Shown in pieces: positions 1-64,000 of a stretch of 64,000 nucleotides of DNA (the stretch's first letter is position 1; each line of letters begins with the position of its first letter). The notes under the pieces are model-generated. The model was not told the origin of the DNA, did not search any database, and saw nothing but the letters and a program-made list of their open reading frames with translations. This DNA is from Timema cristinae (Eukaryota; Arthropoda; Insecta; Phasmatodea; Timematidae). Where the stretch lies: assembly GCA_039000515.1 (NCBI GenBank), contig JBCFYV010011164.1, positions 50,383,192 to 50,447,191 of the forward strand, read 5' to 3'. The position numbers and the translations under genes were made by a program.

Positions 1-1768
1 CAATCTTGTGTAAAAAGTCTGATAGTCTGTAAACTAATTCACTTCGAAAATTGCCCAAATTGAAAATACTACCGTAGCTTGACTGGAGTGACGAAAATAA
101 ACTATCAGGAAAGCGAGATTAGAAGCTCTGAAATATGTTTTAATCTAACAGCTCAAAAATTGCAGCTCATTAAGATCTTGAAACCTCAGCTTCATTTGCT
201 CAAAGTGGTGTCAATAATTTCATTATAAAGAGACACATATTTATTTTTGGATTCAATTAGTCATCTTCTCTACGTCTCTTCTTAGGAGCTTCCATGTTGT
301 CATCTTGTTCTAATTTTCTATTTGTCTCTTCAAAGTTGTTTCTAGCATCTTTGAGGTGAGAAATCGTGTCTTTTACTTTATTGATGCAGTATTTCACATC
401 AAAAGTTTTGGTTTGAAAAATATTTAATGTGTTGGTGAGGGTGAAAAAATGTCGTGAAAACCTTCTGTAGAAAGACGATGATGCATACCCTTTAGCAGTC
501 ATGAAAGCATCAGAATCCCAACTATCTGGATTCTCAGCAATATTCTCAAAAAACTGAATGAGTTATGTTTTATTTTCATTCCCCATGTTCACAATTCTGG
601 AATTGTATTTCCACCTTGTACTGGCAACTGTTGGAAACCACTTCTTTACCTCAGATTGATTAAGAGCGTCAATTCGTTTCAGTGAAAATAAATTTAGGAT
701 TCCACTCAATGTCTTAAAAAAATCTTGCATTCTGTTATATGATTCACAAACCGAGAAAGAACTAAATTGAGTTTGTGAGCATAACATTGGATGAAGAGTG
801 CACCTGGGCACCTCTTTTTCACAAGCGTTTGTACACCATTTCAATGTACAGAAAATGTAGCGGCTCCATAATACGCTTGTGCTACAAGATTTTGCTCACA
901 ATTTAAACGAGAGAGGATTCGAAATACATGCTCACTTAAAACAATTGCAGTGCGATCACTGGTGACATCTGAAAATCTTATGTTACCATGTTTCACATAT
1001 CGAGGGACTGTCGAAAGTTGAGAGAGCTTTGCAATATCCATAGTTATGTCCAACATTATTGCTAGAAAAAATGTATCATTTATATCTGACTTAATCTTAT
1101 CCAAAATTAATCACCAGCACATTCAATGATGTCGTTTTGGATTTTGTTGGAGGTTCCTTTAAACGCCCCCCAGCTCTGGAGATGAAAATCCAAATTACAA
1201 TTGTATTTAGAAAGTAGCTGCATTAGTTAAATGTAGTTTCCCCAGTTAAGGGAATCTTCCCGTTTGTCGTGACCTCTGAATGGCAACTTTTGCTTCGACA
1301 AAAACAGCGCACATCAATTAATCATTAGTTCTTGGTTTGAACCAACCTGTGCATTATGTTTTAAAATGAGTAGCCTTTTTTGCTCACTCAGTTGAAAATC
1401 TATTCTGTTTTTCCTGAAAGTGTTTAATTTAGTTATTGTAAATAAGTGTGAGTGAGACTTTTCATGGCCCATTATGGCTTTGTGAAAATTGCTGATAACA
1501 CAAAGGCCGTTATTATTCCACACTCCCTGATTTGTTTTGAAATGACGTGTATATTCTTTCATTTTAGCATTATTATTTGCTGCTTTTCTTCAAAAGTGAG
1601 GGCTCCAAACGAAACTGCGAATAATTGGTCGAGAGCACAGTATTGAGAAAGGTGATCGGCACTGCTACATCCCACTGAACTACCTTCACTAACCCTGCTA
1701 CTTGTCTCAGGTCCCTTCCCCAAACTTTGTTGTGAGGGAACAGTTTTCAAATCTGAGTCCCTTTCCAT
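1..1768 (-). pseudogene. Decayed hAT-type transposase (ZMYM1/DUF4371-like)
   Basis: Minus-strand reading fragments follow one another from about 1768 down to the window edge and together resemble the hAT-derived proteins annotated in animals as zinc finger MYM-type protein 1-like. Seen: an N-terminal Ser-rich lead (1559-1768), a stretch at 1120-1330 that reads in alternating frames, the core at 841-1104 with a degenerate FFLAIMLDITMDIAK (family usually Asp-Glu-Thr-Thr-Asp) and a later YYGAATFS matching the family's DGAANMSG-type block, then fragments 563-844 and 257-502, with a recognisable continuation to base 1. Several frameshifts and stops break it, so it is not functional. The C-terminal dimerisation end lies beyond the left edge. 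I did not identify terminal inverted repeats or a target duplication. The family call is from recalled sequence patterns; the decay is seen directly. Confidence 0.72.
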
Positions 1769-2870
1769 ATTTCACACTTTTAAACACTTTCAAACTAAAT
1801 TGACAATCGAACACTTCACAAGATCTCTTTCATCAATGGGAACAATTACATGAGCTTAATAACCACAACACTACCACTTATTAGAAGCAAACCAAAATCA
1901 CATTTACCTGTGACAGAACGCCAAGTGCTAGCATATATCTTATTATAGAGACGGACTAGGCTGGCTTTAACTAGTGCTCTCCCCGGTAAGAGCCGATAAG
2001 ACTCGAGCGCTTCCAATGTTAGTTGGGAGAGGGGAAGGGGTCCACGCAAATATTGAGTATTGTGACAGCACTTCTGATGTGTGTATTGTCACTGTATGGA
2101 GGGAGGGGTGCACAAATAGTGAGCATACCATTTAGTATTGTGACGCAAATTGAGACTCAGATAAATTTTATTTCATACTTTTATTTCTCGTAGAAATTTA
2201 ACTCAAACTATAGATCAGAAGAAACATGTCATGGAGACTACCTAGTCCATACTAGTCATTGTCCACAGCAACATGATTGTATTCAATCATTTAATGTTAC
2301 AATCTATGTTCCACAGCAATACAATATTAATCCATATTTCCTAAAGTCAGTGTGTATGTTTATTAAACTTAATGTATCACTTGTACAATTCCACCTCTTA
2401 ATTTAAAGAAATCACAGTTTGATTATTAGTTTTAACTTAATGAAAATTAATTGAATATTTTTTTTTTTTTTTCTCATACACGTTTTTTTGTGTACATCCT
2501 TAATCAAGGCAGTCTCAATTTGCTTGCCAAGAAACACATTGTAGTGTACTTGGCCATTTTCATTTTTCAAACAGTGAACTATGAATAAGTTAAATAGTTT
2601 ATTATAGTAAAATATTTATTTTTCAATTTTTTCTTATGTAATAATCGTAACATTAGGAAGCCATATTTGAAACTAGGAAGTTTTATTCATTTCCAAAAGG
2701 TCTTTTGGGTTGTTTGATGTAAAGTAAACTATACCAATATCTGTAAGAAGTATTTGTAAAGCTTGGATCACTTTACAGATGTATTAAATTAATAAATCAA
2801 AAGACATTTTTGGAATGCCATGGTCTAGTGATAATTTAATCATATTCACATTGAATCTCTTGGTTCGATT
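1769..2870. other. Intergenic or intronic, no gene seen
   Basis: AT-rich sequence with a slightly GC-richer patch around 1960-2100 that may be the outer part of the hAT element. No conserved reading frame. The N-terminal zinc-ribbon exon(s) expected for the RNA polymerase I subunit downstream were not found here and probably lie to the left of the window. Confidence 0.4.
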
Positions 2871-3965
2871 CTGCTGGTTGGTAACCTCCTGGGCATAGCT
2901 GATCTAACAGCTGGTTGGTAACCTCCTGGGTCATACTTTGATCTAACAGCTGGTTGTAACCTCCTGGTCATAGATGATCTAACAGCTGGTTGGTAACCTC
3001 CTGGGTCATAGCTGATCTAACAGCTGGTTGGTAACCTCTGGGTCATAGCTGATCTAACAGCTGGTTGGTAACCTCCTGGGTCATAGCTGATCTAACAGCT
3101 GGTTGGTAACCTCCTGGGTCATAGCTGATCAAACAGCTGGTTGGTAACCTCCTGGGTCATAGTTGATCTAACAGCTGGTTAGTAACCTCCTGGGTCATAG
3201 ATGATCTAACAGCTGGTTAGTAACCTCCTGGTCATAGCTGATCTAACAGCTGGTTGGTAACCTCCTGGGTCATAGCTAATCTAACAGCTGGTTGGTAACC
3301 CCTGGGTCATAGCTGATCTAACAGCTGGTTGGTAACCTCCTGGGTCATAGCTGATCTAACAGCTGGTTGGTAACCTCCTGGGTCATAGCTGATCTAACAG
3401 TTGGTTGTAACCTCCTGGGTCATAGCTATCTAACAGCTGGTTGGTAACCTCCTGGCTCATAGCTGATCTAACAGCTGGTTGTAACCTCCTGGGTCATAGC
3501 TGATCTATACAGCTGGTTGGTAACCTCCTGGGTCATAGCTATCTAACAGCTGGTTGGTAAACTCCTGGGTCATAGCGTATCTAACAGCTGGTTGGTAACC
3601 TCCTGGGTCATAGCTGATCTAACATTGGTTAGTAACCTCCTGGGTCATAGCTGATCTAACAGCTGGTTAGTAACCTCCTGGGTCATAGTTGATCTAACAT
3701 CTGGTTGTAACCTCCTGTATAGCTGATTACACTGGTTGGTAACCTCGGTCATAGCTATATAAGTGGTTGGTAACCTCCGGGTCATTAGCTGATCTAAGCT
3801 GGTTGGTAACCTCCTGGTCATAGCTGATCTAACAGTGTTGGTAACCTCTGGTCATAGCATGATCTAACAGCTGGTTAGTAACCTCCTGGGTAATAGATGA
3901 TCTAACAGCTGGTAGGTAACCTCCTGGGTCATAGTTGATCTAACAGCTGGTTTATAACATCGTGA
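2871..3965. repeat. Minisatellite array 1, about 38-bp unit, about 28 copies
   Basis: Tandem copies of a unit containing GGTAACCTCCTGGGTCATAG followed by CTGATCTAACAGCTGGTT. The first copies are cleanest; units near 3700-3850 carry deletions. The array ends about 60 bp before the 3' splice site of the POLR1H exon at 4027. There are no unique spacers. Confidence 0.93.
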
Positions 3966-4026
3966 GTCATATGTGAGCAACTTTGCTGATTAGCTACTAT
4001 TATAATGCCCCATTTTACTGTTGTAG

Positions 4027-4246
4027 TGTTTGGAGAGATGAGAACTCATTATGTGATCAATTTCAACTTGAGCAGCCAAGTGAAGAGCAAGAAGCGTCAC
4101 TCCAGGGGCAAGCAAGAGGAACCTGAAGGACCGGTGGTGGAGAGGAGGTGCCAGCACTGTAACAACGACAAAATGTCATATGCTACGTTGCAGCTACGCT
4201 CTGCCGATGAGGGTCAGACTGTCTTCTACACGTGCACCAAGTGCAA
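4027..4246 (+). CDS. Polr1H: RNA polymerase I subunit POLR1H/RPA12, penultimate coding exon
   Basis: Encodes the C-terminal half of the small zinc-ribbon subunit of RNA polymerase I (yeast Rpa12, human POLR1H/ZNRD1), which supports RNA cleavage and proofreading on rDNA templates in the nucleolus. Seen: the exon follows ACTGTTGTAG at 4026 and ends before GTAAGT at 4247. It carries a TFIIS-like zinc ribbon with CQHC and CTKC cysteine pairs and the acidic-tip motif RSADEGQTVFYTC, which together separate it from RPB9 and RPC10. The preceding GPVVERRC also matches the POLR1H family. The N-terminal zinc ribbon (about 40 residues) is on exons not in this window. It joins in phase to 5689-5713. Confidence 0.9.
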
Positions 4247-4304
4247 GTAAGTTCTAGATCAGAGAGACTTAGCCTGGGCTGTATTAACACATAACAAACA
4301 TTGC

Positions 4305-4515
4305 GCAAGAAATCTCTTAGCGCCGTGTTTCTCTATCTGTTTTGTAGGTTAGGAATGAGTAATATTGAATTTGGAGGAAGTGTTCCCACATTTTCTTGGA
4401 GAAAGGCTGGAAAACTATTTAGGGAAAAAAAACCTTCAGTACACTCGACCAGGAGTCAAATCCTAATCTCCCCGTCTTTGTCAGTCCACTAGTGTGAGAG
4501 TGATGCATAAGACAA
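4305..4515 (-). mobile_element. Degenerate SINE-B copy
   Basis: Resembles in reverse the better-preserved SINE-B copies at 9004-9272 and 23655-23883: it shares the GGAGGAAGTG and GGAAAACTATTTAGG blocks, the CTCGACCAGGAGTCAAATCC box-B-like region and ATCTCCCCGTC. It lies in the last intron of POLR1H. Confidence 0.65.
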
Positions 4516-5688
4516 GGGATTCTTAACCAGAGTACTGGCAAATTTTGAGGGAAAAAAATTATAGGAAAATATTATTTTTTAAATATTAGCCCAAAATAAT
4601 GAAAAGAAAGAAACAGAATAAAGTTTTATATTTTGGTGCCTCTCTGAATTGCACCTGCTGCGAGACACCTTCCAATCCCTCTATTGGAGGTTTTTTGGCT
4701 TGGACTAGCAGAGAGGTTCCTTAACCTAGAAAGGAAAGCAACAGACTTACTTTGGCCTTTCTCAACTTCCTATTTCTGCGAGCAAGCCTTCTCAGCAATG
4801 GCAACAATAAAATCCAAAGCACTAAAGAGATAGCTAACTTGTTGCGTTGTCAACCATTAGGCCATCTATCACAATTTTGTTTCTCTAAAATATAATTTGT
4901 AAGTCTCACACTAGTACTAGTAATTGTTCTCCCATTGATGATTGTATTGACCATTTTTAATAGTACATTAGACTCGATTAGCCGGGGTTGCATAAATCGG
5001 GCTACGGATTAAATGGGGCAGTAAAGTTATTTAATACAATTTCAATTACAATACACACTCTACACTAGACGATACAACTGTCCAGCGATGTACAGACAAG
5101 TAAAACTGAATTTGTAAATGAACAATTTAACATTAAATGTGAACATAAGTTTGCATTTGACTTACATAACAAAATAAAACTGGCGAAATTGTGAACATGT
5201 CATTGAACGGAAGTAGCGGCCTCTGCTTATGGCAAAAAATAATGACTGTTGTTTTCCGAGTGTATTAATTCAGTGTTTACTTTTTAACGTAAAGCACATC
5301 ACTGGGTTAATCCATTTTATTTAAGTGTTTTTTATTTATGTCTTTCAATTAAATCAGAAAAGAAGTTAATATCAAATTTTTTTTATTTTTATTTTAAATA
5401 ATTAAAATAATTTAAACAGTGTTATTTAGTGTGTAACTAAGCTACCTGGAAAACACGGGAATCTGGTCGTAAGAAAATAGGGTCAGCCTTGTATTAGTTC
5501 TGCATTATGCGTGAATATAAACCTAGACTTAATAAACATAACTGGTACAGTTCCTGATGGTAACACTTTCTTTAATTAGATTGCTTAGAAGGACTTGTTT
5601 CTCGAGCAAAGCTGTAGTATTCCAAACCTGCGAATCCCACTCTACAACCCTGGTTTCAAGATACTAGACTGTTGGTTTCTCTTTGCAG
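4516..5688. other. POLR1H last intron remainder
   Basis: AT-rich intron. Bases 4640-4860 contain short reading fragments (FLTSYFCEQAFSAM-like) reminiscent of a hAT transposase C-terminus, but too short to call firmly. Nothing else seen. Confidence 0.35.
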
Positions 5689-5713
5689 GTTCAAGGAAAC
5701 GGAGAACTCCTGA
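5689..5713 (+). CDS. Polr1H: POLR1H, terminal coding exon
   Basis: After the acceptor TTTCTCTTTGCAG the exon completes the split lysine codon (AA from 4246 plus G) and adds FKETENS and a TGA stop at 5711-5713. This is the expected family ending (human FQEKEDS). The exon is too short for ORF finding but is supported by phase, splice consensus and C-terminal homology. Confidence 0.88.
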
Positions 5714-7787
5714 ACTCTCTTACGTGTTGATCTCACACGTGGCATGAAGGGACATTTGTCACACATACCCCATAATTCTTCACAGCATGAGATGTTTATT
5801 CTGAAACTAATGAATGTTTTAAATATATTATATTTCATTGTGTAAAATGTATTTAACAATTTGTGTTTTTATTTGGTGATATATCAGATCGTACAGCCAT
5901 TACAAGTCCTGAAATTGTGTTCTACCAAATGAGTGAGAATAGCCTCTTTATAGACGTACTAAACAGTCCAATTTTCATAGGAAGGATATTTTAGAATATG
6001 CAAACACATTATTTGTGTTCAACATTGATAACATTTTACTTTATTATTATTTTAATTTTATATGTATTGATATTATCCATCAAAAGTGACAGCGAGATCA
6101 CATTACTGGACGTATGAATACGAGAAAGTTGATATAGTAACTTTTCTAGCCATCATGTAAGGCTCTTTCTAAAAAAAATTGGCCTGTACATTTCATCCAC
6201 ACCATATAGCAAGCTTACCTTGCATTATTCCTCTAAGGTGCAACTTATAATCAACCCTTCTCTATAGAGAAGGCGTTACAGGACAAGGAATATATAAAGT
6301 AGGTCACTAGGGAGCTTTATCTGACCCTCACTCAAATATGCAAAGCTCAAGTACTTAAACTTAGCTGTGTTAACTATCAGTAAACTAATGTATTCGACTA
6401 TTCACGTTAAGGGAGTTAAGGTTTGCTTAATGTAAATGCATAAAGAAATGACATGAAATTGACATTGGCCCGAAGGCCATTTTATTATCAGATAGGTATA
6501 TATATGTTTAAAGAACATTCATCGTAAGTTAACGGAACCAATTCAAAAGGAATCAAGGTTAATTATTGTGAACAGGAATATAATCAAAATGAAAGCAAGA
6601 ATACATTCTATCATCTAAACATCATGGCTAAGCCGTTCAAAAGATCTGAAATTAAGCTTGTTAGAAACTCTATACATATCATATCTCATAAATTTTATAT
6701 AACTAGTATAGTTTTTGCTCATAACTATACACTTGGCTATAATATTTACAAGAAAAGTCATTATTCTCATCTAATAACCCTTGAGGCGGGGTAGCCTAGA
6801 CACCAAAATGCTTAATTTCTTTCTAACTTATCCACTTAGTTCACAATAAAATTTGAACATACCATATTAGAAACATTTAACGAATTTCCCACTTGCAGAG
6901 AACTTAAAAAATATTATACGAAACCATATTATTTTCATCTAGACTCACTACAACTGTAAGTGTGTAGCCAAACTAAATATAGTTCAAGATAGCGCATGAA
7001 GATTAAATTAGATAATTTGACTTGCGAATAAATCAACCTAACCTGGAATAAAAGGCATAAGACCAAAACATGCCTGTATCCAAAACAAATATAATTACCA
7101 AGGAAATTAAATTTAGTAAAAAAATGAGTAAACAAATATGCTGAAACATTCTAAATTATGAAAGGATCAAATTTGATAAAGAGTTTAGTTGTTTTCAAAT
7201 AAAACAAAAGTATAAAAAAATCTTTTCCAAAATAATGCACGTTTACATGTTGTAAGTTCCTAAATCATAATTGCATCAAAGAGTAATCGTTCTGTTCTGG
7301 GTACTAGCTTATGTTTCACTTAGAACAGTGGAGGAAAATGGTAGGGAGGTATTACATGACAAATGAAGTCACCATTAGCTAACCAGAAACAACCCTCTCA
7401 TCAACGCCTGCCTACAACATCGACAGGATGACTCTGAGGGGGTAGGGAGACACACGTGATAGCACTTGGCGCTTGTTTCCCCAAGCTTTAGCGCCTGCGC
7501 AGCGTCCTCAACTCGGGAATAAGGGAACAGGGTCACATGGCATTCTAGTTTTCATGCCAACTTAAACAATGAACAGTGTTCTGTGTTGATGTGTGTGAAG
7601 GATCTATACAAGGTGATGATTTCCTGGTAAAATGTGTGTATATGCCTGTTTTAGGTGGCCGAGGTTGGTGATGAAGATAGTTTGTAGCCACGATACAATA
7701 AGATAGTGTAATACGTAAAGGTACGACTGATACCTTTCAGGGTATACTGACAGTACATAGTTTGAAGCCAGAAGCAAAAATTATAGT
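5714..7787. other. Intergenic, no gene seen
   Basis: Starts with the POLR1H 3' UTR. I see no clear AATAAA in the first 300 bases. The rest is AT-rich without conserved coding potential. A GC-richer stretch at about 7400-7560 precedes the copia relic and could be part of its 5' region or LTR; no LTR pair was identified. Confidence 0.35.
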
Positions 7788-8843
7788 GTGACCACGGAGG
7801 ACACTTTTTTCAGAAAAAATATTAAAAAATCAAAGAACAAAGATCGTTCAAATTATTTTCAAAAACCTACAAATGTTCCTTCAACCTCGCAATTTAAATA
7901 TAAATGCCATAAATGTGGACGGATCGGTCATAAGGCCTTGAACTGTTGGAGCAACAATAAAAAGGGGGAGTAAACTTTCAAAGTGGAAGAACCGTACCTT
8001 TCTTCTAATTCAAGTGAGTCTGAAATTTCATCATGGTGCATTGACAATGGATGCACTTCACATATGTGTGGAAATAAAGACAGTTTTCAGGTATTGTTGA
8101 AACCCCTGAACATGGGACTCTTAAACTGGCATCTAAGAATCATACAGATTATATTATTGGGACTGACCTAGTTGAAATCAAAATGCAAGATTCGAACAAA
8201 ATTAATTTGCCTAATACATTGTACCAAGTCTGACCACAAATCTACTATCTATATCTAAAGTGACTGATAAAGGGTTTGGCGTCTTGTTCAAAAAGAACAA
8301 CACATTAGTAACAGATCCTCAAGGCAATGTAGTAGTACTATAAGCTAAGAAGTCAAATGGGCTATATTATGTTGATTTTAAGGCTGTAGAAGTAACAAAT
8401 AAAGTGCATGAAGGACATGAAATAGAAAAATGGCATAAAAAACTTGCTCACTTAAATGAAGTAGATTTAAAGTTGGCGTGCAAAAATGAAACATTGGAAG
8501 GCTTAGATTTCAAAAAAAGTGACACGCTGAGTGATTGTGAGGTATGTATAAAAGGAAAATTGACCCGAGCTCCCTTTTCTACAAGAGAAGTTCCAGAAAA
8601 CCTCAAAGTTTTGGAAATAGTGCATTTGGATGTTTGTGGCCCCATGCGTGTCGAATCCCCTGGTGGTTCAAGATATTTTGTAACCTTTACAGATGAGAAA
8701 ACACGCTACAGCCGAGTTTATTTTTTAAAACATAAAAATGAAGTTTTCAAAGTATATAAAAATGAGGTTGAGAATTTTACAGAAAACAAAATTAAATTTC
8801 TGCAATCTGATAATGAAACCTCAGAATACTGCAACAAATACTA
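7788..8843 (+). pseudogene. Ty1/copia retrotransposon fragment: Gag zinc knuckle, protease, integrase part
   Basis: Three adjacent fragments follow the Ty1/copia order. 7788-7973 ends in a CCHC zinc knuckle (CHKCGRIGHKALNC). 7983-8171 holds the aspartic protease start, WCIDNGCTSHMC, where the active-site triad reads D-N-G rather than the usual D-S-G or D-T-G. 8404-8844 holds the GAG-pre-integrase zinc module (HKKLAHLN, CEVC) and the start of the integrase core (LDVCGP aspartate, then SDN). Stops separate the blocks near 8171, 8235 and 8341, and the sequence ends soon after the second catalytic aspartate, so the reverse transcriptase and RNase H are missing. No LTRs were recognised. It is a dead 5' piece of an element lying between POLR1H and the M16 gene. 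Confidence 0.88.
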
Positions 8844-8989
8844 AAAGAATGCGGAATTCAAACTAACCTTTATATGTTGGTCTGCTGTTCCACTTTGATC
8901 TTTTAAACCTAATTAATTAATATTAGTTGAATTATCTTCTTTGTTTTACTAATCTATTAGTTCATTATCAGAAATATAGTTACATTGAA

Positions 8990-9286
8990 AACAATATACC
9001 TAATAATAATAATAATATATAATATTTTAGCACCGCGTCTTACTACCCGTTCGGGTTATACGCTTTAAGTACTAATTACGCTAATGGATTAGGAATTGGG
9101 AAGGTTGAATTAGAGGAAGTGAACCCGCATTTGCGTGGAGGGAGAGTGGAAAACCATTTAGGAAAAACCACCTCCAGTTCACCCGACCGAGATTCGAACC
9201 TCGATCTCCCCGTCCTCAACAGTCGAGCTCAACATGACAAGCGTGTTAGCCAACTACGCCACCGAGGCGGGTAACAATATACCTAA
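8990..9286 (-). mobile_element. SINE-B, full copy with 14-bp target duplication
   Basis: The SINE body (9004-9272) lies on the minus strand and is flanked by an exact 14-bp direct repeat, AACAATATACCTAA, at 8990-9003 and 9273-9286. Read in reverse it starts with a tRNA-like head (A-box-like GTGGCGTAGTTGGCTAAC, B-box GAGGTTCGAATCTC), continues with a tRNA-unrelated body, and ends in GTAGTAAGACGCGGTGCTA plus a TAA-rich tail. The target duplication shows LINE-type retroposition. Confidence 0.9.
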
Positions 9287-10370
9287 ACACGCCGTTCACT
9301 TACAGTGTAGGTAAGGAACCGTTAAAAAAAAGTTAAACTTAACCGATACTTAAAACTAGTAGTCGGACTTGAAAATTAACTCAACAGCCTATCAATTAGT
9401 AATTATTTAATAAGTACTTGTTAACATCCGTTCTGCAAGCTATTGTCTAAGACAGTTCACCATCTTGTTCTTGTATATTTTGTGGTGATACTATTATATT
9501 TCTTTTATAGATACAGTAAACCAAAATATATATGTTCTGTTTATGTTAAATAAATACATATTTACATTATTAATTTAATAATTTTTCAACAAGAATATAG
9601 CGTACATTTGTTTGTGTTTGAAAAAACATTAGTGTTTACTTTCGTAAACATTGTATAGGTTTAGTTTTAAAATAGAACCAATAAAAATAGCTCTTAACAG
9701 TCTTATTTGTATCTACGTTTTCCTTTTTAAATCAGTTGTTTTAAAGAATTTAAAGATGCAGTGAAGAAAATTATTAGATATGGGTGCTTAGACAGTTTTA
9801 TAAAAAAAAAATTATCTTTCAGTCACATGTAAAAGAGTTGATAGTTGTTTTTTAGAGTGTTGTAAAATTAGGAGGTTTTTCATAACAATTTGTTACACAA
9901 TATTAAAAAATTGTTTTGGAAACCTAGAACGATTTTGTGTTTTTATAATTTTACTTTGAGTTAAACTCCCTATATTTCACATTTATCTAAAAAAATATTA
10001 CTTTAGAAAAATTGTGTAAGTGAAATAGAATCTTATAACATCTGAGCGTTCTTTGGTAAAAAATAATAAAAGTAATAATATAAATAAAATAATAAAGGTA
10101 GTAATAAAAAGTTATGCAAATAAATATATATACTGAGCCATTGAGATCGTAACTTTAACCTAGGAAGTACGGGTGACTTTCTTAGATAGCAGCACATATG
10201 TGGAAAACATGTTACAACAAAATTAACATTGACCTTACCGATCTTTCGTGAGTAAATTGGTCTGTGCTGGTATCAGGGAATCAGCTGCAAATCAAACCAT
10301 AATATTATTTAATATTGATTATTATTCGTTAACAAACACAACTTTTCAATAAAATACTAAACGTGAAGAC
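9287..10370. other. Intergenic and presumed 5' flank of the M16 gene
   Basis: Very AT-rich with no reading frame of note. The M16 transcription start should lie toward 10250-10370 (the 5' UTR would contain AATACTAAACGTGAAGAC before the ATG), but no TATA box or initiator is convincing. Confidence 0.35.
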
Positions 10371-10545
10371 ATGGCTCCCGTCGATATTTCACCAGCGAAA
10401 TGTTCTAGTGGAAGTTTTGATCAAATTTGTTCTTTCAAGGCAAATGATTTAATTCCGGTTCATAAATACAAATCTAATGTTACCGGCATAACAGTTGTAG
10501 TAGCTGAAGTCGAGGGGCCTGTTGTCAATGGATATTTTTGTCTCG
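10371..10545 (+). CDS. M16 peptidase exon 1 (start codon)
   Basis: Residues 1-58 plus one base. Includes FKANDLIPVHKYKS and the GITVVVAEVEGPVVNGYF strand that opens the M16 fold. Donor CTCG/GTAAGC at 10546. The split codon G+CG gives Ala59 with exon 2. Confidence 0.9.
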
Positions 10546-13500
10546 GTAAGCTAAACTTGAAAGCCTGTTTGTAACACCTTCCAAGGATGAAAGAATTTGA
10601 ATTGTTATTATAAAGAATATCCTGATCAAAGTTAACATTCGTAATCAATTTTTTTTTTTTTGTAATAGTAGGAATTTTAAAATTGAGTTAATTTTACTTA
10701 AGATGGTAACAATATTGAACTTTCTGAAATGTGGCCTTCCTAGTTGACATGCCTTCTCCAGATTATTAAAATTCAACATACCATTTTTGCAATTTTTATT
10801 TAGTGTCGTGTCTTACTATCCGTTCGGGGTGTACGCTAATAAGGTAGGGATGAGGAAAGTTGAATTTTGAGGACGTGTACTTACATTTGCGTGGAAGGAG
10901 AGTGGAAACCGTTTAGGAAAAAACACTCTCATTACACTTGACCAAGGTTTGAATCTCGATCTCCCCTTCATCAGTAATCCAGTCTATTCTGACAGTGATT
11001 CATTAGACCATGTGACCACCGAAGCGGGTTTCAGTGCATTAAATAAAGCCAAGTATTGTATTGCTGGAAATTGAGTGGGGTCAGAAAATTAACAGTTTTT
11101 TAAAGTTTATTGTCTGTGCAAAAAAGCACAATAGAATCACATAATATTTAAAGATAAGTTGTGGAAATGGTAACTCATTGTTTAAAAATTAATCTGAAAT
11201 TTGTAAGAAAGCAAACACTGCCTTAAAATATGATTGAAGAATGACCTTGAACATGGGACACATATTTGATAGCTCAAGGGTGCCGGGTACTGTGTATAAA
11301 GGCAAAGATGGAGAGAAAGTGGAGTAAGGTTGAGTTGTTTGCTATGGCGAGATTGTGCGCGGCCTAATTTCCAAGAAATGACACAATAATCCTGAGTCAC
11401 TCAGATGGTAGGTCCTGACCAGCCTTTAGCTTTACTCTGTCGTATTTCTACAAGATCACATGACACGCATGAGATACCAAGACGTCACTCATTCTGTTTT
11501 CATTTTTATCTGCCTCCTCTCCATCACCACCTTTAATTTATAAACGTTCTTACATAGTGCCTTAAGTGTATCTTTCCATTTACAAAATCCTAGATTTAAT
11601 TGAGTTTGCTGAGGTGTTTCCCCAGAGCTGTGGGTTAAACAGGACAAAATACCAAGTGGGGCCACGTGGTTTGTTTATTTCCAGCGACCGAGGCCCATGA
11701 CGACGATGGTTTGCCCCATACACTGGAGCACTTGATATTCCTCGGCAGTGAGAGCTACCCCTTCAAGGGTGTGTTAGACCTTCTGGCCAACAGATGCTTG
11801 GCTTCAGGAACCAACGCTTGGACCGACACGGACCACACCTGCTACACCATGACCACTGCCGGGAGTGAGGGCTTTCTCTCCTTGATGCCAATATACATCG
11901 ACCACATTCTGTATCCCACACTGACGGTGAGGTTATTAGGTTTATAAATTCATATTAAATCTCACCAAGCTCTATCTCGTACTTCCCAAATTTTTAGAAT
12001 TGCCAATTCTGATTTTGAAATAAAATCTTATTTTTAACCTTAGATTTTTTTTATAAATCACATATAGATTCGGCTTTGGACTGTAATGCGGTCGAGTTCA
12101 GTAAGTCATCATGCGTGTAATATGTTGCCATCCCAAGGAGAATCTCAATCAAACTATCAAGTAGGAGCTTGACTGAAGTAGTTTTTCACAGGACCATGGA
12201 TTCCTAACAGAAGTCCACCACGTGACAGGTGAAGGCGAGGATGCGGGTGTGGTGTACTGCGAGATGCAAGGCCGGGAGAACACAGGGGAATCTCTGTCGT
12301 ACCTTGCCCTGCTCCGAGCCATGTACCCCGGACACTGCGGCTACAAATCCGAGACTGGTGGAGTGATGAAAAATTTGCGGGAGAGTTGTAACAACACCAA
12401 GGTATGGGCCATGAATACTCTCTCTCTCCCCCCCCCCCCCCTGTCCATTTAACAAATATAAGATTTGCTATTTCTGAAGAGGACTTGGAACAAGGACTAA
12501 GAAGCTAGGATTAGTAATGGTTTGTAAAGAATATTCCACTGCTTCATTGCTCTTACATTCTAACAACAAGCAAAGTGCCACACGTGAAGCTATTCCCCTA
12601 TTTGACTCCTAATACCCTGAAAAACATTTCAACCAGCGGTAGAGCTCTACTCCCATTCCCTAAGCCGGGACTCGAACTATCGCTGACTAGCATCATCGCT
12701 TAACTGAGAACTACTTTCACAAGGTTTATCTGACCAAAACACTCTAATAATTTTTCCCTGTAGGCAGAAGTGCCAAAAAATTGTAACTAAATTAACCTTT
12801 TAAATAATTAGAATACTATTACCCACCTTGGTGGCCGTATGGTCTGAGGCAGGGCTGTCCAACTTGAAGTTAGCTATGGGCCTCATTTTAAATTCTTGGA
12901 CAGTTTGCGCCCGCACACCTGGAAACTAGGTTTATACCATATCAACAATTTTCTTTAGTTAACTAACACAGGACATTAAAAGTATTTTAATTATCGGTAT
13001 ACAGTACAGTAAATAACATAAAATAAATTTTACACAATTTAAGTCTTCATGTTTTAGAAACTTCTGGATGATGTTACTTTTTTTTTAACATTTATTAAGT
13101 GTTGCGGTCCACAAAATATGCGGCTGAGGGCCACCAATTGGACATGACTTGGTTAAAGTGTCGCTCTCCTTTTGGATGTACTGAGGGTGGTTTTTCTGAA
13201 AATATTTTTCTACTTTTCCTCCACACAAATCCTGGTACACTTCCTCTAAATTCAACCTCCCTTGTCTCTAACGCATTAGTGTGGTTAGTACATGATGAAT
13301 ACAACCCAAACGAACAGTTAAACACAATGCTAAAGAAACAATGCTGTGTTCGTCTAACCTTCTAGGTCCGCGAGTACCACAAGAAATTCTATCGACCAGA
13401 GAATCTCACCCTCATCGTAACGGGCCAGGTGAAACCAGAGGAGGTGTTCAGAGCGCTGCAGACTGTGGAGGACAAGATAGTACTGAAGGTTAGTGGGGAA

Positions 13501-16500
13501 TGCTCGGTGACGGCTAGTTAGATAGGCTTGGTAACATGGTATTATTCATAAATTTTAAAATTACACCTGAACCCAGGGAATCGAACTCGGGACCCTCTAC
13601 TTAGCATGCCGATGCTCTATCACTGAGCTATCCAGAAATTGTCCTGTGGTCAGTTTCACTCTTCTCTCATATTTTAAGGCAGAGTCTTTGTCTTATGGAA
13701 ATATCAGCTAACAATGAGCTTTGCCTTAAAATAGGAGTGAAGAGTGAAACTGAGGACAGGATTAATCCTAGATGTCTGAGTGGTAGAGTATTGGCATGTT
13801 AGGCCAAGGTTCACGGGTTCAATTACCTCTGTTCCAGTGTCATTTTTCAATTTACGAGTATGATACCTGATGCATTTGTAACCTTTAGATCATTTTGATC
13901 TCCCAAGTTTCGATATTCATTTTTATTATTATGTGTTCTGTCTTACGACAGGTCCATTCCTTGTGTCAGTGAACTTATAATACCGCCAATGCACCCTGTC
14001 CTCTACCTCCTCTTTCAGCCCCCTAAATTTTCTTTTTTCCTCCAAGTCATCTATTATTTGAATCCTCCTCCTTCCTAAGCTCCTCTTTCTCTCAACCTTT
14101 CCTCCTATGATGTCATGCAGATGACGGTTCCTCAGACTAAAGATGTGTCTGATCCAGTTTGCTTTTTACGGAAGAATCACATCCAAAATGGTTCTCTTCT
14201 CACCCACTCTTCTTAGTACTTGTTCATTTGTCCCCCTGTCTGTCCACCTGATCTTTCTAAAAGTCCATGTTCCTGCTCCATACAGTGCAATGCTCCAAAT
14301 GTAGCATTTCATCAATTTCTTCCTCAGTTCCAAACTCAACTTGCTGGTCAGTAGTAACCTCTTCTTGTTGAAAGCTTCTTTGGCAATGACGACCCTTGAC
14401 CTAATTTCCTTGATGGAGTAGACATCCTTGCTCAGCAGACTTTCCAGTTACTTGATCTGCTCTCTGTTTTCCAACTTCTGGTTTCCAATTTTGATTTTCA
14501 GCAGCTCTTAAATTTTCTGACTTCTCAATGTTGATCTCTCTCTCCCTCTCTATACCAGCCGGTCCATCATTTCCTGCAAGAAACTAATTTTACAAACATT
14601 TGCTTTCTTCCATAAACGTGGTAGTGTTAAATCGTGTATTAAGAATACATGGTGATATCCATATTGTAAACCTGTTGATGAAGTTTTGTGACGACAGGGT
14701 TGCCTTAGTTCCTCCTCCACCTAGCTTCTAGGCGCAGGTGAGGTGGACAGTACCGAGAAAGCATGGCAGTTGTGTCAGCTTTGTTCTCTCAGAGACTTGG
14801 CTACAGAAGATATGTTTTTACTCAGGGTATAAGTTCATTGGGGATTGAAAGGATATTGTTAGGTGTAGAGTCTACTCACGATAGGTTTTTACCTGGATGA
14901 CAGTTCGAAAATCATATATTTAAGTTTTGGGTTGCCAACACTTGTGAAAGATCACTGTTTTGTATATATGTTAAGTCTTTTAATTACATGCTATATTTTC
15001 ATTAAAAATAACATAAACTTAAGTTTTCTTACACTATTTAATTACATTTACTTAATTTCTCTTTACCCAATTTGAAACCATATTTTAAACATAATTAAAA
15101 GTACTTATTCTTCGTTTTGGAATGTTGTCTATAATGTGTAATATAGTGCATACATTAGTAGCTTTTAATACGGGCATCGTATTTACTTGGAAAAGAGATA
15201 ATAGTATTTTTTTATATAAAATAAATTATTTTATGATTATTTTATCGTATTTCAAAATATTTAACTGAAAAAATATTTGTATTTACTGTGTGGGTGCATC
15301 ATTGTAAAGAACTTGTTTCCATCATGTTCAATCACATGGCTTAAATTCGCCGGTCGCCATTTGGAAGCTATATTCGTTAGACCTTTTGTGAAAGTGTTGT
15401 GAATAATAATTTTTTTAAAGTGTAATAAAACGATAAATAAGCTTTGTGTCCGATCTCATATAATTAATATTGGCCTAAATTACTTTGGTTAACTATCACA
15501 TTCATACATTACCATTTTTTTTAATTACAGCTCTCCAAAGTGACAGATGTCGGTTGTAGGTGTAGGGATATATTAGGGACTATTTTTAGTAACTTTTAGA
15601 GCTGTCATCTAAATAAACAAAGGTCATGAATGTATTTTATGTCCAGTCCATCTATATGTAGCTAGGTGGCACGACAAGTCAAAACTTCCAAACACGGGAG
15701 ATTAGTGCATATTAATATCAGTACACATATTTGGTTAAATTCAATAGTAAACTACAGAAAGGAAAGTGTCTTGTCTTTTCAATGGCTATAAACTACCCAA
15801 CATCAATCTTCACAGACGTTAACCAACAACCTAGGCCGTTAACTGTCAAAGACCGCTAGCTAGGTCATTAAAGTGAGTGCTTGTCATACTTTCTCTGGCT
15901 ATTAAAATGAGAATTAAAATAACACATTTTGGGAATGCACAGTTTCAATCTAAAGTATGCTATAGTGATATCAAATCTCTGACTCACTTACTATTATTGT
16001 ACTTTACATCCATATAAAACATTTAATATATTTCGTTACCATAAAATAAAATATCAAAATTAATGTGAAATATTTCTCCATGCCAAGAGAGGTTTGCCCA
16101 AAGTCCAGTTAGTTTTTGTCACTAGCTCATCCTGTGTATTTAAAAATATGTTTTAATAGTAACACAGAAGCATTACATTAATAATAACAATACATACTTA
16201 ATAATGAGTAAATCTATTGTTTGAGAAGTACTCAGATGTATGTACGTATTGCAAACTTTAAAATTACTAGTTTCTTAGCCCATTCCCTGACGCATGTGCA
16301 GCACAGTTGTCTGTGTAGGCCCAGCAGCCAATTTTATACTCGAATACTCTGATCCGACAAATATTTTCGCTACTCAATTATTTCCTCATCTATTATTTTA
16401 TTCATTGAACTGCTGAGGAGTTAGTATTTTTTTTACACCACTTGTAGTAGAGATTTAAAATAATGTAACATTGAATTTGGAAATAAATCTTTTCTGTGGA

Positions 16501-19500
16501 TTGGTCTAAGAAAGTGCAAGTGATGAAGTTTGAGGTGATGTTATTGTTTTGGCCACCGTTCTTGCCACACATTTTCACCAAGTTTAGGAAATGGGAAAAC
16601 GGGGAGGAAATAAATAGGGTGCATCTTGTGGAACATCTTACATATAAACTGGTGCCAATTTTATCCTCTGGAGCAGAGTTACACTGCTTTGTTGACTTGT
16701 GTGTGTTGTCAGGGTGTGCGTGATGCGTTCACACGTCCTTGGCAGTCCTCGGTACCTCCTCTATTGGACTCTGTGGATCTGGAGGTTCCATACCCATGTG
16801 ACGAAGAAGACCACGGGATGGTATATGTGGGCTGGAGGGGCCCCTCTGCAACCAAGGAGCTATACCGCATGGTCGCTTGCTCTATCCTGTTGAAATATCT
16901 CACAGACACGGCCGTCAGTCCACTTCAGAGAGATTTTGTAGAGGTGGAGGATCCTTTCGCTAGCAAGGTAACATCAGCTAGCACCACCAAGGTTCCTTAG
17001 GAGGTTACTGTTGTAATGTCTGACTGAAGGGACTTGTGCTATAATAAAGGTTGACTGTGAACTGATGTTGTAATAATGGTGTCTAGGGGTAAGGTGTCGG
17101 ACTTCTGTGCTGGGGGTCCAGGGTCAATCCTCGGTACCGGCACAGATTTATCTGATTGTCAAACCCTTCCTTCACCTCTGACAAGACGTGTACTAACCAC
17201 AACTTGTGAATGTGTGGAATGCCAGGCCTCCACCGTGGTTCGGATCCCACGTTAAACTGTAGGTCCTTCATTTCATCTCACAATCACCCTACCATTACAC
17301 ATTAGCGTAAGTGCGTATAACCCGAACAGGTAGTAAGACGCGGTGCTAATAATAATAATCATAATTTTTAATGATGATAATAATAATAATAACCACAACA
17401 ACAATAATAATAAAAGTTTACTGAAGGGACGGGTGTTGTAATAATGGCTGACTGGGAACTTGTAGAGAAGATTGTGTTCAAACTCTCAATAACCAACAGG
17501 ACCTATGTGTAGGTGTGCTACAGTCTGACTGAGAACTCCCAGTCCATGCTCTATCTCATGTTTGAGAATGTACCCAGAGACAAGCTGGCCTTTGTGAAGA
17601 CCCGTCTCACTAAGCTACTGGAATCTCTAACAGACAGGACGGAACTCCTTAACATGACAAGGATGAGGTCTGTCATCCATCGTCACATCTTGGAGACGCT
17701 GAGTCATCTCGAAAACAGTCCGCACGAGAGTGTTGCGTTCATAGCCATCGGCGACCTCTTATTTGGGACAAGCAAGGAGGATGTGAGTCTGAGCATGTTT
17801 TGTGGCTTAGGCGGACTCGATAGTCACACACTCTAACATATGTATAAGACAGTGTAGAAATACTGAACAAAGCTGTAAAGGATAGTTAGATTAGGTCTGA
17901 ATAGTAAAACACATTCTCTCTTCATTCTTCTTTTCTTCTTAAACTCTTTACACGTCCCATTTTTTACTTCTTCACACTTCCACATTTACACATTTTTAAA
18001 TGTTCCTTGAAGACACATTTAAAACAAAAATGTGTCTTCATATGAAAGAAGGACATTTCCAAACATTTAAAACTATGTGTAAATGTGGAAGTGTGGAGAA
18101 GTGAGAATTGGGGAGTGTAAAAAGTTTAAGAAGAAATGAAGAATGAAGAGAAAATGTGTTATTTTTATTCAGACCTAATCTAACTATCCTTTCAGGTTAG
18201 TTTCCTTAACTATCAATTAAAGTGTTCACCGTAGGAATTGTTTTCTGAAAGGTCTTTTACCTACCAGAAATCTATTATATAGTGGGATATTGGTAGGAAA
18301 AAAGACCTTTCAGAGAGTAATTCCTACCGTGAATGTAGTATATTTTACATTATTGTATACTGTTTCTACACTGTCTTATTATATTTTTCCAAGCCATTAG
18401 GCACCAATTCATTTTATTATTTTTACTATATTTAAAATTTTATTTTGAATTGGATAAAAAATTATTATTAAAATTAATGAAATACAGCTAGTGTGAGAAA
18501 ATTTAAGTTTATTTTATTTTATATATAAAACATTACATGTAGTTAAAAAAACTTATTATTTATAGCAAAATAGTGATATTTTACAAGTGTTGGCAACCCA
18601 ACATGTGATTTTTCAACCGCCATTCATGTAAAAAGCTGTGGTGAGTATATTACTATCTCTAAGATTTCTTCTTCCTTTGAAATGTTTCACAGAAGCAAAG
18701 GAACTTGGATATTTTGAAGTGTTGCGCACACACCCTTAGTAACTAATAAATATAAATTTTAAAAACCCAAAACCTAACTAACATGGCAGTTACAAAAGTC
18801 AGGGAGTTTAAATAAAGTCAATGGTTTGATAAAAAAAAAGTGTTGATTAGAACAGATTTTTTTAATACATACTATCGGTAGATATATATTGTGTAGTATA
18901 TTGTGTTTATAAACACATTTTCTAGTCAATCAATTATTAATTATATAACTTAAGTGAATAGGAATCACATTATGTTCAAATATATGATTAAAAACTAGAA
19001 TTAACAATAAAAATGTGTTGAACATATCTTAAAAAATAAAAAACATAATATTTATGTAGGCTTATTCATATGTATTTACATTTTCTAATGTGTTGCTGTA
19101 CAACCAAATTCGATGATGATTCATTTTAAAAGTGCTCACACTTATTAAGACTGTGAAATAAATCGTCAGGAACATGTTAGACGAATCAAAGACCACAACA
19201 TATTATATTAAACATGGGCAACCTTTTTTTAAGGCTTAGGGTGTTCTTCTGCGTCATTCTCTTCGTCCTCGTTGATGTCTGAAGTGAGCCTACTATGTCG
19301 TCTGTCAAGTATTCTAAAACAATTATGTTGTTGTCAAGAAACTTCCTTCTTCCTCTTACGACATCTCTGTTCTATTTTTTATCACTTGTTTTACTTGTGG
19401 TATCATCATTTCAGGGTTGGGCGGAGGTAAATCTCAATTTGTCTTGAAAAAAATTTGATACAGGTCTATAGAATTTTTTGCCTATATTATGTATAAAAAC

Positions 19501-22500
19501 TTTTTTTATATGTAATGTCATGGGGATTCACTTAAATTTTGATATATATTAGGGGTCTGCGAACTTGGGTTTTTTCATTCAAGTCGAGTATTTCTAAAAG
19601 CTCCAGAGTTCGAGTATTAAAATTCAAATAAAAATCTAATAAAAAAATAATTAAAATGGTTTCAACACTCGTGTTTTTAAGGACATTAAAATAACACTCA
19701 CAATTACAAAAATAAGTTAATTTTATTATAAAAGAAATTTATAAAACTAAAGAAAAAAGAAAAACAAACTACTAAGAGTAAATTTGATGAAGAAAGCCTA
19801 CCTAGGGAAAGAGGAAAAATGTGGGAAGAATCCAATGCACTTATTAACTAATTTTAAACTTAAATTATTAAACAAAACTTGGAGAAATTTTGTTTCTCAA
19901 CGTTAGTCACTGCATTGTCTAGATATGCTCAGCAGTCCTAACATGAGATGGTTGTGTTTGTGTTATAACACATTTACACAGGGATGCCAATGATAAATAT
20001 AGAGGCCATTAGGGTTTGTTTTCAAAATATGTGATCACTGTAATAAACGGAAAAATTGCCATTCACCAAGAAAAATGGTAAAAATGCTAAGCCGAGAATT
20101 TTTTTCTAAATACCGTCTGGAAAACCTGAAAAAACTTGAAAACTTATTAATTAAAGTTTTGTACCCACCCTGATTAACAACTGAAAAGAACAGGAACCTT
20201 TGAATGTTTGTTTAGAAAACCGGAACAACTACCAGAATAGACACATTTTAACTACGTGTTTAGCTCTCACATTTCCCTCCACCATAAAAATCATGACATA
20301 TCTACACGATATTTAGAGGGTCCTCCGCACCAAGGAGCTAATAACTGTGTGTCTTATATCTCCAGTTTAACCACCGTCTGAACCAAGTGGAAGATCTCCG
20401 TCTCCTGGAGAAAGAACCGGAGGAGTTCTGGGTGTCTCTCCTGAAGCAGTACCTGGTGGAGGCCCCTAGCGTTGTCGTTAGAGGGGTTCCCAGCACCAAG
20501 GAGCAGCAAGAGATGACTGACAAAGAGAAGAAGAGAGTTGAAGAGCAGAGAGCAAAGTTGGGAGAGGATGGGCTCAAGAGAAGGCTCGACTTCTTCAGGA
20601 AGCAATGGCACAGAATGAGGTCAGGTTTATATCAACCTGGTCGGGCTCAAACCAGGCTCCAGGCAATGTATTTTAGAAGTCTTATTATTGACATAAAAAA
20701 TACTATGAAATATTTATCAAAAAATTATGTGTCAGAGGACAAATTTCAAATAGGGTATTTCTTTTCCAATCAAATTGGTACTTCTGTAGATGCATTGATC
20801 TCTCTGATAAAAATAACACTTTTATTTAGTTACATCTTAATTACTAACAGACTATTTACAAGCGTGGGACAGACGGGAATAAAAAAGATTTTTTTAAACT
20901 CCAAGATATATCAACATTGAACTGTCTAAAGTTTGATTCACACGTTCGCTTAAAATAGAGAACAGAATTTTCTTAAGTGGTGCAGCGATTTACACGCTGT
21001 ATGTTGACCCATGATGCATAGCAACGCTAACTTAAAATAGCTGATTATCAACCTAGTTTATTTTCTAGTGGCTAAACATATATTTATATCATACTCCTGA
21101 TGTATGTTTTCAAATTATAGTGCCGTGTCATGGTACAATATATTATATTGTGCCGTGTCATGGTACAATATATTATATTGATACACACTTTCCATTACTG
21201 GGTTATTTCAAATCTCCTTACAACAGCCAATAAAGTTACTGCTTGCTTCTGGTTGTAGAGCACATGCATGGCTCAGATTTGATTGGCTCTCCGGTGCCGA
21301 ACATCTAGGGCAGAGCGAACAAGATAGAGATGAGTTGAACTTTAACAGAACAGCTCACACTGACGTACTGTATCTTACTGTAACTCCAAGGATATAGCTG
21401 TGAGCTTAACCTCAGGGATATAGCTGTGAGCTTAACCTCAGGGATATAGCTGTGAGCTTAACCTCAGGGATATAGCTGTGAGCTTAACCTCAGGGATATA
21501 GCTGTGAGTGTAACCTCAGGGATATAGCTGTGAGTGTAACCTCAGGGATATAGCTGTGAGTGTAACCTCGGGGATATAGCTGTGAGCGTAACCCCGGGGA
21601 TATAGCTGTCAGCATAACTCTAGGGATATAGCTGTGAGCGTAACCCCGGGATATAGTTGTGAGCGTAACCCCGGGGATATAGCTGTGAGCGTAACCCCAA
21701 GGATATAGCTGTGAGCGTAACCCCAAGGATATAGCTGTGAGCGTAACCCCGGGGATATAGCTGTGAGCGTAACCCCGGGGATATAGCTGTGAGCGTAACC
21801 CCGGGGATATAGCTGTGAGCGTAACCCCGGGGATATAGCTGTGAGCGTAACCCCGGGGATATAGCTGTGAGCGTAACCCCGGGGATATAGCTGTGAGCGT
21901 AACCCCGAGGATATAGCTGTGAGCGTAACCTCAGCGATATAGCTGTGAGTGTAACCTCAGCGATATAGCTGTGAGTGTAACCTCAGCGATATAGCTGTGA
22001 GCATAACCCTGGGGATATAGCTGTGAGCGTAACCCCGGGGATATAACTCCTGTAACTCTGCTTGTTACAGAAACCTCCACCAAAGCACATGTTGACGTCT
22101 GTTCCAATCCCCAGCATCTCCTCCATCAATTTCCATCCTCTGAAGTTCTACACAGCAGAGAGTTCTGAGCAGCACCCAAGATTCCACCTGCCCCAGGCGC
22201 CTGTCTATATGCACCTGGACCACCTGCATACTAACTTTGTCTATGTGAGTGACACCATGTATTGTTAACTTGAGTTTTGTTTACGTTCACTTTTTGAACT
22301 GACTGATTATATCAGCACATGACTTATAAACCATCTTAAATCTAGAACAGACACAATATCCAAGTCCCGGCCATTAATTTATCACTTTGAAATGGGAAAC
22401 CCACATTTCACCGATGATAAATTTTTCGGCCGTTTCACTAATTGAACTCAGGCCCCTTAAGTCAGTAGACAGATTCGCTACCAACAGAGCCAAGGTGTCG

Positions 22501-25500
22501 GACTATAAACAAATAAAAGGGAACATATTTATTATAGCTTTTACAATGAAAATAACTAGGGTTGTGCAAATAGGCATTTTTTATTTGAGTCGAGTTTGAA
22601 TAAAAACTAGTTGTTTTTGGTTTTTTTAAGTTCATGTAGTATGAATATTTCCAGTTAAAATTTTTAAATTGTAATAGATTCATGTGTAAACCATAAAAAA
22701 GTTCAAATGTAATTCTTTAGAATTACATTTTCTTATGAAAACATTTATAATCACACAAATTTGAATTTTTAAATAAATTTAATATAATTGTACATTTTTT
22801 TAATTTGAAAAAAAAAATATATATATATATATATTGAGGGACTTCTTGCTGTAAAATTATACCATAAAATTGATAAAACTAGGTATTTTTGAATAAAAGA
22901 TTGAACATGCCAAGTACTCAAATTTTTTGAGTTTTATAAAAATTGCCGCATTTTAGCAACTATTAAAACTCAACTCAAACTCACTATTTTGAGTACTTGC
23001 ACCTCCTTAAAAAGAGCACACTTCACACTGCTGCCACTGGACGAAGAGGTAGTGGTATGGTTTCCTACTAAAATCTGACTATGGTTTCAAATTATTGAAG
23101 TGCTTTTAGTTATTTGTTAGTCTTTAAATTTCATTTGTTCTTCATTTTTTACATTTCTATTCTTTTTGTATGCTGACATAGTTAGTGCCCTTTCACATGA
23201 GAGATATTTTACTGCGCGATACGAGAGAGAAAAACCCGCCTGTTTCCCATCCATTTATGTTCATTAATGTTTTAGACGTGGTATAGGATAGTGATTTTTA
23301 ACCAAAAAGGTTTTCTGGGGCCTCGAAAAATAATTTAAAATATTATTTGCTTATTACTGAACACATTTATCTTAAATTGTATGTTTTGGAAGAAATAATT
23401 CGATGATCATAAGCATGTAAGTACAGTAGACTCTCTATTTTCCGGGGTAATGGAGTGGAAGCACGGGTAATATAAATCACTGATAGTACAAATAATTCCT
23501 ATCTGTTTACTATCGCCATTCAAAATTTGCTGCCCTTTGTTTCTACTTATTTATGTGAAAATGGATTTTCCACAATGGTAAATACTAATATGAAGCAGAA
23601 TCCTGCATGTGAATAGCACTAAGTAATACAATTGAAACAAGAATAGACAAATTACCCGCCCCAGTGGCTTAGTTAGCTAATGCGCTTACTTTGTGTTGAG
23701 CTAGACTGTCGAGGACGGGGAGATCGAGGTTCAAATTTTAGTCGGGTGAACTGGGAATGGGTTTTCCTAAATAGTTTTTTCACTCTCTGCCTCTAAATTC
23801 AACCTTCCCAATTCCCAACCCATTAGCTTAATTAACACTTAAGTGTATAACCCAAACGAGTAGTAAGACGCGGTGCTAAAATGATAGACAAATTAGGGGG
23901 AAGTGTTCAACAGCAGAGGTCCCATTAAATACATTTATGTGAGTTAATTTGTTTTTTATTTGTTATTATAATCAGTATTTTAGAATAAATCTTAATGATT
24001 AATATGTTACTAAAAACCGGGGGGCCACAAAAATATTTTGGGATATTTAGGGGGCCGCAAGTAATAAAAGGTTAAGGTTAAGGTTAAGGTTATCCTATAC
24101 CACTGGTGTAGGAGACATCATGGCTGACAACGTAAACCATAAGATGGCTACATACCTTTTTTCTTTTTAGAATAACCTAAAGAAAAAATATAAAATGGTT
24201 CTAAGTACACTCAATAATTAGCTGTAGCTTACTTGAAGGTGATTTTAGTTTAAATTTTGCTAAACTACGTCAATATGACGATAAGTTTTTAAAGTATTTT
24301 CGCGTGTCAGTGGCAACATTTGAAGAGTTGCTGCATTGTTTGTCACCAAGTTTACTGAAAGCTGATACAAATGTGAAAAATGCAGTCTCACAATCAGAAA
24401 AAAAGGCAATTACGTTAAGGTACAAAAGGTAAGGAGCTTTGATTGTCAACTTAATATGTGTAATCATTGAAAATTATATAAATAATATTGTTGGACCTTA
24501 ATAATGTATATTGAAGGCCTAATTTCAATTGTGTATATATAAAGGCAATGTAACTCAAATCATAATATTAGGTAGAATATAGGGGTGTGCGAATCTCCGA
24601 AAAGTCGAAGTCGAAGGTCAAATCTCCTTCGGTTTCGACTTCGATATCTACGATAACCTTCGAATATTCGAAAAATTTCGAAGGAAGGATATAACTTCAA
24701 TAAAATATCAAAAAAATTAATTTTATCTTACTAAATATTACATATTTCAATATTTAATAATTTTAAAACCTTTACTAAACAGAATGGTAACACCGAAAAG
24801 TAATTTAACCACCATGACGTAAGCATAAATCAAAATTGGTTAAGTAAATGTTTATATTATTATATTCACTATCACCAACATAATTTTGTAAAAAATAAAA
24901 ATACCTTTAAAGAAATAACACCATGGCCACTGGTATGAAGTAGAGAAAGCGCTTTAGTTGTGCTATCATCCCAACTCGCGTCTAACGTTTAGTCCTTAAT
25001 ATTCCATCTCTTTGGAATTGTCTGTGACAAACTTATTAGTGCATTTTGACACATAAGTTTTTCATATCTTCTTTATGTTTGCTTTATTATTCATAATGGC
25101 TGATACGGAGTGTGGGAAACGAAAAAACAATGTAATTTATAATTATTATGAGAGAAATTCATATAAAAAGACATGCATATGTAAAGTCTGCAAAAGAATT
25201 TTATCAATTCTACGATGTGAGTAAAGATTAAAACTTTATTGATGATAAGCTTATCAGTAAGCCTGTGTGCATTAATTATTAATATAGGCCTTAGGTAACA
25301 AATAAGGAAATTTTCCCGATCCTTGTTACTGACAAGATCTAGATTATGTAAACGTTATTTCAGTTAAAACCGTTTATTTATTGTGATATGATATAAAAGT
25401 AGGCCTATTTGCTTATTAATTTTATTTGGTTAGTAAGTTTTTATACCATGCACTAAAGAGTTGTTTTTTTATCTTGTTGCAGCTACAACTACAACACTTA

Positions 25501-28500
25501 AAGAATACCTTTAAAAAAATCCTACAGAATTAAGACAATATGAAAATGAAAAAAAAAGTTGAATCTCCAAAATCCAAGACCAGTCCTTCAAAAAAGGAAT
25601 CAACTCACTATGGAGGAAGTCCTATTCAAGAAAACAAAACTTGCTTCTTATGATCCCAAGGCACAGTCCATCACTAAAAGTATTGCTCTCATGTTGAAAA
25701 AAAGCCTTCTTTCTTATACTTTTGTTGAAGAATCAGGAGTGGAGTTTATGGCTAATCCTAACATTGCGCCTCAATACGAAATTCCATATCGAACAACTTT
25801 TTCAACCAATTATGTACCAAAACTCTTTGCGGATACTCAGATAAAAATGAAAGGTGTCCTCAAATTAGACTTACTGTCTCTTCTTTCCCTAAGTATCACT
25901 TCAGATGGTTGGACATCTGCGGCTGTTGACAAGTATGTGAGTGTAACTTGCCATTATTTAACAACTGACTTTACTTACAACTCCTTCACAATGGACATCA
26001 TTTTAATGAATGAATGAATATTATCACTGCAATCAAACTAACATTGGAGGAATGGGAAATACCAGTACAAGAATCAAGCATACCAATCTACTGCGTCACT
26101 GATAATGGTGCTAATTTCAATTTATTTTATTCATCGGCAGTGCTTTGCCCATACTTTACAGAATGCTATATCTGATTCAAAAAGAGAAACTCCGGAGTTA
26201 TCACTCTATTATCAAAATGCAAGGCAATAGTGGGACACTACCAACGCAGCAGCTCAGCTAAACAGAGACTTTATAATATTCAAAAACAATTAAATTTGAG
26301 ACAGCTGGATGTAATTCAATATGTTGACACAAGATGGTCTAGTGAACATGCCATGTTAAAGAGGATGATTGAAATGCAGAGCTGGCCAGTCCACATAACA
26401 CCAGTGACTTGACTATGCTTACTGCACAAGATTGGAGACACATCAATGTTACAACCCCTTGCTGAAGCAACAGAGGAGTTAAGTGGTGACAACTACCCAA
26501 ATTCATCAATGGTGATTCCTGTTCTACATTGTTTGGAGTCACACTTGAATAAATGTATAGTAAAGAAAATTGAGGGAACCACGTTTGCCAGGAATTTATC
26601 TAAATCAATCAAATCAAAGTTCGGAGTGTATGAAGAAGACAAAGTATACCTTCTATCCATGCTTACTGATCCACGTTTTCGTGGTGTGCTTGTTAACAAA
26701 ATTGTTGCTGTAGCAAATCTTCAAGCTGAGCTAAACAAGTATCGAAGCTTTGAAACACAGTCGTTAGAAGAACAACCACTTCTTCTCTTTGGTCTGCAAT
26801 TGATGATCTACCAAACGAATCTCGCTTTGATTCAGCAACTGGTGAAATTGAGAGATACTTAGGGGAGAAACGTATTCCCCGAAGAGAAGACCCTTTGATT
26901 TGATGGAAGGAAAAAGGACAGCATACTTACCTGACCGAATCTAGCTAAGGTAGCAACTACGTACCTGGGTATACCTGCTACCCAGGTCAGTAGTGAGCGA
27001 TTGTTCTCCACGGCAGGCAATATAGTTAGGGAAAGGCGTCAAAATTTTCTTCTGGCACACATTCAACAGCTTGTGTTTCTCCATAATAATTTGTAAATTT
27101 GGCCCAATTTATGACTCAATTTTTTCTTTTTCAATTCTTGTATGTGCGTGATGTTTTTTTTATATGTTAGTATTTTAAAGAGTTTCTTATTAGATGTCTA
27201 TTATGATTTTATTTGTTTTTTATAAAGCTTAAAACAAAATAATTACTAATGCAAGTGCAATATTATAATTTAGGTTGTGTTTATTTTGTTTTCTCAAACA
27301 TAAATAAATTCAGACATGTCAGCATATGAATATAGTGTGCTTTGACTTTTCTGTACACCTTTCTCTTGACCTAGATGTTCATACTGTTTGATTAAAAAAA
27401 ATTAAAAGTAGTGTTAAGTGGCAACAACAAAAATCCTAGGTAGCTTCGACTTCGACTTTTCTTCTCAAGTTTCAAGCTTCGCTTCGCATTTAAAAAGTGG
27501 CCTTTGCACACCCATTGTAGAATATTTTATTAAAACAACCTTAGAATTGTTGGACAAAAACAGTTACAATCATTTATATAACACTCTCATTAATAAAGTG
27601 TCTGTAATTAATTACAAAATTATTTATAAAAAAAAAGTGAAGTTATAACTAATTTTACACAAAACTTGTTTAATCCAAAAATTGAATATTGCGATTCACT
27701 CTCAGACATTTTAATCACAAAATATCGATACGTTTAACCTCCAAGAACTTCAACAGCAGACTGATCGATGTATTTTTCCCGCACGAACAATCATCTCGTC
27801 GCTAGAAACAAGCGACTGTTCTAAACCAGTGGCGCGGTAATTTTACTGCGCTATATTTTCTCTCCTTGTGTGAACGGTAACATTTGAACCAATGTATCTC
27901 AGTGGATAAAATTTGTGTGACAAAAAACTTGGCGCGATAAAATACCTCTCATGTGAAAGTGTACTTATTATTCATTTGATGTTTTCCAGATGTTTGTGCT
28001 GTTGAACACAAGTGGATTGAGCACCGCCTTACGCCCGTACCTGCCGCTGTTCCTAGAGTCTCTGTTGGAGCTTCCTATCCTTAGAGGAGACACCCTCGTA
28101 CCCTACGAACAAGTGGTAGCACAACTTGAGACGGACACTATTTCTGTGTCGGCCAGCATTGGTCTGGAGAACAGTTCTCGTTTCCATTGCGGGGCGTTCA
28201 GTCACACCGCCGTGCTAATGTTACAGGTAACACGACTATGCACAAGGACCGAATGCCAATGACGACAGAACGGTGGAGGGAGGGTATACCTTTACCCCCT
28301 AGAATAAATGTTGCTCCCCTTCCATTCCAAATAGATCCTGGAGGCATCCAATTTTCAACCATTTGTTTGGGCGGGTCCTCAAATCCCTCTTTGACTAGGA
28401 AGTTAAAGACCCTTCCCCCCAAAAATATTGTATTTCTGACTGCACTCCACACAAATAAGGTTCAATCGTTACTGGTTATGCCAAATATTTTAGCAAATAC

Positions 28501-31500
28501 ATCATCATCAACTGTCTTTCAGCCAATGACCGGGTCAGTTTAGTAAAATGCCACCATTCTTCCTCCTTTACTTGCTTCCAATCTTCTCCTCTTCTCACAT
28601 GCGCCCTTTCTACTCTCGGCTCCTCCCAGCTCTTCCTTGGTTTCCCTTGTGGTTTCACATGACCATACCATATGACCCCTTACTTCATATTCAAACAAAT
28701 GTTGTGTCTTATTGGCCACATGAGTTTCATTGACTGCTAGTTGTAGCTGGAGTGGCCAACGTCTGTGTACTGGGGCAGTAAGTCTGTGTTATTGTCTGTA
28801 GCTGGAGCCGGCCAAGTACAGTCTGTGTTATTGTCTGTAGCTGGAGCCGGCCAAGTACAGTCTGTGTTATTGTCTGTAGCTGGAGGTGGCCAAGTACAGT
28901 ATGTGTTATTGTCAGTAGCTGGAGCCGGCCAAGTACAGTCTGTGTTATTGTCAGTAGCTGGAGCCGGCCAAGTACAGTCTGTGTTATTGTCTGTAGCTGG
29001 AGCCGGCCAAGTACAGTCTGTGTTATTGTCTGTAGCTGGAGCCGGCCAAGTACAGTCTGTGTTATTGTCTGTAGCTGGAGCCGGCCAAGTACAGTCTGTG
29101 TTATTGTCTGTAGCTGGAGCCGGCCAAGTACAGTCTGTGTTATTGTCTGTTGCTGGAGCCGGCCAAGTACAGTCTGTGTTATTGTCTGTAGCTGGAGGCA
29201 GCCAAGTACAGTCTGTGTTATTGTCTGTAGCTGGAGCCGGCCAAGTACAGTAGATGTGTCACGTGGATCAGAGAGCTGTTATACCAGACACAGTTCACGG
29301 TCGAACGTCTGCGCATCCTGGCGTCCAAGATTGCTAACGATGTGGCTCAAGTGAAGAGGAAAGGCAACAAGGTGGTGTCCGACCTCATGAAGGGTTTGGT
29401 CTACAATCAAGGTGAATACGTCATTTATATTTTAAACACCTCTCATTTTGGTCCAATTCATATTTACCATCACAGTTATGTTGAGGATGAATGCTAATCA
29501 ACATAGCTCTTAAACTAAGTTTGGGGTTGTAAAATGTGGATGGTCGCTGACCCTGCTGTTTGGGTTGAATTAATGGAATTTAGTGATTGAGTGTGAGAGA
29601 TGGACGCTTCTAGGCAGTTTGTATGGCTTGCTAGAGAGCCAGAGGAGAGGAATTGGGGGTCTGAATGGCTCATGGGCGCTAGAGAGCCAGAGGAGAGGAA
29701 TTGGGGGTCTGAATGGCTCATGGGCGCTAGAGAGCCAGAGGAGAGGAATTGGGGGTCTGAATGGCTCATGGGCGCTAGAGAGCCAGAGGAGAGGAATTGG
29801 GGGTCTGAATGGCTCATGGGCGCTAGAGAGCCAGAGGAGAGGAATTGGGGGTCTGAATGGCTCATGGGCGCTAGAGAGCCAGAGGAGAGGAATTGGGGGT
29901 CTGAATGGCTCATGGGCGCTAGAGAGCCAGAGGAGAGGAATTGGGGGTCTGAATGGCTCATGGGCGCTAGAGAGCCAGAGGAGAGGAATTGGGGGTCTGA
30001 ATGGCTCATGGGCGCTAGAGAGCCAGAGGAGAGGAATTGGGGGTCTGAATGGCTCATGGGCGCTAGAGAGCCAGAGGAGAGGAATTGGGGGTCTAAATGG
30101 CTCATGGGCACTAGAGAGCCAGAGGAGAGGAATTGGGGGTCTGAATGGCTCATGGGCGCTAGAGAGCCAGAGGAGAAGACAGTAACTACTACATGTATGT
30201 TCATGCAGACAGTAACCACTACTCCTCATCAATGCTGCGTCAACACAAGTTTCTCACCTCCTTGTTGGAACGTCTCGAGTCTCCTGCCATGTCCCAGAAG
30301 GTGCTGCAGGAGTTGGAGGAGGTGCGAGCAGTCCTCACACAACCAGCCAACATAGTGGTGCATCTTGCGGCTGACATGGACAAGCTTCCTGGTGACCCGG
30401 CGGAGCCTTGGGCCCAGATGTTGCCCTCAGGAGTGAACCCCAAGAGATAAAACTGGCAGTGACTCCAGACTGGGCCTTGCTCACCCCACCGTGTGAGCAG
30501 AAGAACGGCAGCTGTGTGGTAAGACTTGCACCAAGATGGGTACCTTAGAGGTACTTGCTGTAACACAAGTTTTGGTAGCATTTTATTTCAGAAGGTGAAC
30601 GCAGAAATCTCCTGGCCTGAACATGACAATTCTTTTAACTTTAGTGATCCATTGTTTTGGTTCTTGTTCAAGGTTTGGCATCGTTATCGTTGGATACAGT
30701 GAATTAGGACTGATTCGGCTACACCAGCAATATCTAACAACAACAAAATTTATAACCATCTCTGGCTAAGCCCAGAGCATTTTCCTGAATTCTCATACTG
30801 GATCAGCGACGTTGAAAGTAATAAGTTGCAGGCATTTTGTAAAGTGTGCAAAAAAATTATAAACCTAAGTAAAATGGGAAAGCAAGCATTAGCTTCCCAT
30901 GCAAAAGGACCAACTCATATCAAAACTCTTGAAACTGACAAATCAACGCTCATCGAGCTCTCCTTTTCAACAGAATCTCTGCCACACAAAGACATTCTAC
31001 CTAGTAGTGATTCGGCTGGTTACTCGAAGAGTTTTTCTGTTTCATCGGAAATTGTAAAGCCGCAGAAGGAAACTGTTGCCAAAAGTGAAATTAGTGTAGT
31101 GACTCGAAGAAACCATAACACTTTTGTTATTAAAGATGATATAACTAAGGCAGAAGTCATTTGGGCTATGCAAGTTGTTGACCAAAAAAAAGTTTCAATT
31201 CGTGCAATAATTTAAGTACAATTTTTCAGTTGATGTTTCCCGAGTGTTCCATTGCCAATGCCTTTACTCTTGGTGGAGACAAGGCTGCATACTTCATTGT
31301 GCATGGCTTGGCTCCATTCTTCCGTAACAATTTACTGGACCGCCTAAAATCATGTAACAACTTTGTAATTTGTTTTGATGAGCCATTGAATAAAGTTATT
31401 CAAAGAGGTCAAATGGACATTGTATTCAGATTCTAGGACAAGGAAAATAATAGTCGTCATTTGTTGCTTAAACAGTGTTATTTTCGATAGAAGCATCGTT

Positions 31501-34101
31501 GAAGAATTACTGAAGCATTTCTTGCATGGTATTTCTCCTCTTCCACTATCTATGTTGATACAAGTGTCAATGGATGAACCAAATGTCAATTTAAAGTTAA
31601 TAACACTTCTTCAGGAACACATCAAATCTGTCACAGACAATGAAGTATGTAGTTTGATAACTCTGGGGACATGTAGGCTTCATGTTGTTCATTGTTCCTT
31701 GAGAACAGGAGTGGAGTCTGTTGATTGGGATATAAGTAGCTTATTGCGTCACATGTACTACCTGTTCACTGACTGTCCAACTCGTCGAGCATTGTTTACC
31801 CAGTTGACAGGATGTGCATCTTTTCCATTGAAGTTCTGTGGTGTGCGGCGGTTAGAGAATGCAAAGTGCTTTCAAAGGGCATTACAAATTTGGGACCATG
31901 TTGTTAAGTTTTCAAAGAAGCAAAACTTCCTAAAACAAAACCTTTAGAGACACTGAAAAGAGCAGCCTGTGATCCATTCCTGAAGTTTAAACTAGCTTTC
32001 TGAAAGACAATTGCAGATGAATGTCAGCCTTTCCTGCAACGGTTCCAGACATCAAAACCAATGACTCCATATCTTTTTGAAGCTGTAGAGAAACTTCTAA
32101 GATACCTTACGAATCGTTGCTTGAAACCTGATCTTATGAAGTGCACGGGTCCAAAGTTACTGTCTATCGACACAAAAAAATCAGAAAATTTGATCCTTAG
32201 GAAAAATATTGATGTAGGACTTGCAACAAAACATTTGTCAGGAGAAACTGCAATCACAGTAACAGAAAGACAAAAACTAGAATTTATACACGAGTGCCGC
32301 AGTATGTTAACCACCATGATTGAAAAACTACAAGAAAGAAGTCCCTTAAAACAGAAAGTTGTGAGAGGTTTGTCTTCATTGGATCCTTTTGTTATTCAAC
32401 ATTCACCTCAACTGGGCCAAAATAGATTTTCTTTTCTTTTGGAGGAACTCAACCATGCCAACATCAGAAATGATGTTCTGACTGAAAATCCCAAGAAAGA
32501 ATACTTGCATTTATGCAACCTCAAAAAATCTCAGCTTCAAGAAATATTTCGTCCTTATGATCAGTTTAGTGATGGAGTAGGACTTGACACTATTTATGGT
32601 AGCTTTCTAATAGGAGATGCAAACTACAAACATCTTTGGGAAGTAATAAAGATTTGCCTTGTCTTGTCACATGTGAATGCAACTGTTGAAGGTGGTTTTT
32701 CAGTCAATAAATCTTTACTGGTTGAAAATATGCATGAAAAAACAGTCACTGCACAGCGTCACATTCATAATGAGATACAAGAAGCAGGAGGGATTAAAAC
32801 ATACACATTAGCAAAAAGATGTTGGATTACGTGAGAGGTGCTCGGAAACGCTATCATGATATTTGGAGATGAAGAAGCAGGAAAGAAGTGAAGAAGACAA
32901 GACCAAGGCAGAAAAGAGGAGATTAGATATACAAGTTAAATATTTAGAAGGAAAAAGAAAAGAAAAAAATAATGGCAACTGAAGAGAAACGAGAAGCAAT
33001 AGAAGTTGAGTTGCAAGAACTGAAGAAGAAACAAGCTTCACTTTATTAAATATAGCATAGTATCTTATTGTATGACTTTTGATAATTTTAATAAACAGAA
33101 AATTGACTTGAGACATGAATAATATGAAAGCAGACACAGTTCCTCCTGTTGTGAGCTATTCAATTCAGGATATGTACAGTTTAGGTAAAATAAGACTGTA
33201 ATGATACCAAACTTTTTATTATGTTCTTAGTGGCCTGTTATTTAGTACGTATTTCTGCACATGATACCAAAGTGAATCAAGTTTGTTACAACTTTTTGAT
33301 AGGGTTAGACATATTTAATTATTTTTCCATCATTTTCCCTGAACTGATTGGCAAGACGTCTGCTTTCTTATTCTTCCATGAGAGGTGAGGCAAGGTCGGC
33401 TGTAGGGGAGGAGGAGGCCGAAATAAATGTATTTAAATTAATATTTTCACATGTATAGTATTGTAAAGTTATAGTAGAAATTTTATGAGAAGTTGGTCAG
33501 GAAAAGTCAGGGAGAATTTTTTTACAAATACTGTAGGAACCCTGAAGATGACTACCTAGGGGTACTACGTGTATATAGCTGTGTGGTAAGACTTGCACCA
33601 AGATGGCTACCTTAGAGGTAATATGTGTATATAGCTGTGTGGTAAGATGACTGCTCCTTATGTTATATATTACTTGTAAAATAAAACTTATAATCAAAAT
33701 AATAAAATGGCTTTAATCCAGGCGTAAGTACCAATGATAAACTATATATAGATTTGTTTGAATTGTCAGTTAAAGTTTAATTTTTCAGTTTACTCTATTG
33801 AGTAATTGTGCCAGTCCATCTGGTTTCACAAGGTTTGTCTGTTTCAGGTGGGTCTGGGCTGTATCGAGTCATCCTTCCTATGCCAGACCACGGGGTGCCT
33901 GCGAGACTTCTCTCACCCTGATTTAGCCCCTCTGCTAGTTTTCCTGCAGTATCTGACCCAGCTGGAGGGCCCCATGTGGCGCCAGATCCGGGGCCAGGGG
34001 CTGTCCTACGGTTACAGTATTTTACCTCGGCCCAATGAGGGTCTCCTCTACCTGGCCTTGTACAGGTCTACCAACTGTGTGGCAGCTTACAAGGAAGCTC
34101 G
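10371..34101 (+). CDS. M16 (insulinase-like) metallopeptidase, C05D11.1-type; gene span, 12 exons visible, 3' end in gap
   Basis: Gene-level entry. The spliced product (about 895 residues to the gap) matches the M16 group annotated in animals as uncharacterized protein C05D11.1-like (yeast relative YOL098C/Sdd3), usually about 1000 residues. M16 enzymes are zinc peptidases with an inverted HxxEH motif. Here HTLEH is at residues 70-74 in exon 2, with a candidate third ligand, Glu163 (VYCEMQ), in exon 3. Later exons carry the conserved RPWQSSVPP, GWRGPSATKE, MLTSVPIPS, VAQVKRKGNKVVSDL and QIRGQGLSYGYSI blocks. The ATG at 10371 has a good context (GACATGG). No signal peptide is evident, so a cytosolic enzyme is likely (inference). 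All junctions are GT-AG and phases agree. Exons 7 and 11 each lack one base. About 120 C-terminal residues are lost at the N gap. The introns carry LINE, SINE, MITE and hAT insertions and four minisatellites. Confidence 0.92.
10802..11029 (-). mobile_element. SINE-B copy, 5-10% type divergence not measured
   Basis: Reverse-oriented SINE-B in M16 intron 1. The right end (GCGGGT on the minus-strand head) and the left end (GTGTCGTGTCTTACTATCCG) match the copy at 9004-9272, with a shortened middle. The B-box region (CAAGGTTTGAATCTCGATC in + orientation) is mutated. Confidence 0.82.
11030..11684. other. M16 intron 1 remainder
   Basis: Non-coding intron sequence up to the acceptor TTATTTCCAG (11684). 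Nothing recognised. Confidence 0.4.
11685..11926 (+). CDS. M16 peptidase exon 2 (zinc-binding HTLEH)
   Basis: Residues 59-139. Contains ATEAHDDDGLPHTLEHLIFLG: the inverted zinc-binding motif His-Thr-Leu-Glu-His with the catalytic glutamate in place. It is followed by SGTNAWTDTDHTCYT, typical of M16 N-terminal domains. Acceptor TTTCCAG, donor ACG/GTGAGG; ends in phase 0. Confidence 0.95.
12192..12401 (+). CDS. M16 peptidase exon 3
   Basis: Residues 140-209, 210 nt, phase 0 at both ends. Contains GVVYCEMQGRENTGE, where Glu163 is the candidate third zinc ligand, and MYPGHCGYKSETGG. Acceptor TTTTTCACAG, donor AAG/GTATGG. Confidence 0.93.
12420..12442. repeat. CT/poly-C simple repeat
   Basis: A short CTCTCTC run followed by about a dozen C residues, 20 bases downstream of the exon 3 donor. 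Confidence 0.9.
12825..13330 (+). mobile_element. SINE-B copy split by a small hAT-like insertion
   Basis: The SINE-B head (ACCCACCTTGGTGGCCGTATGG) is at 12825 and its body resumes at 13152 (GTCGCTCTCC, then TCCTCTAAATTCAACCTCCC, then CATTAGTGTGG). The intervening 12850-13151 begins CAGGGCTGTCCAAC and ends CCAATTGGACATGACTTG, imperfect hAT-type terminal inverted repeats around about 300 bp with no coding capacity. The 8-bp target duplication is at best imperfect (GGTCTGAG versus GGTTAAAG). Confidence 0.65.
13366..13488 (+). CDS. M16 peptidase exon 4
   Basis: Residues 210-250, 123 nt, phase 0 at both ends. Reads VREYHKKFYRPENLTLIVTG, the helix-strand block that closes the first M16 half-domain in the family. 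Acceptor CTTCTAG, donor AAG/GTTAGT. Confidence 0.93.
13545..13860. mobile_element. Foldback element with tRNA-like arms
   Basis: A roughly 300-bp inverted repeat. The inner arms match well: GTCAGTTTCACTCTTC with TTTTAAGGCA on the left against TGCCTTAAAATA and GAAGAGTGAAACTGAGGAC on the right, around a loop at about 13680-13720. Both outer arms look like tRNA halves: reversed left arm GGATAGCTCAGTGATAGAGC and GAGTTCGATTCCC; right arm ATGTCTGAGTGGTAGAGTAT and ACGGGTTCAATTACC. Probably two head-to-head copies of one tRNA-derived SINE. Confidence 0.75.
13940..14565 (-). mobile_element. LINE reverse-transcriptase 3' fragment
   Basis: On the minus strand this reads, with frame changes, the C-terminal end of a non-LTR retrotransposon ORF2: SKDVYSIKEIRSRVVIAKEAFNK in pieces, then LSLELRKKLMKCYIWSIALYG, then ANWIRHIF and GKVERKR with IQIIDDLEEKRKFRG. 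Such blocks are common in insect LINEs annotated as craniofacial development protein 2-like. It is broken and truncated, in M16 intron 4. Confidence 0.8.
14876..15629. mobile_element. Non-autonomous element with about 28-bp inverted ends, copy 1
   Basis: Starts TCACGATAGG-TTTTTACCTGGATGACAG and ends with the inverse block (GCTGTCATCTAAATAAAC then GGTCATGA). The whole 750 bp is also present at 51803-52547, with matching internal blocks such as GGCATCGTATTTACTTGG and the CCGCCATTT-type region. AT-rich, no coding capacity. Confidence 0.82.
15630..16712. other. M16 intron 4 remainder
   Basis: AT-rich intron, nothing recognised. Ends at the acceptor TGTGTTGTCAG (16712). Confidence 0.4.
16713..16967 (+). 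CDS. M16 peptidase exon 5
   Basis: Residues 251-335, 255 nt, phase 0 at both ends. Contains RPWQSSVPPLLDSVDLEVPY, VYVGWRGPSATKE and LTDTAVSPLQRDFVEVEDP, hallmarks of the C05D11.1 group. Acceptor TTGTCAG, donor AAG/GTAACA. Confidence 0.95.
17078..17415 (+). mobile_element. SINE-A copy
   Basis: tRNA-like head (GTCTAGGGGTAAGGTGTCGG, then GGTCAATCCTCGGTACCGG), a body with CCTCCACCGTGGTTCGGATCC, the shared SINE tail GTATAACCCGAACAGGTAG and AAGACGCGGTGCTAATAATAA, and an AAT-rich 3' tail. It interrupts a short degenerate tandem repeat (GTTGTAATAATGGCTGACTG type) that fills the rest of intron 5. Confidence 0.85.
17513..17782 (+). CDS. M16 peptidase exon 6
   Basis: Residues 336-425, 270 nt, phase 0 at both ends. 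Contains VCYSLTENSQSMLYLMFENV and HRHILETLSHLENSPHE. Acceptor TATGTGTAG, donor GAT/GTGAGT. Confidence 0.93.
17845..18377. mobile_element. Foldback MITE (family 1), copy 1, with a smaller MITE nested
   Basis: Long inverted-repeat element with ends TAAGACAGTGTAGAAA and its complement TTTCTACACTGTCTTA. The arms pair through most of their length around a central loop near 18010-18050 (for example CTTCCACATTTACACAT on the left, ATGTGTAAATGTGGAAG on the right). The right arm is enlarged by a second palindrome at about 18225-18345 (CACCGTAGGAATTG ... inverse), read as a nested insertion. A family-mate lies at 48213-48627. M16 intron 6. Confidence 0.9.
18480..18660 (-). mobile_element. Partial copy of the 750-bp non-autonomous element
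   Basis: In reverse, this matches the left end of the element at 14876: TGGGTTGCCAACACTTGT followed by an AT-rich stretch ending TAAACTTAAATTTTCTCACAC. Only the terminal 180 bp or so is present. Confidence 0.65.
18661..20365. other. M16 intron 6 remainder, with one hAT-like left end
   Basis: AT-rich. At 19551 begins TAGGGGTCTGCGAACTTGGG, the same left end as the non-autonomous hAT at 47822, and homology continues for about 190 bp (AAAATGGTTTCAACACTCG, ACATTAAAATAACACTCAC). No matching right end was found. Otherwise nothing recognised. Confidence 0.5.
20366..20619 (+). CDS. M16 peptidase exon 7 with one-base deletion
   Basis: Residues about 426-510. Frame 1 reads FNHRLNQVEDLRLLEKEPEE through LGEDGLKR, then loses family similarity. 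From about 20578 the next frame reads KARLLQEAMAQNE, which fits the family and joins exon 8 KPPPKHMLTSVP. The exon is 254 nt, whereas the flanking phases require 255. One base is missing at about 20578, in CTCAAG-AGAAGG where AAGGAG is expected. Acceptor ATCTCCAG, donor GAG/GTCAGG. Confidence 0.9.
20620..21383. other. M16 intron 7, 5' part
   Basis: AT-rich intron. Contains an exact 32-bp direct duplication at about 21120-21181 (TGCCGTGTCATGGTACAATA unit, immediately repeated). No other feature seen. Confidence 0.6.
21384..22047. repeat. Minisatellite array 2, 25-bp unit, about 26 copies
   Basis: Tandem GGATATAGCTGTGAGCGTAA plus CCCCG. Units at the left use CTTAACCTCAG; those in the middle are homogenised to GCGTAACCCCGGG. 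The array ends about 23 bp before the exon 8 acceptor at 22070, and the intron tail (GATATAACTCCTGTAACTCTG) looks like a mutated last unit. Confidence 0.95.
22071..22244 (+). CDS. M16 peptidase exon 8
   Basis: Residues 511-568, 174 nt, phase 0 at both ends. Reads KPPPKHMLTSVPIPSISSIN and FHPLKFYT, the conserved interdomain block of the family, ending THLHTNFVY-like (HLHTNFVY). Acceptor TTGTTACAG, donor TAT/GTGAGT. Confidence 0.95.
22337..22505 (-). mobile_element. SINE-C copy
   Basis: Reverse-oriented third tRNA-derived family: TAAATTTTTCGGCCGTTTCA, GTCAGTAGACAGATTCGCTACC and GCCAAGGTGTCGGAC, matching 39973-40138 and the complement of 62310-62520. The tRNA-like head is at the right. Confidence 0.75.
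22557..23010. mobile_element. Small non-autonomous hAT-like element
   Basis: Left end TAGGGTTGTGCAAATAGG, right end GAGTACTTGCACCTCC. The GTGCAA/TTGCAC ends and the internal GAGTCGAGTTTGA / AACTCAACTCAAACTC blocks are inverted. No ORF. Target duplication not clear. Confidence 0.55.
23643..23895 (+). mobile_element. SINE-B, full copy with 12-bp target duplication
   Basis: Body 23655-23883 between exact copies of ATAGACAAATTA (23643-23654 and 23884-23895). Head ACCCGCCCCAGTGGCTTAGT, B-box GAGGTTCAAATTTT, tail GTAGTAAGACGCGGTGCTAA. Lies in M16 intron 8. Confidence 0.9.
24573..27525 (+). mobile_element. hAT transposon with exact 8-bp target duplication
   Basis: Body 24581-27517 (2937 bp) is flanked by TAGAATAT at 24573-24580 and 27518-27525. 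The ends are inverted: AGGGGTGTGCGAA at the left and TTTGCACACCCATTG at the right, followed inward by further inverted TTCGACTTCG-type blocks. The 8-bp duplication and GGGTGTGCGAA-type ends are classic hAT features. It carries a broken transposase and sits in M16 intron 8 in the same orientation as the gene. Confidence 0.95.
25097..27095 (+). pseudogene. hAT transposase, ZBED1-like, broken
   Basis: Reading from ATGGCTGATACGGAG (25097) there is an N-terminal BED-finger-like start with CKVCKR, then an intron-like gap. 25559-26017 gives the hAT catalytic entry, SITSDGWTSAAVDKYVSVTCHY. About 26090-26130 gives VTDNGAN-like residues. 26230-26412 gives SSAKQRLYNIQKQL and DVIQYVDTRWSSEHAMLKRM. 26446-26862 gives ATEELSGDNYPNSSMVIPVLHCLES. 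The C-terminal dimerisation block near 26960-27090 reads YLGIPATQVSSERLFSTAGN then VRERR and HIQQLVFLH. Stops near 26017, 26175, 26412 and 26862-26910 break it, so it is inactive as drawn. The family (E3 SUMO-protein ligase ZBED1-like hATs) is inferred from these motifs. Confidence 0.9.
27526..27989. other. M16 intron 8, 3' end
   Basis: AT-rich intron ending at the acceptor GTTTTCCAG (27989). Nothing recognised. Confidence 0.4.
27990..28226 (+). CDS. M16 peptidase exon 9
   Basis: Residues 569-647, 237 nt, phase 0 at both ends. Contains LSTALRPYLPLFLESLLELP, ILRGDTLVPYEQVVAQLE and SASIGLENSSRFHCG. Ends MLQ; the protein continues LEPAKYS in exon 10. Donor CAG/GTAACA. Confidence 0.93.
28480..28740 (-). 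mobile_element. LINE 3' terminal fragment
   Basis: Minus-strand stretch with the pattern (complement of) ACTGTCTTTCAGCCAATGAC then CAGTTTAGTAAAATGCC and TCCTCCTTTACTTGCTTCCA, also present in reverse complement at 53230-53485 and in divergent form at 36470-36600. Read as the extreme 3' end of a non-LTR element. Confidence 0.65.
28743..29250 (+). repeat. Minisatellite array 3, 39-bp unit carrying the exon 10 splice acceptor
   Basis: Unit: TCTGTGTTATTGTCTGTAG (intron end with its AG) followed by CTGGAGCCGGCCAAGTACAG (the first bases of exon 10). AG acceptors recur every 39 bp from 28801 to the last, real one at 29230 (429 bases, 11 steps); the copy ending at 29152 has TTG in place of TAG. A further divergent unit lies at 28745. 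Read in the exon 10 frame, each copy ends in a stop (CTG TAG). Confidence 0.95.
29231..29411 (+). CDS. M16 peptidase exon 10 (starts inside array 3)
   Basis: Residues 648-707 plus one base. Starts LEPAKYSRCVTWIRELLYQT immediately after the last TGTCTGTAG, in phase with exon 9 (MLQ), giving the family reading across the junction. It continues RLRILASKIANDVAQVKRKG and SDLMKGLVYNQ. Donor CAAG/GTGAAT at 29412. The first 20 nt are the repeat unit of array 3. Confidence 0.92.
29621..30177. repeat. Minisatellite array 4, 48-bp unit, about 11.5 copies
   Basis: Nearly identical tandem copies of AGAGAGCCAGAGGAGAGGAA plus TTGGGGGTCTGAATGGCTCATGGGCGCT. Because 48 is a multiple of 3, several frames are open on both strands, giving long but meaningless 16-residue periodic peptides. 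It ends about 30 bp before the exon 11 acceptor. Confidence 0.96.
30178..30223 (+). repeat. 30-bp tandem duplication across the exon 11 acceptor
   Basis: GACAGTAACTACTAC at 30178 is repeated as GACAGTAACCACTAC at 30208. The second copy starts at the last intron base and is the exon 11 coding start (DSNHY). The exon start has thus been duplicated into the intron. Confidence 0.85.
30209..30518 (+). CDS. M16 peptidase exon 11 with one-base deletion
   Basis: Residues about 708-811. Reads DSNHYSSSMLRQHKFLTSLL and VLTQPANIVVHLAADMDKLP, then PSGVNPKR and a stop at 30448. One base further on, a shifted frame reads EIKLAVTPDWALLTPP and NGSCV, which fits the family and is in phase with exon 12 (VGLGCIESSF). 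The exon is 310 nt; 311 are needed. The missing base is at about 30443, in CCCAAG-AGATA where AAGGAG is expected. Acceptor TTCATGCAG, donor GTG/GTAAGA. Confidence 0.88.
30826..33050 (+). pseudogene. hAT-like transposase relic in M16 intron 11
   Basis: Consecutive fragments resemble a widespread hAT-like protein family: CKVCKKIINLSKMGKQALASH (zinc-finger region, 30826-31215), FTLGGDKAAYFIVHGLAPFF and CFDEPLNKVIQRGQMDI (31230-31436), LGTCRLHVVHCSLRTG (31420-31947), and 32061-32834 ending NATVEGGFSVNKSLLVENMH. A Lys/Glu-rich tail follows to about 33050. Frame changes near 31215, 31420, 31947 and 32005 break it. The right terminus may be at about 33543 (GGAACCCTG, inverse of CAGGGTTCC, a common hAT end); no left terminus was found. 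Confidence 0.82.
33051..33540. other. 3' part of the hAT-like relic
   Basis: AT-rich non-coding sequence between the transposase relic and its presumed right end. GTCAGGAAAAGTCAGGGAG and the CAGGGTTCC-type terminus are seen in the last 60 bases. Confidence 0.45.
33545..33660 (+). repeat. Dispersed copies of the exon 11 donor region
   Basis: AGCTGTGTGGTAAGACTTGC followed by ACCAAGATGGCTACCTTAGA at 33578 repeats almost exactly the exon 11 end and its 5' splice site (30510-30554). A second, shorter copy (AGCTGTGTGGTAAGATG) is at 33631, and a more degenerate piece at 33547. These look like the remains of a tandem array seeded on the donor and later split by the hAT-like insertion. Confidence 0.85.
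33848..34101 (+). CDS. M16 peptidase exon 12, cut by the gap
   Basis: Residues about 812-895. Reads VGLGCIESSFLCQTTGCLRD, LLVFLQYLTQLEGPMWRQIR, GQGLSYGYSILPRPNEGLLY and RSTNCVAAYKEAR, then the N run. Acceptor CTGTTTCAG at 33847. Family members continue for a further 100 or more residues; no such exon was found to the right of the gap. Confidence 0.93.
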
Positions 34102-34201
34102 NNNNNNNNNNNNNNNNNNNNNNNNNNNNNNNNNNNNNNNNNNNNNNNNNNNNNNNNNNNNNNNNNNNNNNNNNNNNNNNNNNNNNNNNNNNNNNNNNNN
34201 N
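34102..34201. other. Assembly gap (100 N)
   Basis: Exactly 100 N, the usual placeholder for a gap of unknown size. The M16 C-terminal exon(s) and the first half of Lis-1 are missing on its two sides. Confidence 0.99.
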
Positions 34202-34867
34202 CCCACTAACCCCTTTCAAACCCACACTTTCATGTCTATAAACTAGACTCTTTCTTAGCAAAAAATAAATAAATATATATATCAAAGAAAAAAGTCTGAA
34301 ATAGACACAATAAAGTTTATTATTCATAATTCATAAAATAGGTGCAATTAAGGCTCTTATTTATAAAATAGGCAAAAACCAACAGATTAGGCAATTCTAG
34401 GCACTATAAAATTAACATATTGTACTTTTAATAACATGAAACACCTATATATCTCAACTGCCTATGTTTTAAGATAAAGGAAAAAAAAGGCAAATAGGCA
34501 AAATCCGGTCTCTACTGATAACAAACAAGTTTATCATCTTTTTATGATTTAACCATAAAACACACATAAAATTACAAATTCAAGGAGTATTTGTATAATA
34601 GAACCACATCTCTCCTAGTTTCTTGTGTATAGTTATCAATTAAATCATTTTTATACAGAGAAATGAGTTAATTAAATTCTGATCAGGGCTCTGCGAGTAC
34701 ACAGATTTCAAGCTTTAAGTTGAGCTCGTCATTAAAGCTCGAGATTGAGAAAGAAAATTTGTGTAGCCTCATCATTTTCGAGCTTCCTCTTAATGTACAG
34801 TACATACAAGTACATTTTTATAACACAATGGTAAGTATAGGATATTTAATTTAGATTATACAGGCAG
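34202..34867. other. Intergenic; one hAT terminal fragment
   Basis: AT-rich. Bases 34684-34800 (CAGGGCTCTGCGAGTACACA then AGCTCGAGATTG) resemble the right end of the 47822-49926 hAT family in reverse. No gene seen. Confidence 0.45.
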
Positions 34868-36364
34868 TAAGGGTGTGCGAAGGCCACTTTTTAAATGTGA
34901 AGCAAAGTCAAAGCGAATATTGAAACTTGCGAAGAAAAGTCGAAATTGAAGCTACCTAGGATTTTTGTTGTCACTTAATGCCACTTTTATTATATTTGGA
35001 AGAAGGTAAGGAGAGGAAAGGTGGATAGAAACATATAAAAGAGGGACAAACACAATATGGCATTTACAATGAAAAGAAGAACACAGTTCACACTTTACAC
35101 TGCTGCCAATGGACAAAGAGGAAAAATCTCTTTTAGGAAGTTGCGTTGCGCGTTTCACGATCCTCCCTGATGAGTTCCGATAGAATGAAACCTAGGTCGG
35201 GGATTGGGCGGTGACGATCAATTTTCTTTAAGAGGCAACCATTACCTCTTTGTCCATTGGCAGCAGTGTAAAGTGTGAACTGTGTTCTTTTCATTGTAAA
35301 GGCCATATTGTGTTTGTCCCTCTTTTATATGTTTCTATCCACCTTTCCTATACCTTCTTCCAAATATAATATAATACAATTACCTCATAAAGCGAAAAGA
35401 GGTTTTCCTTATTAATGCCACTTTTAATTTTTAAATTATTTTTCTAGAGCTTGTCAGTAACAAGTGCCAAGAAAATTTCCTTATTTGTTACCTAAGGACT
35501 ATATTAATAACTAATGCACACAGGCTTACTGATTAGCTTAGTAACTTGACAATTAAGTTTTATTCTGAAAATTAAATAATGACATTTGGACACTGAAACC
35601 GAACCCGGGACACTTGGCTTGATTTAGGTTCAACTCCTGTGTCCAGGTGTCATTTCTAAATTTTCAGAATATGACAACTAGCTGGAGTAATCCTCCCTAA
35701 AAAGCATAAATAATAGTTTTGGCCATTCGATTCTTGGTTAAGCTTTAACTTTTACTTTCATCGTGGAGCTTATAATATTATTTTGCAAACTTTATATATG
35801 CATGTATTTTTATCTGCATTTCTCTGATAATAATTATAAATTAAATTCCGTTTCATTTCCTACTTTCCGGATCAGCCAATATGAATAATAAAGAAAATGC
35901 GAAGCGATTATGAAAAACTTCTGTGTCAAAATGCACTCCAAAGAGAGAGAATATTAAGGACCAAACATTAGACACGAGCTGCGATGATAGCACAACTAAA
36001 GCGCTTTCCCTGCTTCATACCAGTGACCATGGTGTTATTTCTTTAAAGGTATTTTTATTTTTTACAAAATTATGTAGGCGATAGTCAATACAATATATTA
36101 ACATTTACTTACCCATTTTTGATCCATGTTTACGTTGTGTTAGTTAAATTACTAGTCAATGTTAAAATTCTGTTTAGTAACTGTTTTAAAATTATCAAAT
36201 ATTGAAAAATGTAATATTTAGTAAGATTAAATTAAATTGTTTGATAATTTATCGGAGTTTTATCCTTCCTTCGATGAAATTTTTCGAATATGCGAAGGTT
36301 ATTGTAGATGTTGAAGTCGAAGGAGATTTGACCTTCAACTTTTCTAAGCTTCTCACACAATACT
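34868..36364 (-). mobile_element. Internally deleted relative of the 24581 hAT, reverse orientation
   Basis: The left part (AAGGGTGTGCGAAGGCCACT, then GCTACCTAGGATTTTTGTTG) is the reverse complement of the right end of the 24581-27517 element. 35870-36120 (CACGAGCTGCGATGATAGCA, GGTGTTATTTCTTTAAAGGT) and 36230-36364 match its left 500 bp. Nearly all transposase-coding sequence is missing. AGGCAG flanks both ends, a degraded target duplication. A foldback MITE (34988-35371) sits inside. Confidence 0.85.
34988..35371. mobile_element. Foldback MITE (family 2), copy 1
   Basis: Ends ATATTTGGAAGAAGG and CCTTCTTCCAAATATAAT. The arms pair over more than 100 bp (for example GTTCACACTTTACACTGCTG on the left and CAGCAGTGTAAAGTGTGAAC on the right), with a central loop of about 100 bp. 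No coding capacity; nested in the hAT relic. Confidence 0.9.
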
Positions 36365-36449
36365 AGGCAGGTTCATTTATAAACCTGTTGATAGCTTAAC
36401 AAAATTTTAAAATGAAAATCAAATTTCACATTAATAACATCATTATTAT

Positions 36450-37460
36450 TATCACTATCAACGGTTTCCAGCCTTTGCCTGGGTCACTTTAGTAAAATGC
36501 CTCCATCCTCCTCTCTTCTTGCCCATTCTTCCTCCTTTAATTGCTTCCATTCGTCTCCTCTCACTTTCACACTTTCTGTACTCTGCTCCTCCCATCTTTT
36601 TCTTGGCATCCTCTTTTTATATCCTTATTACACTCCCATAACATCTCAGTCTTCCTTCCTCTACTATCTCATTTACTTCCACTATTTCATGGATAACTTC
36701 ATTTCTTCATATCGTTTCTCCTCGTGACAGCTAACATGCTTCTCACAAACTATATTGCCATAGCCTCCACTTTCCTAGTCTCTCTTACACTCAATGTGCA
36801 TGATTCTGCTCCATTTGTGACTATGGGTACGAAGTACGCTCTATAAAGCAATTACTTACACTTTTAAGGGCACTTTTATTTTCCATTGAAGGTCTCTTGC
36901 ACATTTATAGAATTCCCCCTGCTCCCACCATTTGCCTGAATAATGCTTCCAAGATACCTACTTTACATTCTGTACCTTTATCACCTCCACTCCACCTTAT
37001 CCTATTGTCATTACCATCACTTCACACTTCATCTGGCTAAATTTTATTCCACACTCTTTCATTTCCTCATTCTATTCCTGTAACTGTTCCTGTACTTCCT
37101 ATTCCTTCTCCCCCCGTACCATCAAAGTCATCAGAAAACATCGTAGCTTTCATTCTTTCCTCCCTTAGTACCCCTGCCACTTTTTTCATGACTAATTCCA
37201 TTACCATTACAAATAGTAATGGTGATAGGGCACTCCCCTGCCTCAATTTTTTATTTGGAACAACTCATTCTTCCCACTCTCCATCTTAACAGAACTCCCT
37301 GTTATCCTCATACATTATTTTCACGCTCATTACAACTCTTCTTTCCACTTTGGCCTCCTTCATCACTTTCTAAACTTTATTTCTATCCACGCTATCATAT
37401 GCCTTTTCCACATCCATAAACACCATTTCTAGGTCTTTCCATCAGCTGATGTATGGAAAA
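36450..37460 (-). mobile_element. LINE reverse-transcriptase fragment
   Basis: Reversed, 37440-37380 reads KDLEMVFMDVEKAYDSVD, the first catalytic aspartate block (F-x-D-x-x-K-A-Y-D) of non-LTR reverse transcriptases. It is followed downstream by VKIMYEDNR-like and GVPYHHYYL-like remnants and the 3' end at about 36480 (GTCACTTTAGTAAAATGCC, complement). Many stops. Related to the fragments at 28480-28740 and 53230-53485. Confidence 0.78.
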
Positions 37461-38453
37461 GATCAAGGTCTATTGTAAACCTCTGTTCCTCTCCAACATA
37501 ATAGAGGTCTAAAAAAATGTTGGCAGGTAATCTAGTTCAATGAATTATCCTCAATTGAAGTTGAATCGTCATGACAGTAAATATTGATATTGATTGTTCT
37601 TGAACTTAAGTTATTTAAACTTCCATTAATATGGTCAACTACAAAACGAGTATTAATTACTATTTAGTTATAGAAATATGTTGGTTAACCTATCTAAAAT
37701 AAGTAAAGAAAGTGGCTGGATTTTAACCTGTATCTTGCGAGGGGTGGTTGGGGTTGGTTTAAATTGAAAGCATTATTGAAATAAATTTTAATTTACAGTT
37801 TAGGCCGATATTGTGTAATGTAGGTCTATTTGTAAATAATTAAAATTTCTAACAGTTTTCTATGATTCGGATTTGATATTAAAGATTCGAAAATAAAATG
37901 TAGATTCGGATTCGAGATTTGGATTTGAAAAATAGTGGATTATACCCATCTCTAAAAATAAGTGTTGACCAACTTTGCAATAAATATATTTTACCAAACT
38001 TGCAATATTTAAATTAAAAAAGGCAACTAGAATTACGGTAGTATTTTAACCAGCTTATTTTTCATTTTAGAGTATGATCATCAACTTTTATAAGCATTAA
38101 AAATTGAATTGAAATAAATTTTGTAGCAAGATAAATTTATATTCAGAGCCCATATAAGGCACATGTGCAACTGCACATAGAGGATTGAAATTGGAACAGA
38201 ATAAGTGATAATATGCCCGATTATTTCATTAGGGACTCGCTAATAATTGAAATATGAAACAGTTCAAATCTTTAACAGCTTGTAATTCCTATGTTTCTCG
38301 TATGATAATTAAAGCTACAAAGACTTATTTTGGGGAAATAGTAAAGTAACACAGAAAAAATTCAATTTTATGAACTTTTTTTTGTAAATGTTAGTGTTAT
38401 TCTTAGTGTTTTGAATACATGATTGTTAAAACCTTTTTTAATTATTTTCTCAA
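37461..38453. other. Intergenic, no gene seen
   Basis: AT-rich. 37855-37960 (GATTCGGATTTGATATT ... AATAGTGGATTATACCCATC) resembles the right end of the element at about 41338-42880. No coding sequence. Confidence 0.4.
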
Positions 38454-38728
38454 GGTGACCTGGTGGTTTAGAGGTAAGGTGTTAGACCGCTGTGTTAGGG
38501 ATCCGGGGTTCATTCCTCGGTCCCGGCATAAAGTTATCTGATTGCCAAACCCTTCATCTCTGACAAGACGTGTATTAATCACAACTTGTGAATGTGTGGA
38601 ATGCCAGGCCTCCACCGTGGTTCGGATCCCACGTTAAACTGTAGGTCCTCCATTTCTTCTCACAATCACTTTACAATTACATATTGGCGTAAGTGCGTAT
38701 AGCCCGAACAGGTAGTAAGATGTGGTGC

Positions 38729-38732
<4 letters not shown>
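38454..38732 (+). mobile_element. SINE-A, near-complete copy
   Basis: Head GGTGACCTGGTGGTTTAGGG, B-box GGTTCATTCCTCGG, body CCTCCACCGTGGTTCGGATC and tail CCCGAACAGGTAGTAAGATG. Nearly identical to 49188-49487 over the aligned body. Followed by an expanded microsatellite tail. Confidence 0.92.
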
Positions 38733-38792
<60 letters not shown>

Positions 38793-38798
38793 GTAATA

Positions 38799-38842
<44 letters not shown>

Positions 38843-38893
38843 AAATGATGATGATGATGATGATAATAATAAAATAATAATAATAATAAATTA
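38733..38893. repeat. TAA / GAT trinucleotide microsatellite
   Basis: The (TAA)n tail of the SINE is extended into a block of (GAT)n and then TAA repeats again, about 160 bp of trinucleotide sequence. Confidence 0.95.
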
Positions 38894-39289
38894 ATTATTA
38901 TTTTTATTTTTTGAGGGTTCTTATTTTAAAATGTTTTGTTAATCATAATTTTATTTTCAAATGTATATACTATTTGTAAAAATCAAAGTCTTTCTTATTT
39001 TAAGAACATAATGTTGTATTCATATATTTTTAAACTCCCACATTTTAAATATGTGGTATTTACATTTCATGTTTGTTTTGACTGGTGACATTTTTAAATA
39101 TCCTATTTTACATGAAAGGCCTATACTTGAATTTGGGAACTTTTTGAAATACTCAACTCGAGTTTGACTCGAAAGGAAAAAAAAACCAAAGCTTTCAGAC
39201 TCCTAATTCTGGTTGAATTAAGTTAGCCCAAAGCTTTGTAATTCAAAATTTTAATATTTTGATATTTATTTAAGAAATTACAGGAAATA

Positions 39290-39855
39290 AGGATAAACAA
39301 ATAAAAAAAGGGAACAAACACAATGTGGTGAAAAATAATGAAAGAACATCTTTCATCTTCTACATTGCTCACAATGTGGCAAAAAATAATGAAAGAACAT
39401 CTTTTATCTTTTACATTGCTGCTACTCGGCAGACGGTTAATGGCTGCAAGGTGGCCGCTGATCGAAAAAACTGGGAATTGTGCTTGCATTATGTGCACCA
39501 AGAAAAAAACTTTCTCAAGTACTCCAATTTGCTGGCTTGTTCAACACATCTTTTATTAAGTATTGTCATTAAGAATCATTTGTTCAAAGACAAACCAGGA
39601 AAACTGTGAATTATCCTGTAATTTATTTTAGAGTTTGAGTGGTTATGCTCGACTGCCTTTTGATGGAAATCGATAGGAACTAAGGTTAGGGTATTGGGTG
39701 ACAATTGACTTCCTTTAAAAGGCAGCCATTAACCATTTGTCCATTAGCAGCATTGTAAGGTTTGAACTTTATTCTTACTTTCATTGTAAAAGCTATATTG
39801 TTTAGAACTATCTTATCTCTTTCCTGTACCTACTTCCATAAATAACAAAAAGTGA
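39290..39855. mobile_element. Foldback MITE (family 2), diverged copy
   Basis: The left arm (AACAAACACAATGTGG, ACATTGCTGCTACTCGGCAG, GGTTAATGGCTGC) pairs with the right arm (GGCAGCCATTAACCATTTGT, TTAGCAGCATTGTAAGG, TTTCATTGTAAAAGC). A segment of about 51 bp (GTGGTGAAAAATAATGAAAG onward) is duplicated in the left arm, creating spurious small ORFs. Related to 34988-35371. Confidence 0.8.
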
Positions 39856-39972
39856 AACTTTTTAGACAACTTATTTTTTTCTCTTAACACAACTAATCTT
39901 TATTGTATTTTAATTTCATAATTAGTTTTCTGTCTTGCCTGTCGTAGCTTCACTTGCTTTTAATCTAACTTA

Positions 39973-40138
39973 ATACTAGGACAGGCACCACATCCAGTCC
40001 CTGGCCATTAATTTATCAATGTGAAAGGGTAAACCTATATGTTCATCAATGATAAATTTTTGGCCATGCAGGGAATCAAACTCGGCATCCTTAACTCAGT
40101 AGACAGACAAACTACCGACTGAGCTAAGGTGTCTGACT
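39973..40138 (-). mobile_element. SINE-C copy
   Basis: ACAGGCACCACATCCAGTCC at the left and a tRNA-like head in reverse at the right (GACAAACTACCGACTGAGCT then AAGGTGTC; box-B-like GGGAATCAAACTCGG). Confidence 0.8.
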
Positions 40139-40727
40139 GGCTTCTATATCAGAAAGTCACAAACATTTTAGTCTAGTCATGTGGCCGTGTTATCATTTTA
40201 TTTTAACGGCTCAATTCATATTATATGCATCACCTGACTATATTAGCTTGCTAATTTCTAAATGTTTATAAATTGCTATAAGAAAAAAATAATATGAATC
40301 TATTGTTTGGATGTGATTCTAATGACCTTAATTTAGTTCACTATAACGTAGTCAATTTTGATTAACTATAGTATTTGGTTCAAAATCAATTTGATTTAGT
40401 AAGAAAATATATTGATTTGATTTAGAGTTGAAAATCTTGGATGCACACAGATTTGATGTAGGTGCTACAGATCATAAAATGATTTTTTTTTTTTAATATC
40501 TTGGTTGTTCAGCATTAGCTTAAGAGTTCCTTTGACCATTATGATGGTCATGTGAATGCAGCTTTGTAAATCCTCTTATTAGGCCATTTCAGCCACATCC
40601 TCATTACAAACTTTCCATACTTAAACTTGTCTGTCACCTTGAGGGCAATTCCTTTCCCCATTAACTCCATAAATCCACTCCTTTGACTGTTCTTTACTCT
40701 AATTGTCATGTGCTACCTTGTTGGCAG
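40139..40727. other. Lis-1 intron sequence
   Basis: AT-rich intron ending at the acceptor CTTGTTGGCAG (40727). Upstream Lis-1 exons (LisH domain, coiled coil, first WD repeats) were looked for between 34202 and here and not found. Confidence 0.45.
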
Positions 40728-41019
40728 GTATTGTGTAAAGACGTTCACTGGTCACAGTGACTGGGTACGCATGGTGCGCGTGTACGAGGACGGCTCCCTA
40801 ATTGCCTCCTGCTCTAATGATCAGACCGTGCGAGTGTGGTACACTGCCAACAAGGACTGTAAAGTGGAGCTTCGGGACCACGATCATGTTGTGGAATGCA
40901 TTGCTTGGGCCCCAGACTCGGCAGCCCCCGCCATCAATGAAGCCGCCGGCGCTGACAACAAGAAAGGTGCTCACGCTGGACCCTTCCTCGCCTCTGGTTC
41001 TCGTGATAAGACTATTAAG
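40728..41019 (+). CDS. Lis-1: Lis-1 exon (WD repeats 4-5)
   Basis: One base of split codon, then [46 protein letters not shown] and [14 protein letters not shown]. Donor AAG/GTAACG. The next exon continues VWDIGTG in phase 0. Confidence 0.95.
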
Positions 41020-44000
41020 GTAACGTCACTTTTTTTTTTGTTTTAAAATGTGTCAACAAAATTAAAATAACACAATAAAGGTTGGTATAAAATTGCTTCA
41101 ACATTGTGGCTACAGACAGGGAAACACCTGAGAAAGTGAAGGACTATTTTGATGTCAGGGAATTTAAACACTTGACTAACTCTGCACATTATAATTTAAA
41201 CAAAAGTGGGAGATTTTGTATATCATTGTTAACAAAATGAATTGTCTAGATATGGCAATCTTAACATTAGAGAGAAAATAGGATTTTTTTTTATAACACA
41301 TTTACAGAGAGCCAAGAATAATACCTTAACATAAAATTAGAAATCGGTCGAATCCACTATTTCTCCCAGGCCTCCACCGTGGTTCGGATTCCACGTTAAA
41401 CTGTAGGTCCTTCATTTCATCTCACAATCACCCTACCATTACACATTAGCGTAAGTGCGTATAACCCGAACAGGTAGTAAGACGCGGTGCTAATAATAAT
41501 AATAAACACTATTTCTCGAATCCTAATTTACATTCTATTTTCGAATTTTTAATTCAAATCCTAGCAAATTGTTAGAAATTTTAATGATTTACAATTAGAC
41601 CTACATTACACAATATAGGCCTAAATTGTAAATTAGGATTTATTTCAATCACGTTTTTAGTTTTAATCAACCCCAACTACCCCTCGCAAAATACTGGTTA
41701 AAATCCAGCCAAATTAAACAGCCTAGACTCAGATTATTGTTTAAAAATCAAATCAATCAAAATTTGAGTGTCTTTTAGCTATTTTTAAAAGTGTTGATAG
41801 AATGAGTTAAGTTTCTAAAAAATGCATCTGAAATAAATAAACAGTAGGCCTAGTTACCTATTGATCAACTTTAATCATCATTGGAGGATAATTTATTTTA
41901 ATAAGAAAGCAAAAATAAAAATACAAACAGATTAAAAAAAATTCTTACAATTAAACATGCATTGAAAACATTGAACTTAATAATGTAATATTATTTTCTT
42001 TTATATCTATTATCTACTTTGGCGTAGAAAATAAGAAATATGTTCTATTCTTGCGATGTATCAATTTCTTAGAAACATGAACATATTTTCGACTCTTGCA
42101 ATATGTTCTTTCCCATTTTATTAGGCAGGACTACGTTTGAATATTTTTACAATTACTTCAATAACATATTTTTTTTAGATAATAAACTCTTAGTTAATAT
42201 CAATTTAAAAACAAATGATGAATTAGCAAATTGTTATTTGATTCTTAAAACTCGATAGCACTTACTAAGCTAAGTGATCAGATTACCTGAATTGATTTCA
42301 ATATACAATGAGTAGGCCGGTAGGCATAAATAAATAAATAATTTTATCGGTGTTTAACTGTTGACGTATTTATTTTTCATGAAACCCAACAAAATATCTA
42401 ACTTAACGATCATATGAAATAAATTGGGGTTATTTGCGTGGTTGTAGATAATTAAAACCAGTTGGGTAGTAAGAATTAACAGTAATGTTTATTTAATCAT
42501 CACTCTGGCCGTTAGCGAGTAAACTAATTATTATTTGAAATATTATATGGTCAAAATGACTTGACTAATGTCACGTGCGTGACGTCACTGATCAGTGGCT
42601 TTTGCCTTCTTAGAAGAAGAAGTGCTTTAAGCGCCATGTAATAGATTATAATTTAAATGAAATAAGATATGTTTATAAAATTAAGACGATATTATTGTCA
42701 ATGCTTTCACATACTTTTCAGGGGCAAATCAATTACATTACAGTTCTATTACTATATTCACCTTAGGTTCATAATTTTTTTTTTTCCAAGATTTTGATTT
42801 GGGTCCAAGATTAGGAATTCAAAGGTAAATTGTATATTTGGATTCATAAAATAGTGGATTCAACATAACTCAAAAATTTTTAATCACACAAATTCAAATT
42901 TTTAAATAAATTTAATATAATGGCACAATTTATTTTATGACTAAACAAAAGGAAATATTGAGGAACTCTGTTTGCTCTGAAACAATATCTTAAAAATCAA
43001 ATACAACTAATCTTAATAGGAATTGACGAGAGAAAGATGGAGAATTTTCAGTACTCAAATTTTTTGAATTTTGAAAAATTGCAGAGTCCAAGCAGCTACT
43101 AAAACTAGACTCAAACCCAAAATTTTAGAGTACTCACACACCCCTAAATAAAATGACTGTAACCTTCACAAATATGTTGATTGTAAGATTTACAGCCCTC
43201 TTGAATCCTATTATCCACATTGGATTAAATCCATGTATCACTCAAGATCTTTCACTTCAAGTTGCTATGAAATTTTAAAATAATAAATGCAATTCGTCGA
43301 AAACCATACAAAAAAAATTGGAAAGATTTAAAGTAGACATTTTAATTTTACAAATTCTATGAAATTTGCTAACATAAATTAGCTTAAAATGAAGATATTA
43401 ATTGTATGAAGTTACAAGTACAGTGTGAAAATTACAAAAAATCTTTCATATTGTATGAGTGTATACGAAGTGATATTAGAAATTTTCTTGACTGATGCTA
43501 TAAAACTTACCATAGGACCTAGTGGCTGCCATCACCCTTGAATTAGTCTCCTTCCCATGTATACATCGGTCCCAGCATTTCTCCCATTTTTGGAACGCTA
43601 CCTGGAAGTTGTTTTCTGTGAGAGTGTCTAGTACTGCCTGTGATGCCTGGATCTTCTCACTTGTGTCAAAGCTGTGGCCCTTCAGCTTGAGCTTCATTTT
43701 AGGAAATAGAAAGATATCACAGGGGCTAAATCAGCGGAGTAGGGAGGGTGGGGGATAAGAGCCATCTTGTTTTTGGTCAAAAACTGATGGGTGAAAAGGG
43801 AAGCTTGAGATAGGGCATTGTCGTGGTGAAACAGCCAGTTCTGTTATCGCAAAAGCTCAGGTACATTTTCATGCAGTCGCCGCAAAAGTCACGGTAGAAC
43901 GGGAAATGGACCTCTGGGACGAATTCTTTGTGCACAATTCTATTAATGCCAAAAAAAATTATGAGCAAGCTCTTAACATTGCTCTTCACCTGTTTGGCCT

Positions 44001-47000
44001 TTTCTGGTTTTGGTGAGGTTGGGCTTTTCTATTGGGTAGATTGTGGCTTGGTCTTAGGGTCATAATCATAAACCCAGCTCTCATCACCACTGATAACCCT
44101 GGACAAGAAGGTCGCATCATCGGAGACGACTTGACGAAGCTCATTGCAGACGTTGATGCATTTCTGCTTCCGGGCAGCCATTGCAGACGTTGATGCATTG
44201 CTGCTTCCGGGCAGCCATTGCAGACGTTGATGCATTGCTGCTTCCGGGCAGCTGTCAGGATCCTTGGCCCAAATTTGGCTGCAACATGGTGCATGCCCAA
44301 GTCAGAATTTGTTGGCATGTTCTAAAACTAATTTCCATCTCCTCAACAAGATCTTGAATGGTCTGTTGTCAATTAAGACGAATGATCTGTTGAAGTTGGT
44401 TAACCATGGTGGGTGTTGCGCAGCTGCTGGGTTTCCCAATGGATGTCCGGCCAACCTTGAACTGGGCATGTTATTGAAACACTTGTGTACGGTCCATGCT
44501 GTCTTCGTCACACTTTTCCAAGATACACACAAAATTTGACACACAATCACAGCTTGTTTTTCAGATTCATCATGAAAATCACCACATGCCTTGTACATGA
44601 CTCCAAAAAAGGACGTGAAGATTCAGCACAACCATCCAGATGCGTGAAACTTGGTACACTGACCCATAAGACATACTAGTGTTACCGTCTAAAGTTGCAT
44701 AGCGCTACTACAACTGCTGTCCAGATGGCAGCACTAATCCGGACATTTTTTGATACCCCCTCGTACACACTCTAAGAAAACAAAATTTTGCTTTATAATT
44801 TTTTATGGCAAGGATATTTTGCTCATTTGTTATACTACATAACTTTTTTTTGAAGAATGTACTTTAAATCACGGTTCTAAATTAAATATTTATCTTTCTT
44901 TCACAGGTTTGGGACATAGGCACAGGATTGTGTCTTTTTACCCTTGTTGGCCATGACAACTGGGTGCGTGGTGTTGTGTTCCACCCAGGAGGCAAGTTCA
45001 TCATCAGTGCCAGTGATGACAAAACAGTGCGGGTGTGGGACACTCGCAACAAGCGCTGTATGAAGAGTCTGGAGGCACATCAACACTTCTGCACCACACT
45101 GGGTCAGTTGAAACTTTACTTCTGATTGTAACATCTAGGCGATATTGTTTAATAATGTTAACATGTGCACAGCATCTTAAATTAAAACATTGAGTTACTT
45201 AACGTGAACTTTCTAAACTGATTATAATAAGCACACGATAGAAAATAAATCGCAGAACCAACACAACTCTTAGCTCCAAGGCCATTAATGTGAGAATCCC
45301 CACTTTCATTTGTTGAGTAAACAAATCAATTATGTCAAGAAATTGAACCTGGGACTTTTAGCTCAATGGACAAACACACCACCGGGTGTTACATATACAT
45401 TCTTTACATTACTATTAAAGTTTGGTCAAATCCTCTATTTATGAAAAATAATCTTAATTTTATCTACAAATCTAAAATTCAAGTAAAGATTACAAACATT
45501 AGTAGAATATAAATAAAACTTAATACAATATAAAATTGACTTAGTATCTACAGTCTATCCTGTGTAGGAGTGGTGGTAACTGACAGCCAACAAAAGTTAG
45601 ATCTACTCTCATGTATCCATTGCTGTCACTTTTGGCAGCCAAAACTTTCACAACAAACAAGTTTTTTTATAATTATTTTATTTTAATCAGCTTTTACATT
45701 ATTGAAACACTTATGAAAATACGTTTTGATGTGGGTTTTTTTTGTGTAAGTGGCCGGCATCTGTGGCTCACTTAAAATTCTTTACAAATGAAAGTTTTTA
45801 AAAGGCTGCATCCTATTCATAGGTAAAAATTGCAAAGTCAGATGAAATTAGGACAGTTAATGACATCATATAAGCCCTAATCAGTTGTGTTCATGTGCAT
45901 GTGCTTACAAAATAAAAACATATTTTGAAAGTAATAATTTGTTTAGCTCTTTCCAAATTAAAATTATTTATTTTATAATTTATGGTAGCCAGCTATAAGA
46001 AGATAAAAGGTGTGAATATAATACTTTTTGATTTATAATTTCATCCACTATACTATCTCACATATTCCATAACCGCAAAACAAAAAATAAAGTTTTTTTT
46101 GCTCTTTCAATTAGTTATTAAAAAGCCGATTATATAATAATTCTTAGGGAAGTATCATTAGAAGGGTTTAATAAAACTTTTCAATAATATTTTTATTACT
46201 AAAAAATTAATTATAGATTGAACATATAACATATAACCCGAACAAGTAGTGAAACATGATTCCAAAAAGAAATTAAAGATGGGTTGAATCCACTACACTA
46301 TGAATCCAAATCTCCAACTTACCTTCAAATTCTGAATCTGAATCTTTTATTTAAAAAAACAAAAAAACTATGAACATAATAGGAAATAGAACTAAAGAAT
46401 AACAGAAAATAGAAATATTAACTAAATGTTAACATACATTCTTTCTTAAAATCCATTAATTTTAACATTCATACATTCATTTAAGTGTTAAATTACTTGT
46501 CTGGGGTTTAGTTGTTAAGTTCATCTTATAATTATTATACATAGTTTTTAACCACCAATAATAAATAAGCAATATTAGAGCTCTAAAATAAATTTCACTT
46601 GAAAAATGAAGAAAAAAAACACTATAGTCTCGGTTAACACTAGTGACTTTCATCAACCAATGTTTGCAATAAACATCCTCTGCTAGCTGTCAGTTATCAC
46701 CACTCCTAAGTGAATGCAGGGCAGCCACAGACACGGAAAATATGGAATAGTCAGGGAATTTGAAAACTGGCAAAAAAATCAGGGAAATTGTCCATGAAAC
46801 AGAGGAACTTAGGCATTAACTCAAAATAAGATTATATTTAGTTAATCCCTCTTCAATATTATAAACGGCAATTGAGGTCAGGTAAACTAATAATCAAACT
46901 TGGATACATTAGGCAATTTTTCATGATTGACCAAGCGGTTCTGACCAGAGTGGTTTTTCATAAAAAAAATGGCTATAGAGAAGAGTAAATATAACAGCTG

Positions 47001-50000
47001 GTAGATTAATTTATGTAAACCTACATGTACTGCAAGTCAACAAAAAATGCTCTATTTAATCTAATTCTTAGTTAGATTGGTGCTTTTTTGACTATGTCTA
47101 ATATTTAAATAACACCTACCAAGCTAAACCTATCTTCCCAAAAATAAGCTACAGAAAACATGAATATGTATGTATGAATAAATACTGCTAGATCATATTA
47201 TGATACTCTCTTTTATCCATAACCAAACTGTTTTAATTACCTTTCACAAATAATAAATAATTATAGATGGGCTGCATCCACTATTTTAGGAATCTGAATC
47301 TCCAATTAACTTTTGAATCTGAATCCAAATCTTAAAAAAGAAACTACGAACATTAAAGGAAATATAAATATAATATAATAATAGAAAATACATATATGTA
47401 CTATATTTGGAGGAAGGTCCAGGAAAGGTCGATAGAAACACCTAAAAGGAAAAAAACAGGATGGGACTTCATATTTTCTTGCAGCTTGGTGCATTGTTAG
47501 ACAGCCAAGGCCTTACACATATCTTCTTTAGTATGTTTTGTTGCTCGATTTGGCTTTTTTTTTATAATTCACAACCATTTGGAGTGTTTTTCTTCTCAAT
47601 TAGTATTTATTAAACCATGGAAAGATAAAAATAAGATTTATGCATTTGTTAAAAGCAAGCGAAATAATATTAAATACAAACTAAAAGTGATAGAATTAAA
47701 ACAAAAAAGAGTAAAAAAAACAACCTGGGATAAATGCAACCACGGCTGTAAATTTTTACAGGAAAATGTTAAAGCAAAATAAAGCACATGACATAAATCC
47801 ACCCATCAAAATGATCTAGAGTAGGGGTCTGCGAGCTTGGGTTTTTTCATTTGAGTCGAGTATTTCTAAAAGCTCCCGAGTTTGAGTTTATTCATAATTT
47901 TAAAATGTTAAAAAGTGGGCTTATATTAAAAGTTAAAACACATGTTCTTAAAATAAGAATGACACCCATTTTTAAACATAATAAAAACTTTTGGAAAAAA
48001 AAGTTAAACAAATGGAAATATCAGTTTTTAAATTAGAAATAACACTTATAAAATATGATTTAAAAATAAGAACAGCACTCGAATAAAAATCTAATGAAAA
48101 ATAATTAAAATGGTTCAAACGCCCATGCCTTTAAGGACATTAAAATTACACTAACAATTATATAAAAAAAGTTAATAAAATGAATAATTGCATGATGGCT
48201 TGGAAATGTATAACAAGACAGTGTAGAAACACTGTACAGTGATGTAAAGTAAGTGATAGTGAAGGAAGCCAATCTGAAAGGATTGTTAGATTAGGCCGAG
48301 ATAGGAACAAAACACTTCTCCCTTCATGTTTTCTTAAACTATTACACTTTCCACTTCTTCAAAACTTCCACAGTTGCACATCAGTTTGAATTTTCGGGAA
48401 TATTACTTTTTCATTAATGTCTTTTCATATGAAAAATAAATATTTATGAAAATTCAAAACAATGTACAACTGTGGAAGTTTGAAAAGGTGGGAAGTGTAA
48501 AGGTGTAGAAAGAAAATAGATAAGTGTTTTTGTTCCTATCTAGGCCTAACCTAACTATCCCTTCAGGTTGGCTTCCTTCATTATCACTTACTTTACATCA
48601 CTGTACAGTGTTTCTACACTGTCTTGTTCAAAAGTTAATAAAATTGACGTGTTAATAAGCTGATATTATTCCAAAATATGCTTCAGTAACTTAATTTACT
48701 CTATAAGAAAACATAAGAATCATAAACAATTAGAAATTTGAAGTGTTTCATATTTTGTTTATTATTCCTTAGTGTAATCGTGCATGATCACATCTTCTGT
48801 TCCATTTCCATTCCTATATGCAGTTGTACAGGATCTCGTTTGACATTATTTTATTGAGAAATTTACTTCAATTCAATTTTAATGCTTATAAAAGTTGATG
48901 CTGATATTTTAAAATTAAAAATGACTATAAAATAATATTTCTAGCAAACAATATGAAACAGTAAATGCTTTTTTAATATAAATGTGGTAAGTTTGGTAAA
49001 ATATGTATTGCAATAAATAAGGTCAACATTGATTTTAAACAGGTTAACTAACATTCTCTAACTAAATAGTAACTAAAACAGAGCTAGTTTTGTAGCTAAA
49101 CGTATTAATACAAGTTTTAAATATCTTTAGTTTGAAAACATTTAATAGAATAATAAATTCTTGATATTACATTTTTAATTTAACATAGGTGACCTGGTGG
49201 TCTAGGGGTAAGGTTTCAGACTTCTATGCTGGCGGCCGGGGTTCAATCCTCGGTCCCGGCGCAGATTTATCTGATTTCTAAACCCTTCCTTCACCTCTGA
49301 CAAGTTATCTTGTGAATGTGGGGAATGCCAGACCTCCACCGTGGTTCGGATTCCACGTTAAACTGTAGGTCCTCCATTTCATCTCACAATTACCCTACCA
49401 TTACACATTAGCGTAAGTGCGTATAACCCGAACAGGTAGTAAGATGCGGTGCTAATAATAATAATAATAATAATAATAATTTAACATAAATTATTATTTT
49501 AGAAAGGGACCAGGTAAAGGTAGTAAAAAAATCATTCAATTATTTAGTAATCTTCTTAGCCATTTTTATTTTCATTGCTTTTTCATGGCAATACAAGTAA
49601 ATAACTTCACTGAAGTTTAATTCAATATGGATGACAATATTGAATAAATTTAACAGTCAAATGTGGTTTTAAAGCGCTGTTACTTTATTAATGTGAAAAT
49701 TGAAATTAATATTTAACAATTTAAGTAACTGAATGATTTATAAGTGGAAATTATAATATTATCTCAATTAAATAGACTATGCTTATTATTTCATTTAAAA
49801 AATTGATTATTAAGTACATCAAGTGGAGGCTAGAAATTGATGAGCCTAGAAAACTTTCGATCTCGAGCTCTAGCTTAAGCTAGAGCTCGGCTCAAAGCTC
49901 GAAATACGAGTACTCGCAGAGCCCTAATCTAGAGTCATAAAAACCAATAGCCTAGGTGATAAGGTTCAAGAATAAGGAGGCTGTAATCTTTAGGTTCGGC

Positions 50001-50470
50001 ACTCTTAGTCAGCAGTGAAATATAAGGTGTTTTTTTTCTAATAATATAAATAAAATGTATCTTGGGTTAAACTGCTGGTGGAGTTAAAAAAATGTAAAAA
50101 AGGGTCTTAAAAACATATTCTGTAGCTTTTATGTTGAAAGAAGCTTTAATAAGGTTTTTATAGCCCGCGGCCACACTTGCCCATGGCTGCACTTACCCCA
50201 CTTCACTCTAATTATAAATCTTTAAAATATACATAAGCTCAAATTATAAAGAAGAGTTAAAATGTTTCTCGTCCCTGCACACAGACCTACATTCTTTATA
50301 ACACTCATACATTGACAACAACAACGGTTGTTTTTAGGAAACTATGTGAAAGCTAATGATTTTTCCACCTTTTTGAAATAGTTTTATTTGTTTCAGATTT
50401 CCATAAAACCCACCCATTTGTTATTTCCGGCAGTGTGGACCAGACGGTAAAGGTATGGGAATGCCGCTAG
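40728..50470 (+). CDS. Lis-1: Lis-1 (PAFAH1B1), 3' half of gene; span of three exons
   Basis: Gene-level entry. Lis-1 is a beta-propeller regulator of cytoplasmic dynein, needed for nuclear migration, spindle orientation and transport, and the beta subunit of PAF acetylhydrolase 1b. The three exons encode the last 186 residues, ending [15 protein letters not shown], identical to the vertebrate C-terminus. Seen: WD repeat motifs [35 protein letters not shown] and [12 protein letters not shown]. The family is about 410 residues, so roughly 220 N-terminal residues (LisH, coiled coil, WD1-3) are missing, probably in the 34102 gap. Introns of 3.9 and 5.3 kb are filled with transposons, including a mariner relic and a nested hAT. 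All junctions are GT-AG and in phase, with no coding damage. Confidence 0.95.
41338..42880. mobile_element. Non-autonomous hAT-like element, about 1.5 kb
   Basis: Inverted ends: GAATCCACTATTTCTC near 41350 and AATAGTGGATTC near 42862. Related end sequences occur at 37855-37960, 46270-46350 and 47265-47340. No coding capacity. A SINE-A fragment is inserted in its left end. The exact termini and target duplication were not resolved. Confidence 0.6.
41355..41517 (+). mobile_element. 5'-truncated SINE-A with 11-bp target duplication
   Basis: Body 41366-41506 between exact copies of CACTATTTCTC (41355-41365 and 41507-41517). Begins at CCAGGCCTCCACCGTGG, so the tRNA-like head is absent, and ends in the shared tail plus AATAATAATAA. 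Such 5' truncation with a target duplication is the mark of LINE-driven retroposition. Confidence 0.93.
42881..43470. other. Lis-1 intron, hAT-like remnants only
   Basis: AT-rich. 42890-43146 shares blocks with the small element at 22557-23010 (CACAAATTTGAATTTTTAAAT type) and ends GAGTACTCACACACCCCTA, a hAT-like terminus. No gene. Confidence 0.45.
43476..44763 (-). pseudogene. Mariner transposase, decayed (SETMAR-like)
   Basis: From the right: the terminal inverted repeat CGAGGGGGTATCAAAAAATG (reverse of 44744-44763), then minus-strand fragments in order: an N-terminal HTH region (44302-44598), [14 protein letters not shown] and [19 protein letters not shown] (about 44030-44310, with the first catalytic Asp region), [20 protein letters not shown] (43777-43989), and the C-terminal [20 protein letters not shown] with [11 protein letters not shown] (43476-43697). 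Frames change repeatedly and the left inverted repeat is absent, so it is dead. A 37-bp segment (GCAGACGTTGATGCAT...) is triplicated in tandem at 44149-44255. Lies in a Lis-1 intron. Confidence 0.9.
44149..44255. repeat. 37-bp tandem triplication inside the mariner
   Basis: GCAGACGTTGATGCATTGCT followed by GCTTCCGGGCAGCCATT occurs three times in a row with one or two differences. The duplicated block corresponds to one short stretch of transposase, so it arose after insertion or in this copy's parent. Confidence 0.92.
44907..45102 (+). CDS. Lis-1: Lis-1 exon (WD repeats 6-7)
   Basis: Reads [20 protein letters not shown], then [20 protein letters not shown] and [14 protein letters not shown]. 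Acceptor TTTCACAG; donor TGG/GTCAGT at 45103 leaves one base (G) to make Asp with the next exon. Confidence 0.95.
45255..45395 (-). mobile_element. SINE-C, degenerate copy
   Basis: AAGGCCATTAATGTGAGAAT at the left and TTGAACCTGGGACTTTTAGC with ACCACCGGGTGTTAC at the right. Shares the layout of the copies at 22337 and 39973, with the head in reverse. Confidence 0.55.
45396..47821. other. Lis-1 last intron, 5' part; repeat debris
   Basis: AT-rich, no exons. 46230-46360 and 47265-47400 contain the GAATCCACTA / GAATCTGAATCTCCAA ends of the same hAT-like family as 41338. 46735-46800 has GTCAGGGAATTTGAAAACTG-type ends resembling the terminus of the relic at 33500. 47400-47500 has a fragment of MITE family 2 (ATTTGGAGGAAGG). 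Confidence 0.5.
48213..48627. mobile_element. Foldback MITE (family 1), copy 2
   Basis: Ends ACAAGACAGTGTAGAAAC and GTTTCTACACTGTCTTGT. The arms pair through CTTCCACAGTTGCAC / GTACAACTGTGGAAG to a central AT-rich loop. Same family as 17845-18377 but without its extra nested palindrome. Confidence 0.93.
49177..49498 (+). mobile_element. SINE-A, full copy with 11-bp target duplication
   Basis: Body 49188-49487 between exact AATTTAACATA copies (49177-49187 and 49488-49498). tRNA-like head GGTGACCTGGTGGTCTAGGG and GGGTTCAATCCTCGGTCCCG, body and the shared CCCGAACAGGTAGTAAGATG tail, then (TAA)n. The best-preserved SINE-A in the window. Confidence 0.95.
49935..50396. other. Lis-1 last intron, 3' end
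   Basis: Nothing recognised. Ends at the acceptor TTATTTGTTTCAG (50396). Confidence 0.45.
50397..50470 (+). CDS. Lis-1: Lis-1 terminal coding exon
   Basis: After the acceptor, G+AT gives Asp and the exon reads [20 protein letters not shown] then WECR and TAG (50468-50470). This matches the conserved Lis-1 C-terminus. The exon is too short for ORF finding. Confidence 0.96.
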
Positions 50471-50640
50471 TTGTGGCACACTTCACTTTCTTGCGGAGAC
50501 AGCTCATATAAATATGAAGACGAATATAATAATAATAATAATGGTTATTATTATATTAGGAACAGTGTTACTGTACCCTCCTAATTTATAAACAAACTTT
50601 CCTTAGTTGTACAAAAAATAAACTTTATTTTGCCTGCATT
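50471..50640 (+). terminator. Lis-1: Lis-1 3' UTR with poly(A) signal
   Basis: AATAAA at 50617-50622, about 147 bases after the stop, followed by a T-rich stretch (CTTTATTTTGCC). It is a plausible proximal poly(A) signal; longer 3' UTRs are possible. Confidence 0.6.
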
Positions 50641-51802
50641 TTTATTTTGTGTAATGAATCGTTAGAGTGAAAGAGAGGATTGTGTATTACCCTTAATAAT
50701 AAGCAGCAAAGTGAACTTATTTCAGATAGCAATTAATTATTAATTAACTATATTCATTTTTAAATCCCTGCACACACTCTTGAGACTTGTAGGTTAGATT
50801 ATATTTCCTTTTTAATTACATTGAATTGATTCTAACAAAATATTTTTTAAATTGGCAATGCATTTTGTATCATTGTAAGTTGGGAGTATAAAGGTTAAGT
50901 TTAAAATGTTAAAGCTTGGCAGTGAATGTCATAGAGTGGATACTTAACTTTGTTCACATTTTCTGAAATGTGGTGCTCTTGGAATAATAACGTTACAAAG
51001 TTGGCTCTACCTTTTTGTGGAGATTTTTTTTTTACGTGAAAAGCTTTTTTATATTTGCTTCACTTTTAACTTAAATTAGCTCATAATAACAAAATTTCTG
51101 ATTTATTGGAAGTTGTCCCTGTAACTTAAATATTTTCGCTAAGCCACCGTTGATTTTGATCAAGGTTCTAATATCAATTCAAGTATTTTTTATTAAAAAG
51201 ATCTACTTTTTATTGTATGCACTTTCTATTTAGTCAATGAACTAATTTCTAATCTATTGTTTATGTCAGTGATATATAATGCATATTAACAAAAATTAGG
51301 ATTATTTCTATCTTTAAGACAAAAATAATATTTTTTTACAAAAAAAAAATATATATATATATATAAAAGAAAATTAGAACCACATCTTGCTACACATTTG
51401 AGTTGTACACATCGAAGTAATTAAACTAAATTTTATTTATGCTGGATGTAATAGTAAAATATAACTTAACCAGTTTTCTATACTTATAATGTAGATTATT
51501 TCCCCAACTTGAATTAATAACTATTTAAGTTGTTAACTATGTCTCGAGCCTTTGTCTTGGGTTGAAATTTGTTTGGAATCCAATTCATTTAATGTGTGTT
51601 CTTGCTTTCTATTCAATTTGGTATTATGTAGGGGTGGAATAGTATAGGTTTATTTAATTCTTTATATATTAGGAGCTTTATTAAATTTCATCATATATAT
51701 ATAGTAAAATTATTTAGAAAATGGCACTAAAATTGTTCTGTGCGACACTTGCTTCTATCCCCCCCCCCCCCCTCCCCCAGTAAATTTTTTAGTATATTCT
51801 GT
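50641..51802. other. Intergenic Lis-1 / FATP, AT-rich
   Basis: No coding sequence. Simple repeats: an A/TA run at 51340-51364 and a C-rich run at 51759-51778. Confidence 0.5.
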
Positions 51803-52547
51803 TCACGATAGGTTTTTACCTGAATGACAGTTCGAAAATCATATGTTTAGGTTTTAGATCACAGTTTTTTTATAAATGTAAAGATCTTTAATTACCTGTT
51901 ATATATTACATTTAAAATAACGTAAACTTAAGTTTTCTCATGCTATTTAATTTTTTTAAATAATTTCTTTTTATCCAACTCGAAACAATATTTTAAACAT
52001 AATTAAAAGAAATTATTTTTCATTTTGGAACGTTACTGATTTTGTGTAATATAGTGCACACATCAATACCTTTTATTACAGGCATCGTATTTACTTGGAA
52101 AAGAGAAAATTGTTGTCATTTTTTACATACAATAAATGATTTTATGATTATTTTATCGTATTTTGAAATATTTAACTGAATACAATATTTTAATCAACTG
52201 CGTGCCTGCATCATTGTAAAAAACTTGTTTACCGTTATGTTCAATCATATGGCTTAGATTCGTCAGCCGCCATTTTGAAGCTATGTTTGTTAGAAGTTTT
52301 TGTGAAAGTGGTGTTAATATTTTTTTTAGGGTGAATAAAACTATAAATAAACTTTGTTTCCGACCTCAATTAAATATATAAATAATATTGGCCTAAATTA
52401 CTGTTGTTAACTATCACATTAATATATTACCATCTGTTTTCATTACAGTCATCCAAAGTGATAGATGTCAGCTGTTGGCGTAGTGATACATTAGGGATTA
52501 CTTTTAGTAACATTTCGAGCTGTCATCCAGGTAAACTTAGCTCGTGA
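51803..52547. mobile_element. Non-autonomous element with about 28-bp inverted ends, copy 2
   Basis: Begins TTCACGATAGG then TTTTTACCTGAATGACAG and ends CTGTCATCCAGGTAAACTTA then GCTCGTGA, an inverted pair. Co-linear with 14876-15629 throughout. Confidence 0.88.
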
Positions 52548-53229
52548 ATGTGTGTCAAGGGTGGCTTGAAATTTGATAACTTTTTCCTTTCATTTAAAAA
52601 GTTGCTCATCAAATGCTACAATGCTTCAAGAACAATCTGAAAATACCATGTGTAGAAAATTAAACTCTTTATGTTCTTAATGTAGCAATGTTTAATTTAT
52701 TTTGGCTAAAAAAAATGTTTTATATGAAAACTATAAAATCTTTCTTGTGTACCCTTCCACTTGACCTTAAGAAAGAAAGTAAAAGACTGCAAATGAGATC
52801 ACTGAAAGTTTGTTTTATTAATTCTATGTTGTACTGAAGTAGAAAAATTTGATCTCTCACGCTTTAGAATCCACACTTAAATGCAGAATATGAGTAATTT
52901 GATGCTCACAGACATATTACATGCTTAAGGGGAAAAAATAGCGATCAAAAACCAATTTGACTATTATAACTCGCCCATCTTTCCAACACTTTTTTAATAT
53001 TCTCAATTTGGAGATCATTTTATATTTTTGCTCACATAAATAAGCACTAAACCTTTAAAAATAATCAACTCCAACTATAAATATTCATTCTTGACTCCAT
53101 TCACATTTATTTGTATTCGTCGCTAAGGGTACAGGATGAAATTTCTGGAACAATGAATATAAAAGAGACTAGGGATGTGGAGGCCATGTTTGCAAGGAGT
53201 ATGTTAGCTGTCACAAGGAGAAACAAGAT
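52548..53229. other. Intergenic, nothing recognised
   Basis: AT-rich spacer with no ORF or repeat of note. Confidence 0.45.
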
Positions 53230-53485
53230 TAGGAATGAAGTTATCTAGGAACAAGTACATGAGACAGAGATTCAAGAATGAGATGTAATGGGCATTGAAA
53301 TAGATGATGCCAAAGAAAATGCGGGAAATGAAGTTTGTAAGAAAAAGACCGCAAGGGAGGTCAAGAAAGAGATGGGAGGAGCTTACGACGAAGAGGAGAA
53401 GAATGAAAAGTGATTAAAAGAGGAAGATGGAGGTATTTTACTAAACATCCGGTCGCAGGCTGGAAACAGTTGATAATGACTAGGG
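53230..53485 (+). mobile_element. LINE 3' terminal fragment
   Basis: Plus-strand copy of the 3' end seen in reverse at 28480-28740 and 36480: GGGAAATGAAGTTTGTAAG, GACCGCAAGGGAGGTCAAG, GAAAGAGATGGGAGGAGC and TTTACTAAACATCCGGTCGC. A Lys/Arg-rich ORF2 end, with stops. Confidence 0.72.
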
Positions 53486-54290
53486 TTTGAATTGTACTTT
53501 GTTGTCACTGAACAAATAGTTGATAAGATATCAAATAGTTTAATTTGCTTAAAGATATCAAAACAATGTTTTAGTAGGTTTGCTTAAATATTATACTTGA
53601 AACATTTGGGGGAAACTAAATGAAAAATTGTTCATGTTCAAGAATAATACATACATATTTTTGAACAATTTATTTAGAAAACTATGTAATTAAAAATAAA
53701 GCCTTACATTGTAATTCATCATTTAACTAATTATTATCCTCTCTTTCACTTTTATGGACTTGTAGTTGTAAAATAAGTTGTATGCCGCTTCACACATGAT
53801 ATATTATATAATTATATATCGATGATAGCTCCATTATTAATATTCACTTAGGTTTAATGTTTATTTTGTTTAAATTATTTATTTTTATTTTGTTATAAAA
53901 TATATCTTATAAATATTTTAGAAGTTTTCTAGAAATTAAAATACACAACTTGTAGCTCCTATTTAGCTCTAGCATGTTATACTTAACATTGTTCCGTGCA
54001 TAGAAACCAGACATTTGTGTAATATTATGATAACATGGTAACTGCTATGGAAAAAACTAAATATGAATTATTCGCTTATTATTATTATGTGATGAAAGTT
54101 TTGTATTAATATAAAGAATGTTTACTTTAAAACTATTGTTTATATTTATTTTTTATTTTGCGATGCTATTTGTAGTATTTAAGTAAATCGTGTTTATAGT
54201 ATGTGTGTGTTATAGTTGAGATTTCAAGTTCATGATAAAGAATTACCCTCTCCCAACCTAACCTTAACACATCTATTTTGTCAAGTCACC
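53486..54290. other. Intergenic, AT-rich, up to gap
   Basis: Nothing recognised. Confidence 0.45.
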
Positions 54291-54390
54291 NNNNNNNNNN
54301 NNNNNNNNNNNNNNNNNNNNNNNNNNNNNNNNNNNNNNNNNNNNNNNNNNNNNNNNNNNNNNNNNNNNNNNNNNNNNNNNNNNNNNNNNN
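54291..54390. other. Assembly gap (100 N)
   Basis: Exactly 100 N. The minisatellite directly to its right probably caused the assembly break. Confidence 0.99.
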
Positions 54391-54830
54391 TCCTGGTTTG
54401 TAAACAATGTATGTTGACGAACATTACTCCTGGTTGTAAACAATGTATGCTGACGAACATTACTCCTGGTTGTAAACAATGTATGCTGACCAACATTACT
54501 CCTGGTTGTAAACAATGTATGCTGACGAACATTACTCCTGGTTGTAAACAATGTATGCTGACGAACATTACTCCTGGTTTTGTAAACAATTTATACTGAC
54601 GAACATTACTCCTGGTTTTGTAAACAATGTATGTTGACGAACATTACTCCTGGTTGTAAACAATGTATGCTGACGAACATTACTCCTGGTTGTAAACAAT
54701 GCATGCTGACATGAACTAACGTTGACTGATAAACACCATACTGATTTCATAATATTCCTGATCCTGGTTGATAAACAATTTACCTGATTTAACATTATTC
54801 CTGGTTCATGAAACAATATACATTTAATTT
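54391..54830. repeat. Minisatellite array 5, about 36-bp unit
   Basis: Tandem ACTCCTGGTTGTAAACAATG plus TATGCTGACGAACATT, about nine good copies to 54710, then degenerate ones to about 54830. It starts at the gap edge, so its true length is unknown. Confidence 0.92.
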
Positions 54831-55064
54831 ACAAAATATCACTCTTGAATTAGGGTTGTTCGTTCTTCACTAACACCAAAATATTCCATCATGTTTGCTG
54901 ATTCTTAAGAAATGTCGTATATCCCCTATAGTTTGTCACCCCCCCAAGTTTAATGTTAACATTTATACACTGGAGTTTAGAAAGTAAAGTACTCAAGTAG
55001 CACAGAATTACGACGACCCAGTACCCCGGGCGGAGAAAGTGGGTCATCTTCTTTGACAACAACC

Positions 55065-55165
55065 TCTCCGTGTATAGTCTGTGACATCTCGTGTGGCTAG
55101 TACATGATCTAACTCTCCGTGTATAGTCTGTGACATCTCGTGTGGCTAGTACATGATCTAACTCT
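55065..55165. repeat. 49-bp direct duplication
   Basis: CTCTCCGTGTATAGTCTGTG ... ACATGATCTAA occurs twice in a row. Confidence 0.9.
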
Positions 55166-56298
55166 CCTTGTTGTCACCGCTAGCTGTGTCTCTATCCAAT
55201 AGCAGCAGTTGTCGCTAAGCTAGCTGTGTCTCTATCCAATAGCAGCAGTTGTCACCGCTAACTGTGTCTCTATCCAATAGCAGTATTCACTAAGCTAGCT
55301 GTGTCTATCCAATAGCAGCAGTTGTCACCGCTAGCTGTGGTTTTATTCAATAGCAGCAGTTGTCACCGCTAGCTGTGTATCTATCCAATAGCAGCAGTTG
55401 TCACCGCTAGCTGTGTTTTATCCAATTGCAGCAGTTGTCGCTAAGCTGTGTCTCTATCCAATAGCAGCAGTTGTCTCCGCTAACTGTGTATCTATCCAAT
55501 AGCAGCAATTGTCACCGCTGTGTATCTATCCAATAGCAGCAGTTGTCACCGCTAGCTGTGTTTTATCCAATTGCAGCAGTTGTCGCTAAGCTAACTGTGT
55601 CTCTATCCAATAGCAGCAGTTGTCACCGCTAACTGTGTCTCTAGCCAATAGCAGCAATTGTCACCGCTAGCTGTGTATCTATACAATAGCAGCAGTTGTC
55701 ACCGCTAACTGTGTCTCTATCCAATAGCAGCAATTGTCACCGCTAGCTGTGTATCTATCCAATAGCAGCAGTTGTCACTAAGCTAGCTGTGTCTCTATCC
55801 AATAGCAGCAGTTGTCACCGCTAGCTGTGTATCTATCCAATAGCAGCAGTTGTCACCGCTGACTGTGTATCTATCCAATAGCAGTAGTTGTCACCGCTAA
55901 CTGTGTCTCTATCCAATAGCAGCAATTGTCACCGCTAACTGTGTCTCTATCCAATAGCAGCAGTTGTCACTAAGCTAACTGTGTATCTATCCAATAGCAG
56001 CAGTTGTCACCGCTAACTGTGTCTCTATCCAATAGCAGCAGCTGTCACCGCTATCTGTGTATCTATCCAATAGCAGCAGTTGTCACCGCTAACTGTGGCT
56101 CTATCCAATAGCATCAGTTGTCACCGCTAGCCGTGTATCTATCCAATAGCAGCCGTTGTCACCGCTAACTGTGTCTCTATCCAATAGCAGCAGTTGTCAC
56201 CTCTAACTGTGGCTCTATCCAATAGCAGCAGTTGTCACCGCTAGCTGTGTATCTATCCAATAGCAGCCGTTGTCACCGCTAGCTGTGTATCTGTACAG
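55166..56298. repeat. Minisatellite array 6, about 38-bp unit, about 30 copies, reaching the FATP acceptor
   Basis: Unit CGCTAGCTGTGTATCTATCC plus AATAGCAGCAGTTGTCAC, with CTAAGCTAGCTG variants. The last unit degrades into the real 3' splice site: GCTGTGTATCTGTACAG at 56282-56298 corresponds to unit GCTGTGTATCTATCCAATAGCAG. Confidence 0.94.
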
Positions 56299-56552
56299 AA
56301 GGAGCACGCTGACGCCGAACTGGCGACTATGGTATGTGACACCCGCACACCAGTCAGACGGTCCGTGGTTCGAGCCACAGTCATAGCAGCCAAGGTGACG
56401 CTAGTGATGCTGTGTGCCGGACTCGTCTGGTTCTTCATGGGCTGGTTGTTCCTGATTCAGTTGATGCTGGTGGCTCTGGTAGCCTATCTGGCGGCTGGCA
56501 GGGGCTTTAGATGGTTCTATGTCGCCTTCAGGACCTTGCCTCGTGACGTTAC
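56299..56552 (+). CDS. Fatp: FATP exon 1 (membrane anchor)
   Basis: After TGTACAG the exon has 30 open nt, then ATG 56329 and MVCDTRTPVRRSVVRATVIA, a run of hydrophobic residues (LVMLCAGLVWFFMGWLFLIQ onward) and GFRWFYVAFRTLPRDV. Donor TTAC/GTAAGC at 56553 leaves AC, completed to Thr by exon 2. Start at 56329 chosen as first Met; the upstream 5' exon was not identified. Confidence 0.88.
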
Positions 56553-59500
56553 GTAAGCTACTCGCATGAACTCATAACCTTGATTTGCTAACGAATGGAC
56601 ATCATTAGAAAATATTTGTTTATATAAAATGAGTTCGTGTCTGTTTGTTACTCTTTCACGCTAAAACCACTAGGCCCCTACACCGATTGTGCTGAAATCT
56701 TGCATGGACACAACTCGGACGTCTGACAAATACGTAAACTAATTAAATTGTACGTTTAGCATTTTGTTTCAAGATGGCAGCCACAAAAGATAATATATAT
56801 ATATTTTTTCTCAGCCTTTACTCTTTCACGCAAAAAATACACTGATTGAGCTGAAATTTGACATGACATAACTCGATCGCGCGTCAGGTTAACATAATAT
56901 ATGCTAATTAAAATTACGTCCACCATTTTTTTCAAGATGGTGACCATAAAACTCTACCTTTTAGTCTTTATTTTCTAAACTTTTCTCAAAAATCAATACA
57001 CCTATTTTGCTGAAATCCTATATTGACATAACTCTTGCGTCAGGCTAACATATAAACAAATTAAAATTTTCGTCTGCCATTTTGTCTCAAGATGGCGGCC
57101 ATAAAAACACAACTTTTTTTTCTCAACTTTTACCTTTTCATGCGAAATCAATACACCGATTGTGCTGAAATTTCATATGGATATAACTTGGATGTCAGGC
57201 TAATAAAGACGAATTAAAATTTGCTGTGTACAACCAGAACGGGTAGTAAGATGCGGTGCTAATAATAATGATAATATTTGTTTCTGCCATTTTGTTTCAA
57301 TATGGCGGTCACAAAACCTTTACTTTTTCATGCAAAAACCAAAATACCGATTGGACTGAAATTTGATATGTACATAACACAGGCGTCAGGTTAACATATA
57401 GACGGAGCAATTAAAATTTACGCCCGCCATTTTGTTTCAACTCTACTTTTTGGTCTTTTTCTCAACTTTTACTCTTTCACGCAAACTTAAATACACAGAG
57501 TGGGCTTAGATTTTACAAGAACATAGCTCGAGCGTAAGGTTAAAATATTTATAATATAGATTAATTAAAATTTAGGTCCGCCATTTTGTTTCAAGATGGT
57601 GGCTACAATACATCACCTTTCGGCCTTTTCCCATACAAAGAACGGGTAACTAACTATTACTTTTTTTTTTGCATCCAACATTGATAACACTTTATTATAA
57701 TATTAAGTTTAGTATTAGTTTATATGTATTGATAATATCTATCAAATGTGACAGCTGCAGGTTATATGATTTGACGTATGAATACCACCCACGAGAAACT
57801 AGATTTAGTAACTTTTCTACACTGGATATTATCTCTGATGGAACTACATGCATATGATTACTATTGGGAAACAGCGTTATTTCCGTGGAATATATGATAA
57901 GTTTAGCAACGCCGCGCTGTATTATTGTCCTTCAATTCCCTCAAAGGTGAAGGTTGGAGGACTGTAGTAAATTTCTAGCGGTCAGTTATATCCATTCATA
58001 AGAAAATGTAGGTAGGTATACCTTGCTTGATAACTGATTAGGAACGCAGTAAAAAGAGTAGTTACCGAGTTAAACAAGTTCACTGGAGCTTGTATGACAC
58101 TTTAGCTAAGTCGGCAACATGTCTGCCAACTCACTTGAAAAGTCCTCGGTTTGATGCGGGATCGCGCTTATTGTGTTATTTTCGACCAATCATGTTGAGA
58201 GCACATAAAATGCTAAGTTTATCACTATACCAGCGTATTTACGATCGACTTAACATTCACGTGACGTTAATAAAGACAGTGAGTAATCTACTGTAGATTG
58301 ACTTAAAGTAGGCCTAATGTAAAAACCGCTTAGCAAAACACAAGGCAATGAATTTGGACTGTTTCAAGACATATTATTATTATGGTTCATTATAATGGAA
58401 CTCTGAACAATTGAAGGTTATTAGGCTGCAAGTATCTGCTATAGAAGCATTACTGGAGCCAGGGCCGCGTCTAGAGGGGCGGGGGGCAATTTCCCCGCCA
58501 GCAATTTCCCCCAAAAAGTATTACATTCAATTACAGTTATTATTCTAAATCTCGCATCAAATAGTGTACAGATAATTAACAGCAATAAGTATTCGCTTAG
58601 TGATAGAGTTCCATTCCATATTCCTGAAAAGCCCAACTTGATGTAATTTAAGACTAACGTTACTCGAGTGATGTAGAATACGCCACCATTGTGCTACCGC
58701 TGTCGCGTCTCCACAGGACAAAAAAACTAGAATGCAGTAGTCAGAACAGCAGTGAGTCAGCAGGAGAAGAAAACTAGAACGTTTTGTTGCTTGCGAGACC
58801 CGGACAAAACTGAAAAATGCTACTGACAAGATAGATTGGTCCACTAATGATTAAAAACAAACTTGCTTAACCACAACTGACCGTCCAAAACTAGCATAAG
58901 CAGTAAATAAACTGAACGTTTTTGCTTGCGAACCCACAATGACCTACTAACAGATGCTCAATAAAATGACTAATTAACGAATTACGACAATGTTAGTAGA
59001 TGAACCTCCACTGAACGACTCTGTTTTTTTTTTTAGCACTACGTCTTACTACCCGGCCGGGTTATAGACCTACGTTTATGTACTAATTACGCTAATAGTT
59101 ATAAGGATTATGGAGGCTATATTTATAGGGAGTGTACCCGCGTTTGCATGGAGTGAAAATAAAAAACCATTTTGGAAATACACCCGACCGAGATTCGAAC
59201 CTCATTCTCCTCATTATCGGCAGTCTAGTCTACTTCGAAAGAGACACCTTAGAACACGCGGCCACTAAAGCGGATAAATTATGTTAATTGAACGTTATGT
59301 TAAGTGCACGGCGATGGTTTCCATTTGAAAATGCCAAGAGAGCAGTCACATGATCGTGGTCCCTCCATTAGGAGTCCCAATAGACCTTGAGGCTGTGTTT
59401 CAGGGCTCTGTACAGTTACCTAGGTCTGTTGCGGCAAGTGAGGTCGTACCAGAGAAAGAACCTCACCGTGGCCGAGATCTTCAGGCAGAATGTCGCCAAA

Positions 59501-62500
59501 CACCCCAACAAGGAGTGCTTCATCTTTGAGGACACCGAGTGGACCTTCTCTCAGGTACTTCACTTCACACGTGGTATATGGTACCACATTCATCGTGTGC
59601 TCCAGTTCACACTCTCATTCTCAGACTAGAGTATACAGTTCATATAAATGGGACTTGAAAGTATGAGAGAAACAAGGGGTGATGTTTTCAGGTCGAAGAG
59701 TATAGTAACAAGGTGGCCAACGTGTTCAGGAACCACGGGTACCGCAAGGGAGACGTTGTGGCCCTCATGATGGAAAACAGACCAGAATTTGTGTGTCTGT
59801 GGCTGGGCCTGTCCAAGCTGGGCGTTATCGTGCCTCTCATCAACTACAACCTACGGGAGCATCCCCTCATTCACTCCATCACGGTGGCTCACTCACAGGC
59901 GCTCATCTTTGGCAGCGAACTATTCTCAGGTGGGTAAATACTGGGTACGAGACAATCCTTTCATCTATTCCTTCGCTCCCAGGACCTAGCTACTCTAAGG
60001 TGGGTAAATACTGGGTACGATACAATCCTTTCATCTATTCCTTCACTCCCAGGCCCTAGCTACTCTAAGGTGGGTAAATACTGGGAGCGATACAATCCTT
60101 TCATCTATTCCTTCGCTCCCAGGCCCTAGCTACTCTAAGGTGGGCAAATACTGGGTACGATACAATCCTTTCATCTATTCCTTCGCTCCCAGGCCCTAGC
60201 TACTCTAAGGTGGGTAAATACTGGGAGCGATACAATCCTTTCATCTATTCCTTCGCTCCCAGGCCCTAGCTACTCTAAGGTGGGTAAATACTGGGTACGA
60301 TACAATCCTTTCATCTATTCCTTCGCTCCCAGGCCCTAGCTACTCTAAGGTGGGTAAATACTGGGAGCGATACAATCCTTTCATCTATTCCTTCGCTCCC
60401 AGGCCCTAGCTACTCTAAGGTGGGTAAATACTGGGTACAATACAATCCTTTCATCTATTCCTTCGCTCCCAGGCCCTAGCTACTCTAAGGTGGGTAAATA
60501 CTGGGTACGATACAATCCTTTCATCTATTCCTTCGCTCCCAGGCCCTAGCTACTCTAAGGTGGGTAAATACTGGGTACGATACAATCCTTTCATCTATTC
60601 CTTCGCTCCCAGGCCCTAGCTACTCTAAGGTGGGTAAATACTGGGAGCGATACAATCCTTTCATCTATTCCTTCGCTCCCAGGCCCTAGCTACTCTAAGG
60701 TGGGTAAATACTGGGAGCGATACAATCCTTTCATCTATTCCTTCGCTCCCAGGCCCTAGCTACTCTAAGGTGGGTAAATACTGGGTACGATACAATCCTT
60801 TCATTTATTCCTTCGCTCCCAGGCCCTAGCTACTCTAAGGTGGGTAAATACTGGGAGCGATACAATCCTTTCATCTATTCCTTCGCTCCCAGGCCCTAGC
60901 TACTCTAAGGTGGGTAAATACTGGGTACGATACAATCCTTTCATTTATTCCTTCGCTCCCAGGCCCTAGCTACTCTCAGGTGGGTAAATACTGGGTACAA
61001 TACAATCCTTTCATCTATTCCTTCGCTCCCAGGCCCTAGCTACTCTAAGGTGGGTAAATACTGGGTACAATACAATCCTTTCATTTATTCCTTCGCTCCC
61101 AGGCCCTAGCTACTCTCAGGTGGGTAAATACTGGGTACAATACAATCCTTTCATTTATTCCTTCGCTCCCAGGCCCTAGCTACTCTCAGGTGGGTAAATA
61201 CTGGGTACAATACAATCCTTTCATTTATTCCTTCGCTCCCAGGCCCTAGCTACTCTCAGGTGGGTAAATACTGGGTACAATACAATCCTTTCATTTATTC
61301 CTTCGCTCCCAGGCCCTAGCTACTCTCAGGTGGGTAAATACTGGGTACAATACAATCCTTTCATCTATTCCTTCGCTCCCAGGCCCTAGCTACTCTCAGG
61401 TGGGTAAATACTGGGTATGAGATAATTTGTTATTATTAGATATGTCTTTTTACAGGTTCATTTCCTTTTCCAAATTGAGTCCTCTAGCATGTCCTACCGG
61501 AGGCTGCCTTTTTTTATCTCTTGAAACTCCTTTACCTGTTTGAGGTCATGTCAGTTGCTTCTGTGGTCTTCTTGTTTGCCCTCATATTTTCCTCATGCCT
61601 TCTATGACATCATTAACGATTTTTTTTTTTTTTTGTAAATATTGAAACTTGCATTTAGTTTTCAAACTTGGGGATAAATGGCTACAAGTTATTGCACTAA
61701 AATTTACTCAACTCTTTTTTATTTTGACACATGCCGTGTTTCTCCTTGACGATTTCGCGGGTAGGGTAAGTTGGAAGAGGTCTTGACGTCATCGTCTATG
61801 GTCCGGGTCCAAGTCCAGGGATAGATAAGTATGGTCCTGTTGTTACATTTTCTACAGGATTTAACTCGGATATTTTTATGCGATTGAGTGTGAATTAAAG
61901 GAAAGCTTTTATTTTACCCGTCCCTTGAGCTTTGAATCTGTAACATGAGCCATTTCCCAGCATCCTACGACTGTTCCAAATCACACAATTTACAACTGAA
62001 TATTAAAACTGTGGATTAGACCCTCAATCCTTCGAATCCTTAAGGGTATTCAAGAAATTAATATCATATCGGAGATTAATTAATTTTTTTCCTAAATTTT
62101 AAATTGTAATTTGTTTTAGAGCCCCAACACAATTATAGGAAAAAATATTAAACAACCAGACTCCAGAACAGTAATTTAACACTTAACGGAATATATTAAT
62201 GTTATAATGACCTAATTATAGCAAAAATTGTAAACATTTAATGACTTTATTTTCTATCATTCCATTATATTTATATCTCCTCTTATTCATTATTTTTCCC
62301 ATGATTTGGTTTCTCTGTCGGTAGTGTGTTTGTCTACTAAGTCTCGGGTCTCGGGTTTCATTCCTGACATGGCCGAAAAAATTTATCATTGGTGAATTGT
62401 GGGTTTACCCTTTCACAATGATAAATTAACAGCCAGGGACTGGATGTTGTGCCTGTCCTAGTCTTAGGTTAGATTATAAGACACATGAAGCTATGACAGG

Positions 62501-62913
62501 CCTAGCAAGCCGGTAGTGGAAAATATATAACTGAATAGAAAACTGACCACAGATTGTAAACTGTAATGGATGTAAAAAAATATTATAAAATAGTAGATTC
62601 AACCTAAATCTAATTAATCCTTAAGGAATTGTATGTATATGTTATCTTGTAGTAATGTTGGTAATGTTGTGTCTGCAGACATCCGAGATGTCTCCGGTAG
62701 TCTCCACAACAACTTGTCTCTGTACTGCTGGAGTCCAGAGAAAATCAACCAGTCCACGCTTCACGAGGTGAAGAACCTGTCAGAGCTTTTGGTAGATGCT
62801 TCAACCACGCCACCGGTATTGACCGATACCTTGGGGTACCACGACAGGCTGATGTACATCTACACTTCCGGGACCACAGGACTGCCCAAGGCTGCAGTCA
62901 TCACCAACTCACG
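56299..62913 (+). CDS. Fatp: Fatty acid transport protein (SLC27A/FATP), 5' part; span of four exons
   Basis: Gene-level entry. FATPs are membrane-bound very-long-chain acyl-CoA synthetases that drive fatty-acid uptake: ATP plus fatty acid gives acyl-AMP, then acyl-CoA. Seen: a hydrophobic N-terminal segment (residues about 24-57), NVAKHPNKECFIFEDTEWTF, KGDVVALMMENRPEFVCLWL, LGVIVPLINYNLREHPL and the AMP-binding P-loop YTSGTTGLPK at residues 266-275, with the FATP-typical PKAAVITNSR after it. The four exons cover about 282 of the usual 640 residues; the VLACS motif and C-terminus lie beyond the window. ATG 56329 is the first in-frame start in exon 1; 30 upstream nt are open, so a still earlier start on an upstream exon is possible. 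Probably the FATP1/4 type of insects. Confidence 0.94.
56640..57615. repeat. Degenerate tandem array, about 150-190-bp unit, six copies
   Basis: Each unit has CTCTTTCACGCAAAA, then ACACCGATTGTGCTGAAAT, a GACATAACTCG...GTCAGGTTAACAT block, AATTAAAATT and CGCCATTTTGTTTCAAGATG. Copies begin near 56649, 56820, 56965, 57125, 57315 and 57468. One is interrupted by a SINE tail at 57224. The copies are old and diverged. Confidence 0.8.
57224..57276 (+). mobile_element. SINE tail fragment
   Basis: GTGTACAACCAGAACGGGTA then GTAAGATGCGGTGCTAATAA and TAATGATAAT: only the last 50 bp shared by SINE-A and SINE-B, severely 5'-truncated, inserted in the degenerate array. Confidence 0.8.
57616..59032. other. 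FATP intron 1 remainder
   Basis: No exon found. A short ORF at 58090-58296 has no recognised similarity. 57690-57840 resembles 6020-6150 (TATGTATTGATA, then ATCAAA-GTGACAG, then GACGTATGAATACGAGAAA), an unclassified dispersed repeat. Confidence 0.5.
59033..59273 (-). mobile_element. SINE-B copy
   Basis: In reverse: head at the right (CCGCTTTAGTGGCCGCGTGT), B-box in ACCGAGATTCGAACCTC (+ view), tail at the left (AGCACTACGTCTTACTACCC preceded by a T run). Confidence 0.85.
59404..59554 (+). CDS. Fatp: FATP exon 2
   Basis: Completes Thr, then ALYSYLGLLRQVRSYQRKNL, TVAEIFRQNVAKHPNK and CFIFEDTEWTFSQ. Acceptor GTGTTTCAG, donor CAG/GTACTT; ends in phase 0. Confidence 0.93.
59692..59929 (+). CDS. 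Fatp: FATP exon 3
   Basis: Reads VEEYSNKVANVFRNHGYRKG, DVVALMMENRPEFVCLWLGL and LINYNLREHPLIHS to FGSELFS plus one base. Acceptor TGTTTTCAG, donor TCAG/GTGGGT at 59930, which is also the first repeat of array 7. Confidence 0.94.
59921..61420 (+). repeat. Minisatellite array 7, 70-bp unit, 21 copies, seeded on the FATP exon 3 donor
   Basis: Unit: CTACTCTAAG/GTGGGTAAATACTGGG, ACGATACAATCC, TTTCATCTATTCCTTCGCTC, CCAG/GCCCTAG. The real donor (59930) and the last copy (61400) are 1470 bases apart, exactly 21 x 70. Each unit has a donor-like G/GTGGGTAAA and, 17 nt before the next donor, a polypyrimidine tract plus CCCAG, an acceptor-like site. The start of the first unit overlaps the last bases of exon 3 (CTATTCTCAG versus CTACTCTCAG). 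Confidence 0.96.
61421..62309. other. FATP intron 3, nothing recognised
   Basis: AT-rich, with a T run at 61619-61634. No gene. Confidence 0.45.
62310..62520 (+). mobile_element. SINE-C copy
   Basis: tRNA-like head (TCTGTCGGTAGTGTGTTTGT, box-B-like GGGTTTCATTCCTG), then GGCCGAAAAAATTTATCATT and GCCAGGGACTGGATGTTGTG with CTGTCCTAG. Complementary in layout to the reverse copies at 22337 and 39973. Confidence 0.75.
62679..62913 (+). CDS. Fatp: FATP exon 4 (AMP-binding P-loop)
   Basis: Completes Asp205, then IRDVSGSLHNNLSLYCWSPE, DTLGYHDRLMYIYTSGTTGL and PKAAVITNSR. Acceptor GTCTGCAG; donor CACG/GTGAGA at 62914, phase 2, expecting a Tyr-Tyr-type continuation in the family. Further exons are outside the window. 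Confidence 0.95.
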
Positions 62914-63055
62914 GTGAGATTATCCTGTTTGGACACCCCTTGATGTGTGTTCTTCTAGTGTTAAGAGTGCTCTGTGAGAGATCGCTGAATGTGTTGCAGA
63001 CGTTTAGAAATCCCGCATTATTTATGAAGTGAGTTAATATTTATTGAATGTTTTC

Positions 63056-63300
63056 ACCCACTTTGGTGGCACCATTGTCCAAGGCGTCGCTCTCGCAATA
63101 GATTAGACTTTCGATGATGGGGAAATCAGGGTTTAAATCTTGATCGGGTCTATTGAGGGTGGTTTATTCAAAATGGTTTTCCACTTGTGCAAGTGCAGAT
63201 ACATTTCCTCTAAATTCAACTTCCATAATCCTTAACTCATTAGCGTAATTTAGTACATATGCATATAATCTGAAAAGACACGCTGCCAAAAAAAAAAGTT
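63056..63300 (+). mobile_element. SINE-B copy, diverged
   Basis: Head ACCCACTTTGGTGGCACCAT, B-box-like CAGGGTTTAAATCTTGATC, TCCTCTAAATTCAACTTCC and CATTAGCGTAATTTAGTAC. The shared tail is mutated (ATAATCTGAAAAGACACGCT). Confidence 0.75.
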
Positions 63301-64000
63301 TTTCCTGAAATGTAGGCAAAGTTCTGACCAGTTAAAAAAGTAAAATTTTAAGTTTAAGTTTTTTAAAAAAAGTGTGATTAATTACACAAAACACTCTCGC
63401 ATTAACTTAAAATGTCTCCCGTGACCCAGTCAAAACAAGACTTTGTTTGATAGAGGAAGGGGAGATCTAGGGTTATAATTTAATTATCAGATATACTAAT
63501 TTTTTGCATAAATTTTCATTGAAATGTCTTTAAAGTTTGAACTCATCTAAATGTTCTAATAATTTTCACGTACATTGTGTTGCAAATAATTAAAAATATA
63601 TGAAAAAACTTCTTAAATAATGCAGGAATTGTAAACGTCTGCAACTCATCTCGATGCCCTCCCTTTCAGGAATCTTATCGCTCCTGATGGTGGCTGTGTT
63701 GATCAAATTAGTAATTGAAACTTAGGTCTATTCAAAAACATGTTTTAAACAACAAAATATATAATACTGTAAAGGCCTCATTAATTCAAACTAATTGGGA
63801 CTGAAGCTTGTTTGGATTGAACAGGGGAATACTGCACGTTAACGTTCCAAGGCATTCATTTAACTTAATGTATAATATGTAATATTAACTGTAACTTTAC
63901 TTTTACATGACTGTAATTAACTTTAGTTTAGGAAAAAACATTGTGTTGAGTGCATCTTTTCAATATTTACATTTACTATCACCGTAGATCTCATAATTAA
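63301..64000. other. FATP intron 4, nothing recognised
   Basis: AT-rich sequence to the window edge with no exon. Confidence 0.45.

Follow-up and report, generated by a model that had tools for sequence, protein, structure and literature searches.

Tandem repeats that span exon–intron boundaries have been described in lancelets under the name of mirages (PMC3087553, PMC3902484). They occur at both kinds of boundary, with units of 10-72 bp in Adh3 and of 150-160 bp in globin genes (PMC3087553), and TnC and PGBD5 are further examples (PMC3902484). Splicing is described there as seemingly unaffected, the mechanism is called unclear, and a spread of the phenomenon is suspected for cephalochordates (PMC3087553, PMC3902484). 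The arrays of Timema cristinae presented here have units within the size range of lancelet Adh3 (PMC3087553). The likeness to the mirages of Adh3, the globins BflGb6/BflGb9, TnC and PGBD5 extends to the minisatellite-like structure, to the occurrence at 5′ and 3′ boundaries and to units that are unrelated between loci. Unlike the lancelet mirages, the Timema arrays are found in an insect, with many copies (12-41) in several genes, and arrays that abut a junction but do not span it are common too.

In human, a minisatellite at the donor of IFI6 (6-16) reportedly lies at the splice junction and supplies extra splice sites. Internal tandem repeats are also found at human exon–intron boundaries in segmental duplications (PMC2812944). 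The human cases share with Timema a minisatellite at a splice junction, but they are reported as confined to recent paralogs or to one gene, and the transcript is modified. Tandem repeats with dual-specific AGGT splice sites, such as those of UBC, hold splice sites inside coding repeats (PMC10809524). They carry AGGT within the tandem units, like array 7 below, but the introns described for them lie inside coding repeats, and the AGGT of Timema would be a candidate site. Intron gain in Drosophila likewise involves tandem duplication with splice-site-like sequence, but there one copy becomes a new intron (PMC2891723), whereas the Timema arrays multiply a junction that already exists and show no new intron. 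Among the matches listed, in a collection with few subscription papers, we found no account of mirages in an insect. The preliminary description of this locus knew of no named process for such arrays; the junction-spanning ones are best read as mirages in an insect, and the phenomenon is already named, with precedents.

The window, that is, the whole stretch of 64,000 nucleotides that was analysed, comes from an assembly of 1.29 Gb in 7605 contigs and contains two gaps of 100 N each. It carries POLR1H, M16 (C05D11.1-like), a LIS1-like gene and FATP, all on the + strand. Periplaneta and Timema proteins served as tblastn queries to check the exons; those of LIS1 were located via an approximate human sequence. 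The best protein match of M16 came from T. monikensis (65% of the query aligned, at 94% identity), and the second half of the gene matched proteins of T. monikensis and T. cristinae. FATP matched proteins of T. genevievae (92%) and T. bartmani (91%). Our independent junction list contained 20 acceptors and 18 donors, the same total of 38 as counted before. The FATP exon previously labelled exon 1 does not begin the coding sequence, since MCNGNETVNKVK precedes it in the proteins of T. genevievae and T. bartmani.

Some features of the gene models are recorded here in their own right. M16 exons 7 (20366-20619) and 11 (30209-30518) each read as if one base short compared with Timema proteins, which may be due to either sequencing error or a decaying gene. 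The final M16 exons (beyond Periplaneta residue 896) and the first LIS1 exons gave no tblastn match in the window; they may have been lost in the gap 34102-34201 or in a misjoin. Residues 16-44 of the T. bartmani FATP model match 54988-55071, and a 49-bp unit repeated 2.2 times (55064-55171) starts where that model ends an extra upstream exon. This exon may not be real in the window, because an in-frame TGA lies in the 54988-55071 stretch. Three elements with a tRNA-like start and a (TAA)n end (~17080-17400, 38455-38890, 49187-49480) are presumably tRNA-derived SINEs.

TRF called seven long arrays (Table 1). The number agrees with the preliminary description, but their lengths run from 320 to 1498 bp, not from 400 to 1500 bp, array 5 being the shortest. 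Six of the seven lie 0-56 bp from one of the 38 junctions, five of them at an acceptor and one at a donor, and the remaining array does begin at an assembly gap, both as described before. The clustering also stood up as exceeding chance: with arrays collapsed to points, six of seven within 70 bp has P=5.7e-8. When arrays were placed at random with a coding overlap of at most 25 nt, 0/20,000 placements reached this number; when they were free to fall on exons, 123/20,000 did. All ten TRF arrays (at least 100 bp, period at least 15) gave 6/10 within 70 bp (P=1.5e-6, points), and in the four host introns with known ends all four arrays were this close (P=0.003). The three shorter TRF arrays (39319, 44142 and 56881), like array 5, are near none of the 38 listed junctions. 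The one at 44142-44252, a 37-bp unit repeated three times, lies within minus-strand sequence that looks like a mariner-type transposase.

Table 1. Tandem arrays and associated junction features in the window and in the myosin sample
Feature	Position	Strand	Unit and copies	Distance to nearest junction (bp)	Relation to junction
Array 1	2873-3971	.	38 bp × 29.7	56	ends before POLR1H acceptor 4027; abuts
Array 2	21380-22045	.	26 bp × 25.7	26	ends before M16 exon 8 acceptor 22071; abuts
Array 3	28777-29251	+	39 bp × 12.2	0	spans 3′ splice site, M16 exon 10
Array 4	29630-30176	.	48 bp × 11.4, copies 99% identical	33	ends before M16 exon 11 acceptor; abuts
Array 5	54391-54710	.	36 bp × 8.8	1589	starts at assembly gap
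Array 6	55170-56292	.	38 bp × 29.6	7	ends before FATP acceptor 56299
Array 7	59920-61417	+	70 bp × 21.4	0	spans 5′ splice site of FATP exon ending 59929
M16 exon 10	29231-29411	+			first 21 nt = last exon copy of array 3
Extra exon 11 junction copy	30179-30208	+	30 bp		14 nt like exon start + 16 nt intron end
L002			38 bp and 60 bp		two spanning arrays at donors
L024/L029			60 bp, unit of L002 (paralog)		donor; 50 nt exon HSWIEQQILEANPILE + gtgagtcatt
L026			52 bp		spanning array at donor
L013			28 bp		spanning array at acceptor
L024 (two), L006, L015, L027					abutting myosin arrays

GC composition was rejected as the cause of the clustering, since at each GC cut-off only 4-7% of positions fall within the same distance of a junction. 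More broadly, chance, base composition or short-intron geometry might place arrays near exons. The 123 placements obtained with exon overlap allowed would fit this view, as would the non-significant outcome, given below, when arrays are placed at random in the short stretches around myosin exons, but the GC-matched positions, the result in the four known host introns and the exon sequence within units, which is unexpected by chance, make it highly improbable. No relation can be seen by eye among the seven consensus units, in agreement with the earlier statement that they differ completely. The spreading of one repeat family, introner or transposon was rejected on this ground; the only unit seen to be common to different loci is that of two paralogous myosin genes.

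The unit of array 3 consists of 18 nt of intron end followed by 21 nt of coding exon (LEPAKYS). The latter match exon 10 exactly, a result that 0/300 shuffles equalled. The exon 10 junction, LMLQ|LEPAKYSRCVTW, is present in T. monikensis and T. cristinae proteins, and the gene models of both show a normal junction there; LQLEPAKY in cockroach and katydid proteins likewise places the start of exon 10 at 29231. Since LEPAKYS belongs to conserved coding sequence, array 3 derives from the exon and not the reverse. The AG is retained in 11/12 copies of array 3 (this tally and that for array 7 were taken from the copy listing, the fuzzy copy count having caught only part of each array). As the sequence reads, use of any array 3 acceptor but the last would bring in an in-frame TAG.

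Array 7 repeats a donor. Its unit opens with 10 nt from the end of this FATP exon, joined at the donor to 60 nt. The junction, GSELLS|DIRDV, is found in the sister species T. genevievae and T. bartmani, with a normal junction in the sister gene models. The GT is retained in 22/22 copies, and AGGT is present in every one. The exon itself reads CTATTC (GSELFS); the other 21 copies read CTACTC, coding for Leu-Leu as in GSELLS of the two sister species, and therefore look like a preserved older state of the exon. Acceptor-like sites with a score of at least 5 occur in arrays 3 and 7 and in none of the other five arrays. The left part of unit 7 was also considered as diverged exon and set aside as suggestive only, as 137/2000 shuffles and 53/4754 window pieces scored as high.

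For the abutting arrays the picture differs. Units 1, 2 and 4 showed no similarity above shuffles to their adjacent exons, and none of them holds exon and intron across a junction, as the units of arrays 3 and 7 and of five myosin arrays do. The acceptor next to array 1 is supported by the T. monikensis protein P0014. That next to array 6 is real, with KEHADAELATMVCD following upstream coding sequence in the T. genevievae and T. bartmani proteins. Array 6 may or may not span its junction: in an anchored, exon-only comparison with its exon, the fraction of shuffles that attained its score was 0.0025 in one register and 0.0375 in the second, but without anchoring this exon ranked third of 20. 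We scanned the 38 junctions for intron-side copies under three settings, with control pairs that share flanks with neighbouring junctions, so that the fractions are conservative. The scan flagged 29231, 30209, 56299 and 59929, as well as 17513 in one setting at 0.047. Thus the earlier proposal that junctions seed tandem growth holds for arrays 3 and 7, which were seeded there as the junction lies inside their units; arrays 1, 2 and 4, which abut a junction and have units unlike the exon, may have been seeded there too.

One junction can be compared between species. Directly before the exon 11 acceptor of M16, beside the unrelated 48-bp array 4, the window carries a single extra 30-bp copy of the junction. 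In the T. monikensis gene model P0241, exon 10 is followed by 190 residues, 19 copies of a ten-residue unit (for example DSNYYTCVHV), before exon 11 begins at its normal place. The same 30-bp unit is thus present in 19 copies in the T. monikensis model and in one extra copy in the window, and the same junction differs between the species. The T. cristinae protein model has no exon 11 unit at this place, though it also omits the last six residues of exon 10. The T. monikensis model treats the array as coding, which speaks against silent removal. P0241 is chimeric, because its first 113 residues come from 25610-25945 inside M16 intron 8 (93% match), a stretch we take to be the remnant of a hAT-type transposon. 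We infer that the model derives from the published Timema genomes, which were assembled from Illumina data and annotated with the help of RNA evidence (PMC8865771).

The copy numbers at exon 11 bear on two further explanations. The arrays could be selected regulators of splicing or expression, in keeping with the minisatellite that in C. elegans is over-represented near multiply spliced exons (PMC4039745). Units without a common sequence, and 19 copies in T. monikensis against one extra in the window, render this highly improbable. An assembly artefact would fit the two 100-N gaps and the one-base deficits of M16 exons 7 and 11, but a separate T. monikensis record has such an array, the copies carry ordered internal variants and one array is common to two paralogous loci. 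We consider an artefact the least probable of all the explanations.

To look beyond the window, we searched the genome with a myosin-head model, which gave 81 exon matches. The best 30 of the 81 were taken with 1.5-kb flanks, chosen without regard to arrays, and merged into 22 stretches (87,793 bp, 46 exon matches). Nineteen arrays were found in 9/22 stretches, the other 13 containing none. For ten of the 19, an exon match is no more than 40 bp away (P=4e-9, points), the exon edges being HMM match edges that are only near the true splice sites; leaving out one of the two paralogous arrays gave 9/18 (P=5e-8, points). When the arrays were placed at random at full length within the myosin stretches, their proximity to exons did not reach significance (P 0.06-0.13 at 0-40 bp), since an array of up to 1.5 kb will often come close to an exon in a stretch of 3 kb. 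The enrichment that the preliminary description had extended to the genome recurs around myosin exons, but its significance depends on how the arrays are placed. Five of the ten near-exon arrays have junction-spanning units. Together with the window, acceptors are involved in array 3 and L013, and donors in array 7, L002 (two), L026 and L029.

For comparison, the same filter was applied to 20 background stretches, taken at round-number positions of four large contigs (200 kb in all, 5.5 kb of it N). They yielded 15 arrays, 6 with at least five copies, against 19 and 16, respectively, in the myosin sample. Three kinesin exons with 300-bp flanks showed no array. At another place (G000:C100:36483603-36486861), four matches to one kinesin exon region are spaced at ~1 kb, which would put this exon inside a tandem repeat of roughly 1 kb. 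On contigs C100, C7605, C7598 and C2250, several of the myosin matches belong to open frames of unusual length (766-1503 aa) that cross introns; these are perhaps stop-free arrays.

Splice-site words were counted genome-wide. The donor word AGGTRAGT occurs three times at 20-50-bp spacing in 4061 places, compared with 1758 for the reversed word, while single occurrences number 79,061 and 90,759, respectively. The donor word is thus 2.65-fold over-represented in tandem, in counts of copies, not of independent arrays (the listed places fall in about six arrays), to which no P value is attached. The weak acceptor word TTTCAG showed no tandem excess, with a tandem ratio of 1.18 and a single ratio of 1.32. 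Mirages in Timema are apparently frequent and seem to occur on a larger scale than in the few lancelet genes found described.

Our main reading is that the junction-spanning arrays are mirages that arise from short tandem duplications straddling a junction and then expand or contract (probability about 0.72). The first step would be a tandem duplication of ~28-70 bp across the splice site, which may originate where short direct repeats allow slippage or repair between them. Short homologies can be read at the duplication borders in three cases only: 3 nt in array 3, 7 nt in L013 and 4 nt in L029. Later growth and shrinkage would proceed as in any minisatellite, enlargement probably occurring by unequal exchange. 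Splicing would normally take the site that is continuous with the exon body, as the sister-species gene models suggest; the other copies would stay intronic and the protein would be unchanged. The abutting arrays probably have the same origin: either both breakpoints lay a short way into the intron, or the arrays are old mirages with a diverged exon part. The lack of exon similarity in units 1, 2 and 4, and the distance of array 5 from known junctions, argue against the main reading. So do the myosin stretches and kinesin exons that have no array, the non-significant full-length placement and the acceptor word without tandem excess.

The bias toward junctions may come about if DNA at exon edges is duplicated frequently and selection spares only those copies that cross a junction. 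Alternatively, splice junctions could be true mutational hot spots, where R-loops linked to transcription or splicing, or polymerase pausing at exon edges, break the DNA, and spanning and abutting arrays would stem from one process. The clustering of the abutting arrays at 7-56 bp would agree with this, as would the two unrelated repeats at the exon 11 junction and the array there that differs between species, but the three short window arrays lie away from junctions. We regard hot spots as unlikely, and lean toward exon-edge duplication combined with a selection filter as the source of the bias.

The scale of the process in Timema can be stated only more tentatively. There is, in our estimate, an even chance that mirages form genome-wide, with hundreds to thousands of junctions seeded and turnover at the same junction between species. 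Exon edges would then be a main birthplace of minisatellites and would steadily provide spare splice sites as well as new introns and, at times, inserts in coding sequence. Ten Timema species, sexual and parthenogenetic, have been sequenced (PMC8865771). An insect genome with many mirages makes it testable where minisatellites are born and whether exon edges are mutational hot spots. In Timema it can also be tested how splicing chooses among up to ~40 tandem sites, and whether copies turn into new introns.
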